A stretch of DNA of 45,874 bases from a virus. The notes beneath the pieces were generated by a model. The model was not told the DNA's origin. It did not search any database and worked only from the letters and a program-made list of their open reading frames with translations. The stretch is from positions 1 to 45,874 of the IMG/VR virus record IMGVR_UViG_3300030333_001531; one strand, 5' to 3'. The position numbers and the translations under genes were made by a program. Each line of letters starts with the position of its first letter. Within the stretch, counting starts at the first letter, position 1. This document shows, piece after piece, positions 1 through 45,874 of the stretch.

Positions 1-1458
1 TACAACCTGACCACTATTTGACTTAATCTCTGGTTTAGCATATCCAGAGTTAAATTTCATACCAAGATCATATTCAGTGTTGTTAATAGTTCTAGAAGAA
101 GTGTTTGGAACAGCAGGGAAATTTACGTCTGGTTGTCCAGCCGCACCTGACGTTGCTCCACTAATGACGTTAGATCCGTCAAATTCATTTTGAGTACCAG
201 TAACTTCTGGGTAAATACCATCTACAGCATTCTGATAGTATTTCAAAACTTTTGTTGTTGCGTTCCATGAAATAACTCTTGCACGAGAAGTAACATTAGT
301 ACCACCAACAACACGTGTCTGGGTAATAATTTCATCAGGAACATAGTTACCTTGGAAAGTAGGTGAGAAAATAACTGCTTTAGTTGCTGAAACTGTTAGA
401 TCAGATATTAACTCTGTAGTACCAAACTTTAAAGGATTGGTAATTAATCCAATACGACGATAGTCGTTGTCAATCGGGAAGTCACCTGCACCCTCATCAT
501 ATGAGAGTTTGGCGTTAATCATAACTCGGAAAGCACCAAGTTCAATAATAGTATCATTTCCATGACCACCTGGAGGTGGAATAATCACATCGACTTGACC
601 GCCTTGACCAGTACCAATACCAGTGATATTATCAACAGAAATTTTACCAAAGGTATATCCAGTACCACCAGAAGTAACGGTAGCAGAAATAATTTTACCA
701 CCATCAACAACAATACTAACCCTACCACCAGTTCCATCACCATTAATGGCGACGTTATCATAAGTCCCGTTGTTATAACCAGTACCAGCAGCAGTAATAA
801 CAATAGTGTCAATTTCACCCTCCACTGCGTTAGTTTTCACTGCATCATTAGTAAAGACAGGCATGTAGTCATTACTAAAGAATTTAAGAACAGATGCAAC
901 TGGAATAGTATACATATATTTCCAACGATATCCATCACCAGTAGTAACAATAGAGGTAGAAGTACCAGTAGGTTCAACTGTTGAGGGTTTTCCGTTAGGA
1001 TCACTAGGAGAAGTACCGTTATAGATGCACTTATAAACTTGATACTGAGAATTTACGACGTAAAAGTCAGAATCATATAGTTTAGTAGCACCAGAAGCAG
1101 CAGTTTTACTTGGAGAATAATCGTGACGATACATGTCATAGGTAAAACCTAGACCACCAGTAGTTTGTTCTGGAGAAACCCAGTCAATTCTACGAGCAAC
1201 TTGCACCGTATCAGCAGCAAGAACTCTTTTTAAAGAGATCATGTCATCATACGAACCAGAAAATTCCGAGAATGAATCAACTGCCTGCGGAGGCGAGTTT
1301 TCATTATCCCAACTTTGTGGTCTTCCGATGAATAAGTATATGCGATCACGAGAAGTTCCAGCAACTTCATCACTCTGGGTCGCATCTGGACCTTCAAGTG
1401 CCTTAATGAATTTTTGTGCTGAAAATATTCTAAATTGATCAGTTAATAGAGCTGCCAT
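1..1458 (-). CDS. 8: Baseplate wedge protein gp8-like, C-terminus cut by window edge
   Basis: The start is the ATG at 1458-1456 and the frame stays open to base 1, giving 486 visible residues. The N-terminus (MAALLTDQFRIFSAQKFIKA), then an 'IYLFIGRP..W' stretch, an 'RRIDW' motif and 'PTGT...GDGYRWKYMYTIP' follow the pattern of T4 gp8 (ITFGRSEPW, RRDW, GDGYVWEYLFEIP), a baseplate wedge subunit that sits between gp7 and the gp10/gp11 periphery. T4 gp8 is 334 aa, so this cyanophage version is clearly longer. The visible end (SGQVV) is just where the family's final 'xIDNRP' segment should begin, so only a few tens of residues should be missing. It is the last gene of the baseplate block here and has its own NATAAATA motif 27 nt upstream. 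An AGGA-type ribosome site (TAGGAAATG) abuts the start. Confidence 0.85.
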   Translation of the reverse strand, partial: MAALLTDQFRIFSAQKFIKALEGPDATQSDEVAGTSRDRIYLFIGRPQSWDNENSPPQAVDSFSEFSGSYDDMISLKRVLAADTVQVARRIDWVSPEQTTGGLGFTYDMYRHDYSPSKTAASGATKLYDSDFYVVNSQYQVYKCIYNGTSPSDPNGKPSTVEPTGTSTSIVTTGDGYRWKYMYTIPVASVLKFFSNDYMPVFTNDAVKTNAVEGEIDTIVITAAGTGYNNGTYDNVAINGDGTGGRVSIVVDGGKIISATVTSGGTGYTFGKISVDNITGIGTGQGGQVDVIIPPPGGHGNDTIIELGAFRVMINAKLSYDEGAGDFPIDNDYRRIGLITNPLKFGTTELISDLTVSATKAVIFSPTFQGNYVPDEIITQTRVVGGTNVTSRARVISWNATTKVLKYYQNAVDGIYPEVTGTQNEFDGSNVISGATSGAAGQPDVNFPAVPNTSSRTINNTEYDLGMKFNSGYAKPEIKSNSGQVV

Positions 1459-1484
1459 TTCCTAGTGACTATTGTCCTCTTGTT

Positions 1485-1492
1485 TATTTATG
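1485..1492 (-). promoter_or_regulatory. Late-type promoter motif CATAAATA upstream of gp8
   Basis: On the minus strand this reads CATAAATA, matching the T4 late box TATAAATA and the NATAAATA motif described for cyanophage late genes. It ends 27 nt before the gp8 ATG, just downstream of the preceding stop codon. The same octamer with the same first base stands 20 nt before the 408-aa gene. Confidence 0.6.
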
Positions 1493-1496
1493 TCTG

Positions 1497-4400
1497 TTAC
1501 GAACGGAGTTGTGCTGAGTACTCAATTCTCTTGAGTCTATAAGTAGCACCACTGTTACCCATAATATCCTCTCCACCCAAAACTGCTTGTGCAGCAGCGT
1601 TCCCACCAGTAGAATCACCTACTGCATTAACAAAAGTTATGGTTGGGTGTGTATTATATGTATTATCAATTGTCTGTTTGATTCCATATCCTCCATTCAC
1701 TATAGATATGGAAGCAACTTGGTCTCCAGCAGTTGTCATATTAACAGTACCAGTTGCCTGTATATCACCAACATTTTCTACTGTAACTGTTGGTACTGCA
1801 GTATAGTTAGTACCTGCATTTTGAATAATAAAATCAGTTATTGTACTATTATATGAAAACTCATAAAGATATCCACCAATACCAACATTAACATTACCAG
1901 TATTGAATGGAACTATATCCTGAACTATAAGTACAGAATTAACTGGATCCCAAGAAACAACTGTTGCTCTAATACCAGAAACAGATCCAGTAACAATTTC
2001 ATTAACTCCAAAATTCAATCCATTAGATAAATCTGGATCTAAGTATAAAGTAATAAGAGCAGCATGTGGAACACCATCAGTTAAAGTACCTGCAGAACTA
2101 ATAGTAGCATATTTAAATGGTAAACTACCATCTTTTACTTGATCACCAACTTGGAATAATGTTGTGTTTTGACCACCAACAGTTTCCTCAATACCATATA
2201 AAGAACTGAATATACCACCATCAAGACTAATTTGATTTTCGTAATCAGTACCAGAATTGACAAGATCGATGATACCATCTCCAGCACCATCCAATTCATC
2301 ATCATCTTCAAACTTCTTATCAATCATTAATGATATAGGATCTGTTAATGTAATAATACCTGGTCCTCCAAGATCATCCAACAGAACGTGAGGATTAAAT
2401 CCACCTGGAGCAGATCCTGCAAGACCAGCATCAAACTGAACAATTGCATCTTCAGTAGATGGTATACCACCGTCAATAAATGCTAACTCATCAACTTCAA
2501 ATGTAACAAGTAACTCTCTAGTTGTAGGATCCCAGTCATACACTTTAGCAACTTTGTTGGCAGAGTTTTCAATTTTTCTGATTACCCTGTCACCAACATT
2601 AAACTTATAAGTTGAATTACCATCCTGATCTATCTGACCACTATCTAATATAACTCTTTGATCATAATTAAAATTAACACCTCTAGTTAATCCAGAGAAT
2701 TTACCTCTAGATTTAGCAGTATATGTAATAGTCTCCTTGTTTAAAATAAGTGTTCCAGATCCTGGGAAAGCATCAGTAGAATCAACATATATTTCAACAT
2801 CAGACATTGCAACATTCTTAACAAGACCAGTAAGGAAACCAGCAACAGAATTATATGACTGTCTTGCTCGTGACTTACGTTTTAAGTTAACTAATTTTGT
2901 GAATATTACTTTAGGTTGATCTACATATCCGCTACCTGGATCGGTGACAATAATATTACTGATCTTACCTTGAGATACTTCAGCAACTGCTTTAGCACCA
3001 ATACCACCTCCACCATTAATAAGAATATATGGTGGTTCTTGATAATAATCACCATCATCAACTATTTGGATATTTTTTACTTTACCCAACGTATCAATTT
3101 CAGCAGCACCTTGAGCACCTTGTCCTCCACCACCTTCAAAAATAAGTGTTGGTGGTGTAGCATAATCTCTTCCACCTTGTAATAATGATAAACCTGTAAC
3201 TGTCTGTACAGTTGGTGTTCCTGTAGCACCAGTACCCTCTCCACCTAATATCCTTGCGGTTGCAGCACCAAAATAATTATCACCCTTCTGGGTCATCTTA
3301 ATATAACTAACAGTCCCATCTGTGTTTAAAACAATATCTCCTTGAGCACCAGCTGGGAAAGTGTCTGCTTGAGCAGGAACTGCATCACCCTCAAATAGTG
3401 GAGTACCATAAAATTTTGGACCAATTGCATAAGGATACTTTGGAACACTATTACTATCTTCTGTTAAGAAGTAAGCATAAGTTCCATTAGGATACTCAGG
3501 AGTAACAGCGAATTTACCATTATGTTCATCCAAAGTACCAACAGTAGCATCCCAAATATAATCTTGAACTAAATCTCCAATTACATATCCATCTTGAACA
3601 GTTCTTATACCAATACCAGAAGTTGTATATCCAAAAGTATACAAAGCAAGTGGAGCACTTACAGGTACTTTAAATCTAATCTCTCTTGCAGTAGCAGCAT
3701 TAAAACCACTAATATAAGCACTATAAGTTACTTCAGATCCTTCTAACCAATAAGTAATACCTGGTCCTTCAAAAAGATATGTTGTATCTGGTGGAGTACC
3801 AGCATGCCATCCATCATCAGTAGTAGATATTAATAACTGCTCATTATCATTACTAGAATCATTCTGTTGGAATACATATGTTTTTCCTCTCCATAAACTT
3901 AAGAAAGGAACAGTACTACCATCAATATTAAACTCACCATTAGCAACTGTTACAGCATAAGTTATAGTTTCTTCAGTAACTACATCAGGTCTAGCACCAG
4001 CTAATTCATCACCTACTCTGTATCTAAATCCAGTAACTTCTCTTTTAAGACCATTACCTACAGAAGTAATTTCAGCAACTCCACTATCATCATCAGTAAC
4101 CCAAGCAGCTTTGACGACCAGATCATCTGCAGGAGTAGATCCACCAATTAAATTACCAGGAATAGTAATCTGCTCATCATCAACATAATTATATCCCATA
4201 TTACCATCTGGTCCAGGTACTGCTGCATCTCCATTACCACCCATAGTAAAACCACTTATGGAACCATCAGCAGCAACAGTAATTTTAGGTTTACCACCAA
4301 TACCATTAGCAGAAGTCCATGAAGGTTGAACTGTGAATTCATTTCCATCGTTAACATCACCATATACTCCTTCAGCTCTATTTGGATTAGCACCATTACC

Positions 4401-6599
4401 ACTCACATAAGAGGCAGATACAAAGGCTCCATCATACTTATGAAGGATTCTAATCTTATCACCAACAGCATATCCACTTCCACCTTCAGCTATCCTAATT
4501 GAAAGAATACCACCAGGCTGATAAGTACCAATTGCAGTTACATCAATGATACAACCAGTTCCTGTTCCAGTTCCAGGTCCGTTATTTGTAGTTGGGTAAC
4601 CATTACCAACCTGAAAGAAAAGACCACCGTATTCAGATAAAACTTGTGTAGTACCTAGAACACTAGTACCACTTAAATCATATCCATAAGGTCCATAAAT
4701 TGGATATCCATCAAATGCCATTCCTAATATTTTAGAATGACCATCAGCATGTCGTGAATAATCTATAGTATTAGGATCATTATCATCGCTCTGATAATAG
4801 TCTGTAATATAATAATCATTAACTGGAGGATCATTATCAATTTCTGGATCTAAAGTCATATATCCTTCATGACCTTCATACCCAGACATATACCTGTGAT
4901 ACTTACAATAATAATAAATTCTACTATTCTCATCACCATTCATTATGAATAGAGGTTCAAACTCATTTTCATAATCTGTAGATGGTGCTCCAGTTAACCC
5001 AGTACTATTATAGTACAAAGTACCACCATTCAATAAACCGTCCTGTGTAGTACTGAACTGCATAGGATGACCATGAGGATGAAGTCCTGATGGTTGGTTT
5101 GAACTATCTGTTTGATTCCACTTAATTAAATAATTTCTTTGAACTTTAATGTTCTCTGGTGAAAAATAATACTGACCAGAAACAAACGGTCCAAATTCAC
5201 TAGCATCATCACCAAAATCAATATAGAAAACACCATTAGATAATACTGTTGGAGGCTCCGCAATTCTAAAACTAAATCCAGTAGATCCTAAAAGAACATT
5301 ATCCTCAGCAAATGATCCACTAACATCTCTTATGTATACATGTGTTATCTGATCTAAATTATTTTTTACGACCTTTGAAATTTCAGCTTTACCAGCTCCA
5401 CCAATAACATCAAGTGTTCTACCAACTTCAACTAAAGCCAATTCTTGAGAAACATTTTCAACTTCTAACATCAAATTATCAAATTCTGTTTTGATATTCC
5501 AAGTGAATTGTTTTATTTTACCCCATTCAAACACACCATTATCTTCTGCAAATTCATTAATTAATCTGGAAGATTGATAATAATAAGTATTGCTATCTAT
5601 TACTGCATCAGAAGGTCTATTGTTTTTAATATAATTATACCTAACAGAATCAATTGCAAATCCAGGAGTCGGATTACCTGCCTGACCCCATTCTGGAGTA
5701 TGGAGTTGAACTCCATTTGCCATTATACCTATTGCTTTATTATTCTGTTCTTCTCTAGTATTAGGATTAGGAGCATCTTTACCACCCCTATAGATAAATG
5801 TTTGATTGAAATTACGATCTACTAATGATCCACCACTGGTAACTGCACCAAAAGTCGCAGATTTAAATGTATGAACACTGGTATTAGTTGCTGGTGCAAC
5901 TCCCAATACTTGTACTGTAATAGTTGTAGAAGTAGTAGAAAGTATTGGTATAGCAACATTCGCAACGGGATCAGTTGCACGAGGGTATGTATGATCTGTA
6001 CCATGATCATCTAAAGCACATGTAAATGTTAATGAGTTTGTTGCAATTTTAATACTATCACCTGTAACATAACTATGACTACCAATGGTCATTTCCATCA
6101 AACCAGTAGTAGGATTATAGTTAATTGCGGAAGGTGTATACTGAGCAAGAGTACCACCAGATCCACCTCCAGGTGCTCTCTCTTCTATAAGTGGTGTTGG
6201 TTTTGGATGATTGTCACTTTGTAATGTAAGTCTATCACTATCAGGAGTGAATAAACCTGTTGTAGGTGAGTTTGGATGTGTCTGCCAAATCCTATTAATA
6301 TCAAAGGATTGTATGACAGTAGGTGTATCTTGAGCTGGTATTATCTGTAATCTAAGAGGGTCATATCCAAGACCCCTTTCCAAAACTCTAACATGAACTA
6401 TCTTTCCCGAAAGATCATCAATAATAGGATAAAGTAATGCTTCCTGAGTAGGATTACCACACCCTTCAACAGTCAATCTAGGTGGATTAGTTATATCGTA
6501 ACCACTACCACCATCTACTACTTTTACTGCACGAACACCAAATTTATCATCAAATATAGGTTCAATTACAGCACCGAATCCAGGAACAGTTCTTGCCAT
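1497..6599 (-). CDS. 1700-aa fibre/baseplate-associated protein with cupredoxin-like and YHYH-type domains
   Basis: Large modular virion protein of the kind cyanophages carry between gp6 and gp8; no single T4 counterpart is recognised. Modules in order: a GGSGY beta repeat (about 17-45); one Cys/YPR repeat (about 158-254) like those of the giant neighbour; a segment containing NTYYYQSS (about 335-350) that may be a degraded start of a YHYH domain; a cupredoxin-like domain (about 450-585) with His507/509/511 in HPHGHPM and Cys565, His568 and Met571 in CKYHRYM, a plausible type-1 copper site; the first half of a YHYH-type domain (about 620-650, GMAFDGYPIYGPYGY); about 340 inserted residues including a second cupredoxin-like fold lacking ligands (about 880-993); the second half of the YHYH-type domain (about 1009-1065, HNGKFAVTPEYPNGTYAYFL); then glycine-rich GSGY repeats and beta-rich modules to the end. 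It starts 6 nt after the 408-aa gene's stop. A receptor-binding or peripheral baseplate role is inferred. Confidence 0.8.
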   Translation of the reverse strand: MARTVPGFGAVIEPIFDDKFGVRAVKVVDGGSGYDITNPPRLTVEGCGNPTQEALLYPIIDDLSGKIVHVRVLERGLGYDPLRLQIIPAQDTPTVIQSFDINRIWQTHPNSPTTGLFTPDSDRLTLQSDNHPKPTPLIEERAPGGGSGGTLAQYTPSAINYNPTTGLMEMTIGSHSYVTGDSIKIATNSLTFTCALDDHGTDHTYPRATDPVANVAIPILSTTSTTITVQVLGVAPATNTSVHTFKSATFGAVTSGGSLVDRNFNQTFIYRGGKDAPNPNTREEQNNKAIGIMANGVQLHTPEWGQAGNPTPGFAIDSVRYNYIKNNRPSDAVIDSNTYYYQSSRLINEFAEDNGVFEWGKIKQFTWNIKTEFDNLMLEVENVSQELALVEVGRTLDVIGGAGKAEISKVVKNNLDQITHVYIRDVSGSFAEDNVLLGSTGFSFRIAEPPTVLSNGVFYIDFGDDASEFGPFVSGQYYFSPENIKVQRNYLIKWNQTDSSNQPSGLHPHGHPMQFSTTQDGLLNGGTLYYNSTGLTGAPSTDYENEFEPLFIMNGDENSRIYYYCKYHRYMSGYEGHEGYMTLDPEIDNDPPVNDYYITDYYQSDDNDPNTIDYSRHADGHSKILGMAFDGYPIYGPYGYDLSGTSVLGTTQVLSEYGGLFFQVGNGYPTTNNGPGTGTGTGCIIDVTAIGTYQPGGILSIRIAEGGSGYAVGDKIRILHKYDGAFVSASYVSGNGANPNRAEGVYGDVNDGNEFTVQPSWTSANGIGGKPKITVAADGSISGFTMGGNGDAAVPGPDGNMGYNYVDDEQITIPGNLIGGSTPADDLVVKAAWVTDDDSGVAEITSVGNGLKREVTGFRYRVGDELAGARPDVVTEETITYAVTVANGEFNIDGSTVPFLSLWRGKTYVFQQNDSSNDNEQLLISTTDDGWHAGTPPDTTYLFEGPGITYWLEGSEVTYSAYISGFNAATAREIRFKVPVSAPLALYTFGYTTSGIGIRTVQDGYVIGDLVQDYIWDATVGTLDEHNGKFAVTPEYPNGTYAYFLTEDSNSVPKYPYAIGPKFYGTPLFEGDAVPAQADTFPAGAQGDIVLNTDGTVSYIKMTQKGDNYFGAATARILGGEGTGATGTPTVQTVTGLSLLQGGRDYATPPTLIFEGGGGQGAQGAAEIDTLGKVKNIQIVDDGDYYQEPPYILINGGGGIGAKAVAEVSQGKISNIIVTDPGSGYVDQPKVIFTKLVNLKRKSRARQSYNSVAGFLTGLVKNVAMSDVEIYVDSTDAFPGSGTLILNKETITYTAKSRGKFSGLTRGVNFNYDQRVILDSGQIDQDGNSTYKFNVGDRVIRKIENSANKVAKVYDWDPTTRELLVTFEVDELAFIDGGIPSTEDAIVQFDAGLAGSAPGGFNPHVLLDDLGGPGIITLTDPISLMIDKKFEDDDELDGAGDGIIDLVNSGTDYENQISLDGGIFSSLYGIEETVGGQNTTLFQVGDQVKDGSLPFKYATISSAGTLTDGVPHAALITLYLDPDLSNGLNFGVNEIVTGSVSGIRATVVSWDPVNSVLIVQDIVPFNTGNVNVGIGGYLYEFSYNSTITDFIIQNAGTNYTAVPTVTVENVGDIQATGTVNMTTAGDQVASISIVNGGYGIKQTIDNTYNTHPTITFVNAVGDSTGGNAAAQAVLGGEDIMGNSGATYRLKRIEYSAQLRS
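5840..6128 (-). repeat. Single Cys/YPR repeat unit in the 1700-aa gene
   Basis: Encodes INYNPTTGLMEMTIGSHSY..., then SLTFTCALDDHGTDHTYPRA and TTITVQVLGVAPATNTSVHTF. It is a full unit of the repeat family that fills the middle of the 8391-aa protein, found here in a separate gene. It implies exchange or duplication of the module between the two genes. Confidence 0.8.
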
Positions 6600-6605
6600 A
6601 TTTTA

Positions 6606-7832
6606 TTAACCAACTACGTTAATCGTTCCTTGCATTGCTGCATGGAGTGTACATTGATAATAAAGAGTACTAGGTGCAGCCATAGGGACTGTCCAATAAA
6701 GAACACCCGTTCCACTACCCGTCTGTCCTGTAGTATAAGGAGTTCCAGTTAAACCTTGAGTACTTTGTATTCTGAAAGGATGTGCTGTTGATTGTACAGT
6801 ATTATCAAAAGCATATGTCTGTCCTCTCATAACATAAAGAGTTGCGTCAGCAGTAGCAGATGCAAATCCAGGTCCAGTAAATGTGTAATCTGATGCACCA
6901 TTAGCATTCAATTCCCACCAAGTAATAGGACTTCTAGTAGCAATCCAATTAGTACCATTGAAAAATAGAGAATCTCCTTGAACTACTCCACTCAAATCTG
7001 TATCAGTTAACGCTGCTAATGTGGTAGTTAAAGTACCACTAAAATCAATTGTTAGTGTATCAGCAACAACAGTTGTTGTTATATTAGATCCACCAGCAAT
7101 AGTTAAATTGTCTGCCTGTGCATTCGCTGTCGTACTACCAGTATCACCTGTAATCGTAGCCCAAGTATTTAATGATGCTAAACCAGATTCATCATCTTGA
7201 GGAGTCCATTTATTAGAACTAGAACTCCACTTTAAAACTTGTAAATTCTGAGGAGCAGCAGTTGTAGTATCAACGTCGGCCAAAACATCAATACTAGAAT
7301 ATTCTGTTGCTACCTTTGCTCTTACATCACCAACACCACCCGTAGTAATATTGATATTAACATATGGATTATCATCACCATCAACAGTAAAAAAGTATCC
7401 TGGATAACTTGCAGCAGAAGGTGCATTACCTAATGCCGAATATTCATTCTTATATTTAACTTTAGTTGGCATATCAATAATGCCATCTGCACCCTGAAAA
7501 GTTGAATTTACTCCACCAGCTCCTAATGTTATATTACCAGTACCATTTGCTGCAATAGCAATATTGCCATTAGATGATGATACAATAGAGTTACCATTAA
7601 CATCTAATGAAGATGTTAAGTTAGCATAGTCAGATGGTGCAAATTGAGATCCTGTATACCTCAATACTTGTCCTACTGCAGGGTTAGTAACATCAACTGT
7701 TAATGATGTACCATTACCTATAGCAGAATATATTTCCGTAAAATTGTCATTAATCTTGTCACCTCCACCACGCAGAGTATCCCCTGTGTTATCATTAGGA
7801 ACCGTACCAAGATTTAGTGATTGTTTGGCCAT
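6606..7832 (-). CDS. 408-aa fibre-like virion protein with C-terminal cupredoxin-like domain
   Basis: The N-terminus contains LNLGTVPNDNTGDTLR...GDKINDNFTEIY, a signature common at the start of cyanophage tail-fibre-like and structural proteins, probably an attachment or trimerisation segment. The middle (about 60-300) is rich in Thr, Asn, Gly and Ser and looks like fibrous beta structure. The C-terminal ~110 residues form a cupredoxin-like module: YVMRGQTYAFDN, then AHPFRIQ with His351, then YYQCTLHAAMQG with Cys394, His397 and Met400. That is the ligand set and order of type-1 (blue) copper proteins, with a short Cys-x2-His-x2-Met loop. The start ATG at 7832 lies 24 nt after the giant gene's stop and 20 nt after a CATAAATA late motif. 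A virion location is inferred from the N-terminal motif and neighbours. Copper binding is a prediction; the fold could also be purely structural. Confidence 0.75.
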   Translation of the reverse strand: MAKQSLNLGTVPNDNTGDTLRGGGDKINDNFTEIYSAIGNGTSLTVDVTNPAVGQVLRYTGSQFAPSDYANLTSSLDVNGNSIVSSSNGNIAIAANGTGNITLGAGGVNSTFQGADGIIDMPTKVKYKNEYSALGNAPSAASYPGYFFTVDGDDNPYVNINITTGGVGDVRAKVATEYSSIDVLADVDTTTAAPQNLQVLKWSSSSNKWTPQDDESGLASLNTWATITGDTGSTTANAQADNLTIAGGSNITTTVVADTLTIDFSGTLTTTLAALTDTDLSGVVQGDSLFFNGTNWIATRSPITWWELNANGASDYTFTGPGFASATADATLYVMRGQTYAFDNTVQSTAHPFRIQSTQGLTGTPYTTGQTGSGTGVLYWTVPMAAPSTLYYQCTLHAAMQGTINVVG

Positions 7833-7852
7833 TTATCGCTACGATTTTTAGT

Positions 7853-7860
7853 TATTTATG
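7853..7860 (-). promoter_or_regulatory. Late-type promoter motif CATAAATA upstream of the 408-aa gene
   Basis: The minus strand reads CATAAATA, overlapping the stop codon of the 8391-aa gene and ending 20 nt before the ATG of the 408-aa gene. It is identical to the octamer before gp8. A promoter here would let the two fibre-like genes be transcribed without reading through the 25-kb gene. Confidence 0.55.
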
Positions 7861-10800
7861 GTGTTTCGGGATCTACTTCTTCTTCTCCGTACTGACTAAG
7901 ATCAGGAGCGTTCCAATCATCAGGGACTGTTGTCTCAACAACAATCTCTGGATTCTTATAACCAGAGCCTGGATTATTCATTTCAACACCAGCAACACCA
8001 ACTAGTGCTCTTATATTCCCATCAAATCCAGAGATAGAATCAATTCTCACATTAGGTCTAGATGTGTAACTAGAACCACCAGAAGTTACCTGTACCTGAT
8101 CAATAAATCCAGAAGTTATAATTGCTGTTGCTTTAGCATCTTGTCCAAATACTGATCCAAGATAGTCGAAAGTAATTAGAGAGTTTGAAGACTCAATAAC
8201 AGCAACCTCTCTGTCTGCAGTCTCACCTTGGATGTCAATAAAGTCACCAGGTTCGATAGGTGGAACAACTTCAGCAGCATCAACGTCTGCCTCAGAACCA
8301 ACGTATGAGAAGGCAACGAATGTGGATCCCACACGAGGAATTTCAGAGAAGATAATTCTAGAACCAACGATCTCGAAACCTACGCCTGGTTCCTGTATAA
8401 CACCATTTAAAGAAACAATGATATTATTTTCTGGACGTATGGTAGATGATTGAACACCTTCCGTAAGTGTTAGTGAGTAGAATACATCATTACGCTTGAG
8501 GTTGAATGACTGACGTAAGGAGTCAAACTCGAATGAAATATCATCCAATTGTCTCAACTTACCTACGTAGAATCCTGTGAAGGATGCACCTAGTTCTGGT
8601 GGTTCAGTAAACTGAATTCTATTAGAGAACGCTGTATATGCATTAGTACCACCTGGAGGTTGTAAAATACCATTAACGAATACCAATAGGTGACCATCAG
8701 GATCTGGAAGATAGTTAGTTCCATTATTAATGGATAAATCAAACGTATCTTGAATTCCATCAAATCCTTTGAATGCTCTCTTAACACGTGCCTTAAGATC
8801 AACCTTAGATTGAACTGCTGCCTTATAACCTCCAGGTCCAATAACCGAGTCTTTAAGATCAAATGATCCTGTGATATCACTTAAATACAATCTCTTATAC
8901 TGACCAGCAGGACGTATATCCTGTACCAATGCAGCACCAGCCCCTGCTGTTAACACTCTAGTAATTATTGATCCGTAACCTACAGGGAAGTTACCACCAA
9001 GACCATAATCACCTACGAGATCACCATTCGTAAGAGGTGTACCTTGGAAGTCGGCAATGTAAAGGAAATTATTATCTAGATCAACCTCAGTAATAATTGC
9101 ATAATTGCTTTGATCAGCAACACCACCAACAACTTTATAAAGTCTATTACCAACACTGAAGTCATTCAATCCACCAACAATTGAAATACCAATTCTCACA
9201 TATCCATTGGATGCGATTCTATCACCAACACCAACGTCTAAACCATCATACTTACTTACTTCAATAAACTGTCTGGAAGTTTCTGGATAAACAACGGAAG
9301 TTTGTTCAAATGAACCAACCAGTGTTTCAGTATCAACTGTTAGAGTACCACCAGTATTATCAAGAATAGCAGCTTCATTTCTAAGGAATGCTGTAGGTGT
9401 AGCAGAAGCACCACTGGTATATCCTTTAAATGGTACAGTTGCATCAAATTCACCATCTAAATTAATGATTTGTATACGATCCTCTATCAAACTAACCTGT
9501 GCTGTTGTGTTATTTGTAGAACCAACAACATAATCAGTAATAGACCAAGGATTACCAGTAACCTCGATATCTAAGTAACTAAAGTTTTCATCCGAATGAA
9601 TTCCGTATATAACACCAGTAACAGCTGGATCACCATTCTTAGAAACTGTTTCGTTCATGACCCAAGGACCATCAACAACATCACCATCAAAACGTAATCT
9701 CTGATAGATCTTAACAATCTCACCTCTGTTAGGAATGATAGTTTCTAACTCAGCGTAACTATCACTAGAAGTACCATAAAGATAATCGGAAGCATTTAAT
9801 CCACCACCCAATCCAACTGGTAGATTTCTATTACCATAAGTGTAAGTTGGAATAGAAATTCCATTATAAACAGTAACACCAGTATAGTAACTATCAAGTG
9901 CTAACTGTTCTTTAAGTAGTTTAATATTCTCACGAACAATTCTACTTACAGTTCTAATATCATAATGACTTGCTGCTTCTGTACTAAAGAACTTAAGATA
10001 ACCTGCTTGAGGAGAAGGACTTGTAAGACCATCTGTCATAGCAGCAATAATGTAATCTTCTAATTGTGTTAATGCGTATGTCTTAATATTAAATTCACCA
10101 TCAGCATAGAATACTTCACCAGTTGCTGAAGTGTATGGATCTAATACACCCTTTCTAAGTTTTGAACCCCAAGCATAAAGACCTTTAGTACCATCTCCAC
10201 TATATGAGATCTGATTATTCTCATTATATACATTAATCTTCGCTTTCAACTCAGTAAATCCAAATGATAATGTTGTTGTGATATATGCTCTATACCATCC
10301 ACCACCATAAGGAACAGCACCATAAGCATCACCTGTTATACCACCTTGAGGTATAAAGAGTGATCCAGTAGTACCTGAATTAGTATTAAGATCAAAGAAT
10401 ATATTCTGCTCACCAGCAGTACCATCATCAAGTACAATATGGAATCTAACTTGCTCATACTCTGCCTTCTTAAAGAAGCAAGAGAATGTATATTGCTGTT
10501 CATCTGAAGTACCTGAACCACCTTCGTCAAAACTATTAGTTGTATCATCCCAAGTAATATTACCATCATCAAAAGTATCAAATGCAGTTAGATCATATAT
10601 CCTATGCAAAGTATGCTCACCTGCATCACTAGAAGAAATTAACTTGGCAGCACTTGTACTATTATCTGGCGATTCTGTGAAATTATCACTGATACCAACA
10701 CCAGCACCAACCCAATCAGGTGTAAACAATTCTGGATTAGTGAATAAATTAAGACCAGATACTTGACCAGTAATATTAGATACTATATTCTTTGCAAAGT

Positions 10801-13800
10801 TTAATGTTCTTACATTACCTGGACTATTAATCCATGTGTAACTAGTTCCAACACCACTAACAGAAACTATAGCTTGAGCATTACTACGTGTACCAGTTAA
10901 TGTGGTATTAGTTGTCCAAGGAGTACCTACAAAATCACCAACTATTAAGGAATTGTTTTCTGAATTATATTCTAGAACTTTAGCAGATCCTTTATCAGAA
11001 GTAATTAATTCACCAACATCAAAAGTTCCAACAACATCTTCTATTACTATATCATGAGCAGTAGAACTATCAGATATATCTGTAGTAAGTAAATCATGTG
11101 ATAGGTTAGTAACAACACTATCCATAAAGTCATTATACAACCAAGTACCAGATCCGAATTGTGCATTAACTAAGTTTTGAATCTCTTCCTTATAATATCC
11201 TCTATTGTAAATAAGATTCTTAGCAGCACCCCTCATTGGTCTCTTACCTGGACAGATAATATTAATCGCAGTATTAACCAATTCCTTAATTCTAGATCCT
11301 ACAACTGTCATATCAGTAGGAGTCTCAGTATCAGTCCATACAGTCTCATTAGTATATTGAGCAGCATAATTAGGTGCTGAAGCTCCTGAATTCTTCTCTC
11401 TCAACTCACCCTTAACAGCATGTTCGCATAAGAATGCTAACTGTTCAATAGCATAAGTTGTTGCAAGTAATTCATCTTCAACATTAATAATTTGCATCAA
11501 GGATGATAGATAATATTCCATTGCAGCAACAGTACTATTATTACCACCAGTTTGTAAGTCAGAGATAATACCCAATATAATAAGTTTCAAATCTCTCTGA
11601 CATGTGGTTGTACCACCTGGTTCTGGATATGTGAATGCAAACTGCTGAGAAGTATCTAACATGTAAGTAAACTCAGCAGATGTTAGAGAAGTAATTTCAC
11701 TAGCAATAAATTGTCTATTGAAGTAAAGTCTATCAGCAGCAATTGCAAAGTCTGCATTAGTAGGAGCAATAATATCGTTAGCAATAGTTACTAAGTTATC
11801 AATAGCATCCTTAACGTTTGTACAATCTGCTGGTGCAGTTACACAATCAGTAACAGCACTCTGGAATGTATGTAATGTAGTGTTAGAAGAAATTCCAACA
11901 TTAACTGTAATTGTTGTAGCAGTATATTCTGTAATCTTAAGATTCTGCTGATATGCAGGGTCAGTCGTTCTTGGATATGTGTGATCACTACCATTATTAT
12001 CTTCAAGACAACGGAATGTTAATCCATCCAATGCAATGTTAATCATTCTTCCCTTAACCAAGGTATGAGAACCAATAGTTAGAGTTAAGTCACCTGTTGT
12101 TGGCTCGTAAGTTGCAGCAGTAGGTGTGAATGAAGCAGCTACAGATTGTGTAATTCCCCAAGCACCAACAATAATCTTATCAGTATTACCTGTTGTTAGA
12201 TCACCATTAATTGCTTGCTTCATATAGTATGCAAGACGCTCATGAGCATAAGCAGACTGGAATACTTGTAATCTAATATGTAATAGAATATCATTAGCAC
12301 CAAGATATCTCTTCGCAACATTTACAGTATTGAAGTTACCACCATCTCTAAGATCTTTAATAAACTCTTGAAGAATTAATGCTAAGTCAGTCTTACATTG
12401 TAAAGTACCTGCACCACTTCCATCAAAGTTTCTAGGCATATCCAAAGCAAGGTCTGGATAACGCTCTAACATATCGAAAGATGCTTTATCAACAATAGGA
12501 CCAGCATTTAACTGAACTAAATTAGCAGCATCTTGGAATCTATATTTACCTGAAGCACCAATTTGATTAGTAAACATGATATCTTCAGTACCATCATGCC
12601 AATTAATTGGGAACTCTTCTTCATAATAAGAATATATTCTACCACCAAGGAATTCATGTGGAGGTGAATATTTAACAAGACTACCAAGATAATCAACAGG
12701 TGGAGTCTGTATTGCAGAATCTAATGTATCAGTAACAATACTAATTAAGTTCTCTATAGTTGTTTGTACATCAGTACAATCAGATGTATTATAATCAAGA
12801 ACTTTAACTCCATTTGCAGTTGTTTGTGCAAAATTGTGTATTGTTAATTGATGCTTAACTGATCCAGGATCACAAGATACGAATGTGTGTGTTGCTTGTG
12901 GGGTATATGAAACAGTATTAGAACCTTGGTTACCTACAAATGTATGTGTGTAATCACCACCAGTAGAAATAACTGCTCTAGTAAGACAATTAGCAACTGC
13001 AGAATGGAAAGTATGTGCAGTTATATTAGTAGAAGGAATTACATCTAATACCTGTATATCAAATGTATTAGTTTGTACATTTGCAATTGGTATCCACTGA
13101 TTACTTACAGGATCAGTTGCTCTTGGATATGCATGAGTTGTTGCATGATTATCATGAGCACAAGTAAACTTAAATCCACCGTCAGAAATCTTAACATGCT
13201 CACCATTAGCAAAACCATGATTAGCAAGTGTTACTGTAATTACACCTGTGTTTGGATTATATACAGCATTAGTTGGTGAATACTTATTATTTGCATTTTG
13301 GAATACATGAGTTGTTGTATTACTTGAGGTTCCTACATCAAGAGTAACGGTTGTAGGAGTTACAGCAGTAATATTAACAGCATCATTATATGCTGGATCA
13401 TCTTGAGATGCACCACCTTGACCATTTGCACGAGGATAAGAATGATCAGAACTTTGACCATCTTGATCACAACGGAACACAAGTGAATTGTTAGCAATTC
13501 TAACTGCTGTACCAGCAGTTAAACTATGGTTACCAATAGTAATAGTAAGAAGTCCAGTTCCAGGAACAAACGATGCATCAGTTACATCATATCCCTTAAT
13601 AGGAGATTTACCAACATTAACCGTAATTACACCAGTCTGTCTTCTAATACCCTTTGTAGCAGCTTTCTGGAATACATGAGTTGTAGTATCAGATGAAACT
13701 CCAACATTAACTTCAAATGTATCATTTGTCTTATTAGAAATCTGTAACCATCTTCCTGAAGGATAATCAGTAGGTCTTGGATATGCATGATCTGTAGTAT

Positions 13801-16800
13801 TACCATCAAGCAAACATCTCATTGTTAATGATTCATCAACAATTTGAATATAATCTCCATTAGAGTATCCGTGTGCAGGTACGGTTAGAACCATCAAACC
13901 AGAACCAGGAGTATACACTGCATTGGTTACTGTTGCATGTGTATGACCTACATGTGTAATTGGAATAGATTTAAGATCTCCATATGGATCAGTTGCACGA
14001 GGATAATCCTTATTAGCAGTATTACCATCCATTTCACATGTAAATCTCAAACTATTATTTGCAATGGTAATATTTGCTCCAACTCTCATGCCATGCTGAC
14101 CAATTGTTAGAGTCATATCACCAGTTACAGCATCATATGTTGCACCAGTAGGTGTGAATGTTTGATTTGCTTGAGCTGTACCTACATTAAGACTAATAGT
14201 ATTATCAGTAGTACCAATAATCTTTAATTTTCTTCTTGCTGCACGAGTGTCATGTCCTGGACGTGGATAAGACTTAATAGTCTGATTGTTATCCATTTGA
14301 CATGTGAATTTAATCGAATTATCTTCTAATGTCACATAATCATCTTGAGTTAATGAATGATTCTCAAGAGTTAATATTAATATACCTGTAGAAGGATCAT
14401 AATTAGCAAAAGTAGGTGAGTATGAAGTGTAATTATTATTTGATCCAAAATCAGTTGAACCTACATTTACTGTAATAGTATCAGTAGTATAATGTGTAAT
14501 AGGTAATGCAGACTTGTATGCTGGATCTGTTGTACGAGGATATGGGTGAGTAGTTTCAGCACCATCCATATCACAAGTAAACTTAAGTGCATCAGGTAAA
14601 ATTTCTATTGCCTGACCTTGCTTATAGATTCCATTAGCAGTTGCAGATACAAATGTATGATTATAAACACCACCTGTATGAAGTACTGCTCTATGAACAC
14701 CACCTGTAGATGCAGATACGAATGTATGTGCATCAGTATTAGTTGAAGGTGCAGAATCCAATACTTGAATAGTAAATGTATCAGCAGTTATATTGGAAAT
14801 AGGTACATACTTACCGCTAATTGGATCGGATGATCTTGGATATGATTTATCCGTTGCACTACCACCGAAACTGCAGTTAAAGATTATAGATTCATCATCC
14901 ATCTTAATATGATCACCAGATTCAAATCCATGATTAGGAATTGTAAGTGTCATCACACCTGTAGTTGGATTATAAGCAGCATCAGATACTGTATATGCAC
15001 TAGGAGAAACAAATTCATGTCTATAGATACCACCAGCAATTACAGCATTCTTTCTAGCATTAGCAAATGTATGAGTATGATTTCCACCAGTTCTTAAGAT
15101 ACCTCTAGTAATACTATTAGAAACAGCAGATACAAATGAATGTGTATCAGTATTTGTAGAAGGAACTACATCCAATACCTGTACATCAAATGTATTGGTA
15201 GAAACATTAGAAACAGATAACCATCTACCACTAGCAGGGTCAGATGATCTAGGATAATCCTTCTGTGCAGCAGAACCAGATGCACCACCAAATGCACAAC
15301 TTAACTTAATAGCACCGTCATCAATCATAACTTGCTCACCATTTGCCATATTATGATCATTAACAGTGATTGTCATTACACCTGTAGTTGGGTTGTAAGC
15401 AGCATTAGTAGGTGTTAACTTAGTTGCAGCAACATAATTGTGTGTTGTTGTGTCTGTAGATATACCAACATTTAATGATATTACACCAGACTGAGAATGT
15501 AGTCCTCCAGTAACAGCTGATACAAATGTATGAGATGACAAATCGCTAGATTTACCAATATAAACATCAAATGAATCTGCTAAAACATTACTTAATGGTA
15601 ACCACTCATCGAATGATGGGTCAGTTCTTCTTGGATATGAATGCTCAGAAGCACCACTATCTTTAGCACAAGTAAATGTTAATGCATTTTCAACAAGTTT
15701 AACTGCAGAATTTGCTTTCGTTAATCCATTAGCAACAGCAGATACAAATGCGTGTGTAGTTGTATGTGAAATTGGTGCAGGACCAAACATGTTACCAACA
15801 TTAACTTCAAAGAAGTTTGTGCTTACATTGAATATTGGTAACCATCTATTACTTGCAAAATCAGATGCTCTAGGATAATCATGATTACTTGCATTACCAT
15901 CCTTAGCACATGTAAATCTTAAAGATCCATCAGCAAGTTTAACTCTATCTCCTTCTTGGAAACCATGACCATTGATAGTAAGTTTCATTACACCAGTAGA
16001 AGGTGTAAATGTTGCAGCAGTTACTGTGTGGTTAGTTGATAATGCAAATCCATGATTTACCAACTGAATATTCATAACACCTGTAGCAGGAGTATATGTT
16101 GCTAAAGTTGGTGTATGTGCATTAGTTCCAACAGATGTAATAGGAACAGGTTTGTTATATGCATAATCAGCACCACCAGGAGCATTAGAACCTGATGCTC
16201 TAGGATATTTCTTCTCGGTACTATTTCCATCACCATTAAAGTCACATGTAAAGGTCATAGACTCTTCACCAATCATCACGGTTTCATTCGTTCTGTATAC
16301 TCCATTAGTAGAAGCAGTTACAAATGTATGATTATAATCACCACCAGAAATTACTGCTTCTGAAGATGTACCGCCAGTCCAGTTATGGGCAGATACATCA
16401 GATGAAGTACCAACATTAAATGTGATTGTTGTTGCAGTCTTAGCAGTAATTACTACAGGAGTTCTCCATGCAGGGTCAGCAATACCAGCATTCTGTATAA
16501 ATCCTGTTTCTCTAGGATATGTCTTAGCAACTGTATCTCCATCAAGACCACAAGTAAATGTAAATCCATAATCCTTAAGCATTATTGGTTCACCAACTTC
16601 AAGAGTATGGGATCCGATAGTTGCTTCAATAAGACCAGTAGCAGGGTCGTATGTTGCAGTTGTTACATCATGTTTTACAAGAGGTGATGCACCAACATTA
16701 ACTTTAAATGTATCAGTTGTTATTCCTACAACTGGCAACCACTTATTAAATGATGGGTCTGTAGATCTTGGATATTGCTTATTAGTTGCATTACCATTCA

Positions 16801-19800
16801 TTGTACATGTAAATGTAATGCTATTTTCTGCAAACTTAATATAATCACCAACAGAGAATCCATGATTAGCAACAGTAACAGTCATGATACCTGTTGATGC
16901 CTCATAAGATGCAGTTGATGCTGTATGCTGAGACCCACCACGAAGGTAATGAGTACCAATATTCATATCCATATTACCAGTAGCAGGGTTATATGATACT
17001 GATGATGGGTTATGAGAAACAGTAGGTGACTTACCAACATTAACTGTAATATAACCAGTTTGTACTTTCAAACCACCAGAAGTTGCGGTCTGATATACAT
17101 GAGTTGATGTATCAGAAGACTTACCAACATTAAGAACAATAGTATTAGCATCTGGTGCAGATGTAATAGGAATCCATTGCTGATGAACAGGGTCACTTAC
17201 TCTTGGATATGTATGATCAGATGCTTGAGAATCCTTATCACATCTAAATGTAATTGAATCATCATCAAATTTAACTGAATCTTTTGCTCTCTTCAAACAA
17301 GTTGAAGTAGCAGAAATAAATCTATGATCACTTAAATCTGTAGACTTACCAATATTAACTGTGAATCTATCTACATGTACATTTTGTACAGACAACCACT
17401 TCATACTAGAAGGATCTGATGCTCTAGGATATGTGTGTTGTGATTGATGATTATCCTTAGCACAAGTAAAGGTTAAGCAATCGTCATCAAGTAGAACTCT
17501 ATCACCATTATCAAAACTGTGTCCAACAATAGTTAACTCTAATTCACCTGTAGCAGGATTATAAGTTGCGTCAGTTGGTGTATGTGTTGTAGCAGGATTG
17601 AGATTATGTCCAGTAACAGTCAGACTCATCTGTCCTGAAGTTGGTGTATAAACTGCTCCAGTTATAGTCTTACTTGTTTCACCAACATCAGTAATATTAA
17701 GTGCATGCTTACGAGATGGATCAGTTAATCTAGGATAACTATGAGTTGTTGCATTACCATCCATAGAACATGTAAATGATAATCCATTATCTGCAATCTG
17801 TATTGTTTGATTCTCTAAGAGATTGTGTATTCCAACATTAAGAACCATATCACCAGTAAGAGGATCATATGTAGCACCAGCAACATCATATCCAACTCTA
17901 GGTGACTTACCAACATCAAGAGTTATACTTCCATCTCTCTTAGTAATACCATTTGTATATGCAGACTTAAATGTATGTGATGAGGTATCGGGAGAAATTC
18001 CAACATTAACATCAAATGTATTAGCACCTACATTAGATACTGCCAACCATCTTCCATTATAAGGATCTGTAGATCTTGGATATGAATGCTCAGTTTCTTG
18101 ATCATCTAAGTTACAAGTGAATGTTAATGAATTGGTAGCAATCTTAATTCTATCCCCATTAATAAGTCCATGCTTATTAGCAACAACACCATTGGTAAGA
18201 GCACTATGGAATATATGCTCATAATCACCACCAGTGTGTATACAACCAGTAGTAGCACCAACCCAAGTATGGGCATCAGTGTTAGTTGAAGGAACATTCT
18301 CTAGAATCTTAACAGTAATAGCATTAGTAGTAGCTGATTCAATCTTTACTGCAGTATCATAGAATGGGTCTGTAGTTCTTGGATAAGATTTCTTAGCAGC
18401 ATCGCCACTAGCACCACCAAATCCACAACTAAAGGTTAATGATTCTTTTGCAATCTTAATACTTGTACCAGCAGTCAATCCATGAGGAGTTGCAAATTCC
18501 AACGTCATCATACCTGTTGTTGGATTGTAGATACCATTATTAGGTGTTAATTGTACTTTAGGTGAAATACCAACATTAACTGAGAATGAATGTGTCTGAA
18601 CATTAGTGATAGATAACTGAAGTCCTCTCTTAGGATCAGTGGTTCTAGGATAAGCATGAGTACTATAATGATCATCCATAGCACATGTAAATGTTATAGC
18701 ACCATCTTCTAATCGTATAGTATCACCAGCAACCAATCCATGATCAGGAATGGTTAAATTCATCATTCCATTAACAGCATTATATGTTGCATCAAGAGGA
18801 GTAAATGTCTTTCCAGCAGTAATTTTCATTACACCTGTTGTAGGTGTGTAATTAGCAAATGATGCACTTAGTTGCTCACCATCATATGCAATTGGAGTAG
18901 GCTTACCTGCAATTGGATCTGTAGTTCTAGGATACTTCTTAACAGCTTGTAATCCATCACTTGTACATCTAAAGTAAATTGAATTAGGTGCAACCTTAAT
19001 ATTAGTTCCTGGAGTTAATATATGATCCCCAATATGAAGTTTCATATGACCAGTAGATGCATCATAAGATCCACCAGTAGGATTAAAGACTAATAAAGGT
19101 GACTTACCAACATCAAGATCAAATGTATTTGTTTGTGCATTGCTAACAGTTAACCAACCAGCAAGTGCTGGATCTGATGCTCTTGGATACTTATGCTCAG
19201 TCTTATGACCATCCATATCACAAGTAAAGGTCAATGACTCTTTTTCAAGCATTACCTTGTCACCATTTTGGAATAGATGACTTGCAGATGTTACTGAAAG
19301 AATTCCAGTTTCAGCATTATATGATGTACCAGCTTGTACTGTTACTGCCCTTCTACCATATAGATTATGTCCATCAATAGTTAATGTAAGATCTCCAGTA
19401 GATGCATCATAAGTTGCACCAGTAGGTGTCTTATAAGTAAATGAAGTTGTGGAAGAATCGGTAATAGATGTATCAGTGTATTGCTTAAGTCCATGATCAC
19501 CAACTGGTTTCCACTCACTATTAGTAACAATAAACTCTAACATTTGATCAAGTTTATTGTAAGCCCAAATAGTTTCTCTAACTTCAGTTTCGATATTAAG
19601 TAGTTTTACATTTGCAGTATCAGTTCTATCAATATAATATGACACAGCGAGCCAAGTCTTATTATTACCACCATTACGCATATCTGCTACGATAGATCTA
19701 CAGATATCTTTAACATCATCCTCACAATTAACATCCCCACCAATAACGGTAAAGTTAGGGAATTTCTGATTAATCATGTATACAACTTCCTTAGCAATAA

Positions 19801-22800
19801 ATTCTAAGTTCTTAAGAATTAATTGACCAGCATTATTGTATCTGTGACTATTCTTAGCGAATCCTTGCTGAATTGCGACACCAACATTAACTGTAATTGT
19901 AGTAGCAGTTACTGCAGTAATTGGAATTGCTGTATCATATACAGGGTCAGTTATACGTGGATAAGTATGCTGAGTAGCATTATTATCCATATCACAAGTG
20001 AATGTTAATGAATTATGAGCAATCTTAATTGTATTTGATGTTGTATAACTATGAGATCCTATGGTTAATACCAAGTCTCCAGTCAAACCATTATAGGTAG
20101 CATCAGATACATCTTTTGGTATTATACCTTGCTGAATAATAACAGCATTAGATACAGTACCACCGACATAAGTATGCTTACCAATATAACGTCTAGAAGC
20201 TACAATAGGATCATTATTAAAGTATTCTGCATTAGTAAATGATTCTCCACCAGACCAATCATCAACAAACTTATCTCCATTAGTACTATCAAAATGTAAC
20301 AATAGTTTAGTGTCATTATCACCTTGATGAATACCTGCAGGAGGAGTAAATGTTGCAGTATATCTTGCTACATCAGAAATTCTTACTTCATCAATATAAC
20401 CAGCAAATGAATTTGTTGCCTGATATGTAGATCCAATTCTAATTGGTCTAGCAACATATGTACTACTATCTGTACCAGCACCAACTTGAACACCATCAAG
20501 GAACATCTTAATAGTTGTTCCAGATCTACTTACAGCAATATGATACCAAGTATTATTAGTTGGGATAACAGTAGCACCAGAAGTTACGACATCAGAACCA
20601 TTAACATTGTAACGAATCTGAGCACCATTCAAATAAATTCTACCAGAAATTTCAGGATCAGATGTTCTAGTGTCATAAATTTCAGCAAGACCTGCTAATG
20701 CAGCAGTATCTGGTCTGCACCAAAATTCAATAGTATAATCACCTGTTCCAAAAGCAATCTCACTTGTAGAATCAACACTAATATAATCTCCAGTACCATC
20801 TAACTTAAGTGATGTATCACCAAACTTCTTCTGTGTTGAAGAAATTTCAGCATCACCAGTAAATACAAAATTGAAATAATCTTCACCATTCTGCTTACTT
20901 CTACCAATCTTACCTAAGTATACAATTCCTCTTGCTTGGTTATAACCAATAACTTCTGCTTTAGTATCACGAGTTCTAATTACCTGACCCGAATTAAAGA
21001 ATCCCTCACCCTCTTTATCATACATGGAAATCTTTCTAACTCTTCCATCTTCACCAGCAGTAAATTCTCCAGAATTATTACCATATTCAATCTTATAATT
21101 ACGAATATTTTCACCAACTTGCAATGTTCCAGTTGGGTTATTGTATGGAATAACATAGTTACTAACTATCTCATTTGATGGGAAGTTAGTATTATATGCA
21201 GTTGAATTGTCTTCAAAATCAACAATACTAATTTGAGACTTAGAAATATCATCTATAACTACGTTTGGATAAGATGTAGATGTAATTCTATTAAATAGAA
21301 GTCCAAAGAATGAAGATCCAGGAGATATATTAACCTGTCCAATAAATTCACCTGTAACAGGATCTTGATATACTGCACTAGATGTAACAGAAGCAATAAC
21401 ACCAGATTTAGCACCAATAATAACATCATTTAATCCGATATTATAAAGACCAGGTGTAGATTGATATGTACCAGCAGTCTTACTTAGTGTTAAACTATCA
21501 GTCACACTAATATCTGTACTATAAACTGGAGTTCCTTCTTGAGCACTTACAGCTTGAGTACCTAATGTACCTCTAACTACAGTTAATGTAGTAGATTCTG
21601 CTCCATTTACCACAGCTTCGACTTCAATTATTTCAGAACCAATTCTAAATCCATCATTTTCAGTAAGAATAATTGTATTTTCAGGTAATGGTCCTGTACC
21701 ATCAACAGGAACTACTTCAATATCAGTAGTTGAAGGTCCAATAGCATAACGTAAATCACAAATTGGTGCTTCAGCACCAGTCTCTAAGTTAATTTGCTCA
21801 ACTTTAGCAGTATCACCTTGAAGATTGGTAACAGTTTCACCGTAAGTAAACAAACCAATATTTGCAATTGGAGTTATACCATCCAAGTTTCCAGAGAATC
21901 CAGTTGCAGAAACGGTACATAATTCACCTATAATAAAGGTTCCTTCAGTGATATATCCAAAAATAGATTCTCCAACAACCTTAGTTACAGTTAATTTAGC
22001 ATTAGAACTAGTACCACTTAAAGTATTACCAAGAGTAGGATAAATACCACTCTGATTAGTCCATATTAACTCTTGTGCCTGTATTTGATTTATTGTTATA
22101 TTTGCATACTTAACACTTGCAGGTGGTGAAGGTGGTTCAGAAAATACGATAGAATCACCTTGTATCTGGAATGATGTATCTGGGTTCTGTACAACACCGT
22201 TAAGAACAATCATCAACTGATTTGCATTAGCAACAACAGTTCCACCATCAACAGTTAGAGGGAATGCTATTCTTTCACCGTCAAATAGATCTGATATATC
22301 ATCCACTCTCTGTACAACAGAAGTTAGAATATTCTCAGAAGATGTTAGTCTCTTCTGTCTGAATAGTACTTCTGTATTATTAAACTCTGAGTAGATTGGT
22401 TCAACTAGAGCAAAACTCTGAATATTAGGTACAACTGCTTCTTGAGCAAGTTCAACTGATTTAGTTAACTGGAAGAATGTATCTTTATTAGGAATCTGAC
22501 CATATTCATTCAAGTTCAACTCACCAAACACCTTAAATGATGCAGGGTGAACGTTCCTGATTAGAATCTCTTTCCACTCACTAATAGAAACTGCAGACTT
22601 AACAGCATAAGAGAAGTCCTGATAATAGTAAGAGTCTTGAATCTTTTGAATGATTTCTGATGGTTTACCAACATCATCAATAAATTGACCAGTAGTTTTA
22701 GTGATAGAACCAATATCTAGAACACCACGAGCAACTTTAAGATCACTAATAATACCAGAAGACTTAGAAATAACACCAGTTAGTTTTTCATTTTCTGCAA

Positions 22801-25800
22801 AATCACCACTGTGATCAACAATCTTAAGAATTCTAGGTCCAATTTGCCAACCAGAGTTTGTAGAAACATATCCAGTTGCTGTAGCAACCTCTAATGATTC
22901 ACCCTGATAAACCAATTCACCTTCTAAGAAAGTAGAAGTAATAACATTTGCTTCTGCAGTACCACCAAATGACTCAGTTAATACACTTTGACGACCTGTA
23001 CCAGCATTAACAAATGTAAGTCCATCACCTAATTCTGCGTTAGCTTCAGTGATAGCAATTTTTAATTGATCATCTTCTAGTGAATTTGCTGAACCAGAAA
23101 TAGCATAATAAGTAGTAATTCCATTAAGACGACCAACAGCACCAGCAGATAGTGGGAAATCAGCACCATCTCCAGTATCAGTCACTGATAATGAAATTTC
23201 AGCACCATTAGGTATTCCATGAGGATAAGCAAATTGTAATAAACCTAAGTCTAAGTTAACAACATAGTTGAAAGAAGATCTTAAACTTACTGTTGGTGTG
23301 GATGAATAACCAGCACCAGGATCTTTAACAACAATATTATCCAATCTACCATTCTTGATAGATGCTTCTGCTTGAGCACCAGATCCACCACCACCTTGAA
23401 TTATTACAGCAGGTGCTAATGAATATCCAGAACCTGGATTTGTAACAGTAATACTTTCGAGAATACTTGTAGAAGTTAACTGAGCATTTAATGGGAATGT
23501 AATCTCAGGACGTAATGTGTAGTCATGAGGATAATCATAACCAAAGTTATTGTTCTTAAGTTTTTTAATCTTACCAACTTTATCACCTTTGGTAAAGATT
23601 GATGATTCACTACCAAATGGAGGAATAACAACAGTCAATTCTGCACCAGATCCTTGTAACCCTGGTCCAAGAATACCTGGAATTGATTCAATATCAATAT
23701 ATGCATCGGTATATGCTTTACCTGGAGAAGTAACAACTACTTCTTGTATCTGACCTGGAATTGTAATACCATCATCATCAGTTCCATCATTAACTACAAT
23801 AGTAACTAAACCACCTTCCCCATCTCCCAATATAGGAACAGAGTTATAAACTCCAACACCATATTCAGTGCCTGGTTCATTAATTTGTACTCTTTCAATT
23901 TTTCTTGTTGATTGAATACCAGTAACAATAGGTAACTTAGTATAAAAACCACCTGGATTAACAATACGAATGTCAGCAATAGAACCGACTGCTTTTAAAG
24001 AACTGGTACTATAAGAAGCTTGATTTACATCAGCATTTCCTTCTGGTTCATTAGCAAGAAGGAATTTAAATACATCTGGTCCTTCAGTAATAGTTGCACC
24101 AGCAGTACTAGAAATTGTAAACGTCCCTGTATAAGGAGAATTAGTAACATCAAGATAACTACCTTTAATTACAGGTGAATCATCTCCAGTTCTTGATGGA
24201 TCAAAATAATATGAAATATTAGTAACAATATCTGGATCAATCTTTAATTTAACTGTGGGTGTAGGTTGTCCCTGACCAGTTATACCAGGAGTACCAATTC
24301 TTTCAATAGAGTTGAATGAATACTCCAATTTATTAAGGTTATCTTTAGAGAATGATAAATTACCTCCAACCATTGATGAATGACTTAGGTCAAACAAATA
24401 TTGATGACCATTATACATCTTCAATACAGGAGATTTAACAAATACACTAACAGTTGCTGCTGAAGTTGCTGGAGAAGTCACAGCAACTTGTGGTAACTTA
24501 TATGTAAATTCTAATGGACTAATAACAGTATCTACTGGGAATGTTCCATCATACTCATCATATGTGGTTCCACCTGATTCCTGTGATGGATTACCATCAA
24601 TATAAACCATTTCAGCAGGACTTAAATAATGACTAGTACTGGTAATCACATATACTTCATCAGTATTAGAAACAGAACTAACTTGAACAATCTTTGTTAA
24701 ATTAGCAGTTAGAGTTATTTTTAAAACACCTGCCAAATTAGTAATCTGACAAGTACTATAAGCAGTGTTAAATGTTATATCACTGGAAGTAATATCAACA
24801 ACAGATCCAGGAATATACGCTGATCCACCTGCAACTTCATCTATTCTGATTGAATAATCATTTACATCAAATGGTTTTAATCTTGCATAATCATCTAAAT
24901 TATTAGTTCCACCTATCTCTTCAGGAGCATCAAAGGTAGAAAGATCTATATCAAATGTTCCTGGAGTTGTATTATTAACTTCAACAAAATTATAATTTAC
25001 AATTTCATTAACATCCTCTGGAAGAGGACCAATAATACCATAACTATCTTGCTCACTAAACTGCTGAGTAACTAACTCACCATTATTCAAATCATCAGTC
25101 CAAGGATTGTGTATAATAGCAAGATATATCTTCTTATTAGATGTATCCTTACGGATAATATATCCACTATTAATAAATGTGCCGTTCTGATTTTGAAGAA
25201 CTAATTTAGAACCAACTGTAAAATCAAATGACTGGTTTAAAGTAAGTTCTTGTATGTTATTAATAACAACTGTTGATGTTGGTTTAATATAATACCTATC
25301 TTTAACACGAGCAGATACCTTCAACTTTTGAGAACCTGGAGAAGGAACTGTTGAAGTTCTAGCACTCCAAACATCAGTAGCATATGTTAATGTCTCAGTA
25401 TCTTGGGACATTAATGTTGTTGCATCATCAAAGTCTAAAGATTGGAATCCAGCATCTGCTAATTCATATCCAGTACTACCAATAGTTAACGATGTTCCAG
25501 TTACAGGAGCAATATCTGTTCTTGCAAATCCGATTTGTGTATTCGTCTGTAATCCTTGATCTCCTAAACGATCAGAATCAGCATCTTTATCAATTTTTAA
25601 TCCAAAACCATTATAATCGATATAATCATACCTATTAATCTGACTAGCAAACCATGCAGTATCTGTCCAAGCATAACTAAATCCAAATTGAGATCCTTGA
25701 GGAAGATCATTTATATCAGATGGTGAAGTTGGAACAACACCTCTATTTCTTACCCTAACATCATCAAGATAGAATTGACCTTGTGTATCTTTAGCAAAAT

Positions 25801-28800
25801 CATTAACACCAGCACCAAATCCAGGTCCAACACCAAAGTATAGATCCTTACCAGCAAATGATGTATTTGATATAGTTCCACTAGCTACCTGAATACCATT
25901 AACGTATGATTTAAATACATTACCATTTTTAGTTATTCCAACACTAATCCAAGTATCATTAAGCATTACAGAAGATGCACTTGAAATTGCAGTAGCATTA
26001 ACAAGTTGAGTTGTATTATTAGCAATAGTTAAATCTAAACCACGACCAGTTCCAAATCCTAACCAAAGACCACCAGTAGGATCTTGAGAACTACCAATCT
26101 GGCATAGAGTCATAAGATTCTGACTTAAACTAAATGGGAGACCAGACTGACCATCTATGTATACCATCATTTCGATAGTAAAGTCTCCATCCAAAGTAGT
26201 TCCTAAATCAGAAGAAGATGCTTTAATGTGTCCATTTTCCCAAGTAGTTTGAGTATTAGCTGGTACATTACATCCATCAATTTTTGCTACACCATTCTGA
26301 TAACGTATAGAATTATTAGCACTTTGATCAGTAAGAGTATAATGACCTGTAATATCTGTAATTGTAGAAGTAAAGTCTAAGATAAACTCATTTCTGTTCC
26401 ACTGTTCTTGACCGTAAATATAAACATCACCTGAATTATCTACATCCAAACTCTTTGCAGTAATACCTTCAATTCTGTTAAGATTAAACTCATTAGTACT
26501 ATGTTTCTTCATAGTACCATCATACCCAATCTTAATTGTTCCTACAGTAGTTTTCTTAGTAGTTTCATCTGCTTTGGTGTATGCAACATTAAGATCACCA
26601 AATATATCAATAACACACTTATCAACTATATGAAGTTCTCTACCTGTAGCAAGATAACGATAATTCCAAATAATATCACCATCGGTATTTAATTTACCTA
26701 CCCAGAAACTATCTTGAGTAATATCATCAGACTTCAATCTAGTTCCTGCAGTAATATAGAATTCATTAAATTCATCAATAGTTAAACTAGGATTAATTAA
26801 AGAATAAACAGTATTGCTAAGTTCTTTAACCCAATCAACTGTAATAGCATTTACACCAATAGTAGCCTTACCAAAAGCAACATTAATATCTTTTGAATCT
26901 GCAGCAGTTGATGTTTCCATAGTGAAGTATACACTATTACCAACAACTATCATATCTGTCAATCTTTCAGATAATGACTGAGAAGCAATCTTTCTCTTAA
27001 CAGCAAAATTACCTGTTGTATCAATTGATGCTATAAATGCATCATCTGGATGTAATGAGTTTGTATTAGTATATCCACCAATAATATAACGAATATCGGA
27101 ATATTTCTTGATAACAGTTACATTATCGGCACGATTAGCACCAGATATACCAGCATATCCTTTTTGGAACTGTAAAGTAGCGTCTAAACCATCATCAGTC
27201 TGTTCATACTTACATAAGATAATATCTGGATTATATACATCTAAAAGATTTGCATTAGGTCTATTGTTACCAACAACCCATATGTCATTATTATCTACAA
27301 ATAATTTTTGGAACTCTGTATAATTCTGTCCATCAGTACTTTCTAAACTTCTTTCCCATTCCTTAACACCCAAAGAGGAGTACTTGGCAATAAATGCAAC
27401 TGTATTACCACTAGCATCCTTAGTTTTACCACAGAAGAAAGTTTCTTTAGCATCATTTACAACAATATCATTAACGGAAACATAATTATTATTGTCTATA
27501 GTAGTAACATAATAATCAGCTTTCTTAAATACTTGTGGATGACTTAAAATAACACGTGGGTTTGTTGTATAATTAGCACCTGAATTAATAATATTAACAG
27601 TATCAATAGATCCTACAGAACTAACTACTGCTTCTAACTTACCAGCAGTACCGTCACCATCAATAATAATAGTAGGTGGAATTTCTTCATCATATCCAGA
27701 ACCTTTTTGTTCAATTACAATTGATTCAATACCTTTAATTTGACGAACAACAAAAGTTTTGTTCGTATTTTGCATTATAGGAGTATAATCTACAAATACT
27801 TCATCACCAGCAACCAAATTATGAGGAACATTAGTGTCTAAAACACCGTAATTTAATCCATTAACATTTTCAAAAGTATACTGATCTATTGCTTCACCCT
27901 TAATTTTAGAAATACGAGCAGAAACACCAGCACCATCAGTACCTTCATTGTCAAATATAAGTATATCATCTACCTGATAGTTCTTTCCTGGGTTTTCAAT
28001 AGTAAATCCAGTTACAGAAGCATCTTCAAACTTAGTGATAGTTTCAACTTCAATATCAACTTTAGAGTCGAATTGAACTTTAGGGAAGTAATCGTATAGT
28101 TGTAATGGTGATTCTTCAAATAATTCAGCAGGATTATCTGTTTCGTCTTGAGTTATAACACCATCACGGTTAATATCTTCAACTTCAAAGAGAATAATAT
28201 CACCAGCTTCAGTTGTTAATGCAGCAGTAGAAGCATTAGGTGTTCTTTCAACATCAATATCAACATTTTCATAAGGATCCCTATAACGCACAACACCAGT
28301 AGGAATATTTTGCTGAATAGCACTTGTACTTAAATTCCAAGTATCAACAACAGAGTTATAATTTGGTCCAATTACATATGGGAATAATGCATTACCATCT
28401 TCAGTAGCATCTATAGTAACAAAATAGCAATATCTACCTTGAGGATAGTCTGGAGTCTTACAAAAACGACCATTGTATTGATCTAAATCCCCTAAACCAA
28501 AGACATATTCATAATCTTCAACAAATTTACCAGCAGGATACAGTAAATCTCCATTTGTATTAACATCAGTAAGAAGAGGTCCATCTGTTCTTACAGGATA
28601 AGGATTAGTAGTTGCATCAAATATAAGATTTTCTTTTAATCTAAATGATGTACCTAGTCTAATTACAGCAGATCCTTGATCTGTTGGATCTGTATACCCA
28701 TAAGGACCATAAATTGGATTACCATCAAATGCCCAACCAATAATAGGTGAGTGTGCTAATTGATCTTCTTGCTCTTTAATTTCTCCATATGGATTCTCAA

Positions 28801-31800
28801 AAAGATTATCACCTAAAATATACCTCATTTTTTGAGGATTTGATAGGTGAGCATATTCACCACCATACTCATTATTATATCCAGTAAATACAGCACCTCT
28901 AGCAGAGTCAAATGTTGATGTAGATTCTAAATTATAAGTCCATTCAAAAACATTTGCACTAAATTTTGCATCCTGACCAACAGAAGTTAGATTAATAACT
29001 GTAGTTCCTTGAATATAGTTAATACCACGGTTAATAATCTCAATTCCAGTAACCCTACCAGCATTTTCACCATCAACATCAATTGTTGCTCTTGCTATAG
29101 CACCGAAACCATCACCTTGAATAGTAACTTCAGGTGCAGTAGTGTAACCTTGTCCAGCAGAGATTATAGCAATAGATATAATTCTTCCATTATTAACAAT
29201 AGCTTGTGCAACAGCACCACTACCAGAACTTAGTGATATAGTAGGTTTTGAAGTATATGCTTGACCACCATTAGTAACAGAAATTGCTTGGATAGGACCA
29301 CGAACAGATGCAGTACCTTCAGCACCAGTTCCACCACCACCAACTATAGTAATAGAAGGTTGTGAAGTATATCCAGTACCACCAGTATTAATTAGAATAC
29401 GTGAAACCTGACCTTTAGTGATAATTGCTGTAGCAGCAGCACCAGATCCATTTCCACCAACTATAGACACCAATGGTGAAGATGTATATCCAGAACCACC
29501 ATTAGTAACAGTAATTTCACTAATAGAACCGTTAACGGTTACTGCAGCAGTTGCACCAGTACCCCCACCACCAGAAACTGTAATTGCTGGAGGAGAAGCA
29601 GCATCATAGTCTATACCAGAATTTTCTATATCAATACTAGTAACACCACCATATGTCTTACTTAAATCTGACTTATAAGACCATATAGAGACACCATTAA
29701 CCCATGTACCAATAGGACCAGGCTTAATAACGTCTTTAGTTGAAATTGTTTGTGCAAGTTTAGGGAACCTATTTAATTTACGTTGGTTACCTGGAAGAAG
29801 TGCAGATCCTGGAAAAGGACCAATTTCATAGTTTGGAATACCTGTAGCAGCAACATAAACATATTGATCATTAAAAAATGAGTTTTGTACGTTTGTTGTG
29901 TATGGACTAATAGCATTTTCAATAGCACTATTAGCAGATTTACCTTTATTAAGGTCAATAGATACAAGAATATTTCCTTGTGGTTCTACTGTAGCTGGTT
30001 GAGGTAAATTATATTGGAAAACTGTCTCAGTATCTCTAGATGTTACCAAAAAAGTTCCATTATAAATGATTGGGTTAGCACCATATATGGTAACCTGATC
30101 TCCAACCAATAGACCATGAGGATTGGCACAAGTTACAGTAGCCGATTGATCGTTAACACCACCATAAGTGATGGATGTAATTTCAATCAATTTCTTAACA
30201 TTATACAACCAAGTTGTTAAATCTGGACCAATACCAGTACCACCTAATTTAGAAACTGTTAATTTATCACCAGGAAGATAATAAGATCCAGTATCTGTTA
30301 AAGTTGTTTGTTGTGCATCAACGATACCAACAATATTCATCACAACTTCTTGTTGAGTACCCTTATTAATATAAATTCTAAAATTAGATTTTATCTCAGT
30401 TGCAGAGTCCCAATCTTCAACGATACCATTAACAGAACGAGTACATTCGATAAACTGGTTTAATGACTTCTCTTTGTATTGTACAACTTCACTACCACCA
30501 ATAACAAACTCACCGTTTCTTTCTGGCCAACCAATAGTAGAGTCAACTGTAATAATGCTATCAGTTTCGTTTAAAGGCTCACCTAATCTTGTTTTATATG
30601 GAACAGTAAACTTTCCATTAATAGTTTCTTCTGATAAAACAAGTTCAAATATCTCAAGTTCTGATGTTTTAATAGAAATAAAGTTCTCTACAAGAGCACT
30701 TGCTTGTAAAACATTAGGATCAGCAATATCAGCATCCTGGGTTACAAGACCATCTTTAATATTAACAGGATCACCACTGACTAATGATGCACGAAGAATT
30801 GTATCTATAGACCAAGTAGCATCAGATGGTTTAATAATCTGATCTTTAGGATAAGATATACTTACAGTCTCACCATATAATAATTTAAACAAATATGCAA
30901 TACTAAAAGATGTACCTTTAGATGAATAAAAATCTTTAATAGATTTTATAGCATTTCTAACATCAATTTTAGAATAATCTAAACTTGGAACATCTGGAAG
31001 GAATTGTTCTGTATATTTGTCTAAAAGTCTCTTAATAAAGAGTTGATCTAAACATTTTACAGGTGTATCAACAGTTGCTATAGAAGCAACAGTATTATTT
31101 GAAAATACTGCATTTCCATCTTCAGTATAAGCAGTAATACCACTTGCAGCACGAGCACACCCTTCAAATTGTGCTTTTGTATATCCAGTACCTTGTTGAT
31201 TTATTGTAAAACCAGTAACTTGATTCAATCCAACTGTAGCAGAAGCTTCTGCAGATGGTGGATCTTGAATAAAGATTGTTGGTGGTTCTGAAGCACTATA
31301 TCCACTACCAAAATTAACAATATTAATATCAATAATCTGTCCATTGAAAATTGATGCTACTGCTGTTGCTCCAGTACCACCAGCATATGCTCCAGTACCA
31401 TCTGTCCTATCATCTAAAATGTATACAGAAGGAACATCATCATATCCACTACCACCACTTAATAATTCAATAGAAACAACTCTTCCATCACCATCAACCT
31501 TTGTTTCTAATACTTGAGCACCTACAGGATCCTTTATTGCAATTCTAGGAATTACTTCATATCCTTGTCCAGCATTCAATATTTGAACACTTTCAACTGT
31601 ACCGTATGTTGGATCTAAAACTGCCCTTAAAGATGCCTTAATACCATCTTCACCAGTTGGTTCATCAACATAAATCTCAGGAACTGTAGTATATCCAATA
31701 CCTCTTTCGATAACAGGAATAGTACCACTGAATGAACCACCATTTATCGTTGGAGTGCCTAGTTTAGCACCTCCAGGCTGCCTAAAAGTCAATCTAGGTG

Positions 31801-33031
31801 TGAAAGTATATCCACTACCAGAATTCTCTATATTTAATGCACTAACAACTCCATTTGTTACAGTTGCTTTAATCTCAGCAACTTTTGCACCACTCTTTGT
31901 AGGATCTTGAACAACTACTGTAGGTGGGTTGGTATCACTATAACCTCTACCACCATCAAGTAAAGAAACTTCTTTAACACCGTTAACTAAAGCTGTAGCA
32001 GATGCACCACTACCAGATATACCTTGAATAGAAACTTTTGGTGGATATTCATACCTGTAATTATCACCATTATTAGTTACAGAGATTCCTGTAAGTTCTG
32101 TATCATCATTAATACGAGCATAACCAACAGCATTAGCACCAAAAGAAGGTATAGGTGCTTCAATAGAGAACAATTCTAAGTATCTACCATTTAAAGGTGC
32201 TTCTTTAAATATAAATTGATCTCCATCAAGATAAAACTCTTCTTTTGGAATTAAAAGTTGATTATCATAAATTGCGTAAATATATTCATCAATAACTGGC
32301 TCATATCTTTCGCCATTCTTAGTAATTGTAAATTGCCTTTTATTATCACCAAAACTATTAGAAATATTGTCTATTTGGGAAATATTATTCTCAATAAAAC
32401 CACTTAAGTAAGTAATACTTGTGGAAGTAGGATCATCAGCATCAAGTTTTGCTCTAGGTGCAGATGTGAATACTATATCAGTACCATCTATAGTAAAATC
32501 TAAAACAGGAACTTGAATTTCACCATATACCTTAACAATTAAATGTTGTGGAGATGGTGCAGCTATAGGATTATCTTGTGATGTTAACGGAAATCTTTGC
32601 TTAACTCCATCAAAATCTTGTAATGGACTTGCAAGTCCAGTCCATTTCAATTGAACTTGATCATAAGAAATACCTGGACTTAACGCAATGTTAGGTGAAG
32701 GTGTTGTCTTTTCATAATATACAACTTCATCACCAACTAAAAATGACCCATTTGTTTCTAAAAAAGCATCAACACTCTCTACAATTATAGTAGAATCAGT
32801 TACACTAACAGGTTCTACAACCTTTGTAGCTCCATCTAAAATACCAACATCCAGTTTATCGATATCTAGATATTGGAGAAAATCATTAACTATATTTTGT
32901 CCTAATCCAGTCTTTTCTTGAGATCTATAATAGTACTCAATAAATTTATTAAAAAGCGGATAATCCTGTTCAATAAAGGCAGGAGTTAATGACGCTACTG
33001 ACTGGGAAACTTTATTCGTATTTTTAGACAT
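7856..33031 (-). CDS. 8391-aa giant baseplate protein with gp7-like segments
   Basis: One uninterrupted frame of 8391 codons; gp6 ends 6 nt upstream, and AAGG overlapping its TAA can serve as the ribosome site. T4-gp7-like segments: residues 16-60 (AFIEQDYPLFNKFIEYYYRS), about 660-730 (IKDFYSSKG...YLFKLLYGETVSI, compare gp7 YDFYSTKG...FLFKVLYNEEVEI) and about 3481-3506 (WKEILIRNVHPASFKVFGE, compare gp7 RFVHPVGFGF). Other modules: GGSGY repeats (about 308-615, 1137-1348 and later); YHYH-type domain (about 1425-1560); possible beta-propeller (about 1849-2212); LamG-like domains (about 2214-2432 and 4059-4231); ligand-free cupredoxin-like fold (about 2863-2967); 23 Cys/YPR repeats (about 4307-7055) interrupted by helical C..D..GGN modules; a carbohydrate-binding-like jelly roll (about 7425-7638); NGxxQxPG modules near the end. 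T4 gp7 is 1032 aa, so this is about eightfold longer. Inferred role: the gp7 position of the wedge plus peripheral adhesive decoration. Confidence 0.8.
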   Translation of the reverse strand: MSKNTNKVSQSVASLTPAFIEQDYPLFNKFIEYYYRSQEKTGLGQNIVNDFLQYLDIDKLDVGILDGATKVVEPVSVTDSTIIVESVDAFLETNGSFLVGDEVVYYEKTTPSPNIALSPGISYDQVQLKWTGLASPLQDFDGVKQRFPLTSQDNPIAAPSPQHLIVKVYGEIQVPVLDFTIDGTDIVFTSAPRAKLDADDPTSTSITYLSGFIENNISQIDNISNSFGDNKRQFTITKNGERYEPVIDEYIYAIYDNQLLIPKEEFYLDGDQFIFKEAPLNGRYLELFSIEAPIPSFGANAVGYARINDDTELTGISVTNNGDNYRYEYPPKVSIQGISGSGASATALVNGVKEVSLLDGGRGYSDTNPPTVVVQDPTKSGAKVAEIKATVTNGVVSALNIENSGSGYTFTPRLTFRQPGGAKLGTPTINGGSFSGTIPVIERGIGYTTVPEIYVDEPTGEDGIKASLRAVLDPTYGTVESVQILNAGQGYEVIPRIAIKDPVGAQVLETKVDGDGRVVSIELLSGGSGYDDVPSVYILDDRTDGTGAYAGGTGATAVASIFNGQIIDINIVNFGSGYSASEPPTIFIQDPPSAEASATVGLNQVTGFTINQQGTGYTKAQFEGCARAASGITAYTEDGNAVFSNNTVASIATVDTPVKCLDQLFIKRLLDKYTEQFLPDVPSLDYSKIDVRNAIKSIKDFYSSKGTSFSIAYLFKLLYGETVSISYPKDQIIKPSDATWSIDTILRASLVSGDPVNIKDGLVTQDADIADPNVLQASALVENFISIKTSELEIFELVLSEETINGKFTVPYKTRLGEPLNETDSIITVDSTIGWPERNGEFVIGGSEVVQYKEKSLNQFIECTRSVNGIVEDWDSATEIKSNFRIYINKGTQQEVVMNIVGIVDAQQTTLTDTGSYYLPGDKLTVSKLGGTGIGPDLTTWLYNVKKLIEITSITYGGVNDQSATVTCANPHGLLVGDQVTIYGANPIIYNGTFLVTSRDTETVFQYNLPQPATVEPQGNILVSIDLNKGKSANSAIENAISPYTTNVQNSFFNDQYVYVAATGIPNYEIGPFPGSALLPGNQRKLNRFPKLAQTISTKDVIKPGPIGTWVNGVSIWSYKSDLSKTYGGVTSIDIENSGIDYDAASPPAITVSGGGGTGATAAVTVNGSISEITVTNGGSGYTSSPLVSIVGGNGSGAAATAIITKGQVSRILINTGGTGYTSQPSITIVGGGGTGAEGTASVRGPIQAISVTNGGQAYTSKPTISLSSGSGAVAQAIVNNGRIISIAIISAGQGYTTAPEVTIQGDGFGAIARATIDVDGENAGRVTGIEIINRGINYIQGTTVINLTSVGQDAKFSANVFEWTYNLESTSTFDSARGAVFTGYNNEYGGEYAHLSNPQKMRYILGDNLFENPYGEIKEQEDQLAHSPIIGWAFDGNPIYGPYGYTDPTDQGSAVIRLGTSFRLKENLIFDATTNPYPVRTDGPLLTDVNTNGDLLYPAGKFVEDYEYVFGLGDLDQYNGRFCKTPDYPQGRYCYFVTIDATEDGNALFPYVIGPNYNSVVDTWNLSTSAIQQNIPTGVVRYRDPYENVDIDVERTPNASTAALTTEAGDIILFEVEDINRDGVITQDETDNPAELFEESPLQLYDYFPKVQFDSKVDIEVETITKFEDASVTGFTIENPGKNYQVDDILIFDNEGTDGAGVSARISKIKGEAIDQYTFENVNGLNYGVLDTNVPHNLVAGDEVFVDYTPIMQNTNKTFVVRQIKGIESIVIEQKGSGYDEEIPPTIIIDGDGTAGKLEAVVSSVGSIDTVNIINSGANYTTNPRVILSHPQVFKKADYYVTTIDNNNYVSVNDIVVNDAKETFFCGKTKDASGNTVAFIAKYSSLGVKEWERSLESTDGQNYTEFQKLFVDNNDIWVVGNNRPNANLLDVYNPDIILCKYEQTDDGLDATLQFQKGYAGISGANRADNVTVIKKYSDIRYIIGGYTNTNSLHPDDAFIASIDTTGNFAVKRKIASQSLSERLTDMIVVGNSVYFTMETSTAADSKDINVAFGKATIGVNAITVDWVKELSNTVYSLINPSLTIDEFNEFYITAGTRLKSDDITQDSFWVGKLNTDGDIIWNYRYLATGRELHIVDKCVIDIFGDLNVAYTKADETTKKTTVGTIKIGYDGTMKKHSTNEFNLNRIEGITAKSLDVDNSGDVYIYGQEQWNRNEFILDFTSTITDITGHYTLTDQSANNSIRYQNGVAKIDGCNVPANTQTTWENGHIKASSSDLGTTLDGDFTIEMMVYIDGQSGLPFSLSQNLMTLCQIGSSQDPTGGLWLGFGTGRGLDLTIANNTTQLVNATAISSASSVMLNDTWISVGITKNGNVFKSYVNGIQVASGTISNTSFAGKDLYFGVGPGFGAGVNDFAKDTQGQFYLDDVRVRNRGVVPTSPSDINDLPQGSQFGFSYAWTDTAWFASQINRYDYIDYNGFGLKIDKDADSDRLGDQGLQTNTQIGFARTDIAPVTGTSLTIGSTGYELADAGFQSLDFDDATTLMSQDTETLTYATDVWSARTSTVPSPGSQKLKVSARVKDRYYIKPTSTVVINNIQELTLNQSFDFTVGSKLVLQNQNGTFINSGYIIRKDTSNKKIYLAIIHNPWTDDLNNGELVTQQFSEQDSYGIIGPLPEDVNEIVNYNFVEVNNTTPGTFDIDLSTFDAPEEIGGTNNLDDYARLKPFDVNDYSIRIDEVAGGSAYIPGSVVDITSSDITFNTAYSTCQITNLAGVLKITLTANLTKIVQVSSVSNTDEVYVITSTSHYLSPAEMVYIDGNPSQESGGTTYDEYDGTFPVDTVISPLEFTYKLPQVAVTSPATSAATVSVFVKSPVLKMYNGHQYLFDLSHSSMVGGNLSFSKDNLNKLEYSFNSIERIGTPGITGQGQPTPTVKLKIDPDIVTNISYYFDPSRTGDDSPVIKGSYLDVTNSPYTGTFTISSTAGATITEGPDVFKFLLANEPEGNADVNQASYSTSSLKAVGSIADIRIVNPGGFYTKLPIVTGIQSTRKIERVQINEPGTEYGVGVYNSVPILGDGEGGLVTIVVNDGTDDDGITIPGQIQEVVVTSPGKAYTDAYIDIESIPGILGPGLQGSGAELTVVIPPFGSESSIFTKGDKVGKIKKLKNNNFGYDYPHDYTLRPEITFPLNAQLTSTSILESITVTNPGSGYSLAPAVIIQGGGGSGAQAEASIKNGRLDNIVVKDPGAGYSSTPTVSLRSSFNYVVNLDLGLLQFAYPHGIPNGAEISLSVTDTGDGADFPLSAGAVGRLNGITTYYAISGSANSLEDDQLKIAITEANAELGDGLTFVNAGTGRQSVLTESFGGTAEANVITSTFLEGELVYQGESLEVATATGYVSTNSGWQIGPRILKIVDHSGDFAENEKLTGVISKSSGIISDLKVARGVLDIGSITKTTGQFIDDVGKPSEIIQKIQDSYYYQDFSYAVKSAVSISEWKEILIRNVHPASFKVFGELNLNEYGQIPNKDTFFQLTKSVELAQEAVVPNIQSFALVEPIYSEFNNTEVLFRQKRLTSSENILTSVVQRVDDISDLFDGERIAFPLTVDGGTVVANANQLMIVLNGVVQNPDTSFQIQGDSIVFSEPPSPPASVKYANITINQIQAQELIWTNQSGIYPTLGNTLSGTSSNAKLTVTKVVGESIFGYITEGTFIIGELCTVSATGFSGNLDGITPIANIGLFTYGETVTNLQGDTAKVEQINLETGAEAPICDLRYAIGPSTTDIEVVPVDGTGPLPENTIILTENDGFRIGSEIIEVEAVVNGAESTTLTVVRGTLGTQAVSAQEGTPVYSTDISVTDSLTLSKTAGTYQSTPGLYNIGLNDVIIGAKSGVIASVTSSAVYQDPVTGEFIGQVNISPGSSFFGLLFNRITSTSYPNVVIDDISKSQISIVDFEDNSTAYNTNFPSNEIVSNYVIPYNNPTGTLQVGENIRNYKIEYGNNSGEFTAGEDGRVRKISMYDKEGEGFFNSGQVIRTRDTKAEVIGYNQARGIVYLGKIGRSKQNGEDYFNFVFTGDAEISSTQKKFGDTSLKLDGTGDYISVDSTSEIAFGTGDYTIEFWCRPDTAALAGLAEIYDTRTSDPEISGRIYLNGAQIRYNVNGSDVVTSGATVIPTNNTWYHIAVSRSGTTIKMFLDGVQVGAGTDSSTYVARPIRIGSTYQATNSFAGYIDEVRISDVARYTATFTPPAGIHQGDNDTKLLLHFDSTNGDKFVDDWSGGESFTNAEYFNNDPIVASRRYIGKHTYVGGTVSNAVIIQQGIIPKDVSDATYNGLTGDLVLTIGSHSYTTSNTIKIAHNSLTFTCDMDNNATQHTYPRITDPVYDTAIPITAVTATTITVNVGVAIQQGFAKNSHRYNNAGQLILKNLEFIAKEVVYMINQKFPNFTVIGGDVNCEDDVKDICRSIVADMRNGGNNKTWLAVSYYIDRTDTANVKLLNIETEVRETIWAYNKLDQMLEFIVTNSEWKPVGDHGLKQYTDTSITDSSTTSFTYKTPTGATYDASTGDLTLTIDGHNLYGRRAVTVQAGTSYNAETGILSVTSASHLFQNGDKVMLEKESLTFTCDMDGHKTEHKYPRASDPALAGWLTVSNAQTNTFDLDVGKSPLLVFNPTGGSYDASTGHMKLHIGDHILTPGTNIKVAPNSIYFRCTSDGLQAVKKYPRTTDPIAGKPTPIAYDGEQLSASFANYTPTTGVMKITAGKTFTPLDATYNAVNGMMNLTIPDHGLVAGDTIRLEDGAITFTCAMDDHYSTHAYPRTTDPKRGLQLSITNVQTHSFSVNVGISPKVQLTPNNGIYNPTTGMMTLEFATPHGLTAGTSIKIAKESLTFSCGFGGASGDAAKKSYPRTTDPFYDTAVKIESATTNAITVKILENVPSTNTDAHTWVGATTGCIHTGGDYEHIFHSALTNGVVANKHGLINGDRIKIATNSLTFTCNLDDQETEHSYPRSTDPYNGRWLAVSNVGANTFDVNVGISPDTSSHTFKSAYTNGITKRDGSITLDVGKSPRVGYDVAGATYDPLTGDMVLNVGIHNLLENQTIQIADNGLSFTCSMDGNATTHSYPRLTDPSRKHALNITDVGETSKTITGAVYTPTSGQMSLTVTGHNLNPATTHTPTDATYNPATGELELTIVGHSFDNGDRVLLDDDCLTFTCAKDNHQSQHTYPRASDPSSMKWLSVQNVHVDRFTVNIGKSTDLSDHRFISATSTCLKRAKDSVKFDDDSITFRCDKDSQASDHTYPRVSDPVHQQWIPITSAPDANTIVLNVGKSSDTSTHVYQTATSGGLKVQTGYITVNVGKSPTVSHNPSSVSYNPATGNMDMNIGTHYLRGGSQHTASTASYEASTGIMTVTVANHGFSVGDYIKFAENSITFTCTMNGNATNKQYPRSTDPSFNKWLPVVGITTDTFKVNVGASPLVKHDVTTATYDPATGLIEATIGSHTLEVGEPIMLKDYGFTFTCGLDGDTVAKTYPRETGFIQNAGIADPAWRTPVVITAKTATTITFNVGTSSDVSAHNWTGGTSSEAVISGGDYNHTFVTASTNGVYRTNETVMIGEESMTFTCDFNGDGNSTEKKYPRASGSNAPGGADYAYNKPVPITSVGTNAHTPTLATYTPATGVMNIQLVNHGFALSTNHTVTAATFTPSTGVMKLTINGHGFQEGDRVKLADGSLRFTCAKDGNASNHDYPRASDFASNRWLPIFNVSTNFFEVNVGNMFGPAPISHTTTHAFVSAVANGLTKANSAVKLVENALTFTCAKDSGASEHSYPRRTDPSFDEWLPLSNVLADSFDVYIGKSSDLSSHTFVSAVTGGLHSQSGVISLNVGISTDTTTHNYVAATKLTPTNAAYNPTTGVMTITVNDHNMANGEQVMIDDGAIKLSCAFGGASGSAAQKDYPRSSDPASGRWLSVSNVSTNTFDVQVLDVVPSTNTDTHSFVSAVSNSITRGILRTGGNHTHTFANARKNAVIAGGIYRHEFVSPSAYTVSDAAYNPTTGVMTLTIPNHGFESGDHIKMDDESIIFNCSFGGSATDKSYPRSSDPISGKYVPISNITADTFTIQVLDSAPSTNTDAHTFVSASTGGVHRAVLHTGGVYNHTFVSATANGIYKQGQAIEILPDALKFTCDMDGAETTHPYPRTTDPAYKSALPITHYTTDTITVNVGSTDFGSNNNYTSYSPTFANYDPSTGILILTLENHSLTQDDYVTLEDNSIKFTCQMDNNQTIKSYPRPGHDTRAARRKLKIIGTTDNTISLNVGTAQANQTFTPTGATYDAVTGDMTLTIGQHGMRVGANITIANNSLRFTCEMDGNTANKDYPRATDPYGDLKSIPITHVGHTHATVTNAVYTPGSGLMVLTVPAHGYSNGDYIQIVDESLTMRCLLDGNTTDHAYPRPTDYPSGRWLQISNKTNDTFEVNVGVSSDTTTHVFQKAATKGIRRQTGVITVNVGKSPIKGYDVTDASFVPGTGLLTITIGNHSLTAGTAVRIANNSLVFRCDQDGQSSDHSYPRANGQGGASQDDPAYNDAVNITAVTPTTVTLDVGTSSNTTTHVFQNANNKYSPTNAVYNPNTGVITVTLANHGFANGEHVKISDGGFKFTCAHDNHATTHAYPRATDPVSNQWIPIANVQTNTFDIQVLDVIPSTNITAHTFHSAVANCLTRAVISTGGDYTHTFVGNQGSNTVSYTPQATHTFVSCDPGSVKHQLTIHNFAQTTANGVKVLDYNTSDCTDVQTTIENLISIVTDTLDSAIQTPPVDYLGSLVKYSPPHEFLGGRIYSYYEEEFPINWHDGTEDIMFTNQIGASGKYRFQDAANLVQLNAGPIVDKASFDMLERYPDLALDMPRNFDGSGAGTLQCKTDLALILQEFIKDLRDGGNFNTVNVAKRYLGANDILLHIRLQVFQSAYAHERLAYYMKQAINGDLTTGNTDKIIVGAWGITQSVAASFTPTAATYEPTTGDLTLTIGSHTLVKGRMINIALDGLTFRCLEDNNGSDHTYPRTTDPAYQQNLKITEYTATTITVNVGISSNTTLHTFQSAVTDCVTAPADCTNVKDAIDNLVTIANDIIAPTNADFAIAADRLYFNRQFIASEITSLTSAEFTYMLDTSQQFAFTYPEPGGTTTCQRDLKLIILGIISDLQTGGNNSTVAAMEYYLSSLMQIINVEDELLATTYAIEQLAFLCEHAVKGELREKNSGASAPNYAAQYTNETVWTDTETPTDMTVVGSRIKELVNTAINIICPGKRPMRGAAKNLIYNRGYYKEEIQNLVNAQFGSGTWLYNDFMDSVVTNLSHDLLTTDISDSSTAHDIVIEDVVGTFDVGELITSDKGSAKVLEYNSENNSLIVGDFVGTPWTTNTTLTGTRSNAQAIVSVSGVGTSYTWINSPGNVRTLNFAKNIVSNITGQVSGLNLFTNPELFTPDWVGAGVGISDNFTESPDNSTSAAKLISSSDAGEHTLHRIYDLTAFDTFDDGNITWDDTTNSFDEGGSGTSDEQQYTFSCFFKKAEYEQVRFHIVLDDGTAGEQNIFFDLNTNSGTTGSLFIPQGGITGDAYGAVPYGGGWYRAYITTTLSFGFTELKAKINVYNENNQISYSGDGTKGLYAWGSKLRKGVLDPYTSATGEVFYADGEFNIKTYALTQLEDYIIAAMTDGLTSPSPQAGYLKFFSTEAASHYDIRTVSRIVRENIKLLKEQLALDSYYTGVTVYNGISIPTYTYGNRNLPVGLGGGLNASDYLYGTSSDSYAELETIIPNRGEIVKIYQRLRFDGDVVDGPWVMNETVSKNGDPAVTGVIYGIHSDENFSYLDIEVTGNPWSITDYVVGSTNNTTAQVSLIEDRIQIINLDGEFDATVPFKGYTSGASATPTAFLRNEAAILDNTGGTLTVDTETLVGSFEQTSVVYPETSRQFIEVSKYDGLDVGVGDRIASNGYVRIGISIVGGLNDFSVGNRLYKVVGGVADQSNYAIITEVDLDNNFLYIADFQGTPLTNGDLVGDYGLGGNFPVGYGSIITRVLTAGAGAALVQDIRPAGQYKRLYLSDITGSFDLKDSVIGPGGYKAAVQSKVDLKARVKRAFKGFDGIQDTFDLSINNGTNYLPDPDGHLLVFVNGILQPPGGTNAYTAFSNRIQFTEPPELGASFTGFYVGKLRQLDDISFEFDSLRQSFNLKRNDVFYSLTLTEGVQSSTIRPENNIIVSLNGVIQEPGVGFEIVGSRIIFSEIPRVGSTFVAFSYVGSEADVDAAEVVPPIEPGDFIDIQGETADREVAVIESSNSLITFDYLGSVFGQDAKATAIITSGFIDQVQVTSGGSSYTSRPNVRIDSISGFDGNIRALVGVAGVEMNNPGSGYKNPEIVVETTVPDDWNAPDLSQYGEEEVDPETP
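12870..19445 (-). repeat. Main array of 21 Cys/YPR protein repeats
   Basis: Within the giant gene, 21 tandem units occur here, with one further copy on each side (about 19850-20105 and 11870-12140), 23 in all. The unit is roughly 75-110 residues: YNPTTGxMTLTIxxHGxxxGDxIKI, then SLTFTCxxDG, then xHxYPRxTDP, then WLPISNVxxxTFxVNVGxSxxTxxHxF. I checked all 23: the Cys is present in every copy, and the residue two before YPR is always His (14) or Lys (9). At DNA level the copies have diverged strongly. Several units are half-length, showing two preferred joints. Confidence 0.9.
28990..29620 (-). repeat. Glycine-rich GGSGY repeat block
   Basis: Encodes about five consecutive ~40-residue units of the form ITVTNGGSGYTSSPxVSIVGG(N/G)GSGAxAxAxI. 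The translated pattern is a regular beta repeat with a turn at GGxGY and a second Gly-rich turn. Another block of the same family covers about 31190-32110, and isolated units occur near 23280-23470, in the 1700-aa gene and in the 805-aa gene. Confidence 0.8.
31190..32110 (-). repeat. Glycine-rich GGxGY repeat block near the N-terminus of the giant protein
   Basis: About six units of the GGxGY family lie between the N-terminal gp7-like helix segment and the DFYSSKG segment, for example VSLLDGGRGYSDTNPPTVVV and VSIELLSGGSGYDDVPSVYI. They look like an insertion of beta repeats into a gp7-like framework. Confidence 0.75.
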
Positions 33032-33037
33032 CTAGCC

Positions 33038-35062
33038 TTAGAAACAAGTTGATTGATCGGGGTCACCTGTATTAGTAATGAGGTTAACCTCTACTAAAGT
33101 TGGCGTTGTGTTGAACGTTGTTGGTGTCAAACTATTTAGAGGGATTGTCGTAGGTGGAATAGTTCCAATTGGTGCGACAGTAACCTCTGGATTAACGACA
33201 CTAATAACAGTACCAGGTGTTGATGCTGGTATTGTTGTGTTATTGGCAGGAATGAATAATACAGGTAAATCTGTATTAGTTGGTAGTAATGATGGGTCAA
33301 TAACATCCCCCAAACCTGTTACTGGATCAGTCAAATTCAAATTCGTAGATCCAGGAACATTATCACCACTACCAACAAGATTAATAGGTCCTATACATAT
33401 TTCTCCTGTATCGTAATTAATACTACCAGCAGAATTATTAGTATAAACCTTCTTATTACCAGTGTTATAGAAGATTTTTAATTTACCAAATCCATCATCT
33501 TCAAACTGTTGATCAATACCAGGTCTATCAGCAGTTCTAAAGTTTCCAGAAAGTATAACTGGTTCTTTAGTACATGCTCCATCCGTATTACTAGGAGCAC
33601 TATTATAAAGAGCACCACCAGTAGAAATACAGTAAGTATTAGTTTGGTTTGTATCTGCCTTAATATATTTCAACAGTGAAGTTTGAACTGAAACGTCACT
33701 TATTGCTTTATCAGACAATGTAATTGCTTTCTGGAACTGTTGATTTCTAAATGTAGAATTAAAGTTATTAATTTGAGTTTGTGTTGCCCAATCATTAATA
33801 GCATTCTGAATATTTGTCTTAATTTCAGAAGTATTGCTAGTTACTCCAGTATCATAAAGAACAAAGACTTTAGGATAGATATAAAGTTCATCTGGATCAA
33901 TAACTATAGGATCTATAGATGCCATTGAGTATGCTCTCAATTTAGTCTGTAAATCTTTCTTAGATTGATCATTTAAAGCAGTTCCAGTCTTAGTTTTAAC
34001 TGCAACGTATACTTTACCGTATATTGGAGGTGTTAAAGAATCTCCACCATAAGCAACAACAGATTCAGCATTAGAATATAGATTTTTAGTAATAACAGCA
34101 TAATCTTGTGCTGTTACTGCTCTATACTGAGAAGCATAGTATCTCGGAGCCATATACTTAATAGACTCCACAGTTTCTGCTGCAGAACCCATTTGAGATC
34201 TATCTTTAACAATTAATTGTACATCTGAGTTTGCAACTACAATCTGATTACTATCTTCTGTTGTTCCAATATAATCAAACTCAGTAACCTCATTTGCTTC
34301 CGTACCAGAACATGTAAGGTATTCAAAATTCACAACCTCACCATCTTTCAACTTTCTACCAATACTATCATCACCAAATCTTACCTGATACCTCATATCC
34401 TCGCCTTCAGAGAGGAAGTAACTACGTGTTGTACCAGTTAGGTTAGTAACAGTTTCAACCCTGTTATAGAGGTCAGAAGTAGTGGAAGATTCGTTTGCCT
34501 TAACTGTAACTCTTAAAGTTTCTATATCAGCGTCTTCAGAAGGAATTTTATATTCTTGAGCTTGGAAAGTATTAACAGTATACGTAAAATTGATTAAAGA
34601 TCCTTCATTAATAGTTACAGCATCAAATTCTGCTTTACCTGTTACAGTATCAACCTCTACCGTAATATCTTCTAAAACATTCCAAATAAATGTACTACCT
34701 CTTGCAACTGGTCCTCTTTTTAAAGTAACCGAACTAGGATATGCTAAATTTGTCTTGGATGTCTGAACTTCTAATTTTATACATGCTTTAGCACATGTAA
34801 TAGATCTAGGAACATAATTTAAAAGTTTGGCAATATTAACAACATTATCTCTAAGTGTAGCAGATGGTAAAAATGCCTCATTCATAGACATATTGGCAAT
34901 AAATGCCGAATAGTAACTATTATAAGACAAAACGTCAATCAAATACGATAATGATGATCCATCAAAATCATAATCGGTAAATTCATCTCTCGTTCGGAGA
35001 TATGACTTAATTGAAGATTTTATATCCTCAAAATCTAATGCTGTTAACTTATTCGGTTGCAT
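33038..35062 (-). CDS. 6: Baseplate wedge protein gp6
   Basis: 674 aa, close to T4 gp6 (660 aa), the wedge subunit that forms the continuous inner ring of the baseplate together with gp7, gp25 and gp53. The N-terminus is characteristic: LTALDFEDIKSSIKSYLRT, then FTDYDFDGSSLSYLIDVLSYNSYYSAFIANMSMNEAFLPSATLRDNVV, then AKLLNYVPRS. The middle contains YYASQYRAVTAQDYAVITKN and AVVAYGGDSLTPPIYGKVYV, the conserved J-like baseplate core shared with other contractile systems. The C-terminal ~80 residues are Pro/Thr-rich with low complexity. The start follows the gp25 stop directly (TAAATG), so translation is probably coupled. The following gene is the gp7-like giant, the T4 order. Confidence 0.95.
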   Translation of the reverse strand: MQPNKLTALDFEDIKSSIKSYLRTRDEFTDYDFDGSSLSYLIDVLSYNSYYSAFIANMSMNEAFLPSATLRDNVVNIAKLLNYVPRSITCAKACIKLEVQTSKTNLAYPSSVTLKRGPVARGSTFIWNVLEDITVEVDTVTGKAEFDAVTINEGSLINFTYTVNTFQAQEYKIPSEDADIETLRVTVKANESSTTSDLYNRVETVTNLTGTTRSYFLSEGEDMRYQVRFGDDSIGRKLKDGEVVNFEYLTCSGTEANEVTEFDYIGTTEDSNQIVVANSDVQLIVKDRSQMGSAAETVESIKYMAPRYYASQYRAVTAQDYAVITKNLYSNAESVVAYGGDSLTPPIYGKVYVAVKTKTGTALNDQSKKDLQTKLRAYSMASIDPIVIDPDELYIYPKVFVLYDTGVTSNTSEIKTNIQNAINDWATQTQINNFNSTFRNQQFQKAITLSDKAISDVSVQTSLLKYIKADTNQTNTYCISTGGALYNSAPSNTDGACTKEPVILSGNFRTADRPGIDQQFEDDGFGKLKIFYNTGNKKVYTNNSAGSINYDTGEICIGPINLVGSGDNVPGSTNLNLTDPVTGLGDVIDPSLLPTNTDLPVLFIPANNTTIPASTPGTVISVVNPEVTVAPIGTIPPTTIPLNSLTPTTFNTTPTLVEVNLITNTGDPDQSTCF

Positions 35063-35482
35063 TTAACTAGGTCTCTGTAATACAAAAGATACCGACTCAA
35101 CTACTGGTAATCCAACTATTTTGTAAGTGATTGTTATTGATACTTTACCCGACTCGTAAAAGGGTACTGCATCACATTTCAACAATTGGACTCTTTTCTC
35201 ATACTGATTAATGGTATTTATGATCTCTCTCTTAATAGTATCAATCACAAAAGGGTCTAGAGGTTCAAATAAAAGGTTTAATACACCACATCCAGTATCC
35301 ATATTGAATAATCTTTCGCCCCTTCTAGTCAATACAAGATTTTTAATTGCTTGTTTAATAGAATTTGCATTTTTTACCTGAGCAACATCATCAGTAAACC
35401 TATTCTTAGAAAATGCAATTGCAATATCATTAAACTTTCTTGATTTAGTTGCTGATATATCAGCACTTCTAATAGGTTTCAT
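35063..35482 (-). CDS. 25: Baseplate wedge protein gp25
   Basis: 139 aa; T4 gp25 is 132 aa. It has the gp25/IraD-like fold signature: NANSIKQAIKNLVLTRRGERLFNMDTGCGVLNLLFEPLDPF, containing the conserved 'RGER.F....G' element found in contractile tail sheath initiators. gp25 sits in the wedge with gp6 and helps start sheath polymerisation. The ATG overlaps the previous gene's stop by 4 nt (ATGA), and gp6 starts directly after its own stop, so the three genes form one translationally coupled unit. The start is fixed by the overlap and by a purine-rich GGTGATGAAGA stretch before it. Confidence 0.95.
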   Translation of the reverse strand: MKPIRSADISATKSRKFNDIAIAFSKNRFTDDVAQVKNANSIKQAIKNLVLTRRGERLFNMDTGCGVLNLLFEPLDPFVIDTIKREIINTINQYEKRVQLLKCDAVPFYESGKVSITITYKIVGLPVVESVSFVLQRPS

Positions 35483-35685
35483 TCTTCATCACCTTCTCTA
35501 TTTTTACGCAATAAACTATCACATCTAGGATCTGTTATTAGATACCTACAATGCTCCCATCCATTCTTTTTAAAATCATCAGACATATCAACAGGTCTGT
35601 TTGCTACGCCAGATTCTTTCTCATTAGTAGGTCCAAAACGGCTACCACGAGGCACATTACTCGTAAAAATTATAGTTTCGCTCAT
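35479..35685 (-). CDS. 68-aa hypothetical protein upstream of gp25
   Basis: Hydrophilic, charged protein with no recognised domain: MSETIIFTSNVPRGSRFGPT, then VANRPVDMSDDFKKNGWEHC, then a charged tail KNREGDEE. It has two cysteines (CRYLITDPRC) but no transmembrane segment or signal peptide. It is the first gene after a GATAAATA late motif and a short hairpin, and overlaps gp25 by 4 nt (ATGA). Co-transcription with gp25 and gp6 suggests a role in the virion or its assembly, but that is inference from position only. Real-gene confidence comes from the tight overlap, promoter spacing and absence of a competing frame. Confidence 0.75.
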   Translation of the reverse strand: MSETIIFTSNVPRGSRFGPTNEKESGVANRPVDMSDDFKKNGWEHCRYLITDPRCDSLLRKNREGDEE

Positions 35686-35687
35686 TT

Positions 35688-35705
35688 AAGGGAGTGCTAT
35701 CCCTT
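35688..35705 (-). promoter_or_regulatory. Hairpin between the late promoter and the 68-aa gene
   Basis: Perfect 6-bp inverted repeat AAGGGA / TCCCTT with a 6-nt loop, placed 2 nt before the ATG at 35685. The 5' arm on the minus strand is the only purine-rich, ribosome-site-like sequence before this start, so pairing could mask it. There is no U-tract after it on the minus strand, so it is not a standard terminator. Confidence 0.4.
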
Positions 35706-36380
35706 TTATTTATCCGACTTTTCAGAAGAAAATACTTTTCCTCCGTGGTGACTCTTCACATTTTTATTTTCAGTGAATTTTGTTGCTAAAAATTGGGTCA
35801 TACACCATCTTCCCAACCCCTTATTCTTATATTCTTCTTCCATTTTAACTTCAGTAACCTGATGTTGTACAAAACCTGGGAATATTACCATCCTATTGTT
35901 GTTTAATTCTATATGTACCTTATATTCAGGGAACAATAATTCCCCTCCAGTAAACCTTTTAGGCTCTTGAAAGAACCAACATAGACTTGTAACCATTGCA
36001 GAGTCTTTATGTGGATCATAATAGTGACTATCCTCATAATATGACAATAATGTCGCATCAAAGTCACACATTGGCATAAAATCCCTAAAAAAGAAGGATT
36101 TATTGCTTTCAAAGACGTTTTTTTCAAAAATTTTGCGATTTATACGCATAATTTTAGAATTATTACGATTTTCTTGATAATATTCGTCTAAATGGATGCA
36201 TTTATTGTTTTTTAACAGTTTACCACTCTTAACTGCACTCCATGATTCATGTGGATCCAAAAATATATCCTTTTCTTCCAATTCTTTCAACTCAGACCAT
36301 ATTTGTCCTATCTCCCAGAAGTTATAAAAATCATCTATAAGGATCATAGGAAATCCATAATCTAAATTTTGAATTTTCAT
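35706..36380 (-). CDS. 2-oxoglutarate/Fe(II) dioxygenase, prolyl-hydroxylase-like
   Basis: 224 aa. The C-terminal half is a double-stranded beta-helix dioxygenase: YYDPHKDSAMVTSLCWFFQ carries the HxD iron ligands His124 and Asp126; GGELLFPEYKVHIELNNNRM leads into IFPGFVQHQVTEV with the distal iron ligand His173; and Arg191 (GRWCMTQF) is the expected 2-oxoglutarate carboxylate anchor. The 'FTGGELLFPE' strand is typical of P4H/PKHD-type hydroxylases. It is expected to hydroxylate a protein or small molecule using O2 and 2-oxoglutarate; the substrate cannot be read from sequence. The N-terminal ~100 residues are less conserved. It starts 2 nt after the preceding oxygenase gene's stop, with no clear ribosome site, implying coupling. 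Confidence 0.8.
   Translation of the reverse strand: MKIQNLDYGFPMILIDDFYNFWEIGQIWSELKELEEKDIFLDPHESWSAVKSGKLLKNNKCIHLDEYYQENRNNSKIMRINRKIFEKNVFESNKSFFFRDFMPMCDFDATLLSYYEDSHYYDPHKDSAMVTSLCWFFQEPKRFTGGELLFPEYKVHIELNNNRMVIFPGFVQHQVTEVKMEEEYKNKGLGRWCMTQFLATKFTENKNVKSHHGGKVFSSEKSDK
35707..35714 (-). promoter_or_regulatory. Late-type promoter motif GATAAATA upstream of the gp25 cluster
   Basis: The minus strand reads GATAAATA, ending 21 nt before the ATG of the 68-aa gene. It is the third NATAAATA copy at a similar distance from a start codon, and marks the switch from the oxygenase/ho1 block to the baseplate block. It overlaps the end of the oxygenase gene (stop at 35706-35708). Confidence 0.55.
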
Positions 36381-36382
36381 GA

Positions 36383-37036
36383 TTAATTTGAATTTTTATG
36401 TCTTAAGAAATCAACGTTAAACGATATGCTAATTCTATCCGTGTCCTTAGTATTTGTTGATATACCATGCATTAACCAACCAGGAAATAAACAAAGTAAT
36501 CCGTCACTAGGAACAATCTCCTGTCTTTCACATAAAGACTTGTATACAAAGGATGAAGTCATACAAGGAACAGGATTTTCAAAATATATCTTACCATCGG
36601 AATTTCCTGTCCTGAAATAATAAACTCCAGAAATATCTGTACTGCCATGATGATGACAATGGCCATAATTTCCTTGTTTAAACAAAGATGCCCAAGAAGT
36701 TGCAATTACCCCATTATGATGAGGAAATGATAGAGACTGACAATAATGGTTTAAATGAGTTACAATTTCATCTTTAAGGGAGTTTAACCCATTTTCTACA
36801 ATAAAATTTCCATTAAAAGACGGATCAGAAAGATAATGAGTACTACCCCACGCCTCTTTCATTTTAAAATCTACATTATCAAGTGCTTTAGCAATTTCAT
36901 TTTGTATAGTTGGGAAATTATTTACCATATGAACCCAATATATTGGAGTTGGGTATAATTGAGCAATTTCCCCTCTATTTTCCATACCAATTCTCAAATT
37001 TTGAGAATTACAGTTTTCATAATTACGATCCGTCAT
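36383..37036 (-). CDS. 2OG-Fe(II) oxygenase-like protein, TIGR02466/2OG-FeII_Oxy_5 type
   Basis: 217 aa from the ATG at 37036, which overlaps the ho1 stop by 4 nt (ATGA) and has AGGA just before it. A start 7 codons upstream at 37057 is possible but less well placed. Residues 29-33 (YPTPI) match the family's usual start. GHCHHHGSTDISGVYYFRTG (about residues 125-144) is the metal-binding strand, with His126, 128, 129 and 130. LCLFPGWLMHGIS holds the distal His190, and DRISISFNV holds Arg201, the likely 2-oxoglutarate anchor. Phage homologues are common in cyanophages; no substrate is established that I can cite. It sits between ho1 and a second oxygenase in one transcript. Confidence 0.8.
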   Translation of the reverse strand: MTDRNYENCNSQNLRIGMENRGEIAQLYPTPIYWVHMVNNFPTIQNEIAKALDNVDFKMKEAWGSTHYLSDPSFNGNFIVENGLNSLKDEIVTHLNHYCQSLSFPHHNGVIATSWASLFKQGNYGHCHHHGSTDISGVYYFRTGNSDGKIYFENPVPCMTSSFVYKSLCERQEIVPSDGLLCLFPGWLMHGISTNTKDTDRISISFNVDFLRHKNSN

Positions 37037-37710
37037 TTTCCTGTAATAACCCCCCATAGTACTTTAAGGAATCCTTTCTTCGCATCTCCTTTAAGTTCAT
37101 CAAACATATACATGTTAAGTCTAAATGCATAGTTTGCTTCAGTAATTAATGTATTGACCTGATGCTCATTGACTTCTAACCCATCTAGAACTGCCCTGTA
37201 ATCGGTTTTAAACGCCTTTGCATCTTCTATCATAGGAAACTCATAAAAGTGTAATCCCTCTCCTTTAGGGGGATTTAACGCCTTCTGAGCAATACCCTTA
37301 AGTATTTGACCACCAGATAAATCACCAATATATCTTGTATAATGATGTGCTATAAGAAGGTATGGATCCTTTTCTGCTATTTCATTAATTCTATAGCAAT
37401 ATGTGTTACATGCTTCGGATGGTTTTAACTCACTCCTCCACATAGGACCATAATAATATCTAAGATCTCTTTCAATAAAAGAAGTACGAAATAATTTGGC
37501 ATTCCATTGTTTTAATACACTTGCCAAAGGATCCTTAGTTTCTTGAATCCTTTGCTCCATTGTGTCATAGACATAATAAAAATCCGTAATTAGTTTACGG
37601 TATTCTTCTGGGTTTAATACCCCCTTTAAGAAACCAGCAACAAATTTAGTATTCTCTGCTGCATTATGGGACTTTTTAGTTCCTTCTTTTAGACTGGTTG
37701 ATAGTGTCAT
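37033..37710 (-). CDS. ho1: Heme oxygenase (biliverdin-forming)
   Basis: 225 aa, the normal length for cyanobacterial and cyanophage heme oxygenase. It opens heme to biliverdin IX-alpha with release of CO and iron, using O2 and reduced ferredoxin, and so supplies the precursor of phycobilins. The proximal heme ligand is His15 (KKSHNAAEN). The distal helix signature GDLSGGQ is at residues 129-135, preceded by AHHYTRYIGD. These motifs match cyanobacterial Ho1. It is a well-known auxiliary metabolic gene of marine T4-like cyanophages, in some of them paired with a bilin reductase (pebS or pcyA). No bilin reductase is present in this window. It overlaps the upstream oxygenase by 1 nt (TAATG) and the downstream one by 4 nt, so it belongs to the same translationally coupled block. 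Confidence 0.96.
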   Translation of the reverse strand: MTLSTSLKEGTKKSHNAAENTKFVAGFLKGVLNPEEYRKLITDFYYVYDTMEQRIQETKDPLASVLKQWNAKLFRTSFIERDLRYYYGPMWRSELKPSEACNTYCYRINEIAEKDPYLLIAHHYTRYIGDLSGGQILKGIAQKALNPPKGEGLHFYEFPMIEDAKAFKTDYRAVLDGLEVNEHQVNTLITEANYAFRLNMYMFDELKGDAKKGFLKVLWGVITGK

Positions 37711-38999
37711 TACTTTCTATACTTTTTTAAAAAAATGTTGCCTGAAATAGCACATCTGCCCTCACAATCATTAGGTGGGACTTTGTGCTTTCTAGTACTT
37801 TCAAATATTATAACATTACCAGCCTTTGCTTCAAACACTGCATCTGGTTTTTGAAATAATATTGGCGATGATCCTGGAGGTGTATTGACATAATATACAA
37901 ATGAGTATGTGGCATTTCCATGACTATGCCAATCAATATCTTCACCTTTTTTATAGGTAACTCCCCAAGTTTCTATTGTTTTTAGATCATGCTCTGGTGG
38001 ATCAAAATCTGTATCAATCTTATCATAAATCCATGTTACTAGATCTCTTACAAGAGTATCACTGCTATAAAGATCCCACTCAGTCATAGTACAATGAGCT
38101 TCGTTGGGTCTTTCCTCCGCAGGTCTCCTATCTTGTATAGTATGATACAAAATATTGTTTATTTCCCTTCCTTTATCGTATACATACTCCTGTATGTGAT
38201 ATCTTGTAAGGGGTTTTACTATTTCAGTTTCTGTACCATGATGACTCCTTTCCAGCATTCCTGGATCAAGATCTTGAGAAAGATCCGTATTCATCTCTAC
38301 TGGTATTCTTTGCTTTGTATTCAATACAATGTTACCTGAAATAGTAATTCTATAATCCTTATTTCCTGGCTCCTTATAGTAAGGATACACTTGATGTCTC
38401 ATACAAGACGGAAATAGGACTAGAGTACCCTCTAAATCCTTCGCACTATCATACCAATATGACGATGGTCTTCCAAATATATCTGTGTAATGAAATTCAA
38501 ATGCTCCATTAGTTGCATGACCTGAGTTAATACCAGCTTTTCTTGATATAGAATCGCTTGTTTGCTCATCATGTGTATATGGTATTTGCATCCATATAAC
38601 AAAACTCCAAAGTCCATGATGATCATGTGTAGGATTGTATTCACCTGCTCTTTGATAATTTACCCACCACTTATGCAAACTATAAGGATGCACTGAGTTA
38701 ACGGGAACTTTATCACCATAGTTACCAAAATTGTGACAAAAGTCCTGTATTAGTGGATCAAGAGTATTAAGATAGAACCATGCCTCTTTATCATGTAATG
38801 CAAAACTATCTTCTAAGTGTCCAGCAAGGTATTCTGCATATGATTCTTTAGAACGTTTTTCAACACAATCCCAAAGATAATCCATTTCCTCCTTACTCAA
38901 CTTCTTCTGCATCCATCCACCAGTATAAGGGACAACAGGCTTTACACTACCTGGTATCCCAACCTGATCCGCATTACGAACCTGATTTATAATAGTCAA
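37710..38999 (-). CDS. Tandem-domain 2OG-Fe(II) oxygenase-like protein
   Basis: 429 aa with two similar beta-helix oxygenase domains. Domain 1 (about 100-230): WWVNYQRAGEYNPTHDHHGLWSFV with His125 and His127, FPSCMRHQVYPY with distal His202, and DYRITISGNI with Arg217. Domain 2 (about 340-429): WGVTYKKGEDIDWHSHGNATYSFVYYVNTP (split here as WGVTYKKGEDIDWHSHG with His358 and His360, then YSFVYYVNTP), FESTRKHKVPP with His405, and RCAISGNIF with Arg415. Both domains show His-x-His where classic members have His-x-Asp/Glu. The first codon appears to be TTG at 38999, overlapping the stop of the 50-aa gene as TTGA, with AAGG 6 nt before; the first in-frame ATG is codon 30. Substrate unknown. It precedes ho1 with a 1-nt overlap. 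Confidence 0.75.
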   Translation of the reverse strand: MTIINQVRNADQVGIPGSVKPVVPYTGGWMQKKLSKEEMDYLWDCVEKRSKESYAEYLAGHLEDSFALHDKEAWFYLNTLDPLIQDFCHNFGNYGDKVPVNSVHPYSLHKWWVNYQRAGEYNPTHDHHGLWSFVIWMQIPYTHDEQTSDSISRKAGINSGHATNGAFEFHYTDIFGRPSSYWYDSAKDLEGTLVLFPSCMRHQVYPYYKEPGNKDYRITISGNIVLNTKQRIPVEMNTDLSQDLDPGMLERSHHGTETEIVKPLTRYHIQEYVYDKGREINNILYHTIQDRRPAEERPNEAHCTMTEWDLYSSDTLVRDLVTWIYDKIDTDFDPPEHDLKTIETWGVTYKKGEDIDWHSHGNATYSFVYYVNTPPGSSPILFQKPDAVFEAKAGNVIIFESTRKHKVPPNDCEGRCAISGNIFLKKYRK

Positions 39000-39148
39000 C
39001 GACCTTGACCTCTATACGCTTTCTTTTTAGCGTTACTTGAAGTAGCACTCAATTTAGTACGAGCACTCCTTCCTTGACGAGTCTTTTTAGGTTGTGGAAG
39101 AATATAGTCACTATTTCCCCACGCACCACCATTTTTGAATTTTGGCAT
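38996..39148 (-). CDS. 50-aa basic hypothetical protein
   Basis: Small ORF starting MPKFKNGGAWGNSDYILPQP and ending KKKAYRGQGR, with 13 Lys/Arg in 50 residues and almost no acidic residues. It has a strong ribosome site (GGAG, 8 nt before the ATG) and sits 3 nt after the PAAR-like gene's stop. Its stop overlaps the start of the tandem oxygenase. The charge suggests binding to nucleic acid or an acidic surface, but no fold is recognised. Similar small basic proteins occur in marine cyanophages as far as I recall; that should be treated as unverified. Confidence 0.75.
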   Translation of the reverse strand: MPKFKNGGAWGNSDYILPQPKKTRQGRSARTKLSATSSNAKKKAYRGQGR

Positions 39149-39151
39149 AAT

Positions 39152-39691
39152 TTAATCTCCAATAAAAACGTCTTCGCTACCACCTGAGATAGTTGATAAG
39201 CAAGGCCACTCAGTTGTGTCCTCACCTAAATCATCACCTATTCTACCAGCAAGCTCCCCTGTAATCCAAACTGTCTTGGTACTAGAGTAACATCTGCGTT
39301 GATGTCCCTCGGAAGCTTCCCTACCACCAGAAATACCTTCCGTGCAATGCCACGCAGGACTTGATCTAGTAGTAAAACACCTTCTACTAGCGGAAGTAGT
39401 AGTGTGTTTTGTTTTAGTAGGATGTGGAACAAGCTCATCTCTATCTATAATGGGTATCTTGTTGTTTATTATAACACTTCTTTCTAATTTTGTCTTAGGT
39501 TTTTGCTCTGTAGGTTTCCAAGTTGTAACAGCATCCATCTGTGCTACTGGTTTGGGGTTAATAGTACCTGTTGTTGGTGAGTGAGGACAGTTACTTAGTA
39601 TACCTCCACCTAGACCTGGATGGTGTGAAGATCCGCTACCAGTACCATGACCACTACAATTACCTTTAAATAACGCTGCTCCTATTGCCAT
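39152..39691 (-). CDS. PAAR-like tail spike tip protein
   Basis: 179 aa from the ATG at 39691, which overlaps the 805-aa gene's stop (TAATG). An upstream in-frame start at 39751 would overlap that gene by 61 nt and is less likely. PAAR-type elements are repeated along the chain: GTINPKPVAQMDAV (43-56), VIINNKIPIIDRDELVPHPT (73-92), TVWITGELAGRIGDDLG (140-156) and CLSTISGGSEDVFIGD (164-179), the last two close to the usual 'vfvnGkpvaRvGD...C.g.I..GS.nVfig' pattern. PAAR proteins cap the spike of contractile tails and type VI systems (T4 gp5.4) and hold a metal ion with Cys/His; here Cys12, 35, 105, 116, 134 and 164 are available. It is longer than T4 gp5.4 (97 aa). The position next to an 805-aa virion protein fits a tail tip role. 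Confidence 0.7.
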   Translation of the reverse strand: MAIGAALFKGNCSGHGTGSGSSHHPGLGGGILSNCPHSPTTGTINPKPVAQMDAVTTWKPTEQKPKTKLERSVIINNKIPIIDRDELVPHPTKTKHTTTSASRRCFTTRSSPAWHCTEGISGGREASEGHQRRCYSSTKTVWITGELAGRIGDDLGEDTTEWPCLSTISGGSEDVFIGD

Positions 39692-42108
39692 TATGGTAAA
39701 TACATTCCTGTATCGTAAGGGTTTCCGTATGCAGCAATTGCTGCGTTCCAAGCTGCTCTAGCTCGTGTTAAATCATTCCATATTTTCATTGTTCCTGACG
39801 CACTCCACGCTTTACACCCATCCCCAAGTAACCCAGACATAGAAATTGACTGGTATGGACCAGGAGATGATCCTGGAGGTGGAGGACATGTGATATGACC
39901 ACAGCCATTTTCTACAGGACTACATGATAATGTTATACTAATATCTATACTATCTCTAGGATCTGGTCTATATTGCTTCATCATGTACTTAGTATACTCT
40001 GATGCATGAGGTAATTCACTAATTCTCCCCTGTATAGTAGTAACATATCTTCGATCATGGTTACTATATTCAGGAATAACCTTTTGAGTTATCCTATCAA
40101 TGTGCCTCATTCTATTTGTTTGACTATTATCACGGATATATTTTATAACACTATCCTTTGCTTCCGTAGGTACGGCAGTACTTCTTTCCAATACGTCTAG
40201 ATTAATGTCAGAAATGTCGTAAGTTTCCTTCAATGGATCCGTAGCAGTGTCACTATACATCCTTTGAGCTAACTTTCGCACTCTTTGTCTATCAGGATCA
40301 CCCTTAACTTTGAAGTCGACTACCTTATATTGATCAGAATATGACTCTGGAAGTGCTGTTATTGCGTCTAATGTCTCCTGAGTAGTCTCATAATCACCTG
40401 GAGGTAGTGATTGTAGGAATTGTTTTAACTGTTCCGTGGAATGAGTAGTAAAATTTCCCTCTCTGAAGGTACGATCTAATACTTTATGTACATTTCTTAT
40501 TTGTAATTGCGGTGGAGATGAAGAAGAATACCCAGATCCTCCGTCAGTTACCTCAATAGCAGTCATAGAACCACCTAGAAATGTAGCTCTTACCTGTGCT
40601 CTTGTACCTGTGGTGGTTAGGGGGGCGGTAATATACACATCTGGCACAGCATCTAGTGTTTGCCAACCAGATCCACCATCAACTATACTAATATTATCAA
40701 CCTGTCCATTAACAATAGACATAGTAACCTGTGGTACTTTAAGGTCATGGAACCTATTTGGTGCTTCTTGGTCTATATCTGCTGTAACATACTGTAATGA
40801 CTTATCCATAAACTCATAAAAACCGACCAACGCTGCTCGGTCTGGAATACCCCAACCTGCTTTTGTTGTAATTACATGGTTCCTATCAGATGTATACTGT
40901 GTATCCTTAGCAAAATTATTACCACAAGCATCAATATATGCTATATGGTATGGAAAATTATCTAAATCGGTATGAAATACACGAGTTATTATATGTCCAT
41001 TGATGGTATCACCCGATCTTAGTACATCAAACCCTTCTTGACCCTCTGTTGCTTGTACTGGACCGACTGTTTTAATCCTAATATTATTAGTAAGAACAGT
41101 TGTACTATTATCTGGGTGGGTATGAGTATAACTTAGAGAAAATGTGGTTCCCACGGTGTATCCTGTACCAGGTGATAAGACCTCTGTAATACGCCAGGAC
41201 GTGCCTGAGAAGACCGTTGGGTCTGGATTATCATCATATATGGGTTTAATCTCACATTTAATCCTAAGACCCTGTGCAAGACCAGAATCTAAGTTGAATA
41301 TCTTAAAGTCATTAAACGATTCGTCGCCAGCCTGGTAAGGGTTCTGTGCCGTAGTATACTCAGAACCAGTCGTTTCATTCTCATCCCATGAGTCAGTCCA
41401 AGTAACTCCATCATACGACAACTCAAAATCTAGACATCCATTAGGTAACGTCGTTGAAAGAGAGTCATAACTAAAGATTATCTTAGGACTTTGGGTATCT
41501 ACTGCAAATAAAGTCGAATGAGGGCAATCTGGATCGTCAGAGTCTTGTCCTTCTGGTGGGACAGTATAAGAGATTGTGGTCGAAGCGGGGGTGCAGTCAA
41601 AGGCACTACAAGGATGACAAGTAGATGATGAAGAATAACTACCATCACCTGCACCAGGAGATGACTCAGGTACTGTGGTTTCTTCGGTCTCTATATGATA
41701 ACAAGGTGTTCCTAATATACCTGCCTTATCGGTAGTATCAAATAAGTATGAAAACCATGTATCAGAGTATCCAAAGTCAAAGGAAAGACCTGTAGGATAG
41801 TAATCATATACAAATAAACAATCTCCAGCACTCTCTCCTTCTTGTAAGTACTCAACGTTTAAGCGATTTGCCTTACCACACATACCATCAGTTAGCATAT
41901 CTGCTGGATTGCCACCTGACGAGCATACTAGATCAGATTGATACTGAACAGTTGTGCCATCTCTCGCAGGTACATTATAAGGTAAATTGCCTGTTCTAAT
42001 AGTTGCTTGAGGATATTCGATAAATTCTACCGATACACCATCTGCTGTACCTGGATGTTGTCTAACACATGAGTTTGTATATCTTTCTCCAACAGGTTTA
42101 CAACCCAT
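39691..42108 (-). CDS. 805-aa virion structural protein, function unknown
   Basis: No T4 equivalent is recognised. The N-terminal ~200 residues are Cys-rich (MGCKPVGERYTNSCVRQHPG; later CYHIETEETT and CHPCSAFDC), unusual for a cytoplasmic phage protein but possible in an exposed, disulfide-linked virion protein. Residues ~195-300 look like a beta sandwich (CLDFELSYDGVTWTDSW). Around 455-545 are two GGSGY-type repeats (ISIVDGGSGWQTLDAVPDVY; IEVTDGGSGYSSSSPPQLQI) like those in the giant protein. About 560-710 is a helical, charged region with many Asp/Arg residues. The C-terminus (about 735-805) contains CSPVENGCGHITCPPPPGSS and ends with an Ala-rich helix. The PAAR-like gene starts at its stop codon (TAATG), suggesting a shared complex at the tail tip or baseplate hub. 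The start at 42108 lies within the last codons of the upstream gene. Confidence 0.75.
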   Translation of the reverse strand: MGCKPVGERYTNSCVRQHPGTADGVSVEFIEYPQATIRTGNLPYNVPARDGTTVQYQSDLVCSSGGNPADMLTDGMCGKANRLNVEYLQEGESAGDCLFVYDYYPTGLSFDFGYSDTWFSYLFDTTDKAGILGTPCYHIETEETTVPESSPGAGDGSYSSSSTCHPCSAFDCTPASTTISYTVPPEGQDSDDPDCPHSTLFAVDTQSPKIIFSYDSLSTTLPNGCLDFELSYDGVTWTDSWDENETTGSEYTTAQNPYQAGDESFNDFKIFNLDSGLAQGLRIKCEIKPIYDDNPDPTVFSGTSWRITEVLSPGTGYTVGTTFSLSYTHTHPDNSTTVLTNNIRIKTVGPVQATEGQEGFDVLRSGDTINGHIITRVFHTDLDNFPYHIAYIDACGNNFAKDTQYTSDRNHVITTKAGWGIPDRAALVGFYEFMDKSLQYVTADIDQEAPNRFHDLKVPQVTMSIVNGQVDNISIVDGGSGWQTLDAVPDVYITAPLTTTGTRAQVRATFLGGSMTAIEVTDGGSGYSSSSPPQLQIRNVHKVLDRTFREGNFTTHSTEQLKQFLQSLPPGDYETTQETLDAITALPESYSDQYKVVDFKVKGDPDRQRVRKLAQRMYSDTATDPLKETYDISDINLDVLERSTAVPTEAKDSVIKYIRDNSQTNRMRHIDRITQKVIPEYSNHDRRYVTTIQGRISELPHASEYTKYMMKQYRPDPRDSIDISITLSCSPVENGCGHITCPPPPGSSPGPYQSISMSGLLGDGCKAWSASGTMKIWNDLTRARAAWNAAIAAYGNPYDTGMYLP

Positions 42109-42412
42109 TTAACTTTTCCTCTAAAGCAGTAAGTCTCTTACCATGATCAGTCGTAGGTGCTTTATGTGCCATTGCTTCCAATGCTTCTAATCTACGATAT
42201 ATCTCATCATAGTTCTCTTTCATATTTAGGTAGTCTTTAGCATTTTTTGGTTTATATAATATCTTCTCAGGAGTAGTTAAGTCATTAACATACTTTGTAA
42301 CCTCTCCTAGACGCTCTGCCAGTCCTTGTACGCACTGATTGAGTACTTCGTGTGCCTCTGCATTATCTTGCCAAGGATCATACTCTGTAATATTCTGATT
42401 AGGATCACTCAT
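42098..42412 (-). CDS. 104-aa coiled-coil hypothetical protein
   Basis: Starts MSDPNQNITEYDPWQDNAEA; the ATG at 42412 is preferred over a GTG one codon upstream. The second half (about 60-104) has a heptad-like pattern (NYDEIYRRLEALEAMAHKAP, then GKRLTALEEKLNGL), so a short coiled coil is likely. It is acidic, soluble and without cysteines beyond one near the start. It overlaps the upstream 53-aa gene by 8 nt and the 805-aa gene by 11 nt, suggesting coupled translation with the virion protein; a chaperone or small structural partner is possible but unproven. Confidence 0.75.
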   Translation of the reverse strand: MSDPNQNITEYDPWQDNAEAHEVLNQCVQGLAERLGEVTKYVNDLTTPEKILYKPKNAKDYLNMKENYDEIYRRLEALEAMAHKAPTTDHGKRLTALEEKLNGL

Positions 42413-42566
42413 CACTCTTTTTTAATGTTAGGTTAGGTTCTTCTAGATTATATTCTAGCACATCTTCTACATTCCAGTCCAGTGCTTCGGCAACTTCCTC
42501 TGGAATATTTAAGTATACATCACCGAAATCATCCTCTTGTAGGGTAAGTGTGAATCTTTTTGACAT
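42405..42566 (-). CDS. 53-aa AbrB/SpoVT-like small protein
   Basis: Starts MSKRFTLTLQEDDFGDVYLN and continues IPEEVAEALDWNVEDVLEYN. This is the swapped-hairpin pattern of AbrB/MazE-type proteins: a short strand with an acidic turn, then a 'hydrophobic-Pro-x-x-hydrophobic...LgW..GD.l.w' segment, then a final strand (PNLTLKKSDE). Such tiny proteins are common in T4-like cyanophages and are usually annotated as hypothetical or DNA-binding. Unlike most AbrB proteins it is acidic overall, so DNA binding is doubtful and an antitoxin-like or adaptor role is equally possible. It overlaps the 104-aa gene by 8 nt and follows the 70-aa gene after 9 nt. Confidence 0.65.
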   Translation of the reverse strand: MSKRFTLTLQEDDFGDVYLNIPEEVAEALDWNVEDVLEYNLEEPNLTLKKSDE

Positions 42567-42575
42567 ATTCAGTTT

Positions 42576-42788
42576 TCATAAACGATTAACTGATGAAGTT
42601 GCTGGTATTCTTTTCTTAAAATCTTCCCAAGTCTTAACTACATCTTTAACATCATTTATACAATCTGTATTTACACAAAGATCAGCACAGGCATACATTC
42701 TACTATCAAGACATCCCTCATGCCTTATAAGGGTTTCAAGCAACCATGTGCGTGTATCTTGGAAATCTTGTGAAAACTCTGGGGTCAT
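42576..42788 (-). CDS. 70-aa hypothetical protein with four cysteines
   Basis: Starts MTPEFSQDFQDTRTWLLETL, predicted largely helical, with Cys in GCLDSRMYACADLC and TDCIND. The spacing C-x8-C-x3-C-x5-C could support a small metal site or disulfides in a helical hairpin, but I recognise no family. The ATG at 42788 has only an A/T-rich leader and no convincing ribosome site. It is the first gene of the cluster leading to the 805-aa virion protein and PAAR-like protein. Confidence 0.65.
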   Translation of the reverse strand: MTPEFSQDFQDTRTWLLETLIRHEGCLDSRMYACADLCVNTDCINDVKDVVKTWEDFKKRIPATSSVNRL

Positions 42789-43020
42789 GTTTTTTTACTG
42801 GGAAATTTTTTTTAAAATTTTATATATAACACTTGCGTTTGGGAACCTTTGTAGGTTAGGGTCTCTAACTTTTTTAATATAACGGCCGCATCCATCATCG
42901 AGAACCCCGACCACAACTGCGATTTGGGGCGAGTTCTTTACATTTAGTAGATCAATTTAACTGTCTGTGTGTTACATAGGCATGAAAAAGGGGCAACTAA
43001 TTGTTACCCCCAGTATAGCA
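42789..43020. other. 232-nt spacer with possible promoter and GC-rich folded element
   Basis: No protein-coding frame is supported here. On the minus strand TATATATAAAAT (about 42816-42828) lies roughly 30-40 nt before the 70-aa gene and could be a promoter, though it is not a clean NATAAATA box. Positions about 42883-42937 are markedly GC-rich against the AT-rich background and can fold (AGAA/TTCT and CCCC/GGGG arms at 42901-42937). The terminator of the upstream gene occupies 42985-43010. I tried to read a tRNA in both orientations and found no complete cloverleaf. Confidence 0.45.
42985..43010 (-). terminator. Rho-independent terminator after the 76-aa gene
   Basis: On the minus strand the stem GGGGTAAC / GTTGCCCC (one internal mismatch, 5-nt loop) is followed immediately by TTTTT. 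It starts 10 nt after the stop codon of the 76-aa gene and separates it from the downstream cluster. It is the clearest terminator in the window. Confidence 0.8.
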
Positions 43021-43251
43021 TTATGCTGCTAGATTGTCAAGAATTGATTGGTCAATTTCAGTAACTTCGTTAACACCTTTCAACCACTTATTGATGTGTC
43101 TAGATGTTGTTACTGACCAGAATTGTGATGTTCTAACATAACCTTTGCTTGGCAAATATGCTGCAACTGGTGTTCTATAACTAAAGAAGATTTGTGTTCC
43201 GTCGTTGATAGTAACTTCAGTTTGATTTGCTGCGATTGGTGTTAGTTTCAT
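43021..43251 (-). CDS. 76-aa conserved-type phage hypothetical protein
   Basis: Starts MKLTPIAANQTEVTINDGTQ and continues IFFSYRTPVAAYLPSKGYVR, then SVTTSRHINKWLKG. The pattern 'T.v.l.dGt.v.FSY.TPVAa........T....S.TTSrHI..WL' is one I recognise from small cyanophage and other marine phage proteins of unknown function. It is likely a small beta-rich domain with a C-terminal helix. It is a monocistronic unit: about 150 nt of leader with two candidate promoters upstream and a strong terminator just downstream, unlike the surrounding overlapping genes. AAGGA lies about 10 nt before the ATG. Confidence 0.8.
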   Translation of the reverse strand: MKLTPIAANQTEVTINDGTQIFFSYRTPVAAYLPSKGYVRTSQFWSVTTSRHINKWLKGVNEVTEIDQSILDNLAA

Positions 43252-43283
43252 TTTAGGATTGATCCTTTGTTTGTTACTCTCTT

Positions 43284-43311
43284 ATTATAATGCCTCAGAG
43301 GTTACTTACAA
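43284..43311 (-). promoter_or_regulatory. Second candidate sigma-70 promoter before the 76-aa gene
   Basis: Minus strand TTGTAA, 16-nt spacer, TATAAT (43289-43284). The -10 box is a perfect consensus and lies about 33 nt before the ATG, but the -35 box is weak. It could work alone or with the stronger upstream promoter. Confidence 0.45.
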
Positions 43312-43318
43312 CAACCTG

Positions 43319-43351
43319 TGTGCCACTTTGTTGATTGGCACATACTATGTG
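43319..43351 (-). promoter_or_regulatory. Two overlapping, mutually exclusive hairpins in a leader
   Basis: Hairpin A pairs CACATA with TATGTG around a single base (43339-43351). Hairpin B pairs TGTGCCA with TGGCACA around a 10-nt loop (43319-43342). They share bases 43339-43342 and cannot form together. They lie in the leader of transcripts from the 43404-43432 promoter. Confidence 0.4.
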
Positions 43352-43387
43352 TTAACAACTGGGGGCAAATTAGGGCATTGGTTTCTG

Positions 43388-43504
43388 TTACCTCTCAAGG
43401 TAAATTGTAGCATAATTGTGATAATTAGTCAAGTATATTTGCATTTCCTCGTTAACATTGACAGTCGGTAGATTGCATGCTAAGAGTGTTATTGTTTTCC
43501 ACAT
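43388..43504 (-). CDS. Possible 38-aa ORF, doubtful
   Basis: ATG at 43504; MWKTITLLACNLPTVNVNEE then MQIYLTNYHNYATIYLER. It is the only frame of any length in this spacer on the minus strand. There is no good ribosome site, and the good sigma-70-like promoter at 43404-43432 lies inside it, which argues against it being a gene. It is listed because neighbouring real genes are equally small. Confidence 0.2.
   Translation of the reverse strand: MWKTITLLACNLPTVNVNEEMQIYLTNYHNYATIYLER
43404..43432 (-). promoter_or_regulatory. Sigma-70-like promoter TTGACT-17-TACAAT
   Basis: Minus strand -35 TTGACT (43432-43427), spacer of exactly 17 nt, -10 TACAAT (43409-43404). Each box differs from consensus by one base. 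It drives toward the 76-aa gene with about a 150-nt leader. This fits recognition by the host housekeeping polymerase early in infection. Confidence 0.65.
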
Positions 43505-43563
43505 TTCCACAGGTAATGAACACTCAACCTAGTTTAATTAACCATTTAATTGTTTTCAACAAT

Positions 43564-43728
43564 TTACGGTAAGTTTTCCACATTGTTGTTAAAAACTGTC
43601 CATAATCTATGTTTTCTAATGTAATCCCACTGCATAACGATTAACTCCTTAAGTGTTATAAACACATAGTTAATTTGTTCTCCGTAAGTAACATTGTAGT
43701 CAGTGTAATCGTTCTTACTATTTGTCAT
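43564..43728 (-). CDS. 54-aa hypothetical protein
   Basis: Starts MTNSKNDYTDYNVTYGEQIN and continues YVFITLKELIVMQWDYIRKH. The ATG at 43728 overlaps the previous gene's stop by 4 nt (ATGA), with GAGG about 9 nt before it, which is the main support for a real gene. The sequence suggests a short helix (LKELIVMQWDYIRKHRLW) after a polar N-terminus. No family recognised. It is the last gene of the small-gene array; an AT-rich inverted repeat follows its stop. Confidence 0.65.
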   Translation of the reverse strand: MTNSKNDYTDYNVTYGEQINYVFITLKELIVMQWDYIRKHRLWTVFNNNVENLP

Positions 43729-44003
43729 TGTACATCCTCATATCTTCCCTCTTGTGATTTATACATAGCGGATGAAGATTTCTCTTCTTCCGTATCATTT
43801 ATCAACTCTAATTCATCCCAGTAAATGTTGTTAACTAAGAGATTAACTTCGTTGTATGGATAACAACTATGTTTGGCAATTTCAGGCGATTTCTTCCATC
43901 TATGTAATGTAAGAGTTATGTATAATTTATCAATGAAATTAACCTCTCCTTGTTCATCTTTCCAACGTACAAATTGCCCCTTCTTAAATTCATTGTATTT
44001 CAT
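43725..44003 (-). CDS. 92-aa hypothetical protein
   Basis: Start chosen at the ATG at 44003 (MKYNEFKKGQFVRWKDEQGE), which follows TAAGG by about 8 nt and lies 10 nt after the preceding gene's stop. A longer version from 44123 would overlap that gene by 110 nt and is rejected. 'F.kGqfVrWkDeqGeVnFID..YiTl' resembles a small SH3-like or barrel domain seen in cyanophage hypothetical proteins. The C-terminus is acidic (LINDTEEEKSS). It overlaps the 54-aa gene by 4 nt. Function unknown. Confidence 0.7.
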   Translation of the reverse strand: MKYNEFKKGQFVRWKDEQGEVNFIDKLYITLTLHRWKKSPEIAKHSCYPYNEVNLLVNNIYWDELELINDTEEEKSSSAMYKSQEGRYEDVQ

Positions 44004-44013
44004 GTAATTTGCC

Positions 44014-44202
44014 TTAGTGGTTGTCAACAACGTCCCAAAACCATCCGATTGATTTGATATAATCAAAGCATGAATATTTGGGCAATTCTTTATACCTATC
44101 ACCCCTAGAGTTTCTAACACCATCCATGTACAATTCTAGGTCACTAATTGTTTCAAACGTGCCATGTAATTGGTCTGAATTGTCATAAACTTTGTACTGC
44201 AT
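44014..44202 (-). CDS. 62-aa hypothetical protein
   Basis: Starts MQYKVYDNSDQLHGTFETIS and continues DLELYMDGVRNSRGDRYKEL. 'YkVyD...qLhGtF.ti.dLe.Ym' is a short beta-beta-alpha pattern of the kind found in many tiny phage proteins. The last residues WFWDVVDNH are aromatic-rich. No ribosome site of the AGGAG type is visible; instead the leader carries AATTAACAACAACC, shared with the 72-aa gene. Confidence 0.65.
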   Translation of the reverse strand: MQYKVYDNSDQLHGTFETISDLELYMDGVRNSRGDRYKELPKYSCFDYIKSIGWFWDVVDNH

Positions 44203-44219
44203 TTGTCTAGGGGTTGTTG

Positions 44220-44288
44220 TTAATTAGAGAGCATAATCATCAACATAATTATATGTGAGTTGATGTTAATCATTTCATCATAAGTCAT
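44220..44288 (-). CDS. Possible 22-aa peptide
   Basis: ATG at 44288 two bases after the preceding gene's stop, encoding MTYDEMININSHIIMLMIML plus two residues. It fills a gap in an otherwise closely packed array and has a hydrophobic second half that could be a short membrane helix or a leader peptide. No ribosome site is visible, so it is weakly supported. Confidence 0.3.
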   Translation of the reverse strand: MTYDEMININSHIIMLMIMLSN

Positions 44289-44290
44289 AA

Positions 44291-44524
44291 TTAGATGATT
44301 AAATCTACTTGACTTTGTGATATTTTAATTCTGCGAACATCACATACATCGTTAACATCTTCATCGAATACTTTTACATGAGTTAGTAATAGTTCTTCGG
44401 GCAAAGATTGTAGTTCTGTGAGTAAATCAAGGTAAGTCATTGTTTCGTTAGTTGTGAATGTATCAACGTAACTATCCCAACCAGTTGTTAACGTATTCCA
44501 AGCAATTAGGATAATTGGTTGCAT
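44291..44524 (-). CDS. 77-aa hypothetical protein
   Basis: Starts MQPIILIAWNTLTTGWDSYV, then TYLDLLTELQSLPEELLLTH, and ends RRIKISQSQVDLII. The middle forms a likely amphipathic helix and the rest looks beta, consistent with a small alpha/beta domain. No cysteine motif beyond one Cys, and no membrane segment. It starts 21 nt after the 105-aa gene's stop, with no clear ribosome site. Family not recognised. Confidence 0.6.
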   Translation of the reverse strand: MQPIILIAWNTLTTGWDSYVDTFTTNETMTYLDLLTELQSLPEELLLTHVKVFDEDVNDVCDVRRIKISQSQVDLII

Positions 44525-44545
44525 GTTAGTAAGGTTTAATTGTTA

Positions 44546-44863
44546 TTACTTATAATGCACCATTGTGTCGAGGTTGTTATCATTTTCATTAGGTAATTCT
44601 GTCCCACTCTTTGATACATACTCTTTGATAATTGCGTATGCTTGATTAAAAATAGGGGTGAAATCTAATGACCCTCGTAGATCATGTGCGAGTTCATCTA
44701 TCTGCTCTGATGTTAAACAATGGTCAGGATGTCTAATATCACATAGAGGGATAGTATGCTCTACTAATTCATTCAAATTAATAGTAATTTCATAGTCACG
44801 ATATACTGGCATAGGAGGATTAGGGTGTAATTGTTGATAATCAGGAGTAATGATTACGTCCAT
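44546..44863 (-). CDS. 105-aa hypothetical protein
   Basis: Starts MDVIITPDYQQLHPNPPMPV and continues YRDYEITINLNELVEHTIPL, then CDIRHPDHCLTSEQIDELAH. The Pro-rich N-terminus is followed by a predicted helical region and an acidic C-terminus (NENDNNLDTM). Two Cys and two His in CDIRHPDHC are arranged C-x3-H-x2-H-C, which could bind a metal but may be chance. It has a GGGAG ribosome site before the ATG and lies 2 nt after the 72-aa gene's stop. No family recognised. Confidence 0.65.
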   Translation of the reverse strand: MDVIITPDYQQLHPNPPMPVYRDYEITINLNELVEHTIPLCDIRHPDHCLTSEQIDELAHDLRGSLDFTPIFNQAYAIIKEYVSKSGTELPNENDNNLDTMVHYK

Positions 44864-44865
44864 AT

Positions 44866-45084
44866 TTATCTCTCCCAGTACATTGAATTAAACTCAGCAA
44901 TGTTTAAGTATTCATCATCATGTACCTGGGAATTGTTATCAGTTTCAAATACAAATTCCTCTGCAAAATATTCAACTGGGATGCCTCCTAAATTCTCACA
45001 GCAACGTAAAATGTCACCTATTTGTTCATTTGACATCTCACATTCATCAATGCAAAATGCAATGTCTCGTTCTAATTGTGTCAT
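44866..45084 (-). CDS. 72-aa acidic hypothetical protein
   Basis: Starts MTQLERDIAFCIDECEMSNE and continues QIGDILRCCENLGGIPVEYF. It is strongly acidic with four cysteines in the helical N-terminal half (C11, C15, C28, C29). Small acidic early phage proteins often inhibit host enzymes or mimic nucleic acid, but that is speculation here. The leader carries TTAATTAACAACAACC directly before the ATG and no AGGAG-type site. It is followed closely by the 105-aa gene. Confidence 0.6.
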   Translation of the reverse strand: MTQLERDIAFCIDECEMSNEQIGDILRCCENLGGIPVEYFAEEFVFETDNNSQVHDDEYLNIAEFNSMYWER

Positions 45085-45129
45085 GGTTGTTGTTAATTAA
45101 GGAACAAAAAATGGGGCGTTGATCCACAC

Positions 45130-45258
45130 CTACTGGCATAAATCTTCAAATCTTGCTTTAGCAATAGACTCGCAAGATTCTTCATCTAAATGAGGATATT
45201 CATCTAAAACTTCCTCATAGATTGTTTCTAATAGTGCTTCGTGATGTAAAACTGACAT
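45130..45258 (-). CDS. 42-aa acidic small protein
   Basis: MSVLHHEALLETIYEEVLDE followed by YPHLDEESCESIAKARFEDL and CQ. It is predicted to be two amphipathic helices and is very acidic. A strong ribosome site (GGAGG, 9 nt before the ATG, inside the end of the preceding gene) supports it. It lies 2 nt after that gene's stop. 'FEdL' with two helices is typical of tiny cyanophage proteins of unknown role. Confidence 0.65.
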   Translation of the reverse strand: MSVLHHEALLETIYEEVLDEYPHLDEESCESIAKARFEDLCQ

Positions 45259-45260
45259 TG

Positions 45261-45398
45261 TTAATTGTCCTCCATAGATAAGATTTTTTCAAACACTTTT
45301 GTTTGTTTGGTTGTTAACTCAAAGTCCATATCTCTGAGTATATCGTATAACTTAATGAACTCATATAGTTCATCATTAGTAACATGAATTGTTCTCAT
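45261..45398 (-). CDS. 45-aa small helical protein
   Basis: MRTIHVTNDELYEFIKLYDI then LRDMDFELTTKQTKVFEKIL and SMEDN. The first ATG overlaps the preceding gene's stop by 4 nt (ATGA). Two amphipathic helices are likely ('TndELyefiklyDilrdm' and 'TtkQtkVfekIl'). Its own C-terminal codons carry the ribosome site of the next gene, so the two are probably translated together. No family recognised. Confidence 0.65.
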   Translation of the reverse strand: MRTIHVTNDELYEFIKLYDILRDMDFELTTKQTKVFEKILSMEDN

Positions 45399-45625
45399 AC
45401 TGCCCCATTAATTGTTAATGAGTTTGAGTATTGTGTTTTATTAATTACACATGACTGATGAATATTGAAGAGGTTTTCATAATTAACTCCCTCCCAATCT
45501 GTCCATTCTGATACATAATCAGCACAGTCAAAATCACCAGTTCCATCTACACATAGTGGGCATGATTTGAAATCATCATTATCATCAACCCAGAAGATTC
45601 TACCAAATGTTTCTGATTTATACAT
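45395..45625 (-). CDS. 76-aa hypothetical protein with a CxxC motif
   Basis: Starts MYKSETFGRIFWVDDNDDFK, then SCPLCVDGTGDFDCADYVSE. CPLC followed by a Cys nine residues later, and another Cys near residue 59, could form a small zinc site, but one ligand is unclear. The strong ribosome site GGAGG lies about 9 nt before the ATG, inside the end of the upstream gene. It overlaps the downstream gene by 4 nt. The family is not recognised; a regulator or host-interacting protein is possible. Confidence 0.65.
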   Translation of the reverse strand: MYKSETFGRIFWVDDNDDFKSCPLCVDGTGDFDCADYVSEWTDWEGVNYENLFNIHQSCVINKTQYSNSLTINGAV

Positions 45626-45851
45626 TGTAAGTTACCTCCGTAGATGATACAAACTGATGGCAATTTGAGTGATCTACGTTATTATCAACGTACTTAAATG
45701 TATGAATCTTGTCATAAACTTCATTGACATACTGTTGAGTAGTCATAATTCTTTTAGACATAGTTTGTCCCATAAATGTTAACACCCTTAGAACTCTGTC
45801 GTGGTGTTTAACATTATCCCATGTTTTTACAGGATAGTAGTCACTAACCAT
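45618..45851 (-). CDS. 77-aa hypothetical protein, start may lie beyond the window
   Basis: Starts MVSDYYPVKTWDNVKHHDRV at the ATG at 45851 and ends FVSSTEVTYNV, overlapping the next gene by 8 nt. The frame remains open upstream of this ATG to the window edge (residues SSKNGH precede it), and no ribosome site is seen before it, so the true start could be outside the window. Predicted largely helical with several Lys and Asp residues. No domain recognised. Confidence 0.5.
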   Translation of the reverse strand: MVSDYYPVKTWDNVKHHDRVLRVLTFMGQTMSKRIMTTQQYVNEVYDKIHTFKYVDNNVDHSNCHQFVSSTEVTYNV

Positions 45852-45874
45852 GTGACCATTTTTAGAAGAAAGTT

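Follow-up and report, generated by a model that had tools for sequence, protein, structure and literature searches.

A giant gp7-type baseplate wedge protein of a T4-like cyanophage, with a core split by long inserts

The giant protein encoded in the window (the whole 45,874-nucleotide stretch of viral DNA analyzed here, IMG/VR record IMGVR_UViG_3300030333_001531) is almost certainly gp7 from a T4-like cyanophage. It retains a gp7 core, which long inserts split into three blocks, A, B, and C (Table 1). Taken as a whole, the explanation that we favor, and hold with good confidence, is a gp7 core seated in the baseplate wedge and carrying inserts that would contact the host.

The gene is a single intact frame with an ATG start, 8391 codons, and no internal stop, and the window sequence contains no N. 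Genes follow in the order gp25, gp6, giant gene, gp9/10-like gene, 1700-aa gene, gp8. The initial annotation had placed the frame between gp6 and gp8, the T4 position of gp7; the intactness of the 8391 codons and the adjacency to gp6 stand, but gp8 is not the next gene. The gp25-gp6-giant adjacency is T4-like, whereas the gp9-like and 1700-aa genes that separate the giant gene from gp8 depart from a gp6-gp7-gp8 arrangement. The annotated order in syn9 (gp25, gp6, giant gene, gp9/10-like gene, large gene, gp8) is that of the window. P-SSM3 carries gp25-, gp6-, gp7-, gp9-, and gp8-like genes with 4.4 kb unannotated before gp8, the S-SSM5 locus agrees in order over the part compared, and S-M1 shows a run of similar gene lengths under uninformative labels. 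Within the same tail-gene region the window also holds a host-type metabolic gene, for heme oxygenase (37033-37710, minus strand; PF01126, E 6.7e-68), flanked by oxygenase genes; three genes of 2OG-Fe(II) oxygenase type lie around it (35706-36380, 36383-37057, and 37710-38999, minus strand; PF13640, PF13759, and PF13759).

Table 1. Features of the giant gp7-type gene and its neighbors in the window (residue numbers are those of the giant protein unless stated otherwise).
Feature	Position	Strand	Details and evidence
Giant gp7-type baseplate wedge protein	7856..33031	-	8391 aa, 903 kDa, pI 4.6
gp6, expected wedge partner	33038..35062	-	PF21379 E 4.2e-17; directly upstream of giant gene
gp25	35063..35482	-	PF04965 E 6.8e-13; upstream, adjoining gp6
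gp9/10-N-like connector	6606..7832	-	PF07880 E 5e-11
1700-aa gene with YHYH and one YPR unit (own residues 160-251)	1497..6599	-	Pfam and YPR profile
gp8, cut by contig end	1..1458	-	PF09215 E 2.1e-11
gp7 core block A, residues 3-35 (T4 gp7 644-676)	32927..33025	-	Compact-relative HMM, E 4.8e-8 in window, 0.0032 in T4 gp7
Insert 1, residues 36-664, in the helix-helix loop joining A and B (compact IMG/VR relatives have 4-13 aa there)	31040..32926	-	Block-gap table; GSGY-motif beta repeats by eye
gp7 core block B, residues 665-750 (T4 gp7 730-758), plus the first part of the domain-V-like barrel, up to about residue 808	30608..31039	-	E 2.2e-21; PF23786; BLAST with BUCT-ZZ01
Insert 2 (residues ~809-3437), probably within domain V of gp7, ahead of its last strand	22721..30607	-	BLAST; block-gap table; compact barrel match to T4 gp7 765-847
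YHYH domain in insert 2, residues 1381-1542	28406..28891	-	PF14240 E 4e-29
Laminin_G_3 / ConA-like lectin domain, residues 2266-2430	25742..26236	-	PF13385 E 7e-9, 36.4 bits vs 27.6
gp7 core block C, residues 3455-3509 (T4 gp7 862-894)	22505..22669	-	E 2.5e-20 in window, 2.1e-4 in T4 gp7
Second Laminin_G_3 / ConA-like lectin domain, residues 4078-4223	20363..20800	-	PF13385 E 5.8e-22; S-layer domain protein 4qvs E 1.6e-8
YPR repeat array (residues 4311-6683) holding 22 of the 23 units, each about 75-100 aa	12983..20101	-	YPR profile; three-unit model
23rd YPR unit, residues 6973-7064	11840..12115	-	YPR profile
Conserved C-terminal part, residues 7695-8376	7904..9949	-	42% identical to end of 6619-aa S-SZBM1 orthologue

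The frame is no assembly accident, because seven other IMG/VR records (G001-G007) carry the same protein as single open frames of 8394, 8391, 8396, 8397, 8210, 8115, and 8114 aa. Whole-protein identity to the window protein is 94.4% for G002, 88–89% for G001, G003, and G004, and 66–67% for G005-G007. The units of the YPR array differ strongly among themselves (mean 38%, maximum 55% amino acid identity, with no exact repeat of at least 24 nt within the array), so there is no reason to fear that assembly collapsed exact repeats or expanded them falsely. Searched with residues 1-753 as the query (E ≤ 1e-5), a set of 50,697 phage records yielded the protein in 473; 456 of these are named Synechococcus phage, Prochlorococcus phage, or Cyanophage, and in 290 at least 80% of the query is covered in one place. 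Among the relatives compared, whose gp7 forms range from 607 to 8397 aa, the window lineage has the largest.

The three blocks occur in the same order in the window protein and in T4 gp7. The block B model matches T4 gp7 at E 1.2e-10, and no block model matched any of four reversed sequences. IKDFYSSKG begins at residue 698 and WKEILIRNVHPASFKVF at residue 3486, and both match T4 gp7; block C is identical over 55 aa in the window protein, G004, and G006. The three segments likened to T4 gp7 in the initial annotation do match that protein, but the N-terminal one maps to T4 residues 644-676 and not to the T4 N-terminus. Because block A starts at residue 3, the first ~640 residues of T4 gp7 have no counterpart, and only the C-terminal ~250 are retained. 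T4 gp7 has these ~640 extra residues before block A, with gaps of 53 aa between A and B and 103 aa between B and C, whereas the extra mass of the giant lies between and after the blocks.

Direct comparisons with T4 are weak. In BLAST against T4 gp7 the DFYS..LFK segment reached E 8e-4 and the HP..F segment E 0.2, a PHROG 964 match has E 6e-4, and a phmmer search of residues 1-753 against the PDB returned chance matches only, so the T4 link needs compact relatives. Pfam divides the family: PF23786 (Baseplate_wedge, 'Phage baseplate wedge subunit') matches the window protein at residues 686-732 (32.6 bits; cut-off 27) and all 36 compact relatives but not T4 gp7, whereas the narrow T4-based gp7 models PF21428, PF21427, and PF21456 match T4 gp7 and neither the window protein (E ≤ 0.01) nor any of the 36 compact relatives. 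Since these models match disjoint sets, the T4 link rests on profile-profile and profile-sequence matches. For domain VI (PF21456) there was no Pfam match after block C, in a search that is insensitive for a diverged domain.

Compact relatives provide the bridge. BUCT-ZZ01 encodes a 607-aa protein after gp6, and Pelagibacter phage Mosig one of 874 aa in the same place. The BUCT-ZZ01 protein matches the giant at residues 659-808 (E 5e-13) and 3438-3508 (E 1e-11), and it matches T4 gp7 at residues 645-756 (E 0.001) and 866-922 (E 0.05). We kept 80 IMG/VR loci from a search with this protein and examined 52 of them; the compact profile comprises 39 sequences, of which the complete ones are 587-996 aa long and a few are cut by contig ends. 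In hhalign, the 39 compact sequences aligned with 17 T4-type gp7s at 98.2% (E 3.4e-14), columns 5-232 corresponding to T4 residues 642-852, against 0.3% (E 0.23) for a reversed T4 control. Taken singly against T4-type gp7, the blocks gave weak (A, 23%), strong (B, 97%), and middling (C, 78%) values, with 0.1-0.7% for reversed sequences. When compact profile A1 (36 rows) was compared with PDB sequences, the two best of 11 matches were gp7 of KP1 (4.3e-12) and T4 gp7 (4.4e-8).

Structure prediction for a 591-residue compact relative (L018) pointed to the same protein. The AF2 model is modest overall (mean pLDDT 59.9), with a confident barrel. Two of its 299 Foldseek matches had E ≤ 0.001, namely 9f4a_A0 and 5iv5_BJ from the KP1 and T4 baseplates (TM about 0.1, rmsd 19), chains that we take as gp7 from entry, chain length, and residue range; the barrel match has E 2.4e-4. 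VIA ranked 5iv5_BJ first (Z 8.8, rmsd 1.9, 78 aligned, T4 residues 765-847), followed by 9f4a_A0 (Z 8.3, rmsd 15.8, 145 aligned) and 5hx2_A (Z 8.3, rmsd 14.5, 143 aligned), with unrelated rows starting at Z 7.1 and below. The evidence for a gp7 fold is thus the barrel of the compact relative, the helical part having no confident placement in that model. T4 gp7 (5iv5, 5hx2) has its core blocks in common with the giant, and its domain-V-like barrel is seen in the compact relative. The repeat part of compact gp7 (A1 about 200-340) also resembles the T4-type tail sheath protein gp18 (PDB E 1.5e-5 to 0.0016); Gp18_dom_I of Pfam is found in 7 of 36 compact members (best E 2.7e-7), and VIA against the sheath gave Z 6.8, rmsd 2.8, and 74 aligned residues, hinting at a beta module common to sheath and wedge.

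A clear gp7 homologue elsewhere in the same genome, named in the initial annotation as evidence against its reading, was sought in relatives, the window being only a genome fragment. None was found in eight whole-genome records (S-SSM5, S-M1, syn9, S-PM2, P-SSM2, P-HM2, and S-SZBM1, these seven titled complete genome, and P-SSM3) or in the 179-kb near relative G001. Searching the eight records with the compact profile gave 110 matches at E ≤ 0.01. Outside the giant gene, every match stays within the repeat part of the model (207-345) and misses blocks A and B as well as the HP..G..F motif of block C. At E ≤ 1e-8, all 20 matches, in seven of the eight genomes, fall inside the giant. Among the matches listed for G001 (16 of its 17), those outside the giant lie at 169-324. 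Two annotated second copies were set aside. The second 'gp7' of S-SSM7 (NC_015287; 67650-76655, or L201 27651-36656; 3001 aa) lacks all three blocks and has 12 YPR units, so its label looks wrong; in S-SSM7 the gp7 core is carried by a 3007-aa gene that follows gp6. A 615-aa second 'baseplate wedge initiator', so named in the S-SZBM1 virion table (PMC9146016), aligns with the compact profile over the repeat part alone (model 210-328) and was not counted as gp7.

These results bear on whether the giant is gp7 at all or an unrelated fiber protein that took over the gp7 locus. Most of its sequence is unlike T4 gp7 and the T4-based Pfam models give no match, the syn9 record says 'putative fiber', PHROG 5342 (tail fiber protein) shares repeats with it, and PHROG 701 is filed under head and packaging. 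Given the collinear A/B/C core, the bridging compact relatives, the PDB and fold matches to gp7, and the lack of any other gp7 core in the genomes searched, we regard a locus takeover as very improbable.

The giant being gp7, its extra length can be located relative to the core. In a block-order table of 76 proteins, A, B, and C appear in order in 73; the exceptions are T4 gp7, whose block A missed the threshold of 0.05 in this larger set, the second S-SSM7 'gp7' gene, and L050, which lacks block C. Since the models were themselves built from 39 of the 73, independent evidence comes from the remainder, namely 20 long and 14 further compact members. The long members (1915-8397 aa; 9 are IMG/VR proteins, and the other 11 come from phage records and the window) all have the blocks in order, with extra length between and/or after them. 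Three classes of A-B gap occur (4-13, 114-137, and 627-632 aa); the B-C gap measures 159-567 aa in compact and 1570-2792 aa in long members; and the tail after block C in long members runs from 15 (S-B68) to 4883 aa. Within the group of P-SSM3, S-SSM5, syn9, and the window, inserts 1 and 2 are near-constant at 627-632 and 2697-2792 aa. The S-BM1 frame runs off the record end and has one stop in its translation, and the P-SSM2 gp7 length of 5195 aa is the annotated value.

We consider it likely that the insertion places are fixed, at the A-B helix loop, probably in domain V, and at the C-terminus. In the model, the strand that immediately precedes block C seems to close the compact barrel, and everything else between B and C would then be inserted ahead of this strand. 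Insert 2 is probably inside domain V because the model range 133-361 contains only 78 aligned residues, a placement to which the strand list also contributes. The proposal of the initial annotation that gp7 was enlarged by inserts at fixed sites is supported for these three places and for all 20 long members, but the core that was kept is the T4 C-terminal part and not the whole gp7 framework.

Much of inserts 1 and 2 is occupied by GSGY-type beta repeats, recognized by eye, and recognizable domains are distributed over insert 2 and the stretch after block C (Table 1). A beta-propeller suspected by eye at residues about 1890-2260 was dropped because neither Pfam (E ≤ 1) nor a sequence search of the PDB returned anything useful for it. 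The YPR array lies in the C-terminal part, and a non-YPR, partly helical-looking stretch follows its unit 1. Each unit has a conserved Cys: residues 4300-7070 contain 34 Cys against 0-10 in five other regions, and Cys is invariant in A2 columns 39 and 139. Numbers of units vary among relatives, with 20-23 hits in G001-G007, 13 (some partial) in P-SSM3, 6 in P-HM2, 2 in S-SSM5, and 1 each in syn9 and S-M1; the profile search found none in S-PM2, S-SSM7 gp7, ACG-2014f, S-B68, or S-SZBM1. Since units also occur outside gp7, in the 1700-aa neighbor and the second S-SSM7 'gp7' gene, these baseplate-region genes draw on a common module pool.

A three-unit YPR model (residues 6015-6297, 60 rows; mean pLDDT 81.7) is nearly all beta, and its pTM of 0.42 suggests flexible joints between units. 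Foldseek gave nothing at E ≤ 0.001 for this model, the best match being the phage phi92 endosialidase (E 3.8e-3). Among the matches listed by VIA, which cover residues 1-105 of the model, the best are the same endosialidase (4hiz_A) at Z 7.3 (rmsd 2.2, 74 aligned) and, at Z 7.1 (rmsd 3.0, 73 aligned), the E1 FCCH region of Uba1 (9qgg_B); the tool calls Z 8 telling. Pfam matches of YPR rows to the E1_FCCH and endosialidase families are weak (10 and 16 of 60 rows) and fall below the cut-offs: E1_FCCH (PF16190) scored 14.3 bits against 29.5 for the window piece, with a best E of 0.01 among the 60 rows, and End_beta_barrel (PF12195) reached a best E of 0.0089. Cthe_2159 was matched by 10 of 60 rows (best E 2.4e-8). 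An iota-carbonic anhydrase match to the YPR profile (E 1.6e-4) was discarded, its two stretches alone giving E 5.5 and 10. The YPR unit thus bears a likeness to E1_FCCH and phage endosialidase beta-barrels, short of Pfam cut-offs and of Z 8, and differs from both in its tandem array and in the conserved Cys and YPR motif of each unit. The endosialidase barrel helps bind polysialic acid.

Core and inserts evolve at different rates. Between the window and G006, block C shows 0 differences over 55 aa and dN/dS is 0.05 for block B and 0.09 for block A, as against 0.50 for the YPR array (371 gapped positions), 0.61 and 0.71 for the lectin-like domains, and 0.17-0.76 for other insert regions. The contrast is smaller for the nearer G004 (core 0-0.10, array 0.24, lectin-like domains 0.17 and 0.24). 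In both pairs tabulated, dN/dS is below 1, with no sign of positive selection. A core that is kept while modules drift and change copy number fits host contact, and also fits plain relaxed constraint.

A further indication comes from experimental coevolution. During 500 days of coevolution with Synechococcus WH7803, S-PM2d081, a hypothetical protein of 3048 aa, is reported to have acquired nonsynonymous mutations early and late, most of the early ones being already present in the deposited S-PM2d genome; mutations in gp8 and in the short tail fiber arose as well (PMC9910659). We identify S-PM2d081 with the giant gp7 of S-PM2 (p084) by length and order, because p084, which lies between gp6 and gp8, has 3048 aa and p091 (53491-63507) has 3338 aa, as does S-PM2d088. 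This orthologue has no YPR units.

The lectin-like and YHYH modules, the fast-changing inserts, and the S-PM2d081 mutations together incline us, by a modest degree, to think that the inserts may contact the host. They might instead be structural, bracing the baseplate, tying neighboring wedges, or covering the tail tip without touching the host. The near-constant lengths of inserts 1 and 2 in the P-SSM3/S-SSM5/syn9/window group would suit such a role, as would dN/dS below 1 in both pairs and the occurrence of GSGY-type repeats in other phage genes and their resemblance to part of the T4 sheath protein gp18. It accounts less well for lectin-like domains in the inserts, for array units gained and lost between 0 and 23 among relatives, and for an orthologue that mutated during coevolution, and we judge a purely structural role possible, if somewhat unlikely.

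T4 heads use a prohead protease, and a similar proteolysis could cut the 8391-codon product into several mature proteins, leaving no giant arm. Virion data argue against such cleavage, which we think improbable. A table for CsCl-purified S-SZBM1 gives one entry, S-SZBM1_208 'Baseplate wedge initiator', of 6619 aa and 724 kDa with 71 peptides, 13.5% coverage, and emPAI 0.41 (PMC9146016); an entry of this kind is still compatible with cleavage. The annotated S-SZBM1 gene after gp6 has exactly 6619 aa and holds blocks A, B, and C. The same table includes a 691-aa wedge subunit with emPAI 0.23, whose length is that of the gene next to the giant (PMC9146016). T4-GC969, the label of the S-SSM5 giant, was detected in S-SM1 virions (Sullivan et al. 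2010, PMC3037559).

The initial annotation held that gp7 usually goes unrecognized in cyanophages, which is incorrect: the records of P-SSM2, P-SSM4, P-HM2, and S-RIM8 A.HR1 say gp7, P-SSM3 has 'similar to gp7', and the S-SZBM1 paper has 'baseplate wedge initiator'. Public labels for the giant gene nevertheless vary (gp7, 'virion structural protein', 'putative fiber' in syn9, 'YadA domain protein'). Pieces of the giant, the array excepted, match PHROG 701 (6136 positions) from position 2 to 6134. PHROG 701 and PHROG 19630 are filed under 'head and packaging', yet match gp7 along its length and over its first 1270 residues, respectively. Cyanophage gp7s (PHROG 701 and 2885; P-SSM2, P-SSM3, P-HM2, S-SSM5, syn9, S-SZBM1) share the locus and, where checked, the A/B/C core. 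The window giant differs from these six in length (8391 aa against 4454-7312 aa) and from the five in which YPR units were counted (P-SSM2 left out) in unit number (23 against 0-13). Work on huge phages mentions proteins of up to 7,694 aa (PMC7162821). Both the gp7 name and giant size are therefore already known; what is new, as far as we searched, is the map of the split core together with the insertion places and the YPR array, with no description of the split core or array found in literature searched by title and abstract, a scope mostly outside subscription journals.

The T4 baseplate has six copies of the wedge protein gp7, which binds gp9 through one of its domains and whose domain A swivels when the baseplate changes (PMC3004832). 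This protein forms a (gp6)2-gp7 heterotrimer, to which the 2:1 heterotrimer of TssG with TssF in type VI secretion has been likened (PMC6300606); we take the likeness of TssG to gp7 from that published description only. By analogy with T4, each of the six wedges of the baseplate would hold the giant's gp7 core together with a pair of gp6 chains. The inserts would leave the core at the loop of the first helices, at a loop probably in the domain V barrel, and at the C-terminus, bearing beta repeats, a YHYH domain, two lectin-like domains, and, in the window lineage, 23 tandem small beta domains. Six 903-kDa chains might form long, flexible skirts or arms around the baseplate that touch the host surface at many points, and if there are six copies the giant adds about 5.4 MDa per baseplate. 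Such arms could help trigger the baseplate, a job for which T4 uses separate pin and short-fiber proteins. A bolder version, which we consider doubtful, is that giant gp7 took over the receptor work of the T4 pins and short tail fibers, the contraction trigger of each wedge being joined to a string of glycan-binding beads and the YPR number, from 0 to 23, acting as an evolving dial of reach or avidity for host surface polysaccharide.

The 20 long members spend most of 6 to 25 kb on the giant gene, under discordant public labels. The split-core map gives these genes one name and one rule, in which the core is kept and three places grow, and it shows where structural work should look. With it, S-PM2d081, whose mutations in coevolution had no explanation, is tied to the baseplate wedge.
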